A stretch of DNA of 41,773 nt, from contig NZ_JWLD01000011.1 of NCBI RefSeq assembly GCF_000813725.1, forward strand, positions 1-41,773. The letters are read 5' to 3'. The notes beneath the pieces were generated by a model, which was not told where the DNA came from, did no database searches, and saw nothing but the letters and a program-made list of their open reading frames with translations. A program made the translations under genes and the position numbers. Shown in pieces: positions 1-41,773 of the stretch (positions within the stretch are counted from its first letter, which is position 1; each line of letters opens with the position of its first letter). The stretch is from Leisingera sp. ANG-Vp (GTDB taxonomy: Bacteria > Pseudomonadota > Alphaproteobacteria > Rhodobacterales > Rhodobacteraceae).

Positions 1-1
1 A

Positions 2-2164
2 TCAGCCCCGAAAGCAAAGGCAGCCGAGAGCCAGCCCGAAGTCGGCTCGTTGCTGGAAGGCGCTGCGGCACGGATCCAGCACCGGGCCAGCCTGATCGCC
101 ACCCTGGCGGCTTTGAAGGGCAGCGAAGTGCCGGTCAGCGACATTGCCGCCTTTTTGTGGAGCGAGACCCCTGGCGACCTGTCGCTGCATTCGCTGGCAA
201 AGGCGGTGCAAACCGCTGGACTGCAGCCGAAGATTCTGGACAAGCAAGGCCTGAACCCGGCGCTCTGGCCGGCATTGGCAGTCATGTCCGGCGGCCAGTG
301 CGTGCTGGTGCTGAGCCAGACCGAAGATGTGCTGACCATTTACGACACATCCTGCGCCGACAACCGCACCGAGGTACCGCTGGGCGAGTTCAGCCCCTAT
401 TTCACCGGCACTGTGCTGTCGGCCCGCCCCTCGCTGAAACAAATGGCGGCCAAGCACACGCCGCAAATTGACCCCGGCCATTGGTTCTGGAGCGAGTTCC
501 CCAAGTACCGCCGCCAAGTGGGCGAAATCATGCTGGGCTCGCTGGTCGCCAATATCCTGGCGGTTTCGGTGGCATTGTTCAGCCTGCAGGTTTACGACCG
601 GGTGGTGCCCCATCAGTCGCATGCAACGCTTTGGGTGCTGGCCGTCGGCGCCTTCCTGGCGATTGCGCTGGAGGCGATGCTGAAGCTGGCGCGTGCGCGG
701 CTGACCGATGCGGCAGGCCGCCAGATCGAGCTGTCGGTGCAGCACAACCTGATGCGCCGCCTGATCGGCATGCGCTCCGACAAGAAACCGCTGCCGCCTT
801 CGGGCCTGTTTGCAGCGATGCGGGATTTCGGCTCGGTAAGGGAATTCTTCACCTCCTCCACCATTTCCACCCTCGCCGACATTCCCTTTATCGCGGTGTT
901 CCTGCTGCTGGTGGCCTCGATTGCCGGACCGGTTGTCTGGGTGATCATTGCCGGCGGCATTCTGATGCTGCTGCCTGCCTACTTCATGCAGAAGAAGATG
1001 ATTGCCCTGACCCGCCAGACTCAGGGCGCCAATGCCAAGGCCGGGCGGCTGCTGCATGAGGTAGTTACAGAGCTCGACACCGTGAAAACCCAGCGCGGCG
1101 AAGAGCGCGTGCTGCGGCTTTGGGATGAGCTGAACACGCTGTCCTCCCATTCCGCCACCGAGCAGCGCAAGCTGTCCAGCGCCCTCACCTACTGGTCCCA
1201 GGGCGTGCAGCAAGCGACCTATATCACCGCCGTTGTGCTGGGCACCCTGCTGGTGTTTGCCGGCGAGTTCACCGTGGGCACCATCATCGCCACCGGCATC
1301 CTGACCAGTCGCACCCTGGCACCGCTGACCCAATTTGCTGCAACCCTGGCCCGCTGGAGCAACGTCAAGGCAGCCCTGGAAGGGCTGGACGCCATTGCCC
1401 AAGCCCCGCAGGAGAAGGAAAAGGAGCGCACCTATCTGCGCCGCCAGAAGCTCGAAGGCCGGTTCGAACTGCGCGAGATCATGTTCCGCTATGACGACGA
1501 CGCCGCACCCACCGTGGATGTTCAGGGCGTCGCCATAACCCCGGGCCAGAAAGTGGCGGTACTGGGCGTCAACGGCTCGGGCAAGTCCACCCTGCTGAAA
1601 CTGCTGTCGGGCCTGTACGCCCCAGACCGCGGCCGCATCATGCTGGACGGCACCGATATGGCCCAGATCGACCCCCGCGACCTGCGGGCGGGCATCGGCT
1701 ATCTCAGCCAGGACGTGCGCCTCTTTGCCGGCACCCTGCGCGACAACCTGAACCTCAACCAGCTGGAGCGCGATGACGAGCGGCTGATGGAGGCGCTGGA
1801 GTTTGCCGGCCTCGGTGCCCATGTGCGCAGCCACCACAAGGGGCTGGATCTGGAAATCAGCGACGGCGGCCACGGGCTGTCCATCGGCCAGCGCCAGTCG
1901 ATCGGCTGGGCGCGGCTGTGGCTGCAGAACCCTTCGGTTGTGCTGCTTGACGAGCCCACCGCTGCTCTGGACCAAACTCTGGAGCGCACCCTGGTCAGCC
2001 GCCTGGAAGGCTGGCTCGAAGGCCGGACCGCGGTGATTGCCACCCACCGGATGCCGATCCTTTCGCTCACCAACCGCACCCTGATCCTGCAGTCGGGCCG
2101 GATGGTGGTCGACGGCCCGCGCGATCAGGTTCTGGCGCATCTGGCAGCAGGAGACGGCAAATGA
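2..2164 (+). CDS. Type I secretion system ABC permease/ATPase (5' partial)
   Basis: This is the inner-membrane ABC exporter of a type I secretion system, which would energise one-step export of an RTX-type or similar substrate. Numbering from a TTG at 50, the N-terminal ~130 residues look like a C39-peptidase-like domain with no recognisable catalytic Cys. An ABC transmembrane region follows (~155-430), then an ATPase domain with Walker A GVNGSGKST (~505), signature LSIGQRQ (~610), Walker B VVLLDEP (~630) and H-loop THR (~664). The frame stays open to base 2, so the true start is probably upstream of the window; the TTG at 50 is only a fallback. The stop overlaps the next ATG by 4 bp (ATGA), as expected for an exporter/adaptor operon. 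LapB/HlyB-type architecture is clear; the exported substrate is unknown and not in the window. Confidence 0.93.
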   Translation, partial: SAPKAKAAESQPEVGSLLEGAAARIQHRASLIATLAALKGSEVPVSDIAAFLWSETPGDLSLHSLAKAVQTAGLQPKILDKQGLNPALWPALAVMSGGQCVLVLSQTEDVLTIYDTSCADNRTEVPLGEFSPYFTGTVLSARPSLKQMAAKHTPQIDPGHWFWSEFPKYRRQVGEIMLGSLVANILAVSVALFSLQVYDRVVPHQSHATLWVLAVGAFLAIALEAMLKLARARLTDAAGRQIELSVQHNLMRRLIGMRSDKKPLPPSGLFAAMRDFGSVREFFTSSTISTLADIPFIAVFLLLVASIAGPVVWVIIAGGILMLLPAYFMQKKMIALTRQTQGANAKAGRLLHEVVTELDTVKTQRGEERVLRLWDELNTLSSHSATEQRKLSSALTYWSQGVQQATYITAVVLGTLLVFAGEFTVGTIIATGILTSRTLAPLTQFAATLARWSNVKAALEGLDAIAQAPQEKEKERTYLRRQKLEGRFELREIMFRYDDDAAPTVDVQGVAITPGQKVAVLGVNGSGKSTLLKLLSGLYAPDRGRIMLDGTDMAQIDPRDLRAGIGYLSQDVRLFAGTLRDNLNLNQLERDDERLMEALEFAGLGAHVRSHHKGLDLEISDGGHGLSIGQRQSIGWARLWLQNPSVVLLDEPTAALDQTLERTLVSRLEGWLEGRTAVIATHRMPILSLTNRTLILQSGRMVVDGPRDQVLAHLAAGDGK

Positions 2165-3339
2165 CCATGGCTCTGAATGACCCCTACGGCACCGCGGAGA
2201 CCCCGCGCAGCGCCAGCCGCATCATCTATCTGGCGCTGGCGGCGGTGCTGACCTTCCTGATCTGGGCCGCCTTTGCATCCATCGACGAAATTGTGCGCGG
2301 CGAAGGCCAGGTGGTCTCCTCCTCCCGCGCGCAGATCGTGCAGAACCTCGAAGGCGGCATCCTGGCCGAGCTGCATGTGCGGCAGGGCGATGTCGTTTCC
2401 GCCGGCCAGGTGCTGGCCAAGCTGCAGGACACCAAGTTCCGCACCGCCGCGGACGAGCTGCAGAACCAGATCGACGCGCTGGAGATCAAGCGCTACCGGC
2501 TGGAGGCGCAGATGAAAGGCGCCTTTGAATTCGCCGTGCCGGACATGCTGGCGCAACGCTCGCCCAGTATCCTGGCCTCTGAGCGTGGCCTGCTGACCGC
2601 GCGGCAGACCGACTTCAGCAGCCGCCGCGACAGCGCCCGCCAGATTCTGGATCAGCTGAACGGCGAACTCGCCAATATGGAGCAGCTCTACAAGCAGAAG
2701 ATCGTCGCGCTGATCGAGGTGAACAAGGCCCGCAAGGCCGCCACCGACGCCCGGGCCAAATACAATGAAATCGGCACCCAGGCCGAACTGGAGCAGGCCG
2801 AGGAATACTCCCAGACCCTGCGCGAGCTCACCACCCTGCGCCAGGAACAGCGGCTGGCGGTGGATCAGCTGAACCGCACCATCATCACTTCTCCCATGGC
2901 CGGCATCGTCAACAGCCTGGCCGTCACCACTATTGGCGGCGTGATCCGCCCCGGCGAGGAAATCCTGGAGATCATCCCGCTGGGAGAGGAGCTGTTTGTC
3001 GAAGCGCAGGTCAAGCCCGAGGACATCGCCAGCGTGCAGCCCGGCCAGGACGCCACCATCAAGCTCTCAGCCTATGACTACACAGTCTATGGCTCACTGC
3101 GCGGCAAAGTGGACTTTGTCTCGGCCGACACCTTTGAAGACGAGCGCAACCCGCGCGCCGAGCCCTTTTACCGGGTGACGGTGCGCGTGGATAAATCCGG
3201 CTTCACCGAACGCCAGCAGGCGATTGAGATCCGTCCCGGCATGCGGGCCACGGCAGAACTGCAGACCGGGGCAAAAACCGTTCTGCAGTATCTGCTGAAG
3301 CCGCTGTACAAATCCCGCGAAGCCCTCCGCGAGCCGTAA
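2161..3339 (+). CDS. HlyD-family type I secretion periplasmic adaptor
   Basis: This is the membrane-fusion protein that links the ABC exporter to an outer-membrane TolC-type channel. The 392-aa product has a short cytoplasmic N-terminus and one membrane helix (~21-40). A lipoyl-like half-domain follows (~48-90, containing QNLEGGILAELHVRQGD), then a long helical coiled-coil region (~95-235) rich in Gln, Glu and Leu. The second lipoyl half starts at TSPMAGIVNSL (~243) and a beta-barrel region continues to the C-terminus. The start codon lies inside the stop of the upstream ATPase gene, so translation is likely coupled. Length and domain order are normal for the family. No TolC gene or secreted substrate gene follows; the next gene is on the opposite strand. 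Confidence 0.93.
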   Translation: MTMALNDPYGTAETPRSASRIIYLALAAVLTFLIWAAFASIDEIVRGEGQVVSSSRAQIVQNLEGGILAELHVRQGDVVSAGQVLAKLQDTKFRTAADELQNQIDALEIKRYRLEAQMKGAFEFAVPDMLAQRSPSILASERGLLTARQTDFSSRRDSARQILDQLNGELANMEQLYKQKIVALIEVNKARKAATDARAKYNEIGTQAELEQAEEYSQTLRELTTLRQEQRLAVDQLNRTIITSPMAGIVNSLAVTTIGGVIRPGEEILEIIPLGEELFVEAQVKPEDIASVQPGQDATIKLSAYDYTVYGSLRGKVDFVSADTFEDERNPRAEPFYRVTVRVDKSGFTERQQAIEIRPGMRATAELQTGAKTVLQYLLKPLYKSREALREP

Positions 3340-3399
3340 ACAACCCGTAAACCAGTTCGCTTTTGCAGGCAGGCCGCGCAATCTTCACTGCCGGGGCTG

Positions 3400-4113
3400 T
3401 TAACCCGCCCGCCGCATCAGATCCCACAGCGACGCATCAAGTGCGGTTCCGATCGAGACCCGGCGGTTGCCCATTGCCGCTTTGGCGGAGATCACCGACA
3501 CCAGCCGCGGCGGCAGGCCCGGACGCAGCTCCAGAACCGGCGAGCCCGAGGCCCCGAAATCGACCAGGCAGGACATCACCAGCGTCCGGCTTTGCCGCGC
3601 CAGCACGCTGCAGGACTCCTTCAGCCTCTGGCGGGTGGCGTGGCGCCGTGTGTAGGAGAGAACCCCCAGCACATCGCCGCGCGCGGCACCGTTCGACATC
3701 GCCAGCGGCTGGATCCGGCTGCGGCTGATCGGACGGTCCAGCTTCAGCACCGCAAGATCACTGCCAATCTGATGGCTGCCGCCTGGACGGTACCGGTATT
3801 GCGGATGCATGACCGCCCGCACCACTTGTCGCAATGCCACGGCCTCACGGCCCGACAGCCCTGCCTCGAACCAGATCGTGGCCGGATCAACCCTGCCGCC
3901 GGTCCGGGGATCGTACAGGCAATGCGCCGCTGTCAGCACCAGATCTGGCGCGACCAGCGCGCCCGTGCACATGTTCTTGTTACTGATGTTCAGCCGTCCA
4001 ACGGCCTCCCACCCCTCAATCGACCTGACGCCTGACCGCGTGTCATCCGCGGCCGCGCCAATGGGCATGCCTAAGGACAGGCATGCCGCAATCGCAGCAA
4101 TAAGAAGTCTCAT
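3400..4113 (-). CDS. Secreted trypsin-like serine protease
   Basis: The 237-aa product starts with a typical Sec signal peptide (MRLLIAAIAACLSLGMP, probable cleavage after AAA at ~20-22), so it should act in the periplasm or outside the cell. It has a chymotrypsin fold with a recognisable triad: His64 in LTAAHC, Asp119 in SDLAVLKLD, and Ser189 in GASGSPV. The last motif replaces the usual GDSGGP, so the Asp before the nucleophile and one Gly differ. Paired Cys near 49/65 and 168/182 could form disulfides. A GGAG ribosome-binding site sits about 6 bases before the ATG. It converges on the secretion operon and diverges from the chemoreceptor gene, with no clear functional link to either. It could be a weakly active protease or one with narrow specificity. 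Confidence 0.88.
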   Translation of the reverse strand: MRLLIAAIAACLSLGMPIGAAADDTRSGVRSIEGWEAVGRLNISNKNMCTGALVAPDLVLTAAHCLYDPRTGGRVDPATIWFEAGLSGREAVALRQVVRAVMHPQYRYRPGGSHQIGSDLAVLKLDRPISRSRIQPLAMSNGAARGDVLGVLSYTRRHATRQRLKESCSVLARQSRTLVMSCLVDFGASGSPVLELRPGLPPRLVSVISAKAAMGNRRVSIGTALDASLWDLMRRAG

Positions 4114-4218
4114 TACTCACTCCAGCTTCCCACAAAGGCATCGTCATTCAGGCGTGTGGCTGGAATGAGGTCCAATATTGCAAGGCTGAGACGAATCTAT
4201 GGACAGAATGCGGCAGTG

Positions 4219-4259
4219 TTAACAATTCCCTAACCCCCCGGTTATTGATGCTTAACCAT
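4219..4259 (+). promoter_or_regulatory. Putative CtrA-binding sites (protease-proximal)
   Basis: At 4219-4233 the sequence is TTAA, seven bases, then CTAA. This is one base away from the alphaproteobacterial CtrA full site TTAA-N7-TTAA. At 4252-4259 there is an exact TTAACCAT, the known CtrA half-site. CtrA commonly controls motility and chemotaxis genes in Rhodobacterales, and a chemoreceptor gene lies downstream on this strand. Binding is inferred only from the motif. Confidence 0.4.
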
Positions 4260-4275
4260 GGCAAAAAAAACCTGC

Positions 4276-4323
4276 GCATTTCCAGAAAAACCCGAACAGT
4301 CCGGCGTTTTTTCTGGGAAATGC
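4276..4323. repeat. Long imperfect inverted repeat
   Basis: The left arm 4276-4290 (GCATTTCCAGAAAAA) is matched by the inverted right arm 4307-4323, which differs by one extra G and one extra T. The spacer is 16 bases (4291-4306). Both arms include A/T runs, so on either strand it could fold as a hairpin with a U-rich flank, or act as a dyad binding site. It lies in the non-coding region between divergent genes. Confidence 0.55.
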
Positions 4324-4483
4324 CTCGAAAGCAGGGGGAATTCGCTACGGGCGGCCAGGACTGCTTCATCAGCCCGGCGCAGGCTGCAGCGATTCGCAGC
4401 CGGATTTGCAGCAGGACAGCGGCTCGCCCAGCGGCCGGATCGGCCTTTCTGGCGCTGCCAGCCGCTCCGGCACCGCTGCCCAA

Positions 4484-4491
4484 ATGGTTAA
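4484..4491 (-). promoter_or_regulatory. Putative CtrA half-site (ATGGTTAA)
   Basis: ATGGTTAA is the exact reverse complement of the CtrA half-site TTAACCAT. It lies about 230 bases upstream of the chemoreceptor start and adds to the two CtrA-like motifs at 4219-4259. The evidence is motif only. Confidence 0.35.
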
Positions 4492-4574
4492 TTTCTGCCG
4501 CTTCGGTTTAGACCGTTTCTGTCATCAGACCGCCGTCCCGCAGCTTTCCGTTCCAGGTCAAGCGAATTGGAAGG

Positions 4575-4605
4575 CATCATAAAAAATCGAAAACCCATCA
4601 TAAAA
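4575..4605. repeat. Direct repeat CATCATAAAA x2, 21 bp apart
   Basis: CATCATAAAA occurs at 4575-4584 and again at 4596-4605. The 21-bp period is two helical turns, which would place both copies on the same DNA face, as expected for tandem binding of a regulator. They lie about 120-150 bases upstream of the chemoreceptor start. Confidence 0.45.
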
Positions 4606-4638
4606 CCTCAGGCGTGTTAACTGATCACAAATCCATCT

Positions 4639-4660
4639 CAAGTTGTATGAGGGCAACTTG
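4639..4660. promoter_or_regulatory. Inverted repeat CAAGTTG-N8-CAACTTG upstream of chemoreceptor
   Basis: This is a perfect 7-bp inverted repeat (4639-4645 and 4654-4660) with an 8-base spacer, ending about 64 bases before the GTG start of the chemoreceptor gene. It may be an operator or a hairpin in the mRNA leader. Confidence 0.4.
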
Positions 4661-4723
4661 CGCCCATAGCATGCGCCGGGGGTCCACTCCGCCGTATGCC
4701 TCTCCGCAGAAGGTTAGGAAGCC

Positions 4724-7084
4724 GTGTTCAAATCGTTGAAGCTCTCCCACAAGCTGCCGCTGCTGATTGTCGGCACCACGCTGACACTTACCGTGATCCT
4801 GATTGCCCTCAGCACAAACTACTTCCGGCGCGGTGTGCTCCATGACACCGAAGTCTTTATGCAATCAATGGTGCGCGACCGGGAACTCGCACTGCAGGCA
4901 TACTTGAAAAGCATCGATGCTGCCATTCTGACCCTTGCCTCGGTCCCGTCCACGGCCAAGGCGATGCAGGACTTGAGCGTCACCTGGGCGACGCGGAGCG
5001 GCGCAGATCAATCCGAAGTCCAAAACCTGTCAATGTTTGCCACGGCCGCCTCCCCCTACGACCTGCATTTCGAACGCAGCCACCCGGCGTTCAAAAAAAT
5101 CATGACACGGATGGGTTTTTACGACGTCTTCCTGATCAGCCCGGAAGGCGACGTGATCTTCTCCGTCACCAAAGAAAGCGACTATGCCACCAACATGGTG
5201 TCCGGGCGCTACCGTGAAACCGGTTTGGCCAAGGCATTCCGGATGGCCGCTTCGGGCGAAGCGGAGCGGGTCTATTTCTCGGACATAGAAAGCTATGAAC
5301 CCAGCCAAGATGCGCCGGCCGCCTTTGCAGCGACCCGCGTCCTGGACGAAAAGGGCCGGTTTGCCGGTGTTTTCGCCCTTCAGATCGCCATTGACGAGAT
5401 CGCGCGGATTACCACGAATTTCGACGGCGAACTGGAAACACTGGACGTCTACCTGATCGGTAAGGACTTCAAGGCCCGCACCCCGTCCCGCCTGGATGGC
5501 GGCCACGATGTGCTCGAGGAATTGCCGCACCTGCCTTATATAGAATCGGCGTTCTCCAGCGGCCCTGAGGCGCAGCCGGACGGCGGCACAGATGGTCGCC
5601 ACGCGGAACTGTTTCACCCGGAAGTTCAAAAGGAGGACGGCCGCACCGTCACCGCCGTAACCGGCCCGCTCAATTTCCATGGCATTCAATGGGCCGTGAT
5701 CGCCGAGCTTGACCGGGCGGAAATCCTGGCCCCCGCGGCCCGGCAGCGCCAGGTGATGCTGCTTGTCTCGCTGTCCTGTGCCGCCGCGATCTCCTTCCTG
5801 GGCTGGCTGTTTGCCCGCTCGGTGACGAAACCGATCAATCGCATCTGTGAACATATGGAGGCGGTTTCCTCCGGCAATCTGAACACCCGGATTGAAGCAG
5901 CATCGCGGCAGGATGAAATCGGCAAGATCGGCAAGACCCTGGTGTCGATGCAGGCTGACCTGAAACAGGCCCGGCTGGCTGAGGAGCGCCGGGACGAATT
6001 GCAGCGGGAGCAGCAATTCGTTGTCGAAAGCCTGAGCGCCGGCCTGGTACGGCTGTCTGCGGGGGATTTCTCGCAGCCGATCAGCGAAACCTTTCCCAAG
6101 GATCACGAACAGCTCCGCCATGACTACAACCTGACACTGGAAACTCTGAACGAAACGGTGCAGCAGGTTGTCGACGCTGCTGGCAGTATCCGCAACGGCG
6201 CCGCTGAGATCAGCCAGGCCTCGGACGACCTCTCGCATCGCACCGAAAGCCAGGCGGCAACGCTGGAACAGACCGCGGCAGCGCTGGATGAGCTGACAGC
6301 TTCAGTAACCGAGTCCGCCGAAGGCGCCCGCAGCGTCGAAGCAACCATGGAAGAAGCCCGCGTTGAGGCACAGTCCAGCGATACCGTGGTGCAGAATGCG
6401 GTGTCCGCAATGACCGAGATCGAGCAAAGCTCGAACCACATCGGCAAAATCATCGGAGTGATCGATGACATCGCTTTCCAAACCAATCTCCTGGCGCTGA
6501 ACGCAGGTGTCGAGGCAGCCCGGGCGGGTGAATCCGGCAAGGGCTTTGCAGTGGTGGCAGCCGAAGTACGGGCGCTGGCACAGCGCTCCTCCGATGCGGC
6601 GATGGAAATCCAGACGCTGATCAGCGAAAGCTCGCAGCAGGTTGAACGCGGTGTCGACCTGGTCGGCAAGGCTGGCAAAGCGCTGCAGAACATCGTGGCG
6701 CGGGTCACACATATTTCGGAGCTTGTTTCCGGAATTGCCGAGGGTGCAGTGAAACAGTCCACCGGTCTCAACGAGATCAATTCCGGGGTGACGCAATTGG
6801 ATCAGGTTACGCAGCAGAATGCCGCTATGGTCGAACAGGCCACAGCCGCCGGGCATATGCTGAACTCTGATGCCAGCAAGCTTGCTGAACTGGTGGCTCA
6901 TTTCTCGATCAGCGGCCAGCCGCCTGCAGCGGCAGACGCACCCCCAGCCCCTTCCGAAGATGCCCCCGCGGTGGCGGAGCCGGCCGAAGCATGGGATGAT
7001 GACGGGAAAGGCCTAGCGGACAGCGACTCCGCCCCGCCCGCCGCCACAGGCACCGAAGGCCTGGTCCGGTGGGAGGACTTCTGA
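4724..7084 (+). CDS. Methyl-accepting chemotaxis protein with C-terminal RWEDF tether
   Basis: This 786-aa transmembrane chemoreceptor would signal through CheW/CheA. It has TM1 at ~11-33 and a large periplasmic region of about 300 residues, probably a double Cache ligand-binding domain. TM2 (~342-365) is followed by HAMP (~366-420) and a second HAMP-like segment (~435-470). The long signalling coiled coil has the highly conserved tip around residues 580-625 (DDIAFQTNLLALNAGVEAAR). After an acidic, Pro/Ala-rich linker the protein ends exactly in RWEDF, which fits the xWxxF pentapeptide that docks CheR or CheB. Translation starts at a GTG, with a purine-rich stretch (AGAAGGTTAGGAA) just before it. 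Ligand unknown. It is not next to other che genes. Candidate CtrA and repeat elements lie upstream. Confidence 0.95.
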   Translation: MFKSLKLSHKLPLLIVGTTLTLTVILIALSTNYFRRGVLHDTEVFMQSMVRDRELALQAYLKSIDAAILTLASVPSTAKAMQDLSVTWATRSGADQSEVQNLSMFATAASPYDLHFERSHPAFKKIMTRMGFYDVFLISPEGDVIFSVTKESDYATNMVSGRYRETGLAKAFRMAASGEAERVYFSDIESYEPSQDAPAAFAATRVLDEKGRFAGVFALQIAIDEIARITTNFDGELETLDVYLIGKDFKARTPSRLDGGHDVLEELPHLPYIESAFSSGPEAQPDGGTDGRHAELFHPEVQKEDGRTVTAVTGPLNFHGIQWAVIAELDRAEILAPAARQRQVMLLVSLSCAAAISFLGWLFARSVTKPINRICEHMEAVSSGNLNTRIEAASRQDEIGKIGKTLVSMQADLKQARLAEERRDELQREQQFVVESLSAGLVRLSAGDFSQPISETFPKDHEQLRHDYNLTLETLNETVQQVVDAAGSIRNGAAEISQASDDLSHRTESQAATLEQTAAALDELTASVTESAEGARSVEATMEEARVEAQSSDTVVQNAVSAMTEIEQSSNHIGKIIGVIDDIAFQTNLLALNAGVEAARAGESGKGFAVVAAEVRALAQRSSDAAMEIQTLISESSQQVERGVDLVGKAGKALQNIVARVTHISELVSGIAEGAVKQSTGLNEINSGVTQLDQVTQQNAAMVEQATAAGHMLNSDASKLAELVAHFSISGQPPAAADAPPAPSEDAPAVAEPAEAWDDDGKGLADSDSAPPAATGTEGLVRWEDF

Positions 7085-7531
7085 CTCCGGCAAACAGGAG
7101 TTCGCAGCAGTCACGCCAGACCATTTCAAATAGTCACTCTATGGCCAAGTATTATTCGGCAAAGAACGCGAGGGGCCTGCCGGCAGTTCCGGGCTTGCCT
7201 GCTTCGTGGCCGAAGTGTCCGAGTAGAGGCTGCTTAGGTTTCTCTTTCCACCGGCGCAGACGTTTCCCGAACAGCAGCCTTCAATGGCATGGCCTTGCAA
7301 CGGTGGCTCGCCACCCTCGCAAAAGTTCGGCCTGATAACCAAAGGCACCCTCCGCCCCAAGAGCTTTCTGCGCTGCGCTGATTGCACCGGCGTTTTCTAA
7401 TAGCCGAGCGGGTTGGCGGATCGCGATCCTATGGGAGTTGAACGTCGTGGCTTTTTCCCGGCACGGCAGCAGTACCGGATCTCAGCGGCGGCGTGCCCCG
7501 GGACGGCAGCCAGGGCTGCTTGCCCGGCGTA
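7085..7531. other. 447-bp intergenic region with possible ORF remnant
   Basis: No gene with a recognisable family lies between the chemoreceptor and the 3' end of the catabolic block. On the minus strand, roughly 7146-7274, there is a short open frame without an ATG start that ends in a stop. It reads partly as KPKQPLLGHFGHEAGKPG, which looks more protein-like than the other frames and may be the tail of a decayed gene. Small hairpins are visible at 7302-7315 (GGTGGC-TC-GCCACC) and 7506-7519 (GCAGCC-AG-GGCTGC). No clear T-tailed terminator was found for either flanking gene. Confidence 0.4.
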
Positions 7532-8284
7532 TCAGATCAGCCCCCCGTTCACATGGATAATCTGACCAGTCACATAAGCCGCATCCTTGCTTAGAAGAAA
7601 CGCGATGGCACCCGCCACGTCTTCCGGTTCCCCCAGACGGGACAACGGAATGCGGGTTTCGATTTGCCGCAAAGTTTCGGCGTCCAAACTGTCTGCGGTT
7701 CCGGCGTCCTTGCGGATATAGCCTGGCACCACGCAGTTCACGGTGATCCCGTCCTTGGCAAGTGCCAGAGACAGGCTGCGCACGGCGGTTTCCACGGCGC
7801 CTTTGGAGGCTGCAGAAGCAGGGAACTGCGGCATATCGGTGCGAAAGACATGTGCCGTAAAGCTGCTGACTCCCACGATCCGGCCGCGGCCGGAGACAGC
7901 CAGCATCGGCTGCGCGGCCTGGGCCAGCTCAAAGAAGCTTTGGCTGTTGCCCTGGAAAGCATAGGCGATGTCAGCGGGTGTCATGTCCTCCAAGGGAACA
8001 AGCAATGGAAAACCTGCATTGGCCACCAGCGCATCAAGAGCACCGAACCGCTCGCGATGCGCCTCAGCCACTGATCTGCCGGTACCGGCTTCGGCAAGAT
8101 CGCCAAGGACCGTTTCCACCTCGGCTCCCCTGGCGCGGGCCTGCTCTGCCACCGCTTGCAGCCGTCCGGCGGACGCCCGCGTGTGCAATGTCAGCCTGGC
8201 ACCAGGGGCCGCCAGCCGCAGCGCCACGGCTGCGCCAATACCGGACGCGGCGCCGGTTACAACCGCTGCGGTTCCATCGCTCAT
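7532..8284 (-). CDS. SDR-family oxidoreductase lacking the catalytic Tyr
   Basis: This 250-aa short-chain dehydrogenase/reductase has a good nucleotide-binding motif (TGAASGIG, residues 10-17), a VANAG structural motif (~87) and the Ser of the active site (VSS, ~140). At the YxxxK position the Tyr is replaced: the sequence is FPASAASK, so Ser157 stands where Tyr should be and Lys161 is kept. The C-terminal G-rich end (TGQIIHVNGG) is typical of classical SDRs. The chosen ATG at 8284 overlaps the LysR stop (ATGA); an upstream in-frame start at 8320 would run into the LysR gene and is less likely. It is the last gene of the long catabolic operon. It may be inactive, use another residue, or have an altered reaction; substrate unknown. 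Confidence 0.85.
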   Translation of the reverse strand: MSDGTAAVVTGAASGIGAAVALRLAAPGARLTLHTRASAGRLQAVAEQARARGAEVETVLGDLAEAGTGRSVAEAHRERFGALDALVANAGFPLLVPLEDMTPADIAYAFQGNSQSFFELAQAAQPMLAVSGRGRIVGVSSFTAHVFRTDMPQFPASAASKGAVETAVRSLSLALAKDGITVNCVVPGYIRKDAGTADSLDAETLRQIETRIPLSRLGEPEDVAGAIAFLLSKDAAYVTGQIIHVNGGLI

Positions 8285-9198
8285 GCCGGTATCTCCTTCC
8301 AATCCTGGCCAGTGACCCAATCACAGAAATTTCCGACTCCGCTGACCCGCCGGTGCGCCCGCGGCAGCACCAGGTAGAAGCCGGGAATCTGTTCCGGCGG
8401 CATCGCCAGCAGGGTATCTGTTCCCAGCGGCGCCACAAGGTCTCCGGCCCTGAGATCCCGCTCGGCATCGGCGCGGGAAATCAGGCCTACTCCCATGCCG
8501 GACAGCGTCGCCCGGCGCATGGTGGCGGCATCGTGAAAGGCGATCTCCGAGGCCTCTTCCGCCGCCTCCAGCCCAAAGAACTGCAGGATGTCCCGCCACA
8601 GGGAATTCTGCAGAACCGGATGCAGCAGAGTCTCGTTCAGAAGGTCGGCAGGTGTCTTGATCCGCGCCGCCACCTCCTGCGTGCAGCAGATCAGCTTGTG
8701 GTCTTTCAGCAGCAGCGTGGTGTCCAGATCGCCCCAGCCGCCGTATCCCCATTGCACCGCCACATCGATGTCATCGCGGGTGAAGTCGGGAGTGTCGACC
8801 ATAGTGGTCATCCGCAGATCGCTTTGCGGCACGAACTCGCGGAACATCTCCAGCCTCGGCAGAAGATAGCGGGTGGCGAAATAGGGCGAGACGTTCAGGG
8901 TGATCCGGTCCTTGTACTTGCGGTTGGTAACCCGGCGCACGCCTTCGGCCAGTTCCTCGAACCCGGCCTCGACATAGCGGGCCAGCAGGATTGCGGCCTC
9001 GGTCGGCTCAATCGAGCGGCCGCGGCGCTCGAACAGGGTGACCTGCAGCGTGTCCTCCAGCAGCTTGATCTGCTGGCTCACCGCCTGCGGTGTCACCAGA
9101 AGCTCATCCGCAGCGCTGCGGATCGAGCTGTGGCGCGCCGCTGCATGGAACGCCTTCAAGGCGTTCAGCGGCGGCAGTTTGAGACGGCTTTGGGTCAT
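8281..9198 (-). CDS. LysR-family transcriptional regulator (GcvA type)
   Basis: This 305-aa protein has an N-terminal winged helix-turn-helix (~9-66, with the AADELLVTPQAVSQQIKLLE recognition region) and a C-terminal periplasmic-binding-like effector domain (~95-295). The sequence style resembles the GcvA/AmpR subgroup (LNALKAFHAAARH at the start). It lies near the 3' end of the long catabolic operon, between a DAO-type flavoprotein and an SDR, so it may give feedback control of its own operon. LysR proteins usually bind interrupted dyads; the GCAAGAAWTTCTGC-like palindromes at 17894-17926 and 26181-26214 are candidate targets. The inducer is unknown, presumably a pathway intermediate. Confidence 0.92.
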   Translation of the reverse strand: MTQSRLKLPPLNALKAFHAAARHSSIRSAADELLVTPQAVSQQIKLLEDTLQVTLFERRGRSIEPTEAAILLARYVEAGFEELAEGVRRVTNRKYKDRITLNVSPYFATRYLLPRLEMFREFVPQSDLRMTTMVDTPDFTRDDIDVAVQWGYGGWGDLDTTLLLKDHKLICCTQEVAARIKTPADLLNETLLHPVLQNSLWRDILQFFGLEAAEEASEIAFHDAATMRRATLSGMGVGLISRADAERDLRAGDLVAPLGTDTLLAMPPEQIPGFYLVLPRAHRRVSGVGNFCDWVTGQDWKEIPA

Positions 9199-9217
9199 GG
9201 CATTCTGCGCAAGCGGA

Positions 9218-10420
9218 TCAGATAACAGCTTTTTCCAGGAAAGGTTCGTTTCTCACAACCCGATCATAGCCGATTTCGCTGAGGTCGAGGGCGCGGAATT
9301 CGCCATAGATGATCCATTCCGCCACCCCCCGCCCCACTGCAGGGGATTGCTGCAGGCCGTGGCCCGAGAAGCCGTTGGCGAAGATGAAGTTCCGCACTTC
9401 GTTATGGGGCCCGGCAATCACGTTGTGGTCCAGCGTGTTGAAGGCATAGTGGCCGGCCCAGAAATTCACCAGCTTGATCGCCTCAAACGCAGGCGAGCGT
9501 TCGGCCAGATCCATCCAGATGCGTTCGAATTCCTCGTGCCGCGGCTCGAAGTCGTCCCAGTCCACCGCCGGGTCCTCGGACGGCACGGTGCCGGAGAGGA
9601 AATACTTGCCCTCGGGGCGGCAGAAGCTGCCGGAGGGGTCGATCATCAGCGGCAGCCGGCCGTTGTTCACGGCAGCGGTGCCTTCGGGCGTTTGAGCGCA
9701 GTCAAAGACAAACAGCGAGCGCTTGCGCGGTTCCACTGGGATGGTGAGCCCCGCCATTGCTGCAGTTTGCGCCGCCCGCGGGCCAGAGGCGTTGACCAGT
9801 GTGCCGCAAGCGATGCTCTGGCCGGACTTCAAGGTGACACCGGTGATGCGATCGCCCTCGCGTGCGATATCCGTCACCTCATCAATCAGGTAATCCGCGC
9901 CCTGCGCCCGGGCCTTCTTGCGGAAGCCATTCATCAGACCGGTATTGGAGAACCAGCCCTCGCCCGACTGGCCATAGCTCGCCAGCTGCAGGTCATCCAC
10001 GCGCAGGTGCGGGAAGGCCCTTTTGATCTGATCCGGGTTCCACAGCACCACATCGGCGCCGAGGGATTTTTGCACCTCGTGGTTTTCGCGCAGGATCTGC
10101 ACCTGCTCGTCCGTCGAGGCGAGGAACAAATAACCGCCTTCGTGGAAGTTCAGGTCAGGCTTTTCCCCATCCACTTCCATGGTTTCGGCGAAGTTGCGGA
10201 TGAACCGGGTGCCGAACTGGCCGATCTGCACGTTCACCGGATTGGAGAACTGGTTGCGGATCGCCGAGGAACTGAGCGAGGTCGAGGCCTGGGCAAATGT
10301 CGGGTCGCGCTCGATGATCAGCACCGAGCCGTCAAAATCCGGATTTGCGGTCAAGAAATAGGCCACTGCCGAGCCGATCACTGCACCGCCGACGATCACC
10401 ACATCATAGGTGTCACGCAT
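9218..10420 (-). CDS. FAD-dependent oxidoreductase, DAO family
   Basis: This 400-aa flavoenzyme belongs to the D-amino-acid oxidase/DadA/SoxB fold family, which oxidises amines or amino acids. An N-terminal dinucleotide-binding motif is visible (VVIVGGAVIGSAVAYFL, with Ala in place of the middle Gly). The C-terminal FAD-contact motif FIFANGFSGHGLQQSPAVG is also present, a hallmark of this family. There is no signal peptide. ATG at 10420 forms TGATG with the upstream stop and has GAGG seven bases before it; a GTG at 10423 is the alternative. It sits within the HyuAB operon, suggesting oxidation of an amine or imino-acid intermediate, but the substrate cannot be read from sequence. Confidence 0.88.
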   Translation of the reverse strand: MRDTYDVVIVGGAVIGSAVAYFLTANPDFDGSVLIIERDPTFAQASTSLSSSAIRNQFSNPVNVQIGQFGTRFIRNFAETMEVDGEKPDLNFHEGGYLFLASTDEQVQILRENHEVQKSLGADVVLWNPDQIKRAFPHLRVDDLQLASYGQSGEGWFSNTGLMNGFRKKARAQGADYLIDEVTDIAREGDRITGVTLKSGQSIACGTLVNASGPRAAQTAAMAGLTIPVEPRKRSLFVFDCAQTPEGTAAVNNGRLPLMIDPSGSFCRPEGKYFLSGTVPSEDPAVDWDDFEPRHEEFERIWMDLAERSPAFEAIKLVNFWAGHYAFNTLDHNVIAGPHNEVRNFIFANGFSGHGLQQSPAVGRGVAEWIIYGEFRALDLSEIGYDRVVRNEPFLEKAVI

Positions 10421-11232
10421 CACTTGGCCTCGTCTTCCGGGTGGCCCAGCTCGCAGAACCAGCCGCCGATGTATTTGACGCCGGGTGCGTTCGGGTCAGG
10501 CGTATCCGTCTTGGCTTCCATCGCCTCGCGGAAAGGTTCGGCGCTGTCCTGCGGGTGATAGCCAAGGTGGCCCGCCTTGCTGTCGTCCACCACCTTCAGG
10601 CGGTTGTCCGAGATACCGTGGCCGATGGTGTGGCCCAGCCGCGGTGCGGTCAGGCCGCGCTCGACATATTGCACGCAGTCGCGGAACGACAGCCAGCTCC
10701 ACAGCATCCGCCGGTCGGCAGGCTCCGGGAAAGAGGAGAAGATACGCAGGCACAGGCTTTCGATGCCGAACTTGTCCCAGTAGAGGCGCGAGAGGCTTTC
10801 GACGAAGTTCTTGGAGACGCCATAGAGGCTGTCGGGGCGCACCGGGCTATCGGCGTCGATGTGCGCCTCCATTTCGTGATAGCCGATAGCATGCACGGAA
10901 GAGGCATAGATCACCCGCTTGGCACCATGTTTCCGCGCGCCTTCGTAGATGTGGTAAGAGCCGCGGATGTTGCTGTCTAGGATGGTCTCGAATTCCACCT
11001 CCAGCGGCGCGCCGCCAAAATGCACGATGGCGTCGACATCTTTGGTCAGCGCCATGACGGCCTCGTAATCGCCAAGCTCGCAGACGACGGCTTCTTCGTG
11101 CGGCTGCACATCCGCCATTTCGGCACGGTCGGAGATGCGCACATGCTCGGCCAGATGCGCGAGGCCTTTGCGCAGCTCAGAGCCAAGGCGGCCGGCTGCA
11201 CCGGTGATCAGAATACGGTTGAATGGCTTCAT
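10420..11232 (-). CDS. NAD-dependent epimerase/dehydratase family, uronate-dehydrogenase-like
   Basis: This 270-aa extended-type SDR begins with the NAD motif LITGAAGRLG and has the active-site Ser (YASSVHAIGY, ~110) and YGVSK (~137). The flow RPDSLYGVSKNFVESLSRLY, the later RIFSSFPEP and the PDPN end closely match bacterial uronate dehydrogenases (Udh), which oxidise glucuronate or galacturonate to the aldaro-lactone. The usual SSNH motif is SSVH here, so the substrate may differ. It is translationally coupled to the DAO-type gene and follows the class I aminotransferase by 11 bp. No aldarate dehydratase is visible, so a uronic-acid role is not supported by context; a related hydroxy compound or lactol may be the substrate. 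Confidence 0.85.
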   Translation of the reverse strand: MKPFNRILITGAAGRLGSELRKGLAHLAEHVRISDRAEMADVQPHEEAVVCELGDYEAVMALTKDVDAIVHFGGAPLEVEFETILDSNIRGSYHIYEGARKHGAKRVIYASSVHAIGYHEMEAHIDADSPVRPDSLYGVSKNFVESLSRLYWDKFGIESLCLRIFSSFPEPADRRMLWSWLSFRDCVQYVERGLTAPRLGHTIGHGISDNRLKVVDDSKAGHLGYHPQDSAEPFREAMEAKTDTPDPNAPGVKYIGGWFCELGHPEDEAK

Positions 11233-11243
11233 GAAATCACTCC

Positions 11244-12446
11244 TTAGGCCAGCTTGGCGACCGCATCGGCAATGCGGTTGATGGCGGCGGTCAGCACATC
11301 GCCAGACGTTGCGGTGGACAGGCGGAAAAACGGCGACAGCCCATAGGCGCTGCCGGGCACGGCAGCGACGCGGGCTTCATCCAGCAGGAATTGGGTGACC
11401 TGGGTGTCATCCTCCAGCAGCACGCCGCAGTGAGTGGTCTTGCCCATGATCCCGGCGCAGTCGATGTAGGCGTAGAAGGCGCCTTGCGGGGCATCCAGCT
11501 CCAGCCCTTCGATAGAATTGATGCCCTCCACCACGAGGTCCCTGCGGCGTTCAAAGGCTTCGCGGAAACGCGCCACTCCACCCTGCGGCCCGGTCAGCGC
11601 GGCAACCGTGGCGGCCTGAGCAATGGAGCAGGCGTTGGTGGTGGATTGGCTCTGCACCGTGGTCATGCCCTTGATCAGTTCGGCAGGCCCTGCCCCGTAG
11701 CCGATGCGCCAGCCTGTCATCGCATAGGCCTTGGAAACGCCGTTGACGATCAGTGTGCGGTCGCGCAAGCCGGGGCAGGCCTTGCCGAAGGAGACAAACT
11801 CCAGGCCGTCGAACAGGATGTGCTCGTAGATTTCGTCCGACAGGATGAGCAGGTCCGGATGATCAGCAAGCACTGCACCGAGCGCCTGCAGCTCAGCCTC
11901 GGAATAGACCGCGCCGGAGGGGTTGCCGGGCATGTTCAGGATCAGCCATTTGGACCTGGGCGTGATGGCGGCCTGCAGCGCCTCAGGCGTCAGCTTGAAC
12001 CCATCGGCACGGCAGCATTCGACCACCACCGGCTTACCGCCCAGCATCAGCGCCATGTCCGGGTAGGAGACAAAATAGGGTGCGGGCAGGATCACCTCGT
12101 CGCCCTCCTCCAGCGTTGCCATCAGCGCGTTGAAAATGATCTGCTTGGCGCCGTTGGCGACGACGATCTCTTCCGCTGCAAACTCCAGACCATTTTCGCG
12201 GCGGAACTTTTCGATCACCGCTTCCTTGGTCGCAGGCGCTCCGCCGGTGGCGGTGTAGCGGGTGTCGCCCTCCATCGCCGCGGTATGGGCGGCGGCGATA
12301 ATGTGGTCCGGAGTGTTGAAGTCCGGCTCGCCCAGGCCGAGGTCGGCAACCTCCACCCCTTGCGCCACCAGCGCCTTGGCTGCCTGGCTGACCGCCATTG
12401 AGGGCGAGGGTTTCACTTGCGCCATTCGTTTTGCCAGCATGGTCAT
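11244..12446 (-). CDS. Class I/II PLP-dependent aminotransferase (aspartate-aminotransferase-like)
   Basis: This 400-aa fold-type I aminotransferase is of the AspC/AatA Ib type common in alphaproteobacteria. Visible features are the N-terminal MAVSQAAKALVAQGVEVADL segment, the NMPGNPSGAVYS cofactor region (~168), the SDEIYEHILF loop (~200) and the PLP lysine in NGVSKAYAMTGWR (~237). The C-terminal Arg region (FFRLSTATS) binds the alpha-carboxylate. The ATGA overlap with the hydantoinase B stop ties it to the HyuAB operon. Its probable job is to remove the amino group from an amino acid released by ring opening, passing it to 2-oxoglutarate or oxaloacetate. It could equally be a general aspartate or aromatic aminotransferase. 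Confidence 0.93.
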   Translation of the reverse strand: MTMLAKRMAQVKPSPSMAVSQAAKALVAQGVEVADLGLGEPDFNTPDHIIAAAHTAAMEGDTRYTATGGAPATKEAVIEKFRRENGLEFAAEEIVVANGAKQIIFNALMATLEEGDEVILPAPYFVSYPDMALMLGGKPVVVECCRADGFKLTPEALQAAITPRSKWLILNMPGNPSGAVYSEAELQALGAVLADHPDLLILSDEIYEHILFDGLEFVSFGKACPGLRDRTLIVNGVSKAYAMTGWRIGYGAGPAELIKGMTTVQSQSTTNACSIAQAATVAALTGPQGGVARFREAFERRRDLVVEGINSIEGLELDAPQGAFYAYIDCAGIMGKTTHCGVLLEDDTQVTQFLLDEARVAAVPGSAYGLSPFFRLSTATSGDVLTAAINRIADAVAKLA

Positions 12447-14059
12447 TTGTCTTCCGTCACATATCCGGCCAGCAGGTCGGCGGCGCGCTCTTCGTCGCTG
12501 CGCTCCTCAGCAGGGCCAAAGCCGCCACCGCCGGGCGCTTTTAAAATCAACCGCTTGCCTGCTGGCACGTGCTGCCAGCCCTTGGGGCGCAGCTGCGTGC
12601 CATCCTCCAAGGCCACCACTCCGGACGCGCCCGCGCCGCCGCCGTCGCGGCCGCGGGCCGGGTGGTTCACCCGGTCGAACATTGCGGAAAAGTCGAACTC
12701 ATGGCCTTCGGCCGGTGCAATCTCGATGACCTGACCCAGGCCGCCGCGCAGCCGGCCCTCGCCGCCGCTGTCCGGGCGCAGTTCCTTGCGCCAGACCACG
12801 ATCGGGCCGGTGTGCTCGGTCGCCTCGATCGGCATCGTGTGCACGCCCGAAGGAAAGGCCGTGGCCGACAGCCCGTCCAGCCCCGGCCGTGCGCCGGTTC
12901 CGCCGGAGTTGAACATCAGCACCTCTGCGCGGCGCCCCTCCTGCCCGGCCGCGGGGCGGACGGAGATATGGATGTTCCAAAGTGCAGCGGCGCCTTCGGC
13001 CATGATCTGGCCCGGCAACGCCTTGGCCAGCGCACCCAGCACCAGATCTGGCACCATGTGCCCCATCACGTGACGCAGAGAGACCGGCGCCGGGCGTTCG
13101 GCGTTCAGGATGTTGACCGGCGAGGAGACCGTGAAGGGCTCCAGTGAGGCGGAGTTGTTGGGGATATCCGGCGCCACCACGCATTTCACTGCATAGCAGG
13201 CATAGGCCTTGGAATAAATCAGCGGGCAGTTGATGCCCCATTTGCTGGCGCCATCGGTGCCGGTGAAATCGACATTCACCTCGCCGTCCCGAACCGAGAG
13301 CGTTGTGGCCAGCTTCACCGACTCGTCATAGCCATCAACGGTCATACTGTTCTGCCAACTGCCCTTGGGCAGGCCCGCGATACGCTCCAAAGTAGCTGCG
13401 CGGGAGCGGGAGAAGATGAACTCCCCCAGCTCAGCCAGGCTGTCCATGCCGGTCTCAGCCATCATATCGATCAGACGCCGGTGGCCGACCTCATTGCAAG
13501 CCGCCAGCGAGTAGAAATCGCCCACCACCTGGTTCGGCTCGCGCACGTTGCTGCGCAGGATGCTGATCAGGTCCCGGTTCACCTTGCCGCGGTCGGCGAA
13601 CTTCATGATCGGGATCAGGATGCCTTCCTCATAGACCGACTTGCCATCGGCGCCGAAACCGCGGCCGCCGACATCCACCACATGAGCGGTGCAGGCAAAG
13701 AAGGCAACCAGCCTGCCGTCCTTGAACGAAGGCGCCACCATGGTGATGTCGTGCAAATGACCTGTGCCCTTCCACGGGTCGTTGGTCACATAGCAGTCGC
13801 CCTCATACATCTCCTCACGCGGGATTTCCGCCAGGAAATGCAGTACGGCCTCGGCCATCGTGTTCACATGCCCGGGCGTGCCGGTGACGGCCTGGGCCAG
13901 CATCAGGCCTTCGGGATTGAAGACCCCTGCAGAGAGATCACCCGCTTCGCGGACCGAGGTCGAAAACGCCGTGCGCAGCAGCGTCAGCGCCTGCTCTTCG
14001 ACCACCGAGATCAGCCGGTTCCACATCACCTGCATGCGGATTTCTGAAATGCCAGCCAT
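12443..14059 (-). CDS. hyuB: Hydantoinase B/oxoprolinase family subunit
   Basis: This 538-aa protein is the partner subunit of ATP-dependent amide-ring hydrolases: N-methylhydantoinase, 5-oxoprolinase, and the caprolactamase beta-type subunit. Family motifs include DLSAGVFNPEGLMLAQ near the N-terminus, YVTNDPWKGTGHLHD (~88-102), and the C-terminal GGGGFGPAEER tail that is standard for HyuB. The gene lies 3 bp after hyuA, with a 4-bp overlap into the aminotransferase. Together with HyuA it would hydrolyse a lactam or hydantoin bond at the cost of ATP. The separate A and B subunits are the bacterial arrangement, whereas eukaryotic 5-oxoprolinase is a fusion. Ring specificity is not deducible from sequence alone. 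Confidence 0.95.
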   Translation of the reverse strand: MAGISEIRMQVMWNRLISVVEEQALTLLRTAFSTSVREAGDLSAGVFNPEGLMLAQAVTGTPGHVNTMAEAVLHFLAEIPREEMYEGDCYVTNDPWKGTGHLHDITMVAPSFKDGRLVAFFACTAHVVDVGGRGFGADGKSVYEEGILIPIMKFADRGKVNRDLISILRSNVREPNQVVGDFYSLAACNEVGHRRLIDMMAETGMDSLAELGEFIFSRSRAATLERIAGLPKGSWQNSMTVDGYDESVKLATTLSVRDGEVNVDFTGTDGASKWGINCPLIYSKAYACYAVKCVVAPDIPNNSASLEPFTVSSPVNILNAERPAPVSLRHVMGHMVPDLVLGALAKALPGQIMAEGAAALWNIHISVRPAAGQEGRRAEVLMFNSGGTGARPGLDGLSATAFPSGVHTMPIEATEHTGPIVVWRKELRPDSGGEGRLRGGLGQVIEIAPAEGHEFDFSAMFDRVNHPARGRDGGGAGASGVVALEDGTQLRPKGWQHVPAGKRLILKAPGGGGFGPAEERSDEERAADLLAGYVTEDK

Positions 14060-14062
14060 GGA

Positions 14063-16162
14063 TCAACCCTCCTTCCGGGTCAAAAGGATGGTGCCGTCGC
14101 CCTGCATCACCGCGTCAAAGGGCGCCGTCACAACGGTGGAGGTCTCACGCTCCACGATCACCGCCGGCCCTGTCACACGGGCGCCCGGGGCCAGCGAGCT
14201 GCGCTCAACAATGCAGCTGTCGCGCAAATCGTCAGAGCTGGGATCGAACACAGCGCGCCGGCCGCCTTCCGTGGTGGTTTGACCGGCTGTCAGCAGGTCC
14301 TGGCGAGCCGGCGCAGGCCGTTCATCGCTGGCTTTCACCGACCAGGTCACGATCTCAATCTCCAGCCCGTCCAGCCCGTCAATTGCCCGGCCAAAGAACC
14401 GGGCATAGTTCTCGCGGAACCGTTCGCGGATCAGACCGGCGTCAGCACCTGCCAACTGCCGGTCGGGGATCGCCACCGGGATCTCCCAGCCTTGCCCCTG
14501 GTAGCGCATGAAGGCGATGATCTCGCGCTTGATTGCTCCGCCGGTGCCCGCGCGGACAAAGCCTTCCGCCGTCTCGCATAGCTCTGCGAGCATGGCGTTG
14601 ACGGCGCCCGCGTCGAACTCCGACAGGCGCACCAGGCGGGAGGCCAGCGCCTCATAACCAAACGGCGCCTTGAGGAAGCCGATCGCCGAACCCACCCCTG
14701 CCCCCGGCGGGATCAGGCATTGGGAGACGCCCAGCTTTTCGCACAGCCGCGCAGCGTGCAGCGGGGCGGCGCCGCCAAAGGCGATCATCACATTGTCCGA
14801 GATGTTCTTGCCGTTTTCCACCGCATGCACCCGGGCGGCGTTGGCCATGTTCTCGTCCACCACTTCGCAGATACCAAAGGCTGCTTCCAGCGGGTCCAGG
14901 GACAGCTTGCCGCCGACATCCTTAGCAATCGCTGTGGCGGAGGCGTCCTTGGACAGTTTGATCGCACCGCCCGCGAAATTGTTCGGGTCGATTTTGCCCA
15001 GCATCACATCTGCATCGGTGATCGCAGGCCGCTCGCCGCCGCGCTGGTAGCAGGCGGGTCCGGGCTCCGACGCGGCGCTTTCCGGCCCGGTCTGAATGCG
15101 GCCCATGGCGTCGACCCAGGCGATGGAACCGCCCCCTGCCCCGATCTCGATCATCTCGATCACCGGGATCGAAATCGGCATGCCCGACCCTTTGCAGAAG
15201 CGGTAGGTGCGCGCGACCTCAAAGGTGCGGGCGGTCTGCGGCTCGTAGTCTTCAATCAGGCAGATCTTGGCGGTGGTGCCGCCCATGTCGTAGCTAACGA
15301 CCTTCTCCAGCCCGAAGCGCGCGGCCACATCGGCGGCAAAGATTGCGCCGCCTGCGGGGCCGCTCTCCACCAGCCGCACCGGGAATTCGATGGCAGTTTC
15401 TACTGAGATCAGCCCGCCGCCGGAGTGGATCATAAAGACCGGGCAACCGGCCCCCTGCTCTTTCAGGCGGAACTGCAGGCGGGTCAGGTAGTCCTCCATC
15501 TGCGGCCGCACATAGGCATTGGCGCAGACCGTGTTGAAGCGCTCAAACTCGCGCATCTGCGGGCTGACCTCGGCGCTGATCGAGATCGGCATGCCGGGCA
15601 GTTTGGCTGCCAGAATTTCGCGGGCCCGTTCTTCATGGACGGGGTTCTGGTAGGAGTGGATAAAGCCGATGGCGACCGCCCCGAACCCGCCTTCGCGGAT
15701 TTCCCCGGCCAATTCTTCCAGGCGGGCCTCGTCCAGCGCTTGCAGCTCGTTGCCCTGCGCATCGATCCGGCCTTTCACCGGAAAGCGGTCCTGGCGCGGG
15801 ATCAGGGGCGCGGGCAGCTTCAGGTTCAGATCGTACTGTTCAAACCGGTTCTCGGTCCGCATTTCGATCACGTCGCGGAAGCCTTCGGTGGTGACCAGCG
15901 CCGTCTTGGCCCCGCGCCGTTCTATCAGCGCGTTGGTGGCCAGCGTGGTGCCATGGATGATGATGTCCAGATCAGCAAACCCGATGCCCGCCTGTTCAGT
16001 AACGATGGCAATGCCATCCAGAATGGCCTGCTCGGGGGCGGTGTAATTAGTCAGCACCTTGGTTGAAAAAATCTCGCCGCGCAGGTCCAGCGCGATATCG
16101 GTGAAAGTGCCGCCGATGTCGGCGCCCAAACGGATATCCTGGCGAATGTCCTGTTGGCTCAT
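14063..16162 (-). CDS. hyuA: Hydantoinase A/oxoprolinase family ATPase subunit
   Basis: This 699-aa ATP-using subunit of the hydantoinase/5-oxoprolinase family has an N-terminal acetate-kinase-like phosphate motif (GADIGGTFTDIALD, ~13-24). A second motif, VSYDMGGTTAKICLI, is at ~290, and GAGGGSIAWVD follows near 340. These mark the ASKHA-type nucleotide fold used to phosphorylate the ring carbonyl. Length is normal. The ATG overlaps the stop of the upstream ThDP enzyme gene (ATGA), and hyuB follows 3 bp later. Neighbouring racemase, aminotransferase and DAO genes point to a cyclic amide of an amino acid as the substrate (hydantoin, 5-oxoproline or a related lactam). Acetone-carboxylase-type activity is unlikely because no gamma subunit is present. 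Confidence 0.95.
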   Translation of the reverse strand: MSQQDIRQDIRLGADIGGTFTDIALDLRGEIFSTKVLTNYTAPEQAILDGIAIVTEQAGIGFADLDIIIHGTTLATNALIERRGAKTALVTTEGFRDVIEMRTENRFEQYDLNLKLPAPLIPRQDRFPVKGRIDAQGNELQALDEARLEELAGEIREGGFGAVAIGFIHSYQNPVHEERAREILAAKLPGMPISISAEVSPQMREFERFNTVCANAYVRPQMEDYLTRLQFRLKEQGAGCPVFMIHSGGGLISVETAIEFPVRLVESGPAGGAIFAADVAARFGLEKVVSYDMGGTTAKICLIEDYEPQTARTFEVARTYRFCKGSGMPISIPVIEMIEIGAGGGSIAWVDAMGRIQTGPESAASEPGPACYQRGGERPAITDADVMLGKIDPNNFAGGAIKLSKDASATAIAKDVGGKLSLDPLEAAFGICEVVDENMANAARVHAVENGKNISDNVMIAFGGAAPLHAARLCEKLGVSQCLIPPGAGVGSAIGFLKAPFGYEALASRLVRLSEFDAGAVNAMLAELCETAEGFVRAGTGGAIKREIIAFMRYQGQGWEIPVAIPDRQLAGADAGLIRERFRENYARFFGRAIDGLDGLEIEIVTWSVKASDERPAPARQDLLTAGQTTTEGGRRAVFDPSSDDLRDSCIVERSSLAPGARVTGPAVIVERETSTVVTAPFDAVMQGDGTILLTRKEG

Positions 16163-17829
16163 GCTTGCTCTCCTTTGGCGGCGGCGCGCATCTGGCTGAG
16201 GGTCTGGCGCGGGGTCAGCGCCTCAGGCGAGACCGCCAGTTCCAGCACCGCGCCGGTGTCCGAGGCCATGGCGCGTTCAAAGGCGGCGGCAAAGTCTTCG
16301 GTTCGTTCCACCAGCTCGGCGTGATAGCCGTAGGACTTGGCCAGCATCACGAAGTCCGGATTTTCCAGCGATGTGCCGGAAACGCGCTCCGGAAAGGTGC
16401 GCTCTTGGTGCATACGGATGGTGCCGTAGATGCCGTTGTTCAGGATCAGCACAACCGGCTGTGCGCCGGCCTGCATGGCTGTACCCAGTTCCTGGCAGTT
16501 CATCTGGAAATCGCCGTCGCCGGCAAAACAGACCACGCATCGTTCCGGAGAGGCCACTTTGGCCGCCACAGCGGCGGGCAAGCCATAGCCCATGGCACCG
16601 GACTGCGGTGCCAGCAGGCGCTGGCCAGGGCCGAATTTGAAGAACTTGTTGGGCCAAACAGTGAAGTTGCCCGCGCCGTTGGTCAGCACAGCGTCTTCCG
16701 GCAGCCGCTCGCGCAAGTATTCGGTGACCTTTCCCATGTCGACCGGGCCGGGCTGGTCCGGCAGCTCAAACGCCGCCTCATAATCAGCCCGAGCCTTGGC
16801 CCGCCAATCGGCCCAGGGACCGTTGACGCTCTGACCCGCCAGGGCAGCGGCAAAGGCGTTGGGGCCTGCGTGGATCGCCAGATCGGGCTGGTAGACCTTG
16901 CCCAGCTCGCGGTCGGAGGCATGCACGTGGATCAGCTTTTGCGCCGGAACCGGCACGTTCAGCAGGGTATAGCCATCCGTTGTCATCTCGCCAAAACGCA
17001 CATTGATGGCCAGGATCACGTCGGCACTCTTGATTAGCGCCTTGGTGGCCGGCGTCATGCCAACGCCTGCGTCGCCTGCGTAGGTGGCACTGTGGTTGTC
17101 GTAGAGATCCTGGTAGCGGAACGCCGCCAGCACCGGGATATCGGAGGCTTCGGCAAAGGCTTGCAGCGCTTGGCTGCCGTCAGCGGTCCAGCCGCCGCCG
17201 CCCATCAGGATCAGCGGGCGCTCGGCTACGGCCAGCGCATCGAGAACCGCCCCCGCAGCGGCGGGTGCAGGGGCGGCCTCAAACACGGATACCGGGCCGG
17301 TGAGAGCGGGAACAGCCGTGGTATCGGTCAGCATATTTTCAGGGAGTGCGACAACAATGGGCCCGGGACGGCCGGAAACGGCAGCGGTCCAGGCCCTCAT
17401 CAGGATCTCGGGGATGCGGTCCGCGTCATCGATCTCGGTGACCCACTTGGCAACGGTGCCGAAAGTGGCGCGGTAGTCGATCTCCTGAAACGCCTCCCGG
17501 CCCTTCATGTCCGTGCCGACCTGGCCGACAAACAGGATCATCGGCGCGCTGTCCTGCATCGCGGTATGCACCCCGATCGATGCATTTGTGGCACCCGGCC
17601 CGCGGGTGACAAAGCAGATGCCGGGAGAGCCGGTCAGCTTGCCATAGGCCGCGGCCATGAAGGACGCGCCGCCCTCGTTGCGGCAGAGGGTGAAATCGAG
17701 CTCGCCGCGGGTGTCGTGCAGCGCGTCCAGCACCGCCAGATAGCTCTCGCCCGGGACACCGAAGCTTTGGGTTGCCCCCAAGGCTTTGAGGCAATCTACC
17801 AGAAGCTGGCCACCATTTCTCTGTTGCAT
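16159..17829 (-). CDS. Thiamine-diphosphate-dependent enzyme (acetolactate-synthase-like)
   Basis: This 556-aa member of the ThDP decarboxylase/synthase family has the activating Glu52 in CRNEGGAS. A central nucleotide-binding-like domain (~190-320) is followed by the C-terminal ThDP/Mg motif, starting GDGDFQMN and ending ILNN (~436-465). I chose ATG 17829 (MQQRNGGQLL) because the family alignment begins there; an open frame upstream to 18066 overlaps the racemase gene and has no homology-like content. It follows a 107-bp gap holding an inverted repeat and so may head its own transcript with hyuA, hyuB and downstream genes. The reaction (2-oxo-acid decarboxylation, carboligation or C-C cleavage) is not resolved; IlvB-like similarity alone does not make it an acetolactate synthase here. 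Confidence 0.9.
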   Translation of the reverse strand: MQQRNGGQLLVDCLKALGATQSFGVPGESYLAVLDALHDTRGELDFTLCRNEGGASFMAAAYGKLTGSPGICFVTRGPGATNASIGVHTAMQDSAPMILFVGQVGTDMKGREAFQEIDYRATFGTVAKWVTEIDDADRIPEILMRAWTAAVSGRPGPIVVALPENMLTDTTAVPALTGPVSVFEAAPAPAAAGAVLDALAVAERPLILMGGGGWTADGSQALQAFAEASDIPVLAAFRYQDLYDNHSATYAGDAGVGMTPATKALIKSADVILAINVRFGEMTTDGYTLLNVPVPAQKLIHVHASDRELGKVYQPDLAIHAGPNAFAAALAGQSVNGPWADWRAKARADYEAAFELPDQPGPVDMGKVTEYLRERLPEDAVLTNGAGNFTVWPNKFFKFGPGQRLLAPQSGAMGYGLPAAVAAKVASPERCVVCFAGDGDFQMNCQELGTAMQAGAQPVVLILNNGIYGTIRMHQERTFPERVSGTSLENPDFVMLAKSYGYHAELVERTEDFAAAFERAMASDTGAVLELAVSPEALTPRQTLSQMRAAAKGEQA

Positions 17830-17893
17830 GTTCGGACCTGTCAGAATGTCGGTTTCTTGATTGAGGCTAGCTGCCGCTTGCGCAGGTGTCGGT

Positions 17894-17926
17894 GCAGAAA
17901 ATCTTGGGACTGCCAAGAAATTCTGC
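17894..17926. promoter_or_regulatory. Interrupted palindrome before the ThDP-hyuAB genes
   Basis: The left arm 17894-17907 (GCAGAAAATCTTGG) and right arm 17913-17926 (CCAAGAAATTCTGC) are inverted repeats with 12 of 14 positions matched, around a 5-base spacer. It lies in the only sizeable gap (17830-17936) within this part of the operon, about 65 bases before the ThDP gene start. It resembles the element at 26181-26214 upstream of the semialdehyde dehydrogenase gene. It could be a LysR-type operator or a hairpin ending the racemase transcript; there is no U-tract after it on the minus strand. Confidence 0.5.
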
Positions 17927-17936
17927 CCCCGCCGGA

Positions 17937-18668
17937 TCAGATCACCCCGGAGTAGGGTTTGCGCGCAAGGGTTTCGTGCACGTAGTTGATCATGGTGATG
18001 AAATCGAAGACCGGCAAACCGGTGGCGGCTTGCACCGCGTGGGCATAGGGCGGCAGGTCGGAGCATTCGAGCAGGATCGCGCCCAGATCGTCATGCTCCG
18101 CCTGCAGCTGCTGCGCAACCTCAATCACGCCTATGCGGATGCCGTCGTCATCCAGCTCGCCGATATTGGCGATGATGCCCTGCATGAAGGCCTCCTTGGT
18201 CTCCATTCCGCCGATGGCCAGCGGGATGTCTTCGGAGATGCCCGTGCCGGAGAAATGCGCAGGCTTCAGGCAGGTCGAGTCGGCGGTGATGATGCCGACC
18301 CGCTTGCCAGTGATCTGATGCACAAAGGGCACCTGCAGCAGCGAGGAGGCAAAGACCGGGATGTCGACGGCTGCCGCGATCTCTTTCTGGAACAATGCCA
18401 TGAAGCCGCAAGCGCCGGTGATCGCCTTCACGCCCTCGTCCTGCAGCTTGCGGGCTGCGGTGATGAAGGGGTCGATCAGGGTGGGATCAGCCTGGTAGAG
18501 CAGCCGGTCGGCGGTGGCGCCTTCGACCACTGCATAGCGCACCGGGAAATCATAGGTCGTGGCGTTGGCCACATTTCCCGGCAGGAAGGGATAATGGCAG
18601 TCGAGCACCAGGATACCGATGGTCTCGCCAGCCCAGCTTTGGCTTTTCAAACGGGATTTGTAGATCAT
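17937..18668 (-). CDS. Aspartate/glutamate racemase-family protein
   Basis: This 243-aa cofactor-independent racemase/isomerase family member (Asp/Glu racemase, hydantoin racemase, maleate isomerase fold) has two candidate catalytic Cys. One lies in TGACGFMA (~86) and one in LLECSDLPPYA (~201), the two-base arrangement needed for racemisation. No signal peptide is seen. It follows an SDR gene by 10 bp and precedes the ThDP-hyuAB genes. In hydantoin-degrading clusters a racemase supplies the enantiomer accepted by the ring-opening enzyme, and a similar role is plausible here. The flanking sequence of the motifs differs from classical hydantoin racemases, so the substrate is uncertain. Confidence 0.87.
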   Translation of the reverse strand: MIYKSRLKSQSWAGETIGILVLDCHYPFLPGNVANATTYDFPVRYAVVEGATADRLLYQADPTLIDPFITAARKLQDEGVKAITGACGFMALFQKEIAAAVDIPVFASSLLQVPFVHQITGKRVGIITADSTCLKPAHFSGTGISEDIPLAIGGMETKEAFMQGIIANIGELDDDGIRIGVIEVAQQLQAEHDDLGAILLECSDLPPYAHAVQAATGLPVFDFITMINYVHETLARKPYSGVI

Positions 18669-18678
18669 CTGCCGTCCC

Positions 18679-19428
18679 TTATGCGTAGATATAGCCGCCG
18701 GAGACGATGATGTTCTCGCCGGTCATATAGGTGTTCTTGGGACCGCCCGCCATCAGCACCCATTCGGCCATCTCGCGCGGCTCCCCGCCGCGGCCAAGCG
18801 GGCTGGCAGAAGCGAGTTCGCCAAGGAACCCGGCTTCGCGTGCCTTCTCCGTCGCCATGCCTGCGGGGGCGACCGAGTTTACCAGGATGTTGTCCGGCGC
18901 CACTTCATGCGCAAAGCTCTTGGTCAGGCTCACCACCGCAGCCTTGGTGGCGGCGTAATGGGCGTTTTGGGGATGCGCCTTGAAAGCATCGACCGAGGTG
19001 ATGTTGACGATCCGCCCCTTGACCACGCTGTCAGCCTCCTGCGCCCGGAACTGTTTGATGGCGGCGACGCACATGTGAAAGGTGCCCTTGATGTTCACCG
19101 CGTTGGAGGCGTCCCAGTCGGCGTCGGTAATCTCAAGCATCGGTTTGCGCGGATAGATGGCGGCGGAATTAATCACCGTATCAACCCGGCCCAGACCCTC
19201 CGCCACCTGGGCGAAGGCTGCATGAGCCGCCTCGGAAGTGCGGATGTCGCAAGCCGCAAAGGCAGTTTTCAACCCTGCCCTCTTGGCCAGAGCCAGCGCC
19301 GCCTCAGCGGCCCCGGCATTGATATCGATGATACCAAGCCCGGTCGCGCCGGCCTCAACCGCCATTTCCGCCAGCAAGAGGCCAAGCCCGGCGCCGCCAC
19401 CCACGATCACAACAGACAATCCGTCCAT
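18679..19428 (-). CDS. SDR-family oxidoreductase
   Basis: This 249-aa classical short-chain dehydrogenase has a cofactor motif at the N-terminus (VVIVGGGAGLG, replacing the common TGxxxGxG). An Asp follows beta-strand 2 (IIDIN), which favours NAD. The active site is intact, with Ser (NITSVDAF) and HYAATK as YxxxK. I chose ATG 19428 (MDGLSVVIV), one base after the upstream stop; the longer frame to 19491 overlaps the neighbouring gene. It is co-directional with another SDR upstream and the racemase downstream. Likely role: alcohol/ketone oxidation of a pathway intermediate. Confidence 0.9.
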   Translation of the reverse strand: MDGLSVVIVGGGAGLGLLLAEMAVEAGATGLGIIDINAGAAEAALALAKRAGLKTAFAACDIRTSEAAHAAFAQVAEGLGRVDTVINSAAIYPRKPMLEITDADWDASNAVNIKGTFHMCVAAIKQFRAQEADSVVKGRIVNITSVDAFKAHPQNAHYAATKAAVVSLTKSFAHEVAPDNILVNSVAPAGMATEKAREAGFLGELASASPLGRGGEPREMAEWVLMAGGPKNTYMTGENIIVSGGYIYA

Positions 19429-19429
19429 C

Positions 19430-20167
19430 TCAGTCTTCCTTTTTCGCAAAGCCCCCGCCGCCGGTGAACTGGGCGGTGGGCAGAATATCAAAGCGGGTCA
19501 CATCCACGTGCTGAGGCATCTGCAGCACCGACAGCAGCATCTGCGCCACATCCTCGGGCTGTACCGCGTCGAAGGCCTGGTACATGCCCTTTCGCGCCTG
19601 ATCGCTCAGCACATCGCGGTAGAGGGCGGTTTCGACCCGGCCCGCAACGATTTCGGTCACCCGCACATTGGAGCCGCACAGATCGCAGCGCAGCGCGGCG
19701 GCAAAGCTGGAAATCGCGGCCTTGGAGGCGCCGTAGACCGCCATATTGGGAAACGGCGCCTGCCCCGCGGTGGAGCCGGTGAAGAACAAGTGCCCGCGCT
19801 TGCGGGCCATCATTCCCGGAAGCACAAGCCGGGTGACGGCAATGGCAGCGCTCAGGTTCACTTCCAGCGTGGCGTCAATATCGGGCTGCGCCATGTCGGC
19901 AAACCCAACCACCGGAGGAATGATGCCGGCATTGTTGACCAGCACATCAATCTCTTCGCCGTCCAGCGCCGAGGACAGCGCCTCGCGGTCGGTCAGATCC
20001 ACCGCCAGCGGGCGCACGCCTGCGGTGCTTTGCATCTTTTCCAGCGTGGCGGCACTGCGGCCGAGGGCGATGACCTCGTGACCGGCACCAGCCAGAGCGA
20101 AGGTGATCGCCTTGCCAATGCCGCTGGTGGCACCGGTGACAAGAGCAAGGGGTTTCTTCTGTGTCAT
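19430..20167 (-). CDS. SDR-family oxidoreductase
   Basis: This 245-aa classical short-chain dehydrogenase has TGATSGIG (~11-18), NNAG (~82), a Ser in FFTGSTAG (~136) and YGASK (~149), so the active site is complete. A basic residue after strand 2 (ALGRS) suggests NADP use. The ATG overlaps the permease stop (ATGA), showing translational coupling with the importer genes. The sequence resembles the YdfG/serine-type 3-hydroxy acid dehydrogenase subgroup (LVNNAGI, GHLFFTGSTAGQ), so a 3-hydroxy acid or beta-hydroxy amino acid substrate is a reasonable guess but not established. Confidence 0.9.
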   Translation of the reverse strand: MTQKKPLALVTGATSGIGKAITFALAGAGHEVIALGRSAATLEKMQSTAGVRPLAVDLTDREALSSALDGEEIDVLVNNAGIIPPVVGFADMAQPDIDATLEVNLSAAIAVTRLVLPGMMARKRGHLFFTGSTAGQAPFPNMAVYGASKAAISSFAAALRCDLCGSNVRVTEIVAGRVETALYRDVLSDQARKGMYQAFDAVQPEDVAQMLLSVLQMPQHVDVTRFDILPTAQFTGGGGFAKKED

Positions 20168-20829
20168 GCTTTCACAACCTTCAAAAGGCGGCCCTCGACA
20201 AGGCTGACGGCGCGGGTCAGCGGGAAGCCAATGGCGAAATAGATCAGCGCAATCGCGGTCAGGATTTCGATGGGCCGGGCAACGTTATTGGCAATATTCT
20301 GGCCAACATACATCAAGTCCGCCATGCCCACGGCCGACACCAGGGCGCTTTCCTTAAACAATGACACAACGTTAGACAGCAGGTTCGGGATCGCCCGCAG
20401 CACAGCTTGCGGCAGGATGACAAACACTGTCTGCACGCCCTGCGGCAGACCCAGCGCCGTGCAAGCATCAAACTGGCTGGCTTCAATGGACTTGAGTGCG
20501 GCCCGGAAACTCTCGGAAGTGATCGCTCCGCTGTAAAGCGACAGCGCAATCACCGCCGAGGTGAAACCGCTAAGCTCAACGCCGAGAAACAGCGGCAGGC
20601 AAAAGAAGATCCAGAACAGCTGCACCAGCACCGGAGTGCCGCGGAAGAACTCCACATAGATGGTGGTGACCCAGTATAGCCCCTTGTTTGCGGAAGTGCG
20701 TCCCATACTGAGGAGAAACCCCCAGATCAGCCCCAGCACGACGGCGATGCCGACAAACTGCAGAGTGGTCAGCAACCCGCGCCAAAGAACACCGGAGTAC
20801 TCTGCCAGAAAGGAGAAATCGAAGTCCAT
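20164..20829 (-). CDS. Amino-acid ABC transporter permease (HisM/GlnP type)
   Basis: This 221-aa integral membrane subunit of a polar amino-acid (PAAT) ABC importer has about five membrane helices. The family motif EFFRGTPVLVQLFW is near residues 58-71. The EAA loop that contacts the ATPase is visible as ACTALGLPQGVQTVFVILPQ (~130-150). I set the start at ATG 20829 (MDFDFSFLAEYSG), 11 bp after the other permease gene and preceded by GGAGG; the longer frame to 21450 is only a shadow of the upstream permease. It pairs with the second permease, an ATPase and a binding protein in one contiguous set. Confidence 0.95.
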   Translation of the reverse strand: MDFDFSFLAEYSGVLWRGLLTTLQFVGIAVVLGLIWGFLLSMGRTSANKGLYWVTTIYVEFFRGTPVLVQLFWIFFCLPLFLGVELSGFTSAVIALSLYSGAITSESFRAALKSIEASQFDACTALGLPQGVQTVFVILPQAVLRAIPNLLSNVVSLFKESALVSAVGMADLMYVGQNIANNVARPIEILTAIALIYFAIGFPLTRAVSLVEGRLLKVVKA

Positions 20830-20840
20830 CTTGAGCCTCC

Positions 20841-21512
20841 TCAGTTCGCCAGCAAGCGCTTGGTGCGCCGCTCGATCAGGGTGACGGCCTGCGACACCGG
20901 AAAGGACACCGCGAAATAGATCAGTGCCACGGTGGTCAGTGTCTCGATGGGGCGGAAGGTCTGGGTTGAGATGTAGCGGCCCTGGTACATCAGGTCCTCT
21001 ACCGAGATCAGCGCCACCAGCGCCGACTGCTGGAAAATGCCGATGCCATTGGTGATCAGCACCGGCAGTGCCAGGATCAGCGCCTGCGGCAGGATCACGT
21101 GGATGATGCGCTGCAGCGCGTTCAGCCCCAGCGCGGTGCTGGCGTCGGTATGGGCGTGCGGGATCGCCTGGATCGCAGCGCGATAGGCCTCGGCGTTGAA
21201 GGCTGCGAGGTTCAGGCCGAGGGCGAGAATGCCCATGAACTCGGCGCTCCACCAGACATTGAACAGGATCGGGATGCAGAAGAAAAACCAGACCAGCTGA
21301 ATCAGCGCCGGGGTGCAGCGGAAGAACTCGATATAAGCGGTCAGCGGCCAGACAACGGCTTTGACCTTGGAGAGCATGCCGATGGCGACGAGGAAGCCCA
21401 GAACCAAGCCGATCACATTGGCCCAGAGCGTCAGCTCCAGTGTCAGCCACAAGCCTTCGATCAGCTGCGGAAGGCCCTTTTTCACATAGAACCAGTCGAA
21501 TTCGTAATTCAT
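20841..21512 (-). CDS. Amino-acid ABC transporter permease (HisQ type)
   Basis: This 223-aa second membrane subunit of the PAAT importer has multiple hydrophobic helices. The segment EFFRCTPALIQLVW (Cys replacing the common Gly) is near 62-75, and the EAA loop ASTALGLNALQRIIHVILPQ near 124-143. It lies 4 bp after the ATPase stop and 11 bp before the other permease. The heterodimeric permease pair suggests import of a specific amino-acid-like solute across the inner membrane, which fits the catabolic genes on both sides. Confidence 0.95.
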   Translation of the reverse strand: MNYEFDWFYVKKGLPQLIEGLWLTLELTLWANVIGLVLGFLVAIGMLSKVKAVVWPLTAYIEFFRCTPALIQLVWFFFCIPILFNVWWSAEFMGILALGLNLAAFNAEAYRAAIQAIPHAHTDASTALGLNALQRIIHVILPQALILALPVLITNGIGIFQQSALVALISVEDLMYQGRYISTQTFRPIETLTTVALIYFAVSFPVSQAVTLIERRTKRLLAN

Positions 21513-21516
21513 CCCC

Positions 21517-22272
21517 TCACCCCGCGATATGCAGCACGTTGCGCAGGAAATCCCGGGTGCGCTCCTGCTGGGGGTTGCTGAACAAGTCGTCCGGGGCGGC
21601 GGCCTCGATCACCTTGCCGCGCTCCTGGAACACCACTTTGGTGGCGATGCTGCGGGCAAAATGCATGTCGTGGGTGACGATCATCATCGGCATTCCCCCC
21701 TCGGCCAGCTCCATCATGGTGTTTTCCACCTCGACCACCAGCTCCGGGTCCAGTGCTGAGGTCACCTCGTCAAACAGCATCAGCTTGGGGTCCAGCATCA
21801 GGGCGCGGGCGATGGCGACGCGCTGCTTCTGGCCGCCGGACAACTGGCTTGGATAGAAATTCGCCCGCTCCGCCAGGCCGAAGCGCTCCAGCAGGCCCAG
21901 CGCCTTGTCCTTGGCCTCGGATTTCTTCACCCCGCGCGAGCGGACCGGGGCCAGGCAGAGATTGCCAAGCACCGACAGATGCGGGAACAGGGTGTAGTGC
22001 TGGAACACCATGCCCACGTCCTTCTGCACCCGTTTGTCCAGCGTCATGCGGCCATCTTCTGCGCCTTGGATATAGCCGTCACCGCCGAGCCGGATGGTTC
22101 CCCCTGCAATGTCCTCCAGCCCCATCATGCAGCGGAGCAGCGTGGACTTGCCGCACCCCGAAGGGCCGATCAGCACCAGCCGGTCGGCGTTTTCCATATG
22201 CAGGTCAAAGCCTTCGAAGATCGAAAGCGATCCATAGCGCTTGACCAGCCCGTCAATCTCCACAAAGGCCAT
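21517..22272 (-). CDS. Amino-acid ABC transporter ATP-binding protein
   Basis: This 251-aa ATPase of the PAAT importer has Walker A GPSGCGKST (~33), Q-loop VFQHYTLFPH (~87), signature LSGGQKQR (~142), Walker B LMLFDEVTSALDPE (~161) and H-loop VTHDM (~196). The order and length match GlnQ/HisP. ATG 22272 (MAFVEIDGL) is preceded by a GGGGAGGG ribosome-binding site; the upstream in-frame extension to 22332 runs into a stem-loop region and is rejected. It follows the binding-protein gene, with an intercistronic hairpin between them, so it may be expressed at a lower level than the binding protein. Confidence 0.96.
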   Translation of the reverse strand: MAFVEIDGLVKRYGSLSIFEGFDLHMENADRLVLIGPSGCGKSTLLRCMMGLEDIAGGTIRLGGDGYIQGAEDGRMTLDKRVQKDVGMVFQHYTLFPHLSVLGNLCLAPVRSRGVKKSEAKDKALGLLERFGLAERANFYPSQLSGGQKQRVAIARALMLDPKLMLFDEVTSALDPELVVEVENTMMELAEGGMPMMIVTHDMHFARSIATKVVFQERGKVIEAAAPDDLFSNPQQERTRDFLRNVLHIAG

Positions 22273-22303
22273 AGTGCCCTCCCCGTTCGTCCCGGCTTGC
22301 AAA

Positions 22304-22331
22304 TGCCGCCCCAGGACCAACCGGGGCGGCA
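22304..22331. repeat. Intercistronic stem-loop between binding-protein and ATPase genes
   Basis: TGCCGCCCC (22304-22312) pairs perfectly with GGGGCGGCA (22323-22331) around a 10-base loop. There is no T-run after it on the minus strand. Such a structure just 3' of a solute-binding-protein gene usually stabilises that message or partly terminates transcription, giving more binding protein than ATPase and permease. Confidence 0.6.
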
Positions 22332-22344
22332 CAGAAAACCGGGT

Positions 22345-23166
22345 TTATTCGGCAGTCATGGCCTCGACGGCAGCGTCATAAAGGCGCTGAACGTTGCCGG
22401 TTGCGACCTGTTCCTCCAGGTAGATGTCGAGCACCTGCACGTCCTCCAGCGGCACCGACTTGCGCAGGCCGAATGCGATGCCCTGTTTGGCAATCGCAGG
22501 CTGCGGCAGCACCTGCGCGGCCCAGTCAGGGTTCTGCAGGATGGTGATGCGGTGAATATCGCTGTCGGTGGCAAAGACATCGGCGCGCTTGGAGATGATC
22601 GCCAGGCGGCCCTCATTGGCCCCGTCCAGGCGGATGATCTTGGCATGTTTCACCTGCGGCGTAATCGACAGGTCGCCCGCGGCGCCCTGCATCACGGCGA
22701 TGGTGATGCCTTCCTTGTCGAAGTCCGCCAGCGACGTCATATCCGGCGTGATCTTGGGGTTGCGGGTGTCGTGCAGCAGGCCGATCTCATAGCTCCAGAT
22801 CGGCATCGAGTAGTTCACCGCCAGCGCCCGCTGCGGCTTGCGGTTCAGGGCCGAGGAGATGTCCCATTTGCCAGCCTGCAGGCCAGCAACCATATTGCCC
22901 CAGGTGGTTTCGACCACTTCAACCTCAACGTCGATGGAGCTGGCAAATCCATCCATCACATCCAGGAAATAGCCGGACCAGTCACCGGTTTTGGGGTCAC
23001 GCACCAAGAGCGGCGGCGCCTCGGCCACGCCCACGCGCAGGGTGCCGCGTTCCTGCACGTCAGCCCACAGGTTTTCCTTGTCCTGCGCTGCAGCCGGCTG
23101 CATCAGCCCGGCAACGGCCAGAGCCGCAACAGCGGCAAAAGTCTTCATATTGGTCATAAAGGACAT
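22345..23166 (-). CDS. Amino-acid ABC transporter substrate-binding protein (family 3)
   Basis: This 273-aa periplasmic solute-binding protein has a Sec signal peptide (~1-28, MTNMKTFAAVAALAVAGLMQ, cleavage near AAA-QD). The mature part is SBP family 3 (GTLRVGVAEAPPLL, then GYFLDVMDGFA). An Arg is retained in SALNRKPQRALAVNYS, where family members bind the substrate carboxylate. ATG 23166 has an excellent GGGAGGA site about 5 bases upstream; the frame open to 23262 is not needed. It determines what the island imports: likely a compound with an alpha-carboxylate, though the exact ligand cannot be told. It is the first gene of the importer set. Confidence 0.95.
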   Translation of the reverse strand: MSFMTNMKTFAAVAALAVAGLMQPAAAQDKENLWADVQERGTLRVGVAEAPPLLVRDPKTGDWSGYFLDVMDGFASSIDVEVEVVETTWGNMVAGLQAGKWDISSALNRKPQRALAVNYSMPIWSYEIGLLHDTRNPKITPDMTSLADFDKEGITIAVMQGAAGDLSITPQVKHAKIIRLDGANEGRLAIISKRADVFATDSDIHRITILQNPDWAAQVLPQPAIAKQGIAFGLRKSVPLEDVQVLDIYLEEQVATGNVQRLYDAAVEAMTAE

Positions 23167-23283
23167 GGTTTTCCTCCCTTGGGGTCCCTGCGCCGGGCTG
23201 GCAGATGCCCCTGCTCCGGCCTGGCGAAAGCCTGGCCGGCGAAGGGCCCGCCAAAACATCAAGAAATCCCGTACTTTGGTAAG

Positions 23284-24693
23284 TTATTCTTGCGGATCCG
23301 CCGACCCGGTCAGCACGCCGGGATTAAGCAGCCCTTGCGGGTCTACTGCCTGCTTCAGGGTCCGCATCAATTCACGCTCCTCCGGGCTTCGCAGTTGATC
23401 TGCAAAAGAAACTTTCGAACGCCCCAGTCCGTGCTCGGCTGCGAAACTGCCGCCTGCAGCCTCTGCCTCCTGGTAAATCAGCTGTGAAAGTGCAGCTTTG
23501 GCATCCCCGAAGTCCCGCCTGCCGTCCGGCGGGCTGAGGTTGTAGTGGATGTTGCCGTCGCCCAAATGGCCGAAGGGGTTAATCCGCACGCCGGGCAGAA
23601 CTGCGTTCAGCTGCGGTGCCATCCTGGTGATGTACTCCCCCAGGCTGGCCACCGGCACCGCAATGTCATGCTTGACCTGCGCGCCCTCCAGCCGCTGGCC
23701 CTCCGGCATTTCTTCGCGCAACCGCCACATTGCCACCCGCTGCGCCTCATTGGCGGCCACCGTACCATCAAGGATCAACCCTGCTTCAAAAGCCTCGCCC
23801 AGGGCAGCCTCCAGCATTGCATCCAGATGCAAGCTCGGTGCTGCGGTGGAGAGCTCCACCAGCAGATAGGCGCTGCCGCGGGTTTGCAGCGGGCAGCTCA
23901 CGCCTGACACATGGCGCAGGGCCAGCTCAAGCCCGGTGCTGCTGAAGAACTCAAGCGCCGACATGAATTCGCCCAGATCCCGGCGCAGCTGCCCGCCCAG
24001 CCGGACCAAAGCGTCAAAATCCGCGACAGTCAGCAGAGCCGAGGCCCGCGACACCGGCGCCGGAAACAGCCGCAGCGCGGCGCGGGTCACCACGCCCAAA
24101 GTGCCTTCGGAACCGCAGAACAGGCGGCGCAGCTGATAGCCGGCATTGTCCTTGACCAGTGGCCGCAGCCCGTTCCAGACTCGGCCGTCGGGCAGCACCA
24201 CCTCCAGCCCCAGCACCAGGTCCTGCATCATGCCATAGCGCAGCGCATGACTGCCGCCGGCATTGGTGGCAATCAGCCCGCCGATCTGGGCGCTGCCCTC
24301 AGCGCCGAGATGCATCGGAAAGATAAGATCGTGCTCTGCGACGGCCTGATGCACCGAGGCCAGAACTGCGCCCGCCTCGACAGTGACGGTAAAATCCAGC
24401 GGGTCCACCGCGCCGATCCGGTTCATCCGCGACAGCGACAGGATGACATGCCCCGGCGCCCCCGGAACCGCCCCGGCGCAGAGGCTGGTGTTGCCGCCCT
24501 GCGGTGTTACCGGCACGCCGGCCGCATGAGCCAGCCGCATGACCGCCGAAACTTGTTCAGTGTTCTCAGGCCGCGCCACGCCCAATGGCAGATGCGACTG
24601 CATTTTCAGCCAATCGGTCTGCCAGGCCTCCAGGCCCTCGGTCAGCCAGCCCTTGGGCCCCAGCAGCGCGGCAAGATCCTCTGTCAGTGCCAT
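23284..24693 (-). CDS. FAD-binding oxidoreductase (D-2-hydroxyacid dehydrogenase, GlcD/D2HGDH-like)
   Basis: This 469-aa flavoprotein of the vanillyl-alcohol-oxidase/PCMH superfamily oxidises 2-hydroxy acids. The N-terminal FAD_binding_4 domain carries PVTPQGGNTSLCAGAVPG (~61-78) and GLIATNAGGSHALRYGMM (~138-155). The C-terminal FAD-oxidase domain contains NPFGHLGDGNIHYNLSPP (~370, metal/substrate His) and AAEHGLGRSK (~418). Length and motifs fit D-lactate, glycolate or D-2-hydroxyglutarate dehydrogenases. It begins 3 bp after the semialdehyde dehydrogenase stop, so the two are co-translated. A D-2-hydroxyglutarate-type reaction would feed 2-oxoglutarate, the same product as its neighbour, but that is inference. 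Confidence 0.9.
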   Translation of the reverse strand: MALTEDLAALLGPKGWLTEGLEAWQTDWLKMQSHLPLGVARPENTEQVSAVMRLAHAAGVPVTPQGGNTSLCAGAVPGAPGHVILSLSRMNRIGAVDPLDFTVTVEAGAVLASVHQAVAEHDLIFPMHLGAEGSAQIGGLIATNAGGSHALRYGMMQDLVLGLEVVLPDGRVWNGLRPLVKDNAGYQLRRLFCGSEGTLGVVTRAALRLFPAPVSRASALLTVADFDALVRLGGQLRRDLGEFMSALEFFSSTGLELALRHVSGVSCPLQTRGSAYLLVELSTAAPSLHLDAMLEAALGEAFEAGLILDGTVAANEAQRVAMWRLREEMPEGQRLEGAQVKHDIAVPVASLGEYITRMAPQLNAVLPGVRINPFGHLGDGNIHYNLSPPDGRRDFGDAKAALSQLIYQEAEAAGGSFAAEHGLGRSKVSFADQLRSPEERELMRTLKQAVDPQGLLNPGVLTGSADPQE

Positions 24694-24696
24694 GAC

Positions 24697-26124
24697 TCAG
24701 CCCGCAAACGTATAGGCGGTCTTGACCGAGGTGTAGAACTCCACCGCATAACGCCCTTGCTCACGCGAGCCCGCCGAGGAACCTTTGCGGCCGCCGAAGG
24801 GCACGTGATAGTCCACCCCCGCGGTGGGCAGGTTGACCATCACCATGCCCGCCTCGGACCGCCGCTTGAATTCACGCGCGTGGCGCAGCGAGGTGGTGCA
24901 GATCCCGGAGCTGAGACCGAATTCCGTATCATTGGCCAGCGCCACCGCATGATCGAAGTCCTGCGCCTTGATCACGCTGGCACAGGGGCCGAAAATTTCC
25001 TCCCGGCTCACCCGCATACCGTTGGAGGCATTGAGGAACAGCGCCGGAGCCTGAAAGTACCCCGGCCGGTCAAGGCGTTCGCCGCCGAGCACTTCGGCAC
25101 CTTCCTGCCGGGCCAGTTCCACATAGCCCAAGTTGCCGCGAAGCTGGCTGTCCGAGGCCACGGGCCCGATCTGCGTTTCCGCCTCCAGCGGGTCGCCCAG
25201 CACCAGTTCTCCCATCGCTTGCTGCATCCGGTCCGCGAAAGTATCGTAAATACCCTCCTCGACAATCAGCCGCGAGGACGCGGTGCAGCGCTGGCCGGTC
25301 GAGAAGAAGGCGCCGTTGATGCAAGCGGGCACCGCCACGTCCAGATCGGCATCCGCCATCACCACCATCGGGTTCTTGCCGCCCATCTCCATCTGCAGCT
25401 TCTTGCGGGTGCGGGCGCAGCCTTCGGCGATGCGCCGGCCAACGCTTTCCGAGCCGGTAAAGGAGATCGCCGCCACATCCGGGTGCCCGACCAGCGCGGA
25501 GCCGATCACCGAGCCTGGCCCCATCACCAGATTGAACACGCCGGGCGGGCAGCCGGCCTCCTGCAGGATTTCCGCCAAGCGATGCGCCGAGGCCGGGGTC
25601 AGATCGGCGGGCTTCATCACCACCGTGTTGCCAAAGGCCAGCGCCGGTGCGGCTTTCCAGGCCGGGATGGCGATCGGGAAGTTCCAAGGCGTGATCAGCC
25701 CGACCACACCCAGCGGCTCGCGCAGCACTTCCACATCCACCCCAGGCCGGATCGAACTGATGGAATCGCCCGTCAGCCGCAGCGCCTCGCCAGCAAAGAA
25801 CTTGAACAGCTGCCCTGCCCGCACAGCCTCCCCCGTGGCCTCGGCCAGCGTTTTGCCCTCTTCCCGTGCCAGCAGGCGGCCAAGCTCCGCGCTGCGCGCC
25901 AAAATGAGGCTGCCTGCCCGGTCCAGAACATCCGCCCGGATTTGCGGAGACACAGCAGCCCAAGATGGAAAAGCCTCTGCAGCGGCTACAACCGCCTGAT
26001 CCACGGCCTCAGCATCGCCCCGGGCGAACTGCCCGATCACATCATCCGGGTCAGCCGGGTTAAAGTTGTCCGAATACTCCCCGGAGCTGATCCATTGCCC
26101 CGCAATCAGGTTCTGCTTTGCCAT
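24697..26124 (-). CDS. Aldehyde dehydrogenase, 2-oxoglutarate-semialdehyde dehydrogenase-like
   Basis: This 475-aa NAD(P)-dependent aldehyde dehydrogenase has catalytic Cys280 in STGQRCTAS and general-base Glu246 in LQMEMGGKNP, the normal 34-residue spacing. PWNFPIAIPAWK is near 145. The C-terminal stretch KGSSAGSREQGRYAVEFY followed by TSVKTAYT is characteristic of 2,5-dioxopentanoate (alpha-ketoglutarate semialdehyde) dehydrogenases, which complete hydroxyproline, aldarate and pentose pathways. ATG 26124 is preceded by GAGGG; the upstream extension to 26277 crosses a terminator and is rejected. It heads the transcript carrying the FAD enzyme and importer. Succinate-semialdehyde or another short semialdehyde remains possible. 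Confidence 0.9.
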   Translation of the reverse strand: MAKQNLIAGQWISSGEYSDNFNPADPDDVIGQFARGDAEAVDQAVVAAAEAFPSWAAVSPQIRADVLDRAGSLILARSAELGRLLAREEGKTLAEATGEAVRAGQLFKFFAGEALRLTGDSISSIRPGVDVEVLREPLGVVGLITPWNFPIAIPAWKAAPALAFGNTVVMKPADLTPASAHRLAEILQEAGCPPGVFNLVMGPGSVIGSALVGHPDVAAISFTGSESVGRRIAEGCARTRKKLQMEMGGKNPMVVMADADLDVAVPACINGAFFSTGQRCTASSRLIVEEGIYDTFADRMQQAMGELVLGDPLEAETQIGPVASDSQLRGNLGYVELARQEGAEVLGGERLDRPGYFQAPALFLNASNGMRVSREEIFGPCASVIKAQDFDHAVALANDTEFGLSSGICTTSLRHAREFKRRSEAGMVMVNLPTAGVDYHVPFGGRKGSSAGSREQGRYAVEFYTSVKTAYTFAG

Positions 26125-26180
26125 GCTGCCCTCACTGATCTGTCTGCGGTGAGTATGGGCAACAGCAGATGGCGGGGCCT

Positions 26181-26214
26181 GCAAGAATTTCTGCGGAATG
26201 CCAACAAATGCTTG
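26181..26214. promoter_or_regulatory. Interrupted palindrome upstream of the semialdehyde dehydrogenase gene
   Basis: GCAAGAATTTCTGC (26181-26194) and CCAACAAATGCTTG (26201-26214) are separated by 6 bases, about 57 bases before the ATG at 26124. The first half is close to the reverse complement of the left arm at 17894-17907. The second shares CCAA-N-AAAT-N-CT with the right arm at 17913-17926. The pair looks like a shared operator, perhaps for one of the two LysR regulators of the island. Confidence 0.45.
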
Positions 26215-26248
26215 ATCCGACAGAAACCCGGCGCGGCGGAATGAACAA

Positions 26249-26273
26249 GGGCGCGGCCGTGCGGACCGCGCCC
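26249..26273 (-). terminator. Stem-loop terminator after the class V aminotransferase gene
   Basis: GGGCGCGG (26249-26256) pairs with CCGCGCCC (26266-26273) around a 9-base loop. On the minus strand it is followed by TTGTTC, a weak U-rich tail. It lies 28 bases after the class V aminotransferase stop and separates the 26.3-32.8 kb gene set from the 7.5-26.1 kb set. Confidence 0.65.
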
Positions 26274-26301
26274 TCATCCTGAATGCTGTCCCGGGGCCGG
26301 G

Positions 26302-27561
26302 TTAGCCGTCCTGTCCCAGCTCTTTCACCGCTGCCAGCATCTTGGCGATTTCGGCCTCGGTGTTGTAGTGGCAGAAGGATATCCGGATGCAGTCCGGCAG
26401 CCCCAGCGGGTCCAGCACATTGCCGGAATAATGGTCCGCCTTGCGGGTGTGGGTGCGGATGCCTTGGGCGTTGAGGATCTCGACCACCTCTTCCGAGGCG
26501 ATGCCGTCCACCACAATCGACACCAGCCCTTCGCGCGCCGGATTGTCTGCTCCGGCCAGAATGGTGACATGCGCCATGTCCCGCAGGCCCGGCAGGTTGC
26601 CGGTGCCGTTGATGGCGGCATTGGTCAGATGGGTCTCATAGGCGTGGATGGCGCGGCCTGCGGCTTCGATCCTGCCGCGGCGGGTGGTCTCGGAAGACAC
26701 CTCGCCGCCGAGCCATTCGAAATACTCCACCACATCCGACAGGGTGGCATAAGAGCCGGTGTCGCGGGTGCCGAACTCCCAGCCGGTGGCCGGGGCGCCG
26801 ATCAGCATGTCGTGGGGCAAGGCGCTGAGGCGGTCCGAGATCCAGGCTATGCCGTAGCCATGGCGCGAAAACACCTTGTAGGGTGAGACTGCATAGCCGT
26901 CGATATCATAGGCAGCCATGTCCAGCTGGCCGTGGGCGGCGTGCTGGATGCCGTCAACGATGATCAGGCAGTCCGGCGCCACCGCGCGGATGGCCTTGGA
27001 GATCGCCTCCACATCCATACCCATGCCTGTGACTGGCGAGGCGTGCAGGATAGTGGCCACCGCCACATCCGGGGTCATCAGCGCGGTGTAGTCTTCTGCC
27101 GTGACCAGACCGGTTTCGTTGTTATGGGCAACGTTCACATACTCCAGCCCGGCGATCTCCGCCCAGCGGCGGGCGGCGCTGCGGGTGGCCGGGTGCTCGA
27201 TCGAAGAGCCGATCACCTTGGCGCCCTTGGGAGCGTTCACACAGGCGGTGCGGATCATCCGGAACAGCAGCTCCGTGCCGCTTTCGCCGGCAAAAAACTG
27301 GCCGGACTGGGCGTTCATGAACTCGGCCAGGTCTGCCTTGGCCTTGTTGATTGTGGTCTGGGTAGCTTGGCCCGCCGGATTGATGCGGCCCGGGTTGTCG
27401 GGGATGGCGGCGTAGAAGGCCGAAGTCTCCACCACAGATTTCAGCGTCAGCGCACCGCCTGCGTTTTCAAAGAAGATGCGCTCGCCCTGGAACGGGCAGC
27501 TGTCCACATGGGCAAAGCGGGTGCGGATGGCATTGATGAGGGCGGGATTGTCCTGGATCAT
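26302..27561 (-). CDS. Class V aminotransferase-fold PLP enzyme (cysteine-desulfurase-like)
   Basis: This 419-aa fold-type I PLP enzyme of the class V group (NifS/SufS/kynureninase-like) has a probable PLP lysine in AVSPYKVFSRHGYG (~227). The cofactor Asp is in IIVDGIQHAAHGQ (~200) and SSIEHPATRS near 118. The C-terminal domain ends with the CIRISFCHYNTEAEI segment typical of this group. It lacks an obvious flexible Cys-containing desulfurase loop, so sulphur mobilisation is unlikely; a transaminase, lyase or epimerase-type role is more likely. It is the last gene of the upper sub-operon, 22 bp after the D-glutamate-cyclase-like gene and followed by a terminator. The AGGA site is about 10 bases before the ATG. 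Confidence 0.88.
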   Translation of the reverse strand: MIQDNPALINAIRTRFAHVDSCPFQGERIFFENAGGALTLKSVVETSAFYAAIPDNPGRINPAGQATQTTINKAKADLAEFMNAQSGQFFAGESGTELLFRMIRTACVNAPKGAKVIGSSIEHPATRSAARRWAEIAGLEYVNVAHNNETGLVTAEDYTALMTPDVAVATILHASPVTGMGMDVEAISKAIRAVAPDCLIIVDGIQHAAHGQLDMAAYDIDGYAVSPYKVFSRHGYGIAWISDRLSALPHDMLIGAPATGWEFGTRDTGSYATLSDVVEYFEWLGGEVSSETTRRGRIEAAGRAIHAYETHLTNAAINGTGNLPGLRDMAHVTILAGADNPAREGLVSIVVDGIASEEVVEILNAQGIRTHTRKADHYSGNVLDPLGLPDCIRISFCHYNTEAEIAKMLAAVKELGQDG

Positions 27562-27583
27562 GTCATTGAAATCCTGTCAGAAG

Positions 27584-28597
27584 TCAGAGCGCGCGGCTCA
27601 CGATAGTACGGCACAGTTCAGCCACCGCAAGATGGCTTTGCCGGGGGAAGCCATCGACGCTGTCGTCGACGATCCCGTGGGTGGAATTGATGAGGCCATT
27701 GGCCACCATAGTGTCTAGAAGCAGCGCCTCGCGTTCGGGGGTGTGCAGCAGCTTGGCGTTGTCCGCGCGGGCAGCCATGGCCGCAGCAATCGCGGTGCAG
27801 CCCCAATTGGAACAGGCGGCCGTGACCAGCACGTCGCAGGAGGTAACCGCGCCGATACCGCCTCCGCAGCCGCATTGGCAAGTATCGCCGTAAGGCACAT
27901 ACGCCTTCACGTGATCCGCCACCTTGCCCATGCCGATCTCATTGCCGCCGTCGCCGACCGCGACCACGGGAATACCGCGGGCCAAAGCCTCGTCGAACAG
28001 AAAGTCCACCCGCGCCCGGCCCATGCCGTAGTCGATGCCCTTCATCGAGTGGTAGACGCCGTGCTCATTGCGCCCGACCCGCTCGGTTGAGAACAAGAGG
28101 TCGGGTGTCAGCGCGTCCAGCATCTGCACGGCCTGCGCCCGGCCGGCTTCGTCTTCGGTGGCATAGGGCAGCATCACGATGGTGGCGAGGCTCTTGTCGG
28201 CGCGCGCAATGGCTGCCTGCTCCAGCGTGACCGGGAAAAGCCCCGCCGCCTGGCAGGTGCTGCGGATCGCGGGCAAGAGCGTCTCCTCGCAGAGCATCAC
28301 GCAGGTCGCGTTGCGCGCCAGCACCAGCGCCCGGGCAACCGCCGCGGCGCCGGAGGGGCCGTCGTTCTCGCCCAGATCAGGTGTGATCCAGGCGCGCGAC
28401 ACCGAGCCGGTGGTCAGAATGACGGTACCGCCTTCGGGCACCGCCATCAGCGCATCCGCCGCGGCGCCCACCAGCGCGCCGCCCTGCAGTTCGCGGGCGG
28501 CCTCGTACAGATGCTCGACACCGCGCTCGCCCATGTCGATATTCACCAGCTGGTCCAGACGGTTGTCGAGCCGGGTGATCAGGTCCTTGTCCGCCAT
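27584..28597 (-). CDS. D-glutamate-cyclase-like protein (DUF4392)
   Basis: This 337-aa protein matches the C-terminal domain family of mammalian D-glutamate cyclase (DGLUCY), formerly DUF4392. The hallmark is VAVGDGGNEIGMGKV (~211-223), preceded by FSTERVGRNEHGVYHSMKG (~170) and followed by a Cys-rich YGDTCQCGCGGGIGAV (~240) and TAACSNWGC. Known family members interconvert D-glutamate and 5-oxo-D-proline. In this island the same compound class is a possible substrate of HyuAB, which makes the pairing notable. It lies between two PLP enzymes. No signal peptide, so cytoplasmic. The family is recognised from the motif; the actual reaction here is inference, and another cyclic lactam is possible. 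Confidence 0.85.
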   Translation of the reverse strand: MADKDLITRLDNRLDQLVNIDMGERGVEHLYEAARELQGGALVGAAADALMAVPEGGTVILTTGSVSRAWITPDLGENDGPSGAAAVARALVLARNATCVMLCEETLLPAIRSTCQAAGLFPVTLEQAAIARADKSLATIVMLPYATEDEAGRAQAVQMLDALTPDLLFSTERVGRNEHGVYHSMKGIDYGMGRARVDFLFDEALARGIPVVAVGDGGNEIGMGKVADHVKAYVPYGDTCQCGCGGGIGAVTSCDVLVTAACSNWGCTAIAAAMAARADNAKLLHTPEREALLLDTMVANGLINSTHGIVDDSVDGFPRQSHLAVAELCRTIVSRAL

Positions 28598-28629
28598 TCA
28601 CGTATTTCCATATTGGTTGGCGCGGCGCA

Positions 28630-28648
28630 GCCCGGCTTGCAGCCGGGC
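28630..28648. repeat. 19-nt hairpin GCCCGGCT-TGC-AGCCGGGC
   Basis: A perfect 8-bp stem with a 3-base loop in the 75-bp gap between the SelA-like and D-glutamate-cyclase-like genes. The same size and core (GCCCGGC-N5-GCCGGGC) recur at 36403-36421, also in a gap between co-directional genes. There is no T-run, so it is not a classical terminator; it may set relative expression or be a small dispersed repeat. Confidence 0.55.
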
Positions 28649-28672
28649 GGTGCGTATCATTGAAAAGATCAT

Positions 28673-29935
28673 TTACCCCTCCCCGAACAGCAGGTTTGTG
28701 AACCACGCCGCATCGTCCAGATGCGCCGCCGTCTCTTTCATTGCTGTAACCAAGCAGCCTGCCACCTCAGCAGCGCCGCCTGCCCGCGCAACCGCACCGG
28801 AGGTCGGCTTCAGACGGATCGAGACCCGGCCTCCGGGCTGGCCATGCGTGTTCACGGTGACAATGCCCTTGTCCCGCAGCATCAGCATGCCAATGGCCGC
28901 GGTGACCTCAGCTGGAACCCTGGCAGTTTCAGCTTTGCCCGCCATTTCCAGCACAGTCTCCATCGCGTCCTGCTCGTCAATCTTCGGCCCCAGCGCCGAT
29001 CGGCTCACGCACTGCGTGCCAAGTGCTTCCTCCAGCGCGGCGGCCAGATCCTGGCCGTCCTGCGCCTCTTGGATCAGCAGATCCGGGGTGAAGCCCTGCA
29101 GGCTGCGCATCGCACCAACTGCGACCGGCGCACGCGCCTCCATGCCCAGTTCGCTGGCCTTGGCCTGCACCGGCACCAGCGCGGCGGGATCACCGCACAG
29201 CACACCGGCCCGCGGGCCCGACAGCCCCGCCTTGTCGGCATTAGTGACGACCAGGTCGGCCCCGAACGACAGCGATGTGCCGCCGCCATGCAAGACGGGG
29301 CGGAACCGCGCACCATAGGCGTCATCCATAAAGACAACGCAGCCCGCTGCCTTGCCCGAGGCTGCCGCGGCGCGGATCAGCTCGTCAGACAGCATTGCCA
29401 GTTCCGAGGTCACCGGCGTGATCACCAGCAGCGCCGGCGTATCTGACGCCAGCGCTGTTTCAACGCCGTCAAGATCATGGACTTCCTTCACCGGCACATT
29501 GGCCAGCTTGGCGCCGCGCATCACTGAAGCATGGCTGCGGTCGCCCGCCGGCACCAGTGACAGCACAGGCTTGCCGCCCGCATGGGCCAGAACGGTGGCC
29601 ACGATACCCGCGCTGGTGCGGTTGACCACCGCTGCCGCCTCACCTCCCTGACCGCCCAGATGGGTTATGGCCGCCTGGCGCAGCTCCTCGCCAAACAGAC
29701 CCGGACCAACCCACTCTTCGCATAAGACGCTCAGGTCTTCGGGCGAGGCCGGATAAAAGCGCAGATTGCCTGTGCAGATAGCAATCTTTTCAATCCCTTG
29801 CCGCGCCACGAATTCCGCTGCCACCCGGCCGGCACGGGCCAAGCGGCGCACTTCATCCGCCGACCCCTGCAGCAAGACCCCCCGGGCGTAGCCAACACCC
29901 GGGTCAATCATGTTGCCAAAACGGTCCGTGCTCAT
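28673..29935 (-). CDS. SelA/DgaE-like PLP-dependent enzyme
   Basis: This 420-aa fold-type I PLP enzyme resembles the selenocysteine synthase-like group (SelA, D-glucosaminate-6-phosphate ammonia-lyase DgaE). The probable PLP lysine is in GADLVVTNADKAGLSGPRAG (~230), corresponding to the SGDK-LLGGPQAG motif of SelA. An upstream FMDDAYGAR (~205) supplies the cofactor Asp. The start at ATG 29935 (MSTDRFGNMI) overlaps the aldehyde dehydrogenase stop as ATGA; the longer frame to 29965 adds an unlikely His-rich leader. No selenium genes are nearby, so a true SelA role is unlikely; beta-elimination, ammonia-lyase or racemisation chemistry on an amino acid is more likely. Confidence 0.82.
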   Translation of the reverse strand: MSTDRFGNMIDPGVGYARGVLLQGSADEVRRLARAGRVAAEFVARQGIEKIAICTGNLRFYPASPEDLSVLCEEWVGPGLFGEELRQAAITHLGGQGGEAAAVVNRTSAGIVATVLAHAGGKPVLSLVPAGDRSHASVMRGAKLANVPVKEVHDLDGVETALASDTPALLVITPVTSELAMLSDELIRAAAASGKAAGCVVFMDDAYGARFRPVLHGGGTSLSFGADLVVTNADKAGLSGPRAGVLCGDPAALVPVQAKASELGMEARAPVAVGAMRSLQGFTPDLLIQEAQDGQDLAAALEEALGTQCVSRSALGPKIDEQDAMETVLEMAGKAETARVPAEVTAAIGMLMLRDKGIVTVNTHGQPGGRVSIRLKPTSGAVARAGGAAEVAGCLVTAMKETAAHLDDAAWFTNLLFGEG

Positions 29936-31422
29936 GCACCTGCCTCTATATTTATGGTGATGCATTTGCGGTAGGTATAGGCTTCCAGCGCGCCCTCGAT
30001 CGAGTATTCGCTGCCCATGCCCGATTGCTTGGTACCGCCATAAGACATGCCCGGGATCTGGCCACCGCCCTGGTTCACCTGGATCCAGCCCGCGTCAATG
30101 GCGCGGGTCAGGCGGGTAATGCGGCTGACGTCATGGGTGAACAGGAAGGCAGCCAGCCCGTAATGGGTGTCATTGGCCATCTCGATGACTTCGGCTTCCG
30201 TTTCAAACGGAATTGCGACCATGACAGGGCCGAACACCTCTTCACGGGCAATCCGCCAGCTGTTGCCGACGCCGGTTATGATGGTCGGGTTCGGACAGAA
30301 GCCTGCCGGATCCTCCGCCGGGGTTTCGCCGATCAGGAACTCGGCCCCCTGCGCCTCGGCTTCCGCCACAAAGCCGCGGATTTCGCCGTAGCGCTCTGCG
30401 TTCACAACCGCGCCCATATCCACATCCGGGTCCAGCGCATCGCCCACTTTCAGGGCCGCAGATTTCTCCGCGACCTTGGGCATCAGCACGTCCCAGATGT
30501 CCTTGTGCACAAACAGGCGGGAGCCGGCGGTGCAGCTCTGCCCCTGGCGGGCAAAGCGCATGGCATTGGCCACCTGCTGGGCGGTGGCGTCCAGACGGCC
30601 GTTGTCGATGGCATCCGGGAAGACGATGGTGGGCGATTTGCCGCCCAGCTCCAGCGTCAGCTTGGCAATGCGGTCAGCGGTGGCCTTGCCAATCAATTTG
30701 CCCACTTCCGACGAACCGGTGAAAGACACCTTGTCGATGCCGGGATGGCTGGCCAGCGCCGCGCCGGCTTCCTCACCCAGCCCCGTTACCACGTTGAACA
30801 CGCCCGGAGGGAACAGCCCATCCGCCAGCTCAGCCAGCTTCAGGATCGCCAGCGGCGCGTCTTCGGCCGGTTTGAGGACCAGGCAGTTGCCGGTGGCCAG
30901 CGCCATTGAGATCTTGACGCAGCCCAGCTGCAGCGGCGAGTTCCAAGGAATGATAGATCCCACCACACCGTGAGGTTCCCGGGTGGAATAGCTGAGCAAC
31001 CCGGGTCCCAGGGGCAAGGTCTCGCCCTTCTGCTCCACCGCCACGCCGCCATAGTATTTCAGCACACCCGCCGCGCCCATCGCCTCGCCGCGCGACTGTG
31101 TCTTGATCGCGTTGCCGCTCTCAGCCGCCAGCACCCGCGCCACTTCCTCGGCGTTCTCCTCCAGCCGGCGCCCGAGTTCCGCAAGCAGCTTGCCCCGCTC
31201 GGCAGCCGCAAGAGAGCGCCACGCCGGCAGGGCGGCACGGGCGGCCCGCGCGGCCAAATCGACCTCGCGTGCCGTGCCGCGTCCAACCTCGCATATTGCC
31301 GCGCGGCGGGAAGGGTTCTCGATCACCAGCGTCCGGCCGTCCTCCGGCCAGTGCCAGGCGCCGTTGATATAGCTACCTGCAAGGCCCGCTTGGGGCAGCT
31401 TCGGTTCCAGCAATTCCGCCAT
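29932..31422 (-). CDS. NAD(P)-dependent aldehyde dehydrogenase
   Basis: This 496-aa aldehyde dehydrogenase has catalytic Cys297 in ARQGQSCTAGS, general base Glu263 in LTLELGGKSP, and PWNSPLQLGCVK near 158. KQSGMGSEYSIEGALEAYT sits near the C-terminus. The overall pattern resembles betaine-aldehyde or amino-aldehyde dehydrogenases. A strong GGAGGG site lies about 4 bases before the ATG. It follows the class III aminotransferase by 11 bp, a standard pair in which the transaminase makes a semialdehyde and this enzyme oxidises it to the acid. Substrate chain length is not predictable. Confidence 0.93.
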   Translation of the reverse strand: MAELLEPKLPQAGLAGSYINGAWHWPEDGRTLVIENPSRRAAICEVGRGTAREVDLAARAARAALPAWRSLAAAERGKLLAELGRRLEENAEEVARVLAAESGNAIKTQSRGEAMGAAGVLKYYGGVAVEQKGETLPLGPGLLSYSTREPHGVVGSIIPWNSPLQLGCVKISMALATGNCLVLKPAEDAPLAILKLAELADGLFPPGVFNVVTGLGEEAGAALASHPGIDKVSFTGSSEVGKLIGKATADRIAKLTLELGGKSPTIVFPDAIDNGRLDATAQQVANAMRFARQGQSCTAGSRLFVHKDIWDVLMPKVAEKSAALKVGDALDPDVDMGAVVNAERYGEIRGFVAEAEAQGAEFLIGETPAEDPAGFCPNPTIITGVGNSWRIAREEVFGPVMVAIPFETEAEVIEMANDTHYGLAAFLFTHDVSRITRLTRAIDAGWIQVNQGGGQIPGMSYGGTKQSGMGSEYSIEGALEAYTYRKCITINIEAGA

Positions 31423-31433
31423 CTATCCCTCCC

Positions 31434-32810
31434 TTACATCTTTGCCTTGACCACGGCCCAGGCATCGTCCAGCGCGCCCTTGAACCGCTCAGTGGCAATG
31501 TCGATCTCATCCTCATTGATGATCAGCGGCGGCATGAAGCTCATCCGGTCGCCAATCGCCCGCAGGTACAGCCCGCGGTCATGGGCAAAATTCTGCACCA
31601 GCTCGCCCACCTTCCAGGACGGGTCAAAGGGCTCGCGCGCCTTTGCATCTTTCATCAGCTCAAAGCCGCAGAACAGCCCGACGCCGCGCACCTCAGCCAC
31701 CAGCGGATGATCCGCCATTGCATGGCAACGGCTCAGGAACAGGTCGCTCACCTTGCGCACATGACCAACCAGATCGATCTCATCATAGATGTCCAGCGCC
31801 TCCAGCGACACCGCTGCGCCAACGGGATGGCCCGCATAGGTATAGCCGTGGCCAAAGACGCCGACCTCGTCGGAGTTCTTCATCATGTCGGCATACATGC
31901 CGTCCTTGAACATCAAGGCCGAGACCGGGAAGAAAGCCGCCGACAGCGCCTTGGCGCAGGTCACCATGTCCGGCTTCATGCCCCAGGTCTCCGACCCCCA
32001 CATGTTGCCGGTGCGCCCGAAACCGCAAACCACCTCATCGGCCAGCAGTTTGATATCGTACTTGCGCAGCACCGCCTGCATCTCGCGCCAGTAGCCTTCC
32101 GGCGGCATCAGCGCGCCGCCGCCCGAGATTGCCGGCTCGGCAAAGAAGGCCGCAATGGTTTCCGGGCCTTCCGACAAGATCAGCTGTTCAAATTTCGCCG
32201 CCATCCGGGCCGAGAACTCCTCTTCGCTCTCACCGTCGATATGGAAACGGTAGTAGTTCGGCAGCTCGGTGTGCTTGAACTCCGGCAGCGGCAGGCCGAA
32301 CTTGGCATGCATATGCGGCTGGCCGGACAAGGATACGGTGGCCACGGTATTGCCGTGATAACCGCGCACCCGGCCAATCACCTTACGCCGCTCCGGCTCG
32401 CCGCGGGCGGTGTTGGTGTACCACAGCAATTTGATCGCGGTGTCGTTTGCCTCAGAGCCCGAACATTGGAACATTGCCCGGGTCATGCCATTCGGCGCCA
32501 TCGCCGTCAGGCGTTCACCCAGTTCTGCCACCTTCGGGTGCGAGCGGTTGTAAAAGGTCGGTGCAAAAGGCAGCGTGTTCATCTGCCGCACCGCGGCGCT
32601 GGCCAGGCGCTCGTTGTGATAACCCAAGGACACGCACCCCAGGCCCGAGAAACCATCGATGATCTCGCGCCCATCGCTGTCGTAGATGAACACGCCCTTG
32701 CCATGGGTGATCATCGTGGGCCCGTTTTCGGCATGCTGGCGCAGGTTTGACTGCGGGTGCACATGGTGGGCTTTGTCCTGCTCGATCGAGCGTTTGGCAT
32801 CGGCGTTCAT
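31434..32810 (-). CDS. Class III (omega) aminotransferase
   Basis: This 458-aa PLP enzyme of the class III omega-transaminase group uses terminal amines such as beta-alanine, GABA or taurine as amino donors. Features: GKGVFIYDSDGREIIDGFSG near 37-56, FQCSGSEANDTAIK (~112-125), the YHGNT loop (~150), LADEVVCGFGRTG (~253-265) and the PLP lysine in TCAKALSAAF (~284). I chose ATG 32810 because GGAG lies six bases upstream; a TTG four codons earlier (32822) is the alternative. It is the first gene of the minus-strand island, transcribed away from the LysR gene at 32917. Paired with the next gene it would convert an omega-amino acid to a dicarboxylic or similar acid. Confidence 0.93.
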   Translation of the reverse strand: MNADAKRSIEQDKAHHVHPQSNLRQHAENGPTMITHGKGVFIYDSDGREIIDGFSGLGCVSLGYHNERLASAAVRQMNTLPFAPTFYNRSHPKVAELGERLTAMAPNGMTRAMFQCSGSEANDTAIKLLWYTNTARGEPERRKVIGRVRGYHGNTVATVSLSGQPHMHAKFGLPLPEFKHTELPNYYRFHIDGESEEEFSARMAAKFEQLILSEGPETIAAFFAEPAISGGGALMPPEGYWREMQAVLRKYDIKLLADEVVCGFGRTGNMWGSETWGMKPDMVTCAKALSAAFFPVSALMFKDGMYADMMKNSDEVGVFGHGYTYAGHPVGAAVSLEALDIYDEIDLVGHVRKVSDLFLSRCHAMADHPLVAEVRGVGLFCGFELMKDAKAREPFDPSWKVGELVQNFAHDRGLYLRAIGDRMSFMPPLIINEDEIDIATERFKGALDDAWAVVKAKM

Positions 32811-32860
32811 GACTGGCTCCAAAGGAAATCTTTGAACGCGATTTCACACCTGGCTTGACT

Positions 32861-32882
32861 GAAAACCAATCTCGAAGTTTTC
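32861..32882. promoter_or_regulatory. Dyad GAAAAC-N10-GTTTTC between divergent LysR and aminotransferase genes
   Basis: This is a perfect 6-bp inverted repeat with a 10-base spacer in the 106-bp divergent gap. LysR regulators typically bind such interrupted palindromes next to their own gene and the target operon. It lies 34 bases before the lysR ATG and 51 bases before the aminotransferase ATG, and it directly follows a TTGACT at 32855-32860 that could be a -35 box for lysR. Confidence 0.5.
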
Positions 32883-32916
32883 TCTCTTTGTTGAATTTTT
32901 TTCAGGCACTTAATCT

Positions 32917-33843
32917 ATGAAACCTCTCCTAGACCTGCGCCACCTGCAGCTGATCCAGGCAATCATCGAAACCGGCCGCATCACCGATGCAGCCGAGAAG
33001 CTGGGTGTGACGCCCTCGGCTCTGTCTCACCGGCTGCGCGAGGCGGAGCGGCGGCTGGATGTGCCGCTGTTCACACGGATGCATAAGCGGCTGCGGGTCA
33101 CCCCTGCCGCCGAATACCTTGCGGTGGTGGCGGAGCGCATCCTCTCCGACCTGAGCCGCGCCGAAGAAGACGTGCGGCGGATGAATGCCGGCATCCAGCA
33201 TGTGGTGCGGCTGTCGGTCGAGGCTTACAGCAACTACCGATGGCTGCCGTCCTTCATCAAATTTCTAAAAACCCGCGCCGAAGGCATCGATCTTCAGATC
33301 ATGGCCGGCGCCCGCAGCGATCCGCTGACCGGGGTGCTGAACCGTCATATCGACATTGCTGTGATGTCCGGCGATGTAGCGCAGCCGGGCCTCTCTACCT
33401 TGCCGCTGTTCGAGGACCCGCTGCTGTACATCATGGCACCATCCCACCGGCTGGCAGAGCGTCCGTTTGTCGAGGGCAGCGATATTGTCGGCGAGCCTTT
33501 CATCACCTACACCAAGGTGCCTGAACCCGACCGCGAGTTTGCCCGCCTGTTCCGCCCAACCGACAGCTATCCGAAATGGGCCGCAACAGTGGAGCTGCCA
33601 GAGGCGATTGTGGAACTGGTGGCTTCGGATCTGGGGACCAGCGTTCTGTCCAGCTGGGCACTGCAGACAGCGCTGGCCGAAGGGCGCATAACCGGCGCGC
33701 AAGTGACGGAGGACGGCATTACCGTGCCCTGGTGTGCCGTGCTGCGCACAGAGGATATGGGAGAGGACGACCCGATCCACCTGGTGGCGCGGCTGCTGGC
33801 GGAATGGTGCAGCCTGCCGGACGCCGGGTTTCATGTCACCTGA
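32917..33843 (+). CDS. LysR-family transcriptional regulator
   Basis: This 308-aa LysR protein has a winged helix-turn-helix at ~5-64 (DLRHLQLIQAIIETG, then AAEKLGVTPSALSHRLREAE) and an effector-binding domain at ~92-300. The HTH resembles the MetR-type subgroup (TPSALSHRLREAERRLDVPLF). It is divergent from the class III aminotransferase gene and is therefore the likely activator or repressor of the upper catabolic sub-operon. A dyad at 32861-32882 is the candidate site. The inducer is unknown. It converges on the FAD/GcvT gene downstream. Confidence 0.93.
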   Translation: MKPLLDLRHLQLIQAIIETGRITDAAEKLGVTPSALSHRLREAERRLDVPLFTRMHKRLRVTPAAEYLAVVAERILSDLSRAEEDVRRMNAGIQHVVRLSVEAYSNYRWLPSFIKFLKTRAEGIDLQIMAGARSDPLTGVLNRHIDIAVMSGDVAQPGLSTLPLFEDPLLYIMAPSHRLAERPFVEGSDIVGEPFITYTKVPEPDREFARLFRPTDSYPKWAATVELPEAIVELVASDLGTSVLSSWALQTALAEGRITGAQVTEDGITVPWCAVLRTEDMGEDDPIHLVARLLAEWCSLPDAGFHVT

Positions 33844-33867
33844 TGCCGCTGAGAGCGGTGTCTGACT

Positions 33868-33894
33868 GCGGGTGGAGGTGCAGCCTCCGCCCGC
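33868..33894. terminator. GC-rich stem-loop between convergent genes
   Basis: GCGGGTGGAGG (33868-33878) pairs with CCTCCGCCCGC (33884-33894), one G-U type pair, around a 5-base loop. A smaller hairpin, CCGCT-GAG-AGCGG, precedes it at 33846-33858. Both lie between the LysR stop and the converging FAD/GcvT gene end, where a bidirectional terminator is expected. There is no clear T-run, so its strength is uncertain. Confidence 0.55.
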
Positions 33895-33948
33895 CATGCT
33901 CAAGCCTGGGCGACGCCGGAACCATAGCTGACCGGCGGCACCTGATTG

Positions 33949-36363
33949 TCAGCTCCGCATCCTGGCATTTCCCGGATCATACAGCGCTCGCAAACTGGCG
34001 GTGGCCTTCACTGGTTTGCCCGCCACCACAATCTGGTAGTTTCCCAGCTCCAGTTCCTTCAGCGCAGCTCCCTGGGGCCGGGCCGCATACCCCATCGCAA
34101 CCGCGCCCCCAACAGTCCAGCCATAGCTTGCAGAGGTGAGCCGCCCAACAAGCTCCCCATCCCGCAGAATGGGCTCCTTGCCAAAGACCAGCGCTTCGGG
34201 ATCATCCAGCCGGAAACACATCAGGCGGCTGGCGGCACCCTCGGCCTGATTGGCTTCGATGGCCGCCTTGCCAGTGAACTCCGTGGTGAAGTCGCAGGCA
34301 AAGGCCAACCCGCTTTCCACAGGGCTATCGAAGGGGCCGATGTCATGGCCCCAATGCCGGAAACCTTTCTCGATCCGGCAGCTGTCCACCGCCATGCCGC
34401 CGCACAGGCGCGGAGCTCCCTCGGCCGCCATCACGGTTTCAAAGACAGCTTGGGCAAACTCCGCCGGAACATGCAGCTCCCAGCCCTGCTCGCCCACATA
34501 GGTGATCCGCTGCACCCGCACCGGGCAATGTCCGACGTGCAGCTCTTGGAAGCTGGCAAAGGGGAAAACCCCGTTTGACAGGTCCGCATCGGTCAAAACT
34601 TGCAAGAACTCCCGTGACCGCGGCCCCATTACCGCCAGCGTCGCTTCGGCAGAAGTCACATTCACCACACTGACACCGCTCCCCTCGAGCTGGGTTTTCA
34701 GCCAGCTTTCGGTCTGCGGCTCAGCCCCGGCCGAGGACATCACCATGAACCGGGTACCCGAGAGCCGCGCAACGGTGACATCCGCCTCGATCCCGCCCTG
34801 TTCGTTGAACATATGGGTATAGACCAGCGCGCCCGGGTCCACCGCCATATTGGCCCCGCAGATCCGCTGCATCTGTGCTTCGGCCTCGGAGCCATCAACA
34901 ATGAAGCGGCCAAATGTCAGATCGATCATCCCAAGATCGTTCCGCAGCGCCTCATGCTCGGCCTTCCAGTCGTCAAACCACGGCTCGCGGCCGAAGCCAT
35001 CGGTCATTTCGCAGCCATAGCACAAGGGCCGCTCCCAGCCGTTGGCGCTGCCGAACTGGGCGCCTGCGGCCTTCAGATGGCCATAGTATGGCGTGCGGCG
35101 CAGCCCGCGGGCCTCGGTCTTGCGCAGGTAGGGCCAGTGCATAGCATAGGCATGGCCCAGCGTTTCCGCCGCTTTGGCCGCCGTATAACTGCGCGCATTC
35201 AGCCCTGGCACAATCCGCCTGGAATCGACATCCGTGAGGTCCACGGTCATATGCCCGGCCATGATCCACTCCGCCAGTGCCTTGCCGGCACCCGGCCCGT
35301 TCTGGATACCGGTTGAGTTGAACCCGGCAGCCACCCACAGGCCTTTCACATCTGTGACTGGCCCCAGGTAATGCTTGGCATCAGGAGTAAAACACTCCGG
35401 CCCGTTGAAGAACTTGCGGATGCCGCTTTCCGCCAGCGCCGGAACCCGTGCCATCGCCGCTTCCAGTACCGGGTAGAGATGTTCCTCGTCGCAGGGCAGC
35501 TCATCAAACTCAAACGCCTCCGGCAGGCCGCCCTCGGGCAGCCAGGGGGTGGCGTTTGGCTCGGAACAGCCGATCAGCAGTTTGCCGGCATCTTCCTTGT
35601 AATAGGCGTATTCATCCATCACCCGCAGCACCGGCAGGTCGCCGGTGACGCCTTCAATGGGATCGGTCACCACGTAATAGTGGTTGGTGTAATGCAGCGG
35701 GATCTGCACGCCATGAGCCAGCCCGAACTCCCGCGCCCACATGCCGGTCGCATTGACCACATGTTCTGCCCGCACCAGCCCTTGCGCGGTTTCCACGCCA
35801 ATGGCACGGCCGCCTTCAATGACCACCCGCTCAACCTTAGTGTCCTCGAATATCTGCGCCCCATTCATGCGCCCACCTTTGGCCAGCGCCATGGCCGTGT
35901 CGATCGGGTTGGTATAGCCGTCGCCGGGGAACCAGAAGGCGCCCTTGGCGTCATGGGCAGACAGCAAAGGCCAGCGCTCCAGAGCTTCGCCCACGCTGAT
36001 CTCTTCCGCCCGGACGCCGCAGCCGTGGGCATAATCCACCTTGCGCCGCAGCTCCTCCATCCGCGCGTCCGTCAGCGCCAAGGTCATCGAGCCATTGCGC
36101 TTGAAGCCGGTGTTCTGGCCGGTCTCGTCCTCAAGCGCCTCCATCAGGTCGAGGCCATATTTGGCCAGCGCCGTCATCACCGGAACGCCCTGGGTCTCAC
36201 TGACCAGGCCGGCGGCGTGCCAGGTTGTTCCGCTCGTCAGTTTCTTGCGCTCGTACAGCGCCACCGACCACCCCGCTTTGGCGAGGTGATAGGCCGTTGC
36301 ACAGCCGACGATGCCACCGCCGACGATGGCGACCTGAACGTCCTGGGGAAGGGATTTTGCCAT
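33949..36363 (-). CDS. FAD-dependent oxidoreductase with GcvT domain (dimethylglycine/sarcosine dehydrogenase-like)
   Basis: This 804-aa protein fuses an N-terminal DAO-type FAD domain (~1-400; VAIVGGGIVGCATAYHLAKAG at 11-31) to a C-terminal folate-binding aminomethyltransferase-like domain (~420-804). His49 in SGTTWHAAGL corresponds to the His that carries covalent FAD in dimethylglycine and sarcosine dehydrogenases. The C-terminal half shows YVGEQGWELHVP (~620) and RIEKGFRHWGHD (~668), typical of GcvT folate sites. Such enzymes oxidatively demethylate N-methyl amines and pass the one-carbon unit to tetrahydrofolate. It lies third in the MttB gene set, after a 141-bp gap with hairpins. The substrate may be dimethylglycine, sarcosine or another N-methylated compound. 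Confidence 0.92.
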   Translation of the reverse strand: MAKSLPQDVQVAIVGGGIVGCATAYHLAKAGWSVALYERKKLTSGTTWHAAGLVSETQGVPVMTALAKYGLDLMEALEDETGQNTGFKRNGSMTLALTDARMEELRRKVDYAHGCGVRAEEISVGEALERWPLLSAHDAKGAFWFPGDGYTNPIDTAMALAKGGRMNGAQIFEDTKVERVVIEGGRAIGVETAQGLVRAEHVVNATGMWAREFGLAHGVQIPLHYTNHYYVVTDPIEGVTGDLPVLRVMDEYAYYKEDAGKLLIGCSEPNATPWLPEGGLPEAFEFDELPCDEEHLYPVLEAAMARVPALAESGIRKFFNGPECFTPDAKHYLGPVTDVKGLWVAAGFNSTGIQNGPGAGKALAEWIMAGHMTVDLTDVDSRRIVPGLNARSYTAAKAAETLGHAYAMHWPYLRKTEARGLRRTPYYGHLKAAGAQFGSANGWERPLCYGCEMTDGFGREPWFDDWKAEHEALRNDLGMIDLTFGRFIVDGSEAEAQMQRICGANMAVDPGALVYTHMFNEQGGIEADVTVARLSGTRFMVMSSAGAEPQTESWLKTQLEGSGVSVVNVTSAEATLAVMGPRSREFLQVLTDADLSNGVFPFASFQELHVGHCPVRVQRITYVGEQGWELHVPAEFAQAVFETVMAAEGAPRLCGGMAVDSCRIEKGFRHWGHDIGPFDSPVESGLAFACDFTTEFTGKAAIEANQAEGAASRLMCFRLDDPEALVFGKEPILRDGELVGRLTSASYGWTVGGAVAMGYAARPQGAALKELELGNYQIVVAGKPVKATASLRALYDPGNARMRS

Positions 36364-36402
36364 GGAATTAACTTTCTGTGTCGCCAGTTGTTCTGGTGAA
36401 TC

Positions 36403-36446
36403 GCCCGGCCGTAGGCCGGGCTGCGCCGACCCGCCCCCATGGGGCG
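36403..36446. repeat. Tandem hairpins between the two FAD/GcvT genes
   Basis: GCCCGGCC-GTA-GGCCGGGC (36403-36421) is a perfect 8-bp stem, and CGCCCC-CAT-GGGGCG (36432-36446, spacer 36438-36440) follows. They occupy the 141-bp gap between the two dehydrogenase genes. There is no T-run; probably an mRNA-stability or attenuation element. The first hairpin has the same core and 19-nt size as that at 28630-28648. Confidence 0.55.
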
Positions 36447-36504
36447 GCGCATCTGCGCCACCCCGCGGGTCTCTGCAGCCCTTCGCGTGCCGATCTCATG
36501 CGGT

Positions 36505-38922
36505 TCATCCCCGCAGCCGGTCGTTTTCAGGATCGTAGAACGGCACCGTGGCAACGGTGGCCTTCACCGGCAGGCCCAGCACTTCGATGTCAAAGACATC
36601 GCCCGGCTGCGCCTCAACCGTCAGATACCCCAGCGCGAGGCGCTTGCCGATGCGGAACCCGGTGCCGCCCGAGCTCACATAGCCCACCGGCTTGCCATCT
36701 CGGCAGATCGGGTCCGAGGACAGCGCATCCGCGCCATAGCCTTCCAGCACAAAGGCGGTGAAGTGATAGTCTTTCGCCTGCTCCGCCTGCGCTATAAAGG
36801 CATCGCGGCCGACAAAGCTGTCTTTCTTCTTGCTGACAAACCGGTCCAGGCCCGCATCAAAGGCGGTGTATTCGATGCCGAAATCCGACCCCCAGCCGTG
36901 ATAGCCCTTCTCGATCCGCATCGCGTTCAGCGCATAAGAGCCGAACTCTACCATGCCTTTGTCCGCGCCCTGCTCCATGATGGCGCTGTAGACGGCAACC
37001 AGATCGGCGGAGCGCATATGCAACTCCCAGCCCAGTTCACCCACATAAGAAACCCGCAGGGCAATTACCGGTGCGCCGGCAATGGTGATCTCGCGCACGG
37101 ACATCCAAGGTGCTGCCTCTTTCGACAGATCGTCCTCAGTCAGAGGCTGCAGCACATCGCGGGACTTCGGCCCCATCACCATCAGCGCCGCATCAAACGC
37201 CGAGCCGCGCGTGAGGCTCACGCCCTCTTCCGGCAGGAACTGCGACATCCAGTCGTGATCGCGCTGATCCGCCAGAGACGGGCCGCACAAGAGGTATTTG
37301 TTCTCGTCCAGCCGGGCGATTGTGGCCTCGGACCAGATCTTGCCCTTGGGCGTCAGCATGTAACTGAGCTTGACCCGGCCCGCCGCGGGCATCGCGCCGC
37401 AAAACACATGGTTCAGGAGCTCGGTTGCCTTGGGGCCCTCAACCTCGTAGCGGGTAAAACCGCCGTGATCCATCACGCCGACATTGTCGCGCACGCCTTC
37501 GCATTCGGCTTTTACCGCATCGTGCCAGGCCTCGTGATGGAAGCTCAGCCCGCCATCGTCCTTGACCGTATCACTTTCAAACCAGAACGCCCGCTCCCAG
37601 CCGGCCACCTGGCCGAACACCGCGCCCTTCGCTTTCAGCGTATTGTAGAGCGGAGTTGTCTGCACCGGACGCCCGGCTTTCCACAGGCGGTGCGGATAGG
37701 GGATCGCGTATTGGTTCTCATACAGCTCGCTGGAGCGTTTGACAGTGTAATCAAAGGTTGCCCATTCCTCCCCAAAACGGCGCGGGTCCCACATCGACAT
37801 GTCCCACTCGGGCTCGCCTTCGGTGATCCACTCGGTCAGGGTTTTCGCCGCCGCCGCCGAATGGGTGATGCCAACCGGGAAACAGCAGGCGTGATAGAAG
37901 TTCGGCAGGCCGAAGGCCGGGCCGCACAAGGGCGCGCCATCAGGGCTGTAGGGGATCGGGCCGTTCACAAAGCGGCTGACACCGGCCTCGCCCAACAGCG
38001 GCACATGCTCCAGCGCCGCTTCCAGGATTTCCGCGATGTCGTCGACGCTGTCGGGATAGAGCTGGTTGGCAAAGCAGTCCGGCATGCCGTCGAGCCAGGC
38101 CGGGCGGCCTTCGTGGCCGTAGGAGCCCAGCAAAAGCCCGTTCCGCTCGCGGCGCAGATAGTACATGATGTCCGGATCCCGCACGAGCGGGAAGTTCTCC
38201 GGATTGGCTTCCAGTTCCGCGATGCTTTCTGTGACCAGGTACTGGTGCTCCAGCGTCACCACCGGCAGCTTTTGCCCCGCCATCTCACCCACCTGGCGGC
38301 CATAGTAGCCGCCTGCGTTGATCACCACATCGCAGCGCACATTGCCCCGGTCGGTTTCCACTTCCCACTCGCCGGACGCGCGGCGTCTGATGCCGGTGAC
38401 CTTGGTGAACCGCTGGATCGCCGCGCCCTGATCCCGCGCGCCCTTGGCCAGGGCCTGGGTGAGCTGCGAGGGGTCTACATCCCCTTCATAGGGGTCATAG
38501 ATGCCGCCGATGATGCCGGACCCTGAGCTGAAATAGGGATGCATGCCGTCCATTTCGGAGGGCGTTAGCATGGCCATGTCATAGCCCAGCCCCTTGGAGA
38601 TCCCCACAAGGTGCCGGAACAGGTCCATCCGCTCCTGTGCGTGTGCGGGCCAGAACGCCCCGGTGTGGCGGTAGGTGATCGGGTAGTCCACCTCCTCCGC
38701 CAGATCCTTGTAGAGCCGCCAGGCATAGTTGCCTGCCCGCATGCCGCCCCAGCTGTTGGCGTAAGTCGGGATATTGCCCGCTGCATGCCATGTGGAACCG
38801 CTGGTCAGCTCGTTCTTCTCGATCAAGATCGTATCTGTCACGCCTGCCTTGGCCAGGTGGTAGAGGGTTGAAACACCAACGGCACCGCCGCCGATAATGA
38901 CAACTTTGGCTTGGGTTTTCAT
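36505..38922 (-). CDS. FAD-dependent oxidoreductase with GcvT domain (dimethylglycine dehydrogenase-like)
   Basis: This 805-aa paralogue of the downstream gene has an FAD domain (~1-400; VVIIGGGAVGVSTLYHLAKAG at 7-27) and a GcvT-type folate domain (~420-805). His46 in SGSTWHAAGN marks probable covalent flavinylation. YVGELGWELHMRSADL (~632) and RIEKGYHGWGSDFG (~672) are folate-domain features. I chose ATG 38922 (MKTQAKVVII), 4 bp after the MttB-family stop, implying coupled translation; the frame open to 38970 overlaps that gene. Two such dehydrogenases beside a trimethylamine-methyltransferase-family protein suggest stepwise demethylation of a quaternary or tertiary amine. Confidence 0.93.
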   Translation of the reverse strand: MKTQAKVVIIGGGAVGVSTLYHLAKAGVTDTILIEKNELTSGSTWHAAGNIPTYANSWGGMRAGNYAWRLYKDLAEEVDYPITYRHTGAFWPAHAQERMDLFRHLVGISKGLGYDMAMLTPSEMDGMHPYFSSGSGIIGGIYDPYEGDVDPSQLTQALAKGARDQGAAIQRFTKVTGIRRRASGEWEVETDRGNVRCDVVINAGGYYGRQVGEMAGQKLPVVTLEHQYLVTESIAELEANPENFPLVRDPDIMYYLRRERNGLLLGSYGHEGRPAWLDGMPDCFANQLYPDSVDDIAEILEAALEHVPLLGEAGVSRFVNGPIPYSPDGAPLCGPAFGLPNFYHACCFPVGITHSAAAAKTLTEWITEGEPEWDMSMWDPRRFGEEWATFDYTVKRSSELYENQYAIPYPHRLWKAGRPVQTTPLYNTLKAKGAVFGQVAGWERAFWFESDTVKDDGGLSFHHEAWHDAVKAECEGVRDNVGVMDHGGFTRYEVEGPKATELLNHVFCGAMPAAGRVKLSYMLTPKGKIWSEATIARLDENKYLLCGPSLADQRDHDWMSQFLPEEGVSLTRGSAFDAALMVMGPKSRDVLQPLTEDDLSKEAAPWMSVREITIAGAPVIALRVSYVGELGWELHMRSADLVAVYSAIMEQGADKGMVEFGSYALNAMRIEKGYHGWGSDFGIEYTAFDAGLDRFVSKKKDSFVGRDAFIAQAEQAKDYHFTAFVLEGYGADALSSDPICRDGKPVGYVSSGGTGFRIGKRLALGYLTVEAQPGDVFDIEVLGLPVKATVATVPFYDPENDRLRG

Positions 38923-38926
38923 AAGG

Positions 38927-40432
38927 TCAGGCTTTCTGAATTTCGGGCAGATGAATGGGCAGACGGGCACGGATGGCGGCCTCGGCGCCAGCAGGCAGAT
39001 GGTCCGGTGCAGGCATGGCTTCGATCTCGGCCACCCGGGCCACCGCCCGGTCCCAAACCGTCAGCGCTCCGCTTTCCAGCCAGTCGTTCACGCTTTGGCG
39101 GTCGCCAAGCGCCGGGTAAACATACTCTCTGGTCATCAGCTCCAGGGTCTGCGCGGTGCCGAGGTAATGGCCTTCGCCGGTCACCACCCGCTCGATCATC
39201 TCCAGATCAATGGCCCCATCGAACATCTCGACCCCGCGCACCGATCGCAGGATGGCGCCGCACATGTCGTTGTCGATCACCAGCGCCTCCTTGCTGGCCG
39301 CCATGATCGACCCCAGCATGCCAACGCTGAGGTTGATCATGTCGGCGCCGCCCTGGGCTGCCAGCGCGATGGTGTAGCCCTTTTCATAGCCCGACTGCGC
39401 ATCGGCAGTTTTGGCATCGGTCATGCCCGCCGAGACAGTGGACGGCAGGCCCAGGTTCAGCAGCAGCTGTGCTGCAGCGGCATTGGCCACCGCAGCTTCA
39501 CCCGATCCTCCGGTCATCGCGCCGGTGCGCAGATCCGAGATGAAAGGCATGAAGGCCAGGATGCAGGGAAAACCCGCCTTCATCATGTTGACCAGCACCA
39601 GCCCCGCCAGCGATTCCGCCAGCCCCTGCGCCAATGCGCCTGCCAGAGACGCCGGGCTGGTGGCACCCGCCTGCGCGGCTGAGCAGATCTGCAGAGGCAT
39701 TCCCAGCCGCACGCATTCCTGCATCACGCCGCAGGCTTCCTCGGCCAGGGTCAAAGGCGGCACCACATGACAGACGGAGGCAAAACAGAAAGGCTGCGCG
39801 GCAAAGGAGGCATCGCCCAGCGCCGCGTCCAGCATCTCCACCACCGGCGCCACATTGGCGGGCTCGAAAAAACTGGTGCCAATAGGTTTCGAGGTTGCCT
39901 TCATCGCTGCGAAGGCAGTGTTGATGTCCAGTGTCAACGGATCCTCGAGGTCCCGCGCCACCACTGGCCGCAGGCTGTAGTGAATACTGTCGCAGGCGTC
40001 GACGATCCGCATCAGCCCGTAGAGATCCCGCAGGGTCGAGTCGCGGAAGGTCCGGGTCTCCGCCTCCAGCACCTGCACCGCTGCGCCTCCGGTGCCGATA
40101 TGCACCCGGCCGCCGCCGATCTCGATGCCGCGGTCGCGCTTGAAACCCGGCAGCTCCGCCCGCTTGCAGGCCTTGGCGATCATGTCCTCGACCAAGCTGC
40201 GCGGGAAGGTGATCCGCCCATCGGCCCGTTCTTCGGCCCCATTGCCAAGGGCAAGCTTCCGGATCGTCTCCGGTGCACCGGAAACACCGATTGTCTCCAG
40301 AATTGTGAAAGCCGTGTCTGTGATTTCTGCAGCCTTGGCTGCGGTCAGCGGCTGGAACCGCCCGCCTGCGGGCGGCGGAGTAGCGGTCAGCGGCTGTCCA
40401 GTGGCAGCCCGTTTCTGTCTGGCTCGGCGCAT
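38927..40432 (-). CDS. MttB-family trimethylamine/betaine methyltransferase, non-pyrrolysine
   Basis: This 501-aa member of the MttB superfamily (TIM-barrel, corrinoid-dependent methyltransferases) reads through with no internal TAG, so it lacks the pyrrolysine of methanogen MttB. It therefore belongs to the group that includes glycine-betaine and carnitine methyltransferases. Recognisable stretches are GGRVHIGTGGAAVQVLEAET (~110), the GTSFFEPANVAPVVEMLDAA region (~185) and the C-terminal GEGHYLGTAQTLELMTREYV (~430). ATG 40432 has AGAGGG upstream; GTG 40438 is the alternative. It is the first gene of a three-gene set with two demethylating dehydrogenases. No corrinoid protein or reactivase gene is in the window, so the methyl acceptor is unresolved. 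Confidence 0.93.
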   Translation of the reverse strand: MRRARQKRAATGQPLTATPPPAGGRFQPLTAAKAAEITDTAFTILETIGVSGAPETIRKLALGNGAEERADGRITFPRSLVEDMIAKACKRAELPGFKRDRGIEIGGGRVHIGTGGAAVQVLEAETRTFRDSTLRDLYGLMRIVDACDSIHYSLRPVVARDLEDPLTLDINTAFAAMKATSKPIGTSFFEPANVAPVVEMLDAALGDASFAAQPFCFASVCHVVPPLTLAEEACGVMQECVRLGMPLQICSAAQAGATSPASLAGALAQGLAESLAGLVLVNMMKAGFPCILAFMPFISDLRTGAMTGGSGEAAVANAAAAQLLLNLGLPSTVSAGMTDAKTADAQSGYEKGYTIALAAQGGADMINLSVGMLGSIMAASKEALVIDNDMCGAILRSVRGVEMFDGAIDLEMIERVVTGEGHYLGTAQTLELMTREYVYPALGDRQSVNDWLESGALTVWDRAVARVAEIEAMPAPDHLPAGAEAAIRARLPIHLPEIQKA

Positions 40433-40489
40433 GGGCACCCTCTTGGCAGATGATTTTTCAGTAGCCTAAGAACTCCAATCCATTAGAAC

Positions 40490-40527
40490 AATTTCATTAA
40501 ACGCCCATTTTAGTGAATTTCATTCAC
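40490..40527. promoter_or_regulatory. Palindrome and direct repeat upstream of the MttB-family gene
   Basis: GTGAAT-TTC-ATTCAC (40513-40527) is a perfect interrupted palindrome about 80 bases upstream of the MttB-family ATG. AATTTCATT occurs both at 40490-40498 and, overlapping the palindrome, at 40516-40524. The arrangement looks like a regulator site for the demethylation gene set; no regulator gene for it is adjacent. Confidence 0.45.
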
Positions 40528-40561
40528 GCAAGTCCAAGGCGGCCCATATCACCAGCAGCAA

Positions 40562-40590
40562 AAAGCGCCGGGACCTGCCCGGCGCTTTTC
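40562..40590. terminator. Strong bidirectional intrinsic terminator
   Basis: AAAAGCGCCGGG (40562-40573) pairs perfectly with CCCGGCGCTTTT (40579-40590) around ACCTG. On the minus strand the stem ends in a run of five T, 20 bases after the tcuB stop, so it should end the tcu transcript and insulate the MttB gene set. The plus-strand side is also T-rich. Confidence 0.92.
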
Positions 40591-40609
40591 TTTTGGTTCA
40601 TGCAACAGC

Positions 40610-41698
40610 TCATTTCTTTTCCGCGGCGTCCCTGACCAGTGCTGCCAGACGGAAGAAACCATGCGCCATCTTGGTGTAGGGTGTTAGCAGAAAGAAGGTC
40701 AGCACCGAACCCAGATGCAGCGGCAGCAGGACTGCAACTGCTCCGGTTCCGGTGGCGGCATAGAGCAGCAGTCCGCTCAGCGACACGAACCCCAAGAGCA
40801 GCACAAACCCCATCTCCCCGGACCGCATCTGCTTGGCCCCTAAGGCAGGATCAGCCTTCCGCTTCAACCGGGCCAGTTCGGCACAGCCCAAGAACAGAAG
40901 AATTCCGCCCGGCACCCCCAGCAGCTTAGGCAGGCTGAACAGCCCGTAGGGTGCAGGCCAGTCGAACGCGTAATGCATGATTGTGCCCGAGGCGGTGGAG
41001 CCAAAGCACATCAGAAAGCCCCACATCACCGCTTGATGGGCAAAGCGGCGGGCGTTGGAGAAACGGTCTTCGTCCTCGAAATTGCAGCCCTGCCCTTGGC
41101 CGCCCGACAGGTCTTTCATCTGCGCCGCACGGCCCAAAGCGTGACGGATGTGAGACAACCGGATCTGCCCGCCGCCCACATGGCGCCAGTAGCTGCGCAG
41201 GTAGACAATCAGCGCCAGCAGCGGCAGCAGGAAAGCCGGCATGAAGACCGAGACCATCAGCCCATGGCTCATCACCGCGTAAAACCCGTCGCCGCTTTCG
41301 GGGCGCAGGGCCTGCGCCGCCCAGAACAGAACCGCAAACCCCAGCATCAGCGCCAGGGCCAGCGCGGTGCCGCTGCGTTGGAACAGCCGGGCCAACGGAC
41401 CGGGCCAGGCAAAACGCTCCCAGCTGTCTGTGCGCACCTCGGCCAGGATGCCGGGCAGGTTCAGCTCGAACTCATGCGGCTCGGTGTATTGGCAAGCGTA
41501 GTAGCAGCCGCGGCAGTTGTGGCAGAGGTTGGCGAACTGAGTGATATCCGCCTCAGCAAAGCTGCGCTGGCGCATGATCGCCGGAAACACCGAGCAATAA
41601 CCCTCGCAATAGCGGCAGGCGTTGCAGATTTCGATCTGGCGGCGGGCTTCATCGATGCGGGTCGAGGGCTTGCTGTCCATGTGGCTCTGATCAAACAT
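40610..41698 (-). CDS. tcuB: Tricarballylate utilisation protein TcuB (4Fe-4S, membrane)
   Basis: This 362-aa TcuB/CitB-type protein reoxidises the flavin of tricarballylate dehydrogenase TcuA and passes electrons to the quinone pool. Two Cys clusters for Fe-S centres are clear: CNACRYCEGYC (~25-35) and CHNCRGCYYAC (~59-69). Membrane helices follow (~110-130, ~142-165, ~228-250, ~258-280, ~296-345) with His residues suited to haem or quinone binding. ATG 41698 is preceded by CAGGTG; a GTG at 41707 is possible. It ends in a strong terminator. Tricarballylate oxidation to cis-aconitate is the known role; some bacteria use the pair for related tricarboxylates. Confidence 0.92.
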   Translation of the reverse strand: MFDQSHMDSKPSTRIDEARRQIEICNACRYCEGYCSVFPAIMRQRSFAEADITQFANLCHNCRGCYYACQYTEPHEFELNLPGILAEVRTDSWERFAWPGPLARLFQRSGTALALALMLGFAVLFWAAQALRPESGDGFYAVMSHGLMVSVFMPAFLLPLLALIVYLRSYWRHVGGGQIRLSHIRHALGRAAQMKDLSGGQGQGCNFEDEDRFSNARRFAHQAVMWGFLMCFGSTASGTIMHYAFDWPAPYGLFSLPKLLGVPGGILLFLGCAELARLKRKADPALGAKQMRSGEMGFVLLLGFVSLSGLLLYAATGTGAVAVLLPLHLGSVLTFFLLTPYTKMAHGFFRLAALVRDAAEKK

Positions 41699-41719
41699 GT
41701 GTGGCACCTGATCCGGGCA

Positions 41720-41773
41720 TTACAGAGGGATGCGCCCGTCCGAGGAGGGGGCAGAATGCACCCGCCTGGGGGG
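41720..41773 (-). CDS. 3' end of an upstream gene, probably tcuA (partial)
   Basis: An open frame on the minus strand enters from the window edge and ends in TAA at 41720-41722, reading PPRRVHSAPSSDGRIPL at its C-terminus. It stops 21 bases before tcuB. In known operons tcuA (the FAD tricarballylate dehydrogenase) directly precedes tcuB, so this is probably its tail. The 17 residues themselves are not diagnostic. Confidence 0.4.
   Translation of the reverse strand, partial: PPRRVHSAPSSDGRIPL

Follow-up and report, generated by a model that had tools for sequence, protein, structure and literature searches.

The 22 co-directional genes on the minus strand at 7532-32810 of contig NZ_JWLD01000011.1 of Leisingera sp. 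ANG-Vp (the 41,773-nucleotide stretch analysed here is referred to as the window) are two catabolic modules lying side by side, not one pathway. Module B, the HyuAB module, comprises 17 genes (7532-26124), while module A, a separate conserved unit, comprises the five genes at 26302-32810 together with 32917-40438 and extends to the right to at least 40438. A sequence-only reading of this DNA had described a single island built around HyuAB. The 22 genes on one strand and all of the families that it named are indeed present, and its description of mostly 4-bp overlaps or gaps under 25 bp is borne out: 16 of the 21 junctions are tight (six four-base overlaps and ten gaps of 1-22 bp), the other five being gaps of 72-177 bp, with the start codons of thdp (17829), atp (22272) and sdrD (8284) taken from the sequence. 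The single island itself did not survive comparison, since the five at 26302-32810 are part of the other conserved unit and none of them was found by tblastn (40-60% identity, coverage of at least half) in 85 loci carrying the HyuAB module. The widest gap, 177 bp (26125-26301), falls at the comparative split point. In another genome of the genus (G151), module A is present and a close HyuB is absent, the best match (63%) lying on a different contig.

Conserved synteny beyond this strain exists for module B: its core, HyuA-HyuB-(aminotransferase)-Udh-like-DAO, is shared by loci from alpha-, beta- and gamma-Proteobacteria. In the window, the core consists of a DAO-family flavoprotein (9218-10423; PF01266), a uronate-dehydrogenase homologue of the extended SDR type, here called Udh-like (10420-11232; solved relatives at E 4e-65 to 4e-77), the class I/II aminotransferase at1 (11244-12446; PF00155; aspartate transaminase NF004769, 557 of 617 bits), HyuB (12443-14059; PF02538), which served as the query centre for 80 named loci, and HyuA of the ATP-dependent family (14063-16162; PF05378/PF01968/PF19278). 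The sequence-only reading had counted the Udh-like enzyme among its SDR-fold enzymes. Homologues were counted by tblastn in 85 HyuB-centred loci, several of which are near-copies of one another, and neighbourhood clusters were built with a codon-model gene caller. Across the whole analysis, some loci represent the same DNA twice: L097 and L214 lie on contigs of equal length (1,211,499) and share one Udh, and the contigs of L029 and L077 likewise agree in length (9,464). Udh-like was found in 74 of the 85 loci, DAO in 60, the aminotransferase in 46, the ThDP enzyme in 43, sdrC in 34 and sdrB in 30. As controls, 18 loci of about 19-20 kb around HyuB paralogues from the genus (49-53% identity) were searched; Udh-like, at1, ThDP and the SDRs were each found in none of the 18, a distant DAO (27-29%) in four and a distant aldehyde dehydrogenase (35-37%) in 16. 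The association is not universal: a Udh-like match is missing from 11 of the 85 loci and a DAO match from 25, uncut Mesorhizobium loci among them, and two loci of the genus with HyuB at 63-64% (L165 and L166) contain HyuA and no match to Udh-like or DAO in 20 kb. Conversely, of 30 loci examined around the ThDP gene, six (L033, L036, L039, L051, L052, L055) carry a homologue of Udh-like or DAO and lack HyuAB. As judged by homology, the constant partners of HyuAB are Udh-like and DAO, not the racemase. Racemisation, formerly proposed as a main step, was rejected as a core step, as a close homologue of the Asp/Glu-type racemase (17937-18668; NF005679 306 bits, above the cut-off of 231) occurs in only one of the 85 related loci besides the window and a sister genome (G157); the gene is accessory.

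The remaining genes of module B, all on the minus strand, surround this core. To its left lie the SDR sdrD (7532-8284; PF13561/PF00106; 88% in G157) and the GcvA-like LysR regulator lysR2 (8281-9198; PF00126/PF03466; NF008352 at 241.9 bits, below the cut-off of 288). To its right lie a ThDP enzyme of the PRK08199 subfamily (16159-17829; NF006052 795 bits, above the cut-off of 539), the racemase, and the SDRs sdrC (18679-19428; PF13561/PF00106) and sdrB (19430-20167; PF00106). These are followed by an ABC importer (20164-22272) made up of perm2 (20164-20829), perm1 (20841-21512), which groups with perm2 in gene clustering, and atp (21517-22272), and by a family 3 solute-binding protein (22345-23166; PF00497). 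Perm2 and atp are Ehu-like, and the importer proteins scanned fall short of the EhuABCD cut-offs (EhuA 293/345, EhuB 66/191, perm2 best matching EhuC at 152/197). Counting only Aap-type (our label), Liv-type and window-ATPase-type systems, an amino-acid-type importer accompanies 33 of 86 loci, window included (14, 14 and 5, respectively). Farther right lie the GlcD-type flavin dehydrogenase fad (23284-24693; PF01565/PF02913) and the aldehyde dehydrogenase aldh2 (24697-26124), each with a homologue in nine of the 85 loci; aldh2 is nearest to ketoglutarate-semialdehyde dehydrogenase and scores 519 of the 770 bits of its equivalog model (NF042993). The families listed by profile scans of the module B genes include no uronate or aldarate dehydratase. 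Two SDRs of the module find no place in the pathway proposed below.

In true uronate dehydrogenase, we take Tyr136, Lys140 and Ser111 to be catalytic and Arg174 to bind the carboxylate, roles having also been given to Ser75 and Asn112; the residue names S75, N112 and R174 were absent from two uronate dehydrogenase papers looked up for these terms. In the 70 Udh-like module enzymes of the gene-caller cluster, S111, H113, Y136, K140, S165 and R174 are invariant, while S75 is kept in five and N112 in six, the latter from Pseudomonas. The enzyme in the window has Pro and Val at these two positions, which are Ser and Asn in the three solved relatives compared. It carries the catalytic triad and Arg174 of the family but not Ser75/Asn112. 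This difference follows genomic context: of 40 Udh homologues taken from the family, 16 have HyuB or a close DAO nearby, and all 16 of these have lost S75 and 15 have lost N112, whereas the other 24 keep N112 in 21 and S75 in 20 (Fisher p values of 3e-7 and 2e-7, inflated by descent). In a tree of 26 of the 70 module enzymes, 16 module-type, 3 orphan and 21 N112-type enzymes and an A. tumefaciens fragment, the N112 enzymes form essentially one clan, so that the contrast reflects one or a few events. Ten of the 40 Udh loci (L203, L210-L213, L215, L222, L228-L230) have an altered S75/N112 pocket or a close DAO and contain no HyuB within about 6 kb on each side. Because Arg174 is kept, the Udh-like enzyme probably binds a carboxylate. 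The replacement of N112 by V or I with R174 kept, together with the Udh-HyuAB neighbourhood, allows members of the family to be readily identified and tested.

The AlphaFold model of DAO (pLDDT 91) has as its top Foldseek match the L-proline dehydrogenase 1y56_B, which is also its best PDB sequence match (26% identity); the scores of glycine and sarcosine oxidases are only slightly lower, and the fold neighbours include many secondary-amine oxidases. The protein thus combines a DAO domain with an L-proline dehydrogenase subunit as nearest fold, and oxidation of a cyclic amino acid is a predicted activity only.

These observations have led us tentatively to favour a joint explanation whereby module B imports an amino-acid-like compound and degrades it via a lactam, with module A separate. 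The split between modules is observed, while the chemistry is proposed, every step of it from homology and gene context. The module B importer would take up the compound. DAO would oxidise a carboxylate-bearing cyclic secondary amine to a cyclic imine, which would hydrate to a hemiaminal, and the Udh-like enzyme would oxidise this hemiaminal to a lactam, just as true Udh oxidises a uronate hemiacetal to a lactone; the parallel is drawn because in both cases the carboxylate carbon joins the oxidised carbon via the ring heteroatom. HyuA/HyuB and ATP would then open the stable lactam to an amino dicarboxylate, and at1 would remove the amino group. The ThDP enzyme would decarboxylate the resulting 2-oxo acid to an aldehyde, which aldh2 (SSADH in Pseudomonas) would oxidise, or, in other genomes, an HpaI-type aldolase would cleave the 2-oxo acid; a D-2-hydroxy acid product may be oxidised by fad. 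Both the aldolase and the GlcD-type enzyme hint at an oxo acid hydroxylated at C4, making a hydroxyproline- or (hydroxy)pipecolate-like imino acid our leading guess for the substrate. The steps named by the sequence-only reading, with import of an amino-acid-type compound, ring opening by HyuAB at the expense of ATP, removal of nitrogen and oxidation of an aldehyde, suit the 17-gene half. Simple cyclic imines can open without an enzyme and be oxidised by ordinary aldehyde dehydrogenases, and for these the lactam route would not be needed. Ectoine, creatinine, oxindole/auxin, homarine, Amadori and iminosugar substrates were considered and set aside for want of evidence.

More broadly, it is possible, though we regard it as doubtful, that a branch of the Udh family was turned to, or ancestrally used for, the conversion of cyclic imino-acid hemiaminals to lactams that are reopened by ATP-dependent HyuAB, in a widespread and undescribed “lactam shunt” of alpha-, beta- and gamma-Proteobacteria whose final step would be either decarboxylation by the ThDP enzyme or aldol cleavage of the HpaI type. 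No pathway with this gene set appears among the matches listed in the open-licence literature, which is weak evidence of absence. If true, the proposal would provide a function for a conserved operon core whose genes bear generic family names and explain why a Udh homologue travels with HyuAB, and automatic labels such as “uronate dehydrogenase” or “hydantoinase” on these genes would mislead.

Several known systems resemble parts of the proposed route. The oxidative uronate pathway consists of uronate dehydrogenase, lactonase, dehydratases and ketoglutarate-semialdehyde dehydrogenase. Module B similarly has a Udh-family enzyme for a ring carbon beside a heteroatom and an aldehyde dehydrogenase resembling the last of these; however, S75/N112 are replaced, dehydratases were not found in it, and ATP-dependent HyuAB would open the ring. 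Caprolactam degradation in Pseudomonas jessenii proceeds by HyuAB-family lactam opening, then transamination and oxidation, an order that module B is proposed to share. Unlike that system, module B contains Udh-like, DAO and ThDP enzymes, and its aminotransferase is of the AspAT type; the class III enzyme sits in module A. In animals, hydroxyproline is converted via 4-hydroxyglutamate to 4-hydroxy-2-oxoglutarate. 4-Hydroxyglutamate, an AspAT-type aminotransferase and retro-aldol cleavage would be common to both routes, whereas in the proposed one a lactam and ATP-driven hydrolysis would replace P5C dehydrogenase, and the last step would fall to an HpaI-type aldolase or a ThDP decarboxylase. 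Published sources cover caprolactam degradation by P. jessenii (PMC6061476) and the HOG aldolase of the hydroxyproline route (PMC3188589).

The same core could also act in an opine-like order, in which an imported lactam with an N-linked side chain would be opened first by HyuAB, followed by oxidative cleavage of the secondary-amine C-N bond by DAO to yield an amino acid for at1 and an aldehyde acid for the Udh-like enzyme. Agropinic acid breakdown (AgaFG, AgaE) follows such an order, and module B would share with this Ti plasmid pathway a HyuAB-type delactamase and a DAO-type flavoprotein; we know of no Udh-like gene there. The co-occurrence of HyuAB and DAO in 60 of 85 loci, the secondary-amine oxidases among the DAO fold neighbours and the carboxylate binding suggested by Arg174 all agree with this order, which we nevertheless consider unlikely: uncut loci exist with HyuAB, at1 and Udh yet without DAO, a sugar-like aldehyde fits poorly with the loss of S75/N112, and the term “agropinic acid” is absent among the matches listed in the open-access literature.

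A rather improbable patchwork, in which HyuAB, Udh-like and DAO form the pathway and no fixed role in it falls to the ThDP enzyme, aldehyde dehydrogenase, flavin dehydrogenase or racemase, as general neighbours, draws on the wide distribution of the ThDP gene. Matches occur in 92 of 149 genomes of the family, and only three of 30 ThDP loci examined have HyuA and HyuB alongside, with HyuA 9 kb off in one more. Since close relatives of the ThDP gene sit in so many contexts, it was rejected as a pathway marker, and the hyuA-ThDP-racemase trio, once put forward for comparing neighbourhoods, is not a diagnostic unit. Furthermore, 29 of the 85 HyuAB loci have neither ThDP nor aldolase, the others having ThDP only (41), HpaI-type aldolase only (13) or both (2). 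Against a patchwork, the ThDP gene is directly joined to the core in two HyuB clades, preceding hyuA in one and following dao in the other, often adjoining aldh2, SSADH or fad; fad directly precedes it in nine operon runs.

The proposed lactam opening also depends on the identity of HyuAB. Hydant_A_N, Hydantoinase_A and Hydantoinase_B domains in the adjacent gene pair place it in the HyuA/HyuB superfamily, with ATP-dependent cyclic-amide hydrolysis predicted. The nearest solved HyuA structures are annotated as N-methylhydantoinase (7hk5) and 5-oxoprolinase (6yra), enzymes with the same domains from which the module B pair differs by its frequent Udh-like and DAO partners. Activity towards hydantoins or towards N-methylhydantoin, or a role as ATP-dependent carboxylase, would accord with 7hk5 and with matches to acetophenone carboxylase subunits, and yet seems quite improbable: caprolactamase, the nearest curated model of HyuA, outscores acetophenone carboxylase (464 against 252 bits), and no carbamoylase was found among the families listed, up to 25 per list, for the window genes and the neighbours scanned. 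The pair falls outside caprolactamase CapAB proper, HyuA and HyuB scoring 464 and 160 bits against cut-offs of 1000.

A single pathway in which the whole set of 22 genes acts on one cyclic amino-acid derivative has the single strand, the tight spacing and G157 in its favour, a genome in which one contig carries module B and, some 7 kb away, at5 (82% covered) and a glucm cut by the contig end, but is very improbable and was rejected because the modules occur apart, module A being absent from the 85 HyuAB loci and HyuAB from the fetched stretch of all seven uncut close module A loci. Each of these seven carries at3-aldh1-selA-glucm-at5 with lysR1 and a GcvT-type gene. In the window, these are the class III aminotransferase at3 (31434-32810; PF00202; NF004767 above cut-off), the aldehyde dehydrogenase aldh1 (29932-31422; PF00171), a SelA/MJ0158-like PLP protein (28673-29935; TIGR03576 169 of 304 bits; 2aeu E 4e-33), glucm (27584-28597) and the class V aminotransferase-like at5 (26302-27561; PF00266), which is contiguous with the other module A genes in all seven, all on the minus strand, and the divergent LysR regulator lysR1 on the plus strand (32917-33843; PF00126/PF03466). 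Glucm has a D-glutamate-cyclase-like C-terminal domain (PF14336 E 2e-68, 231 bits against a cut-off of 27.9), cyclase activity being only predicted. Beyond lysR1, the minus strand encodes two DAO+GcvT proteins of the dimethylglycine-dehydrogenase type (33949-36363 and 36505-38922; PF01266+PF01571), the first with a homologue in all seven loci, and an MttB-family methyltransferase (38927-40438; PF06253). The latter is an open frame without an in-frame stop and, at 291 of 525 bits (TIGR02369), falls below the model for the pyrrolysine trimethylamine methyltransferase MttB. By homology, module A is a unit linked to MttB and putative GcvT-type demethylases, and the split allows it to be studied with these partners as a candidate methylated-amine route. 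The MttB gene is present in five of the seven loci, ended by the stretch end in two of these; in the remaining two, the fetched stretch ends before its position.

The 22 genes at 7532-32810 all lie on the minus strand and belong to the families named in the sequence-only reading, as a family scan confirmed (perm1, a permease gene at 20841-21512, had no scan of its own). The tight packing described there also holds: of 21 junctions, tabulated with three start codons corrected from the ORF reading, six are four-base overlaps, ten are gaps of 1-22 bp and the remaining five are gaps of 72-177 bp. The widest gap, of 177 bp, separates the aminotransferase gene at5 (26302-27561) from aldh2 (24697-26124). 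The proposal that the genes form a single island serving one pathway did not survive comparison, since the neighborhoods show two units that divide at this gap: module A, at3-aldh1-selA-glucm-at5 (26302-32810), and module B, the other 17 genes (7532-26124), built on HyuAB. To the left of the island, on the plus strand, lie genes for a HlyD-family secretion protein (2161-3339) and a chemoreceptor with HAMP and MCP signal domains (4724-7084).

In Alisedimentitalea scapharcae, the five module A genes are 77-89% identical and adjoin a LysR gene and MttB/GcvT-type genes whose window counterparts lie at 32917-40438; HyuAB was not found in the 41-kb stretch that holds them. Seven loci carry an uncut module A with at least 77% identity per gene (L013, L048, L164, L167, L168, L169 and L170; L047, L162, L163, L171, L172 and L173 were left out of the count as more distant or cut). 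The five genes are contiguous with LysR in all seven, each fetched stretch includes a GcvT-type gene, and HyuAB is present in none of these stretches. In two of the seven (L168 and L170), the GcvT/MttB genes lie on the far side of at5 and not of LysR.

The order ThDP-HyuA-HyuB-aminotransferase-Udh-like-DAO-LysR, where ThDP (16159-17829) is a thiamine-diphosphate-type enzyme gene, Udh-like (10420-11232) a uronate dehydrogenase homologue and DAO (9218-10423) a flavoprotein gene, recurs in all five plasmid records examined (Paracoccus, Shinella and Pseudochrobactrum), taken from 20 listed among 153 matches. Genes were counted by tblastn in these five loci and in the best 80 among 590 confirmed hits of a HyuB-alignment scan of genome contigs, a sample of 85 that leans to close relatives and includes several near-copies and some loci cut by contig ends. 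The Udh-like gene is present in 74 loci and DAO in 60, followed by the aminotransferase (46), ThDP (43), sdrC (34), sdrB (30), an HpaI-type aldolase (15), the GlcD-type flavoprotein and aldh2 (9 each), SSADH (7) and the racemase (1); no module A gene occurs in any of the 85. At 18 control loci in the same genus, centered on distant HyuB paralogues (49-53%), no homologue of Udh-like, aminotransferase, ThDP, sdrB or sdrC was found, while a distant DAO (27-29%) is present in four and a distant ALDH (35-37%) in 16. Counting against the pattern, two loci of the genus with HyuB at 63-64% (L165 and L166) have neither Udh-like nor DAO.

The sister genome, G157, retains module B complete, its 17 genes showing 83-97% identity. 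Beyond it, after some 7 kb of different sequence, lie at5 (82% covered) and a glucm gene that the contig end truncates; a further module A copy lies on a different contig. The contigs stop within glucm and at3 (L162, 9.7-11.9 kb; L163, 11.0-16.2 kb), which suggests that module A is present twice, with one copy close to module B, and that this interrupted the assembly.

The gene at 10420-11232, previously counted among the SDR-fold enzymes, is a homologue of uronate dehydrogenase. The two are alike in sequence and catalytic residues but differ in the substrate pocket: in A. tumefaciens numbering, E77, S111, H113, Y136, K140, S165 and R174 are invariant in 70 module enzymes, whereas S75 is kept in only five and N112 in six. 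In uronate dehydrogenases, Ser111, Tyr136 and Lys140 are catalytic and Arg174 binds the carboxylate. With its pocket residues changed, the enzyme was not filed as a uronate dehydrogenase. Homologues turned up in 74 of the 149 genomes covered by a family-wide search, and 40 loci (L192-L231) were fetched from among the matches listed. Of these, 16 lie near HyuB or a close DAO and have lost S75 (16/16) and N112 (15/16), whereas the other 24 keep N112 in 21 and S75 in 20, a contrast that amounts to one or few events and whose Fisher p values (3e-7, 2e-7) are overstated, since in an unrooted tree the N112 enzymes, including the characterized A. tumefaciens one, form essentially one clan among the HyuAB/DAO-linked homologues. 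The Udh-like proteins of L097 and L214 are at zero distance in the tree.

For DAO, 1y56_B, the L-proline dehydrogenase of Pyrococcus horikoshii, is both the best sequence match among solved structures and the top Foldseek hit (TM 0.86, 26% identity) of an AlphaFold model built from 33 sequences (mean pLDDT 91). The next hits are glycine and sarcosine oxidases and dimethylglycine dehydrogenase. Sequence and model favor, short of proof, a secondary or cyclic amine as the substrate.

A HyuB tree of 83 rows, made by a quick method, has three main groups. ThDP lies upstream of hyuA in 33 of the 41 rows of the first and downstream of dao in 10 of the 18 rows of the second (Burkholderia, Pseudomonas and Rhizobiaceae; support 86, not starred); the third (22 rows, mostly Rhodobacterales) is without ThDP and has the HpaI-type aldolase in eight. 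Across the 85 loci (the best 80 of 590 plus five from plasmids), 41 have ThDP only, 13 the aldolase only, two both and 29 neither. In Pseudomonas, ThDP is followed by an SSADH-type ALDH (one protein scanned, gene order compared), and two aldolases scanned were nearest to 4-hydroxy-2-oxoheptanedioate and 2-dehydro-3-deoxyglucarate aldolases, both below cut-offs. Judged by what is known of these enzyme families, either ending would act on a 2-oxo acid of the kind that the aminotransferase would yield, and a 4-hydroxyl would be required by the aldolase.

From gene content, gene order, residues and folds, we infer for module B a route in which DAO would oxidize a carboxylated cyclic amine to an imine or hemiaminal, the Udh-like enzyme would oxidize this to a lactam, HyuAB would open the lactam with ATP, and the aminotransferase, ThDP enzyme and ALDH, or alternatively the aldolase, would complete the breakdown. 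Because uronates and imino acids both have the carboxylate-bearing carbon joined via the ring heteroatom to the oxidized carbon, Arg174 could keep its role. As a guess, a hydroxyproline might pass through hydroxypyrroline carboxylate, 4-hydroxy-5-oxoproline and 4-hydroxyglutamate to 4-hydroxy-2-oxoglutarate, and from there to malate semialdehyde and malate, or to pyruvate and glyoxylate. Against the lactam route stand uncut loci that lack DAO, loci in which ThDP and the aldolase are both missing, the two SDRs that it leaves without explanation, and Udh-like genes that have DAO nearby but no HyuAB; 10 of the 40 fetched Udh loci have a changed pocket or close DAO, yet no HyuB within about 6 kb. 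Simpler routes also exist for plain cyclic imines. Full-text searches of an open-access library listed no pathway with such a gene set.

Module A with the MttB/GcvT genes may be a candidate route, again a guess, by which a methylated (quaternary) amine would be demethylated to an omega-amino acid. Its D-glutamate-cyclase-like gene, glucm, is rare, with close copies in three of 149 genomes of the family (the window's own included) and a distant copy in one; it occurs in eight of 292 genomes of the order and three of 21 of the genus. MttB and two DAO-GcvT proteins (33949-40438), together with LysR, travel with 26302-32810 in several Rhodobacterales genomes. Within the MttB-family gene (38927-40438), the frame of which is open without any in-frame stop, lies a match to the Rfam pyrrolysine insertion family PYLIS_3 (39322-39424, minus strand; 41.8 bits, gathering score 38). 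Related ALDH-GLUCM-SelA-like-GLUCM operons occur on plasmids of soybean rhizobia and Paraburkholderia caffeinilytica with a polar-amino-acid importer nearby; beside a LysR gene, the operon with its oxidoreductase gene spans 12881-22048 in L014, 13100-22039 in L015 and 11788-18999 in L016, and the oxidoreductase resembles 3-hydroxyisobutyrate dehydrogenase in L014 and L016.
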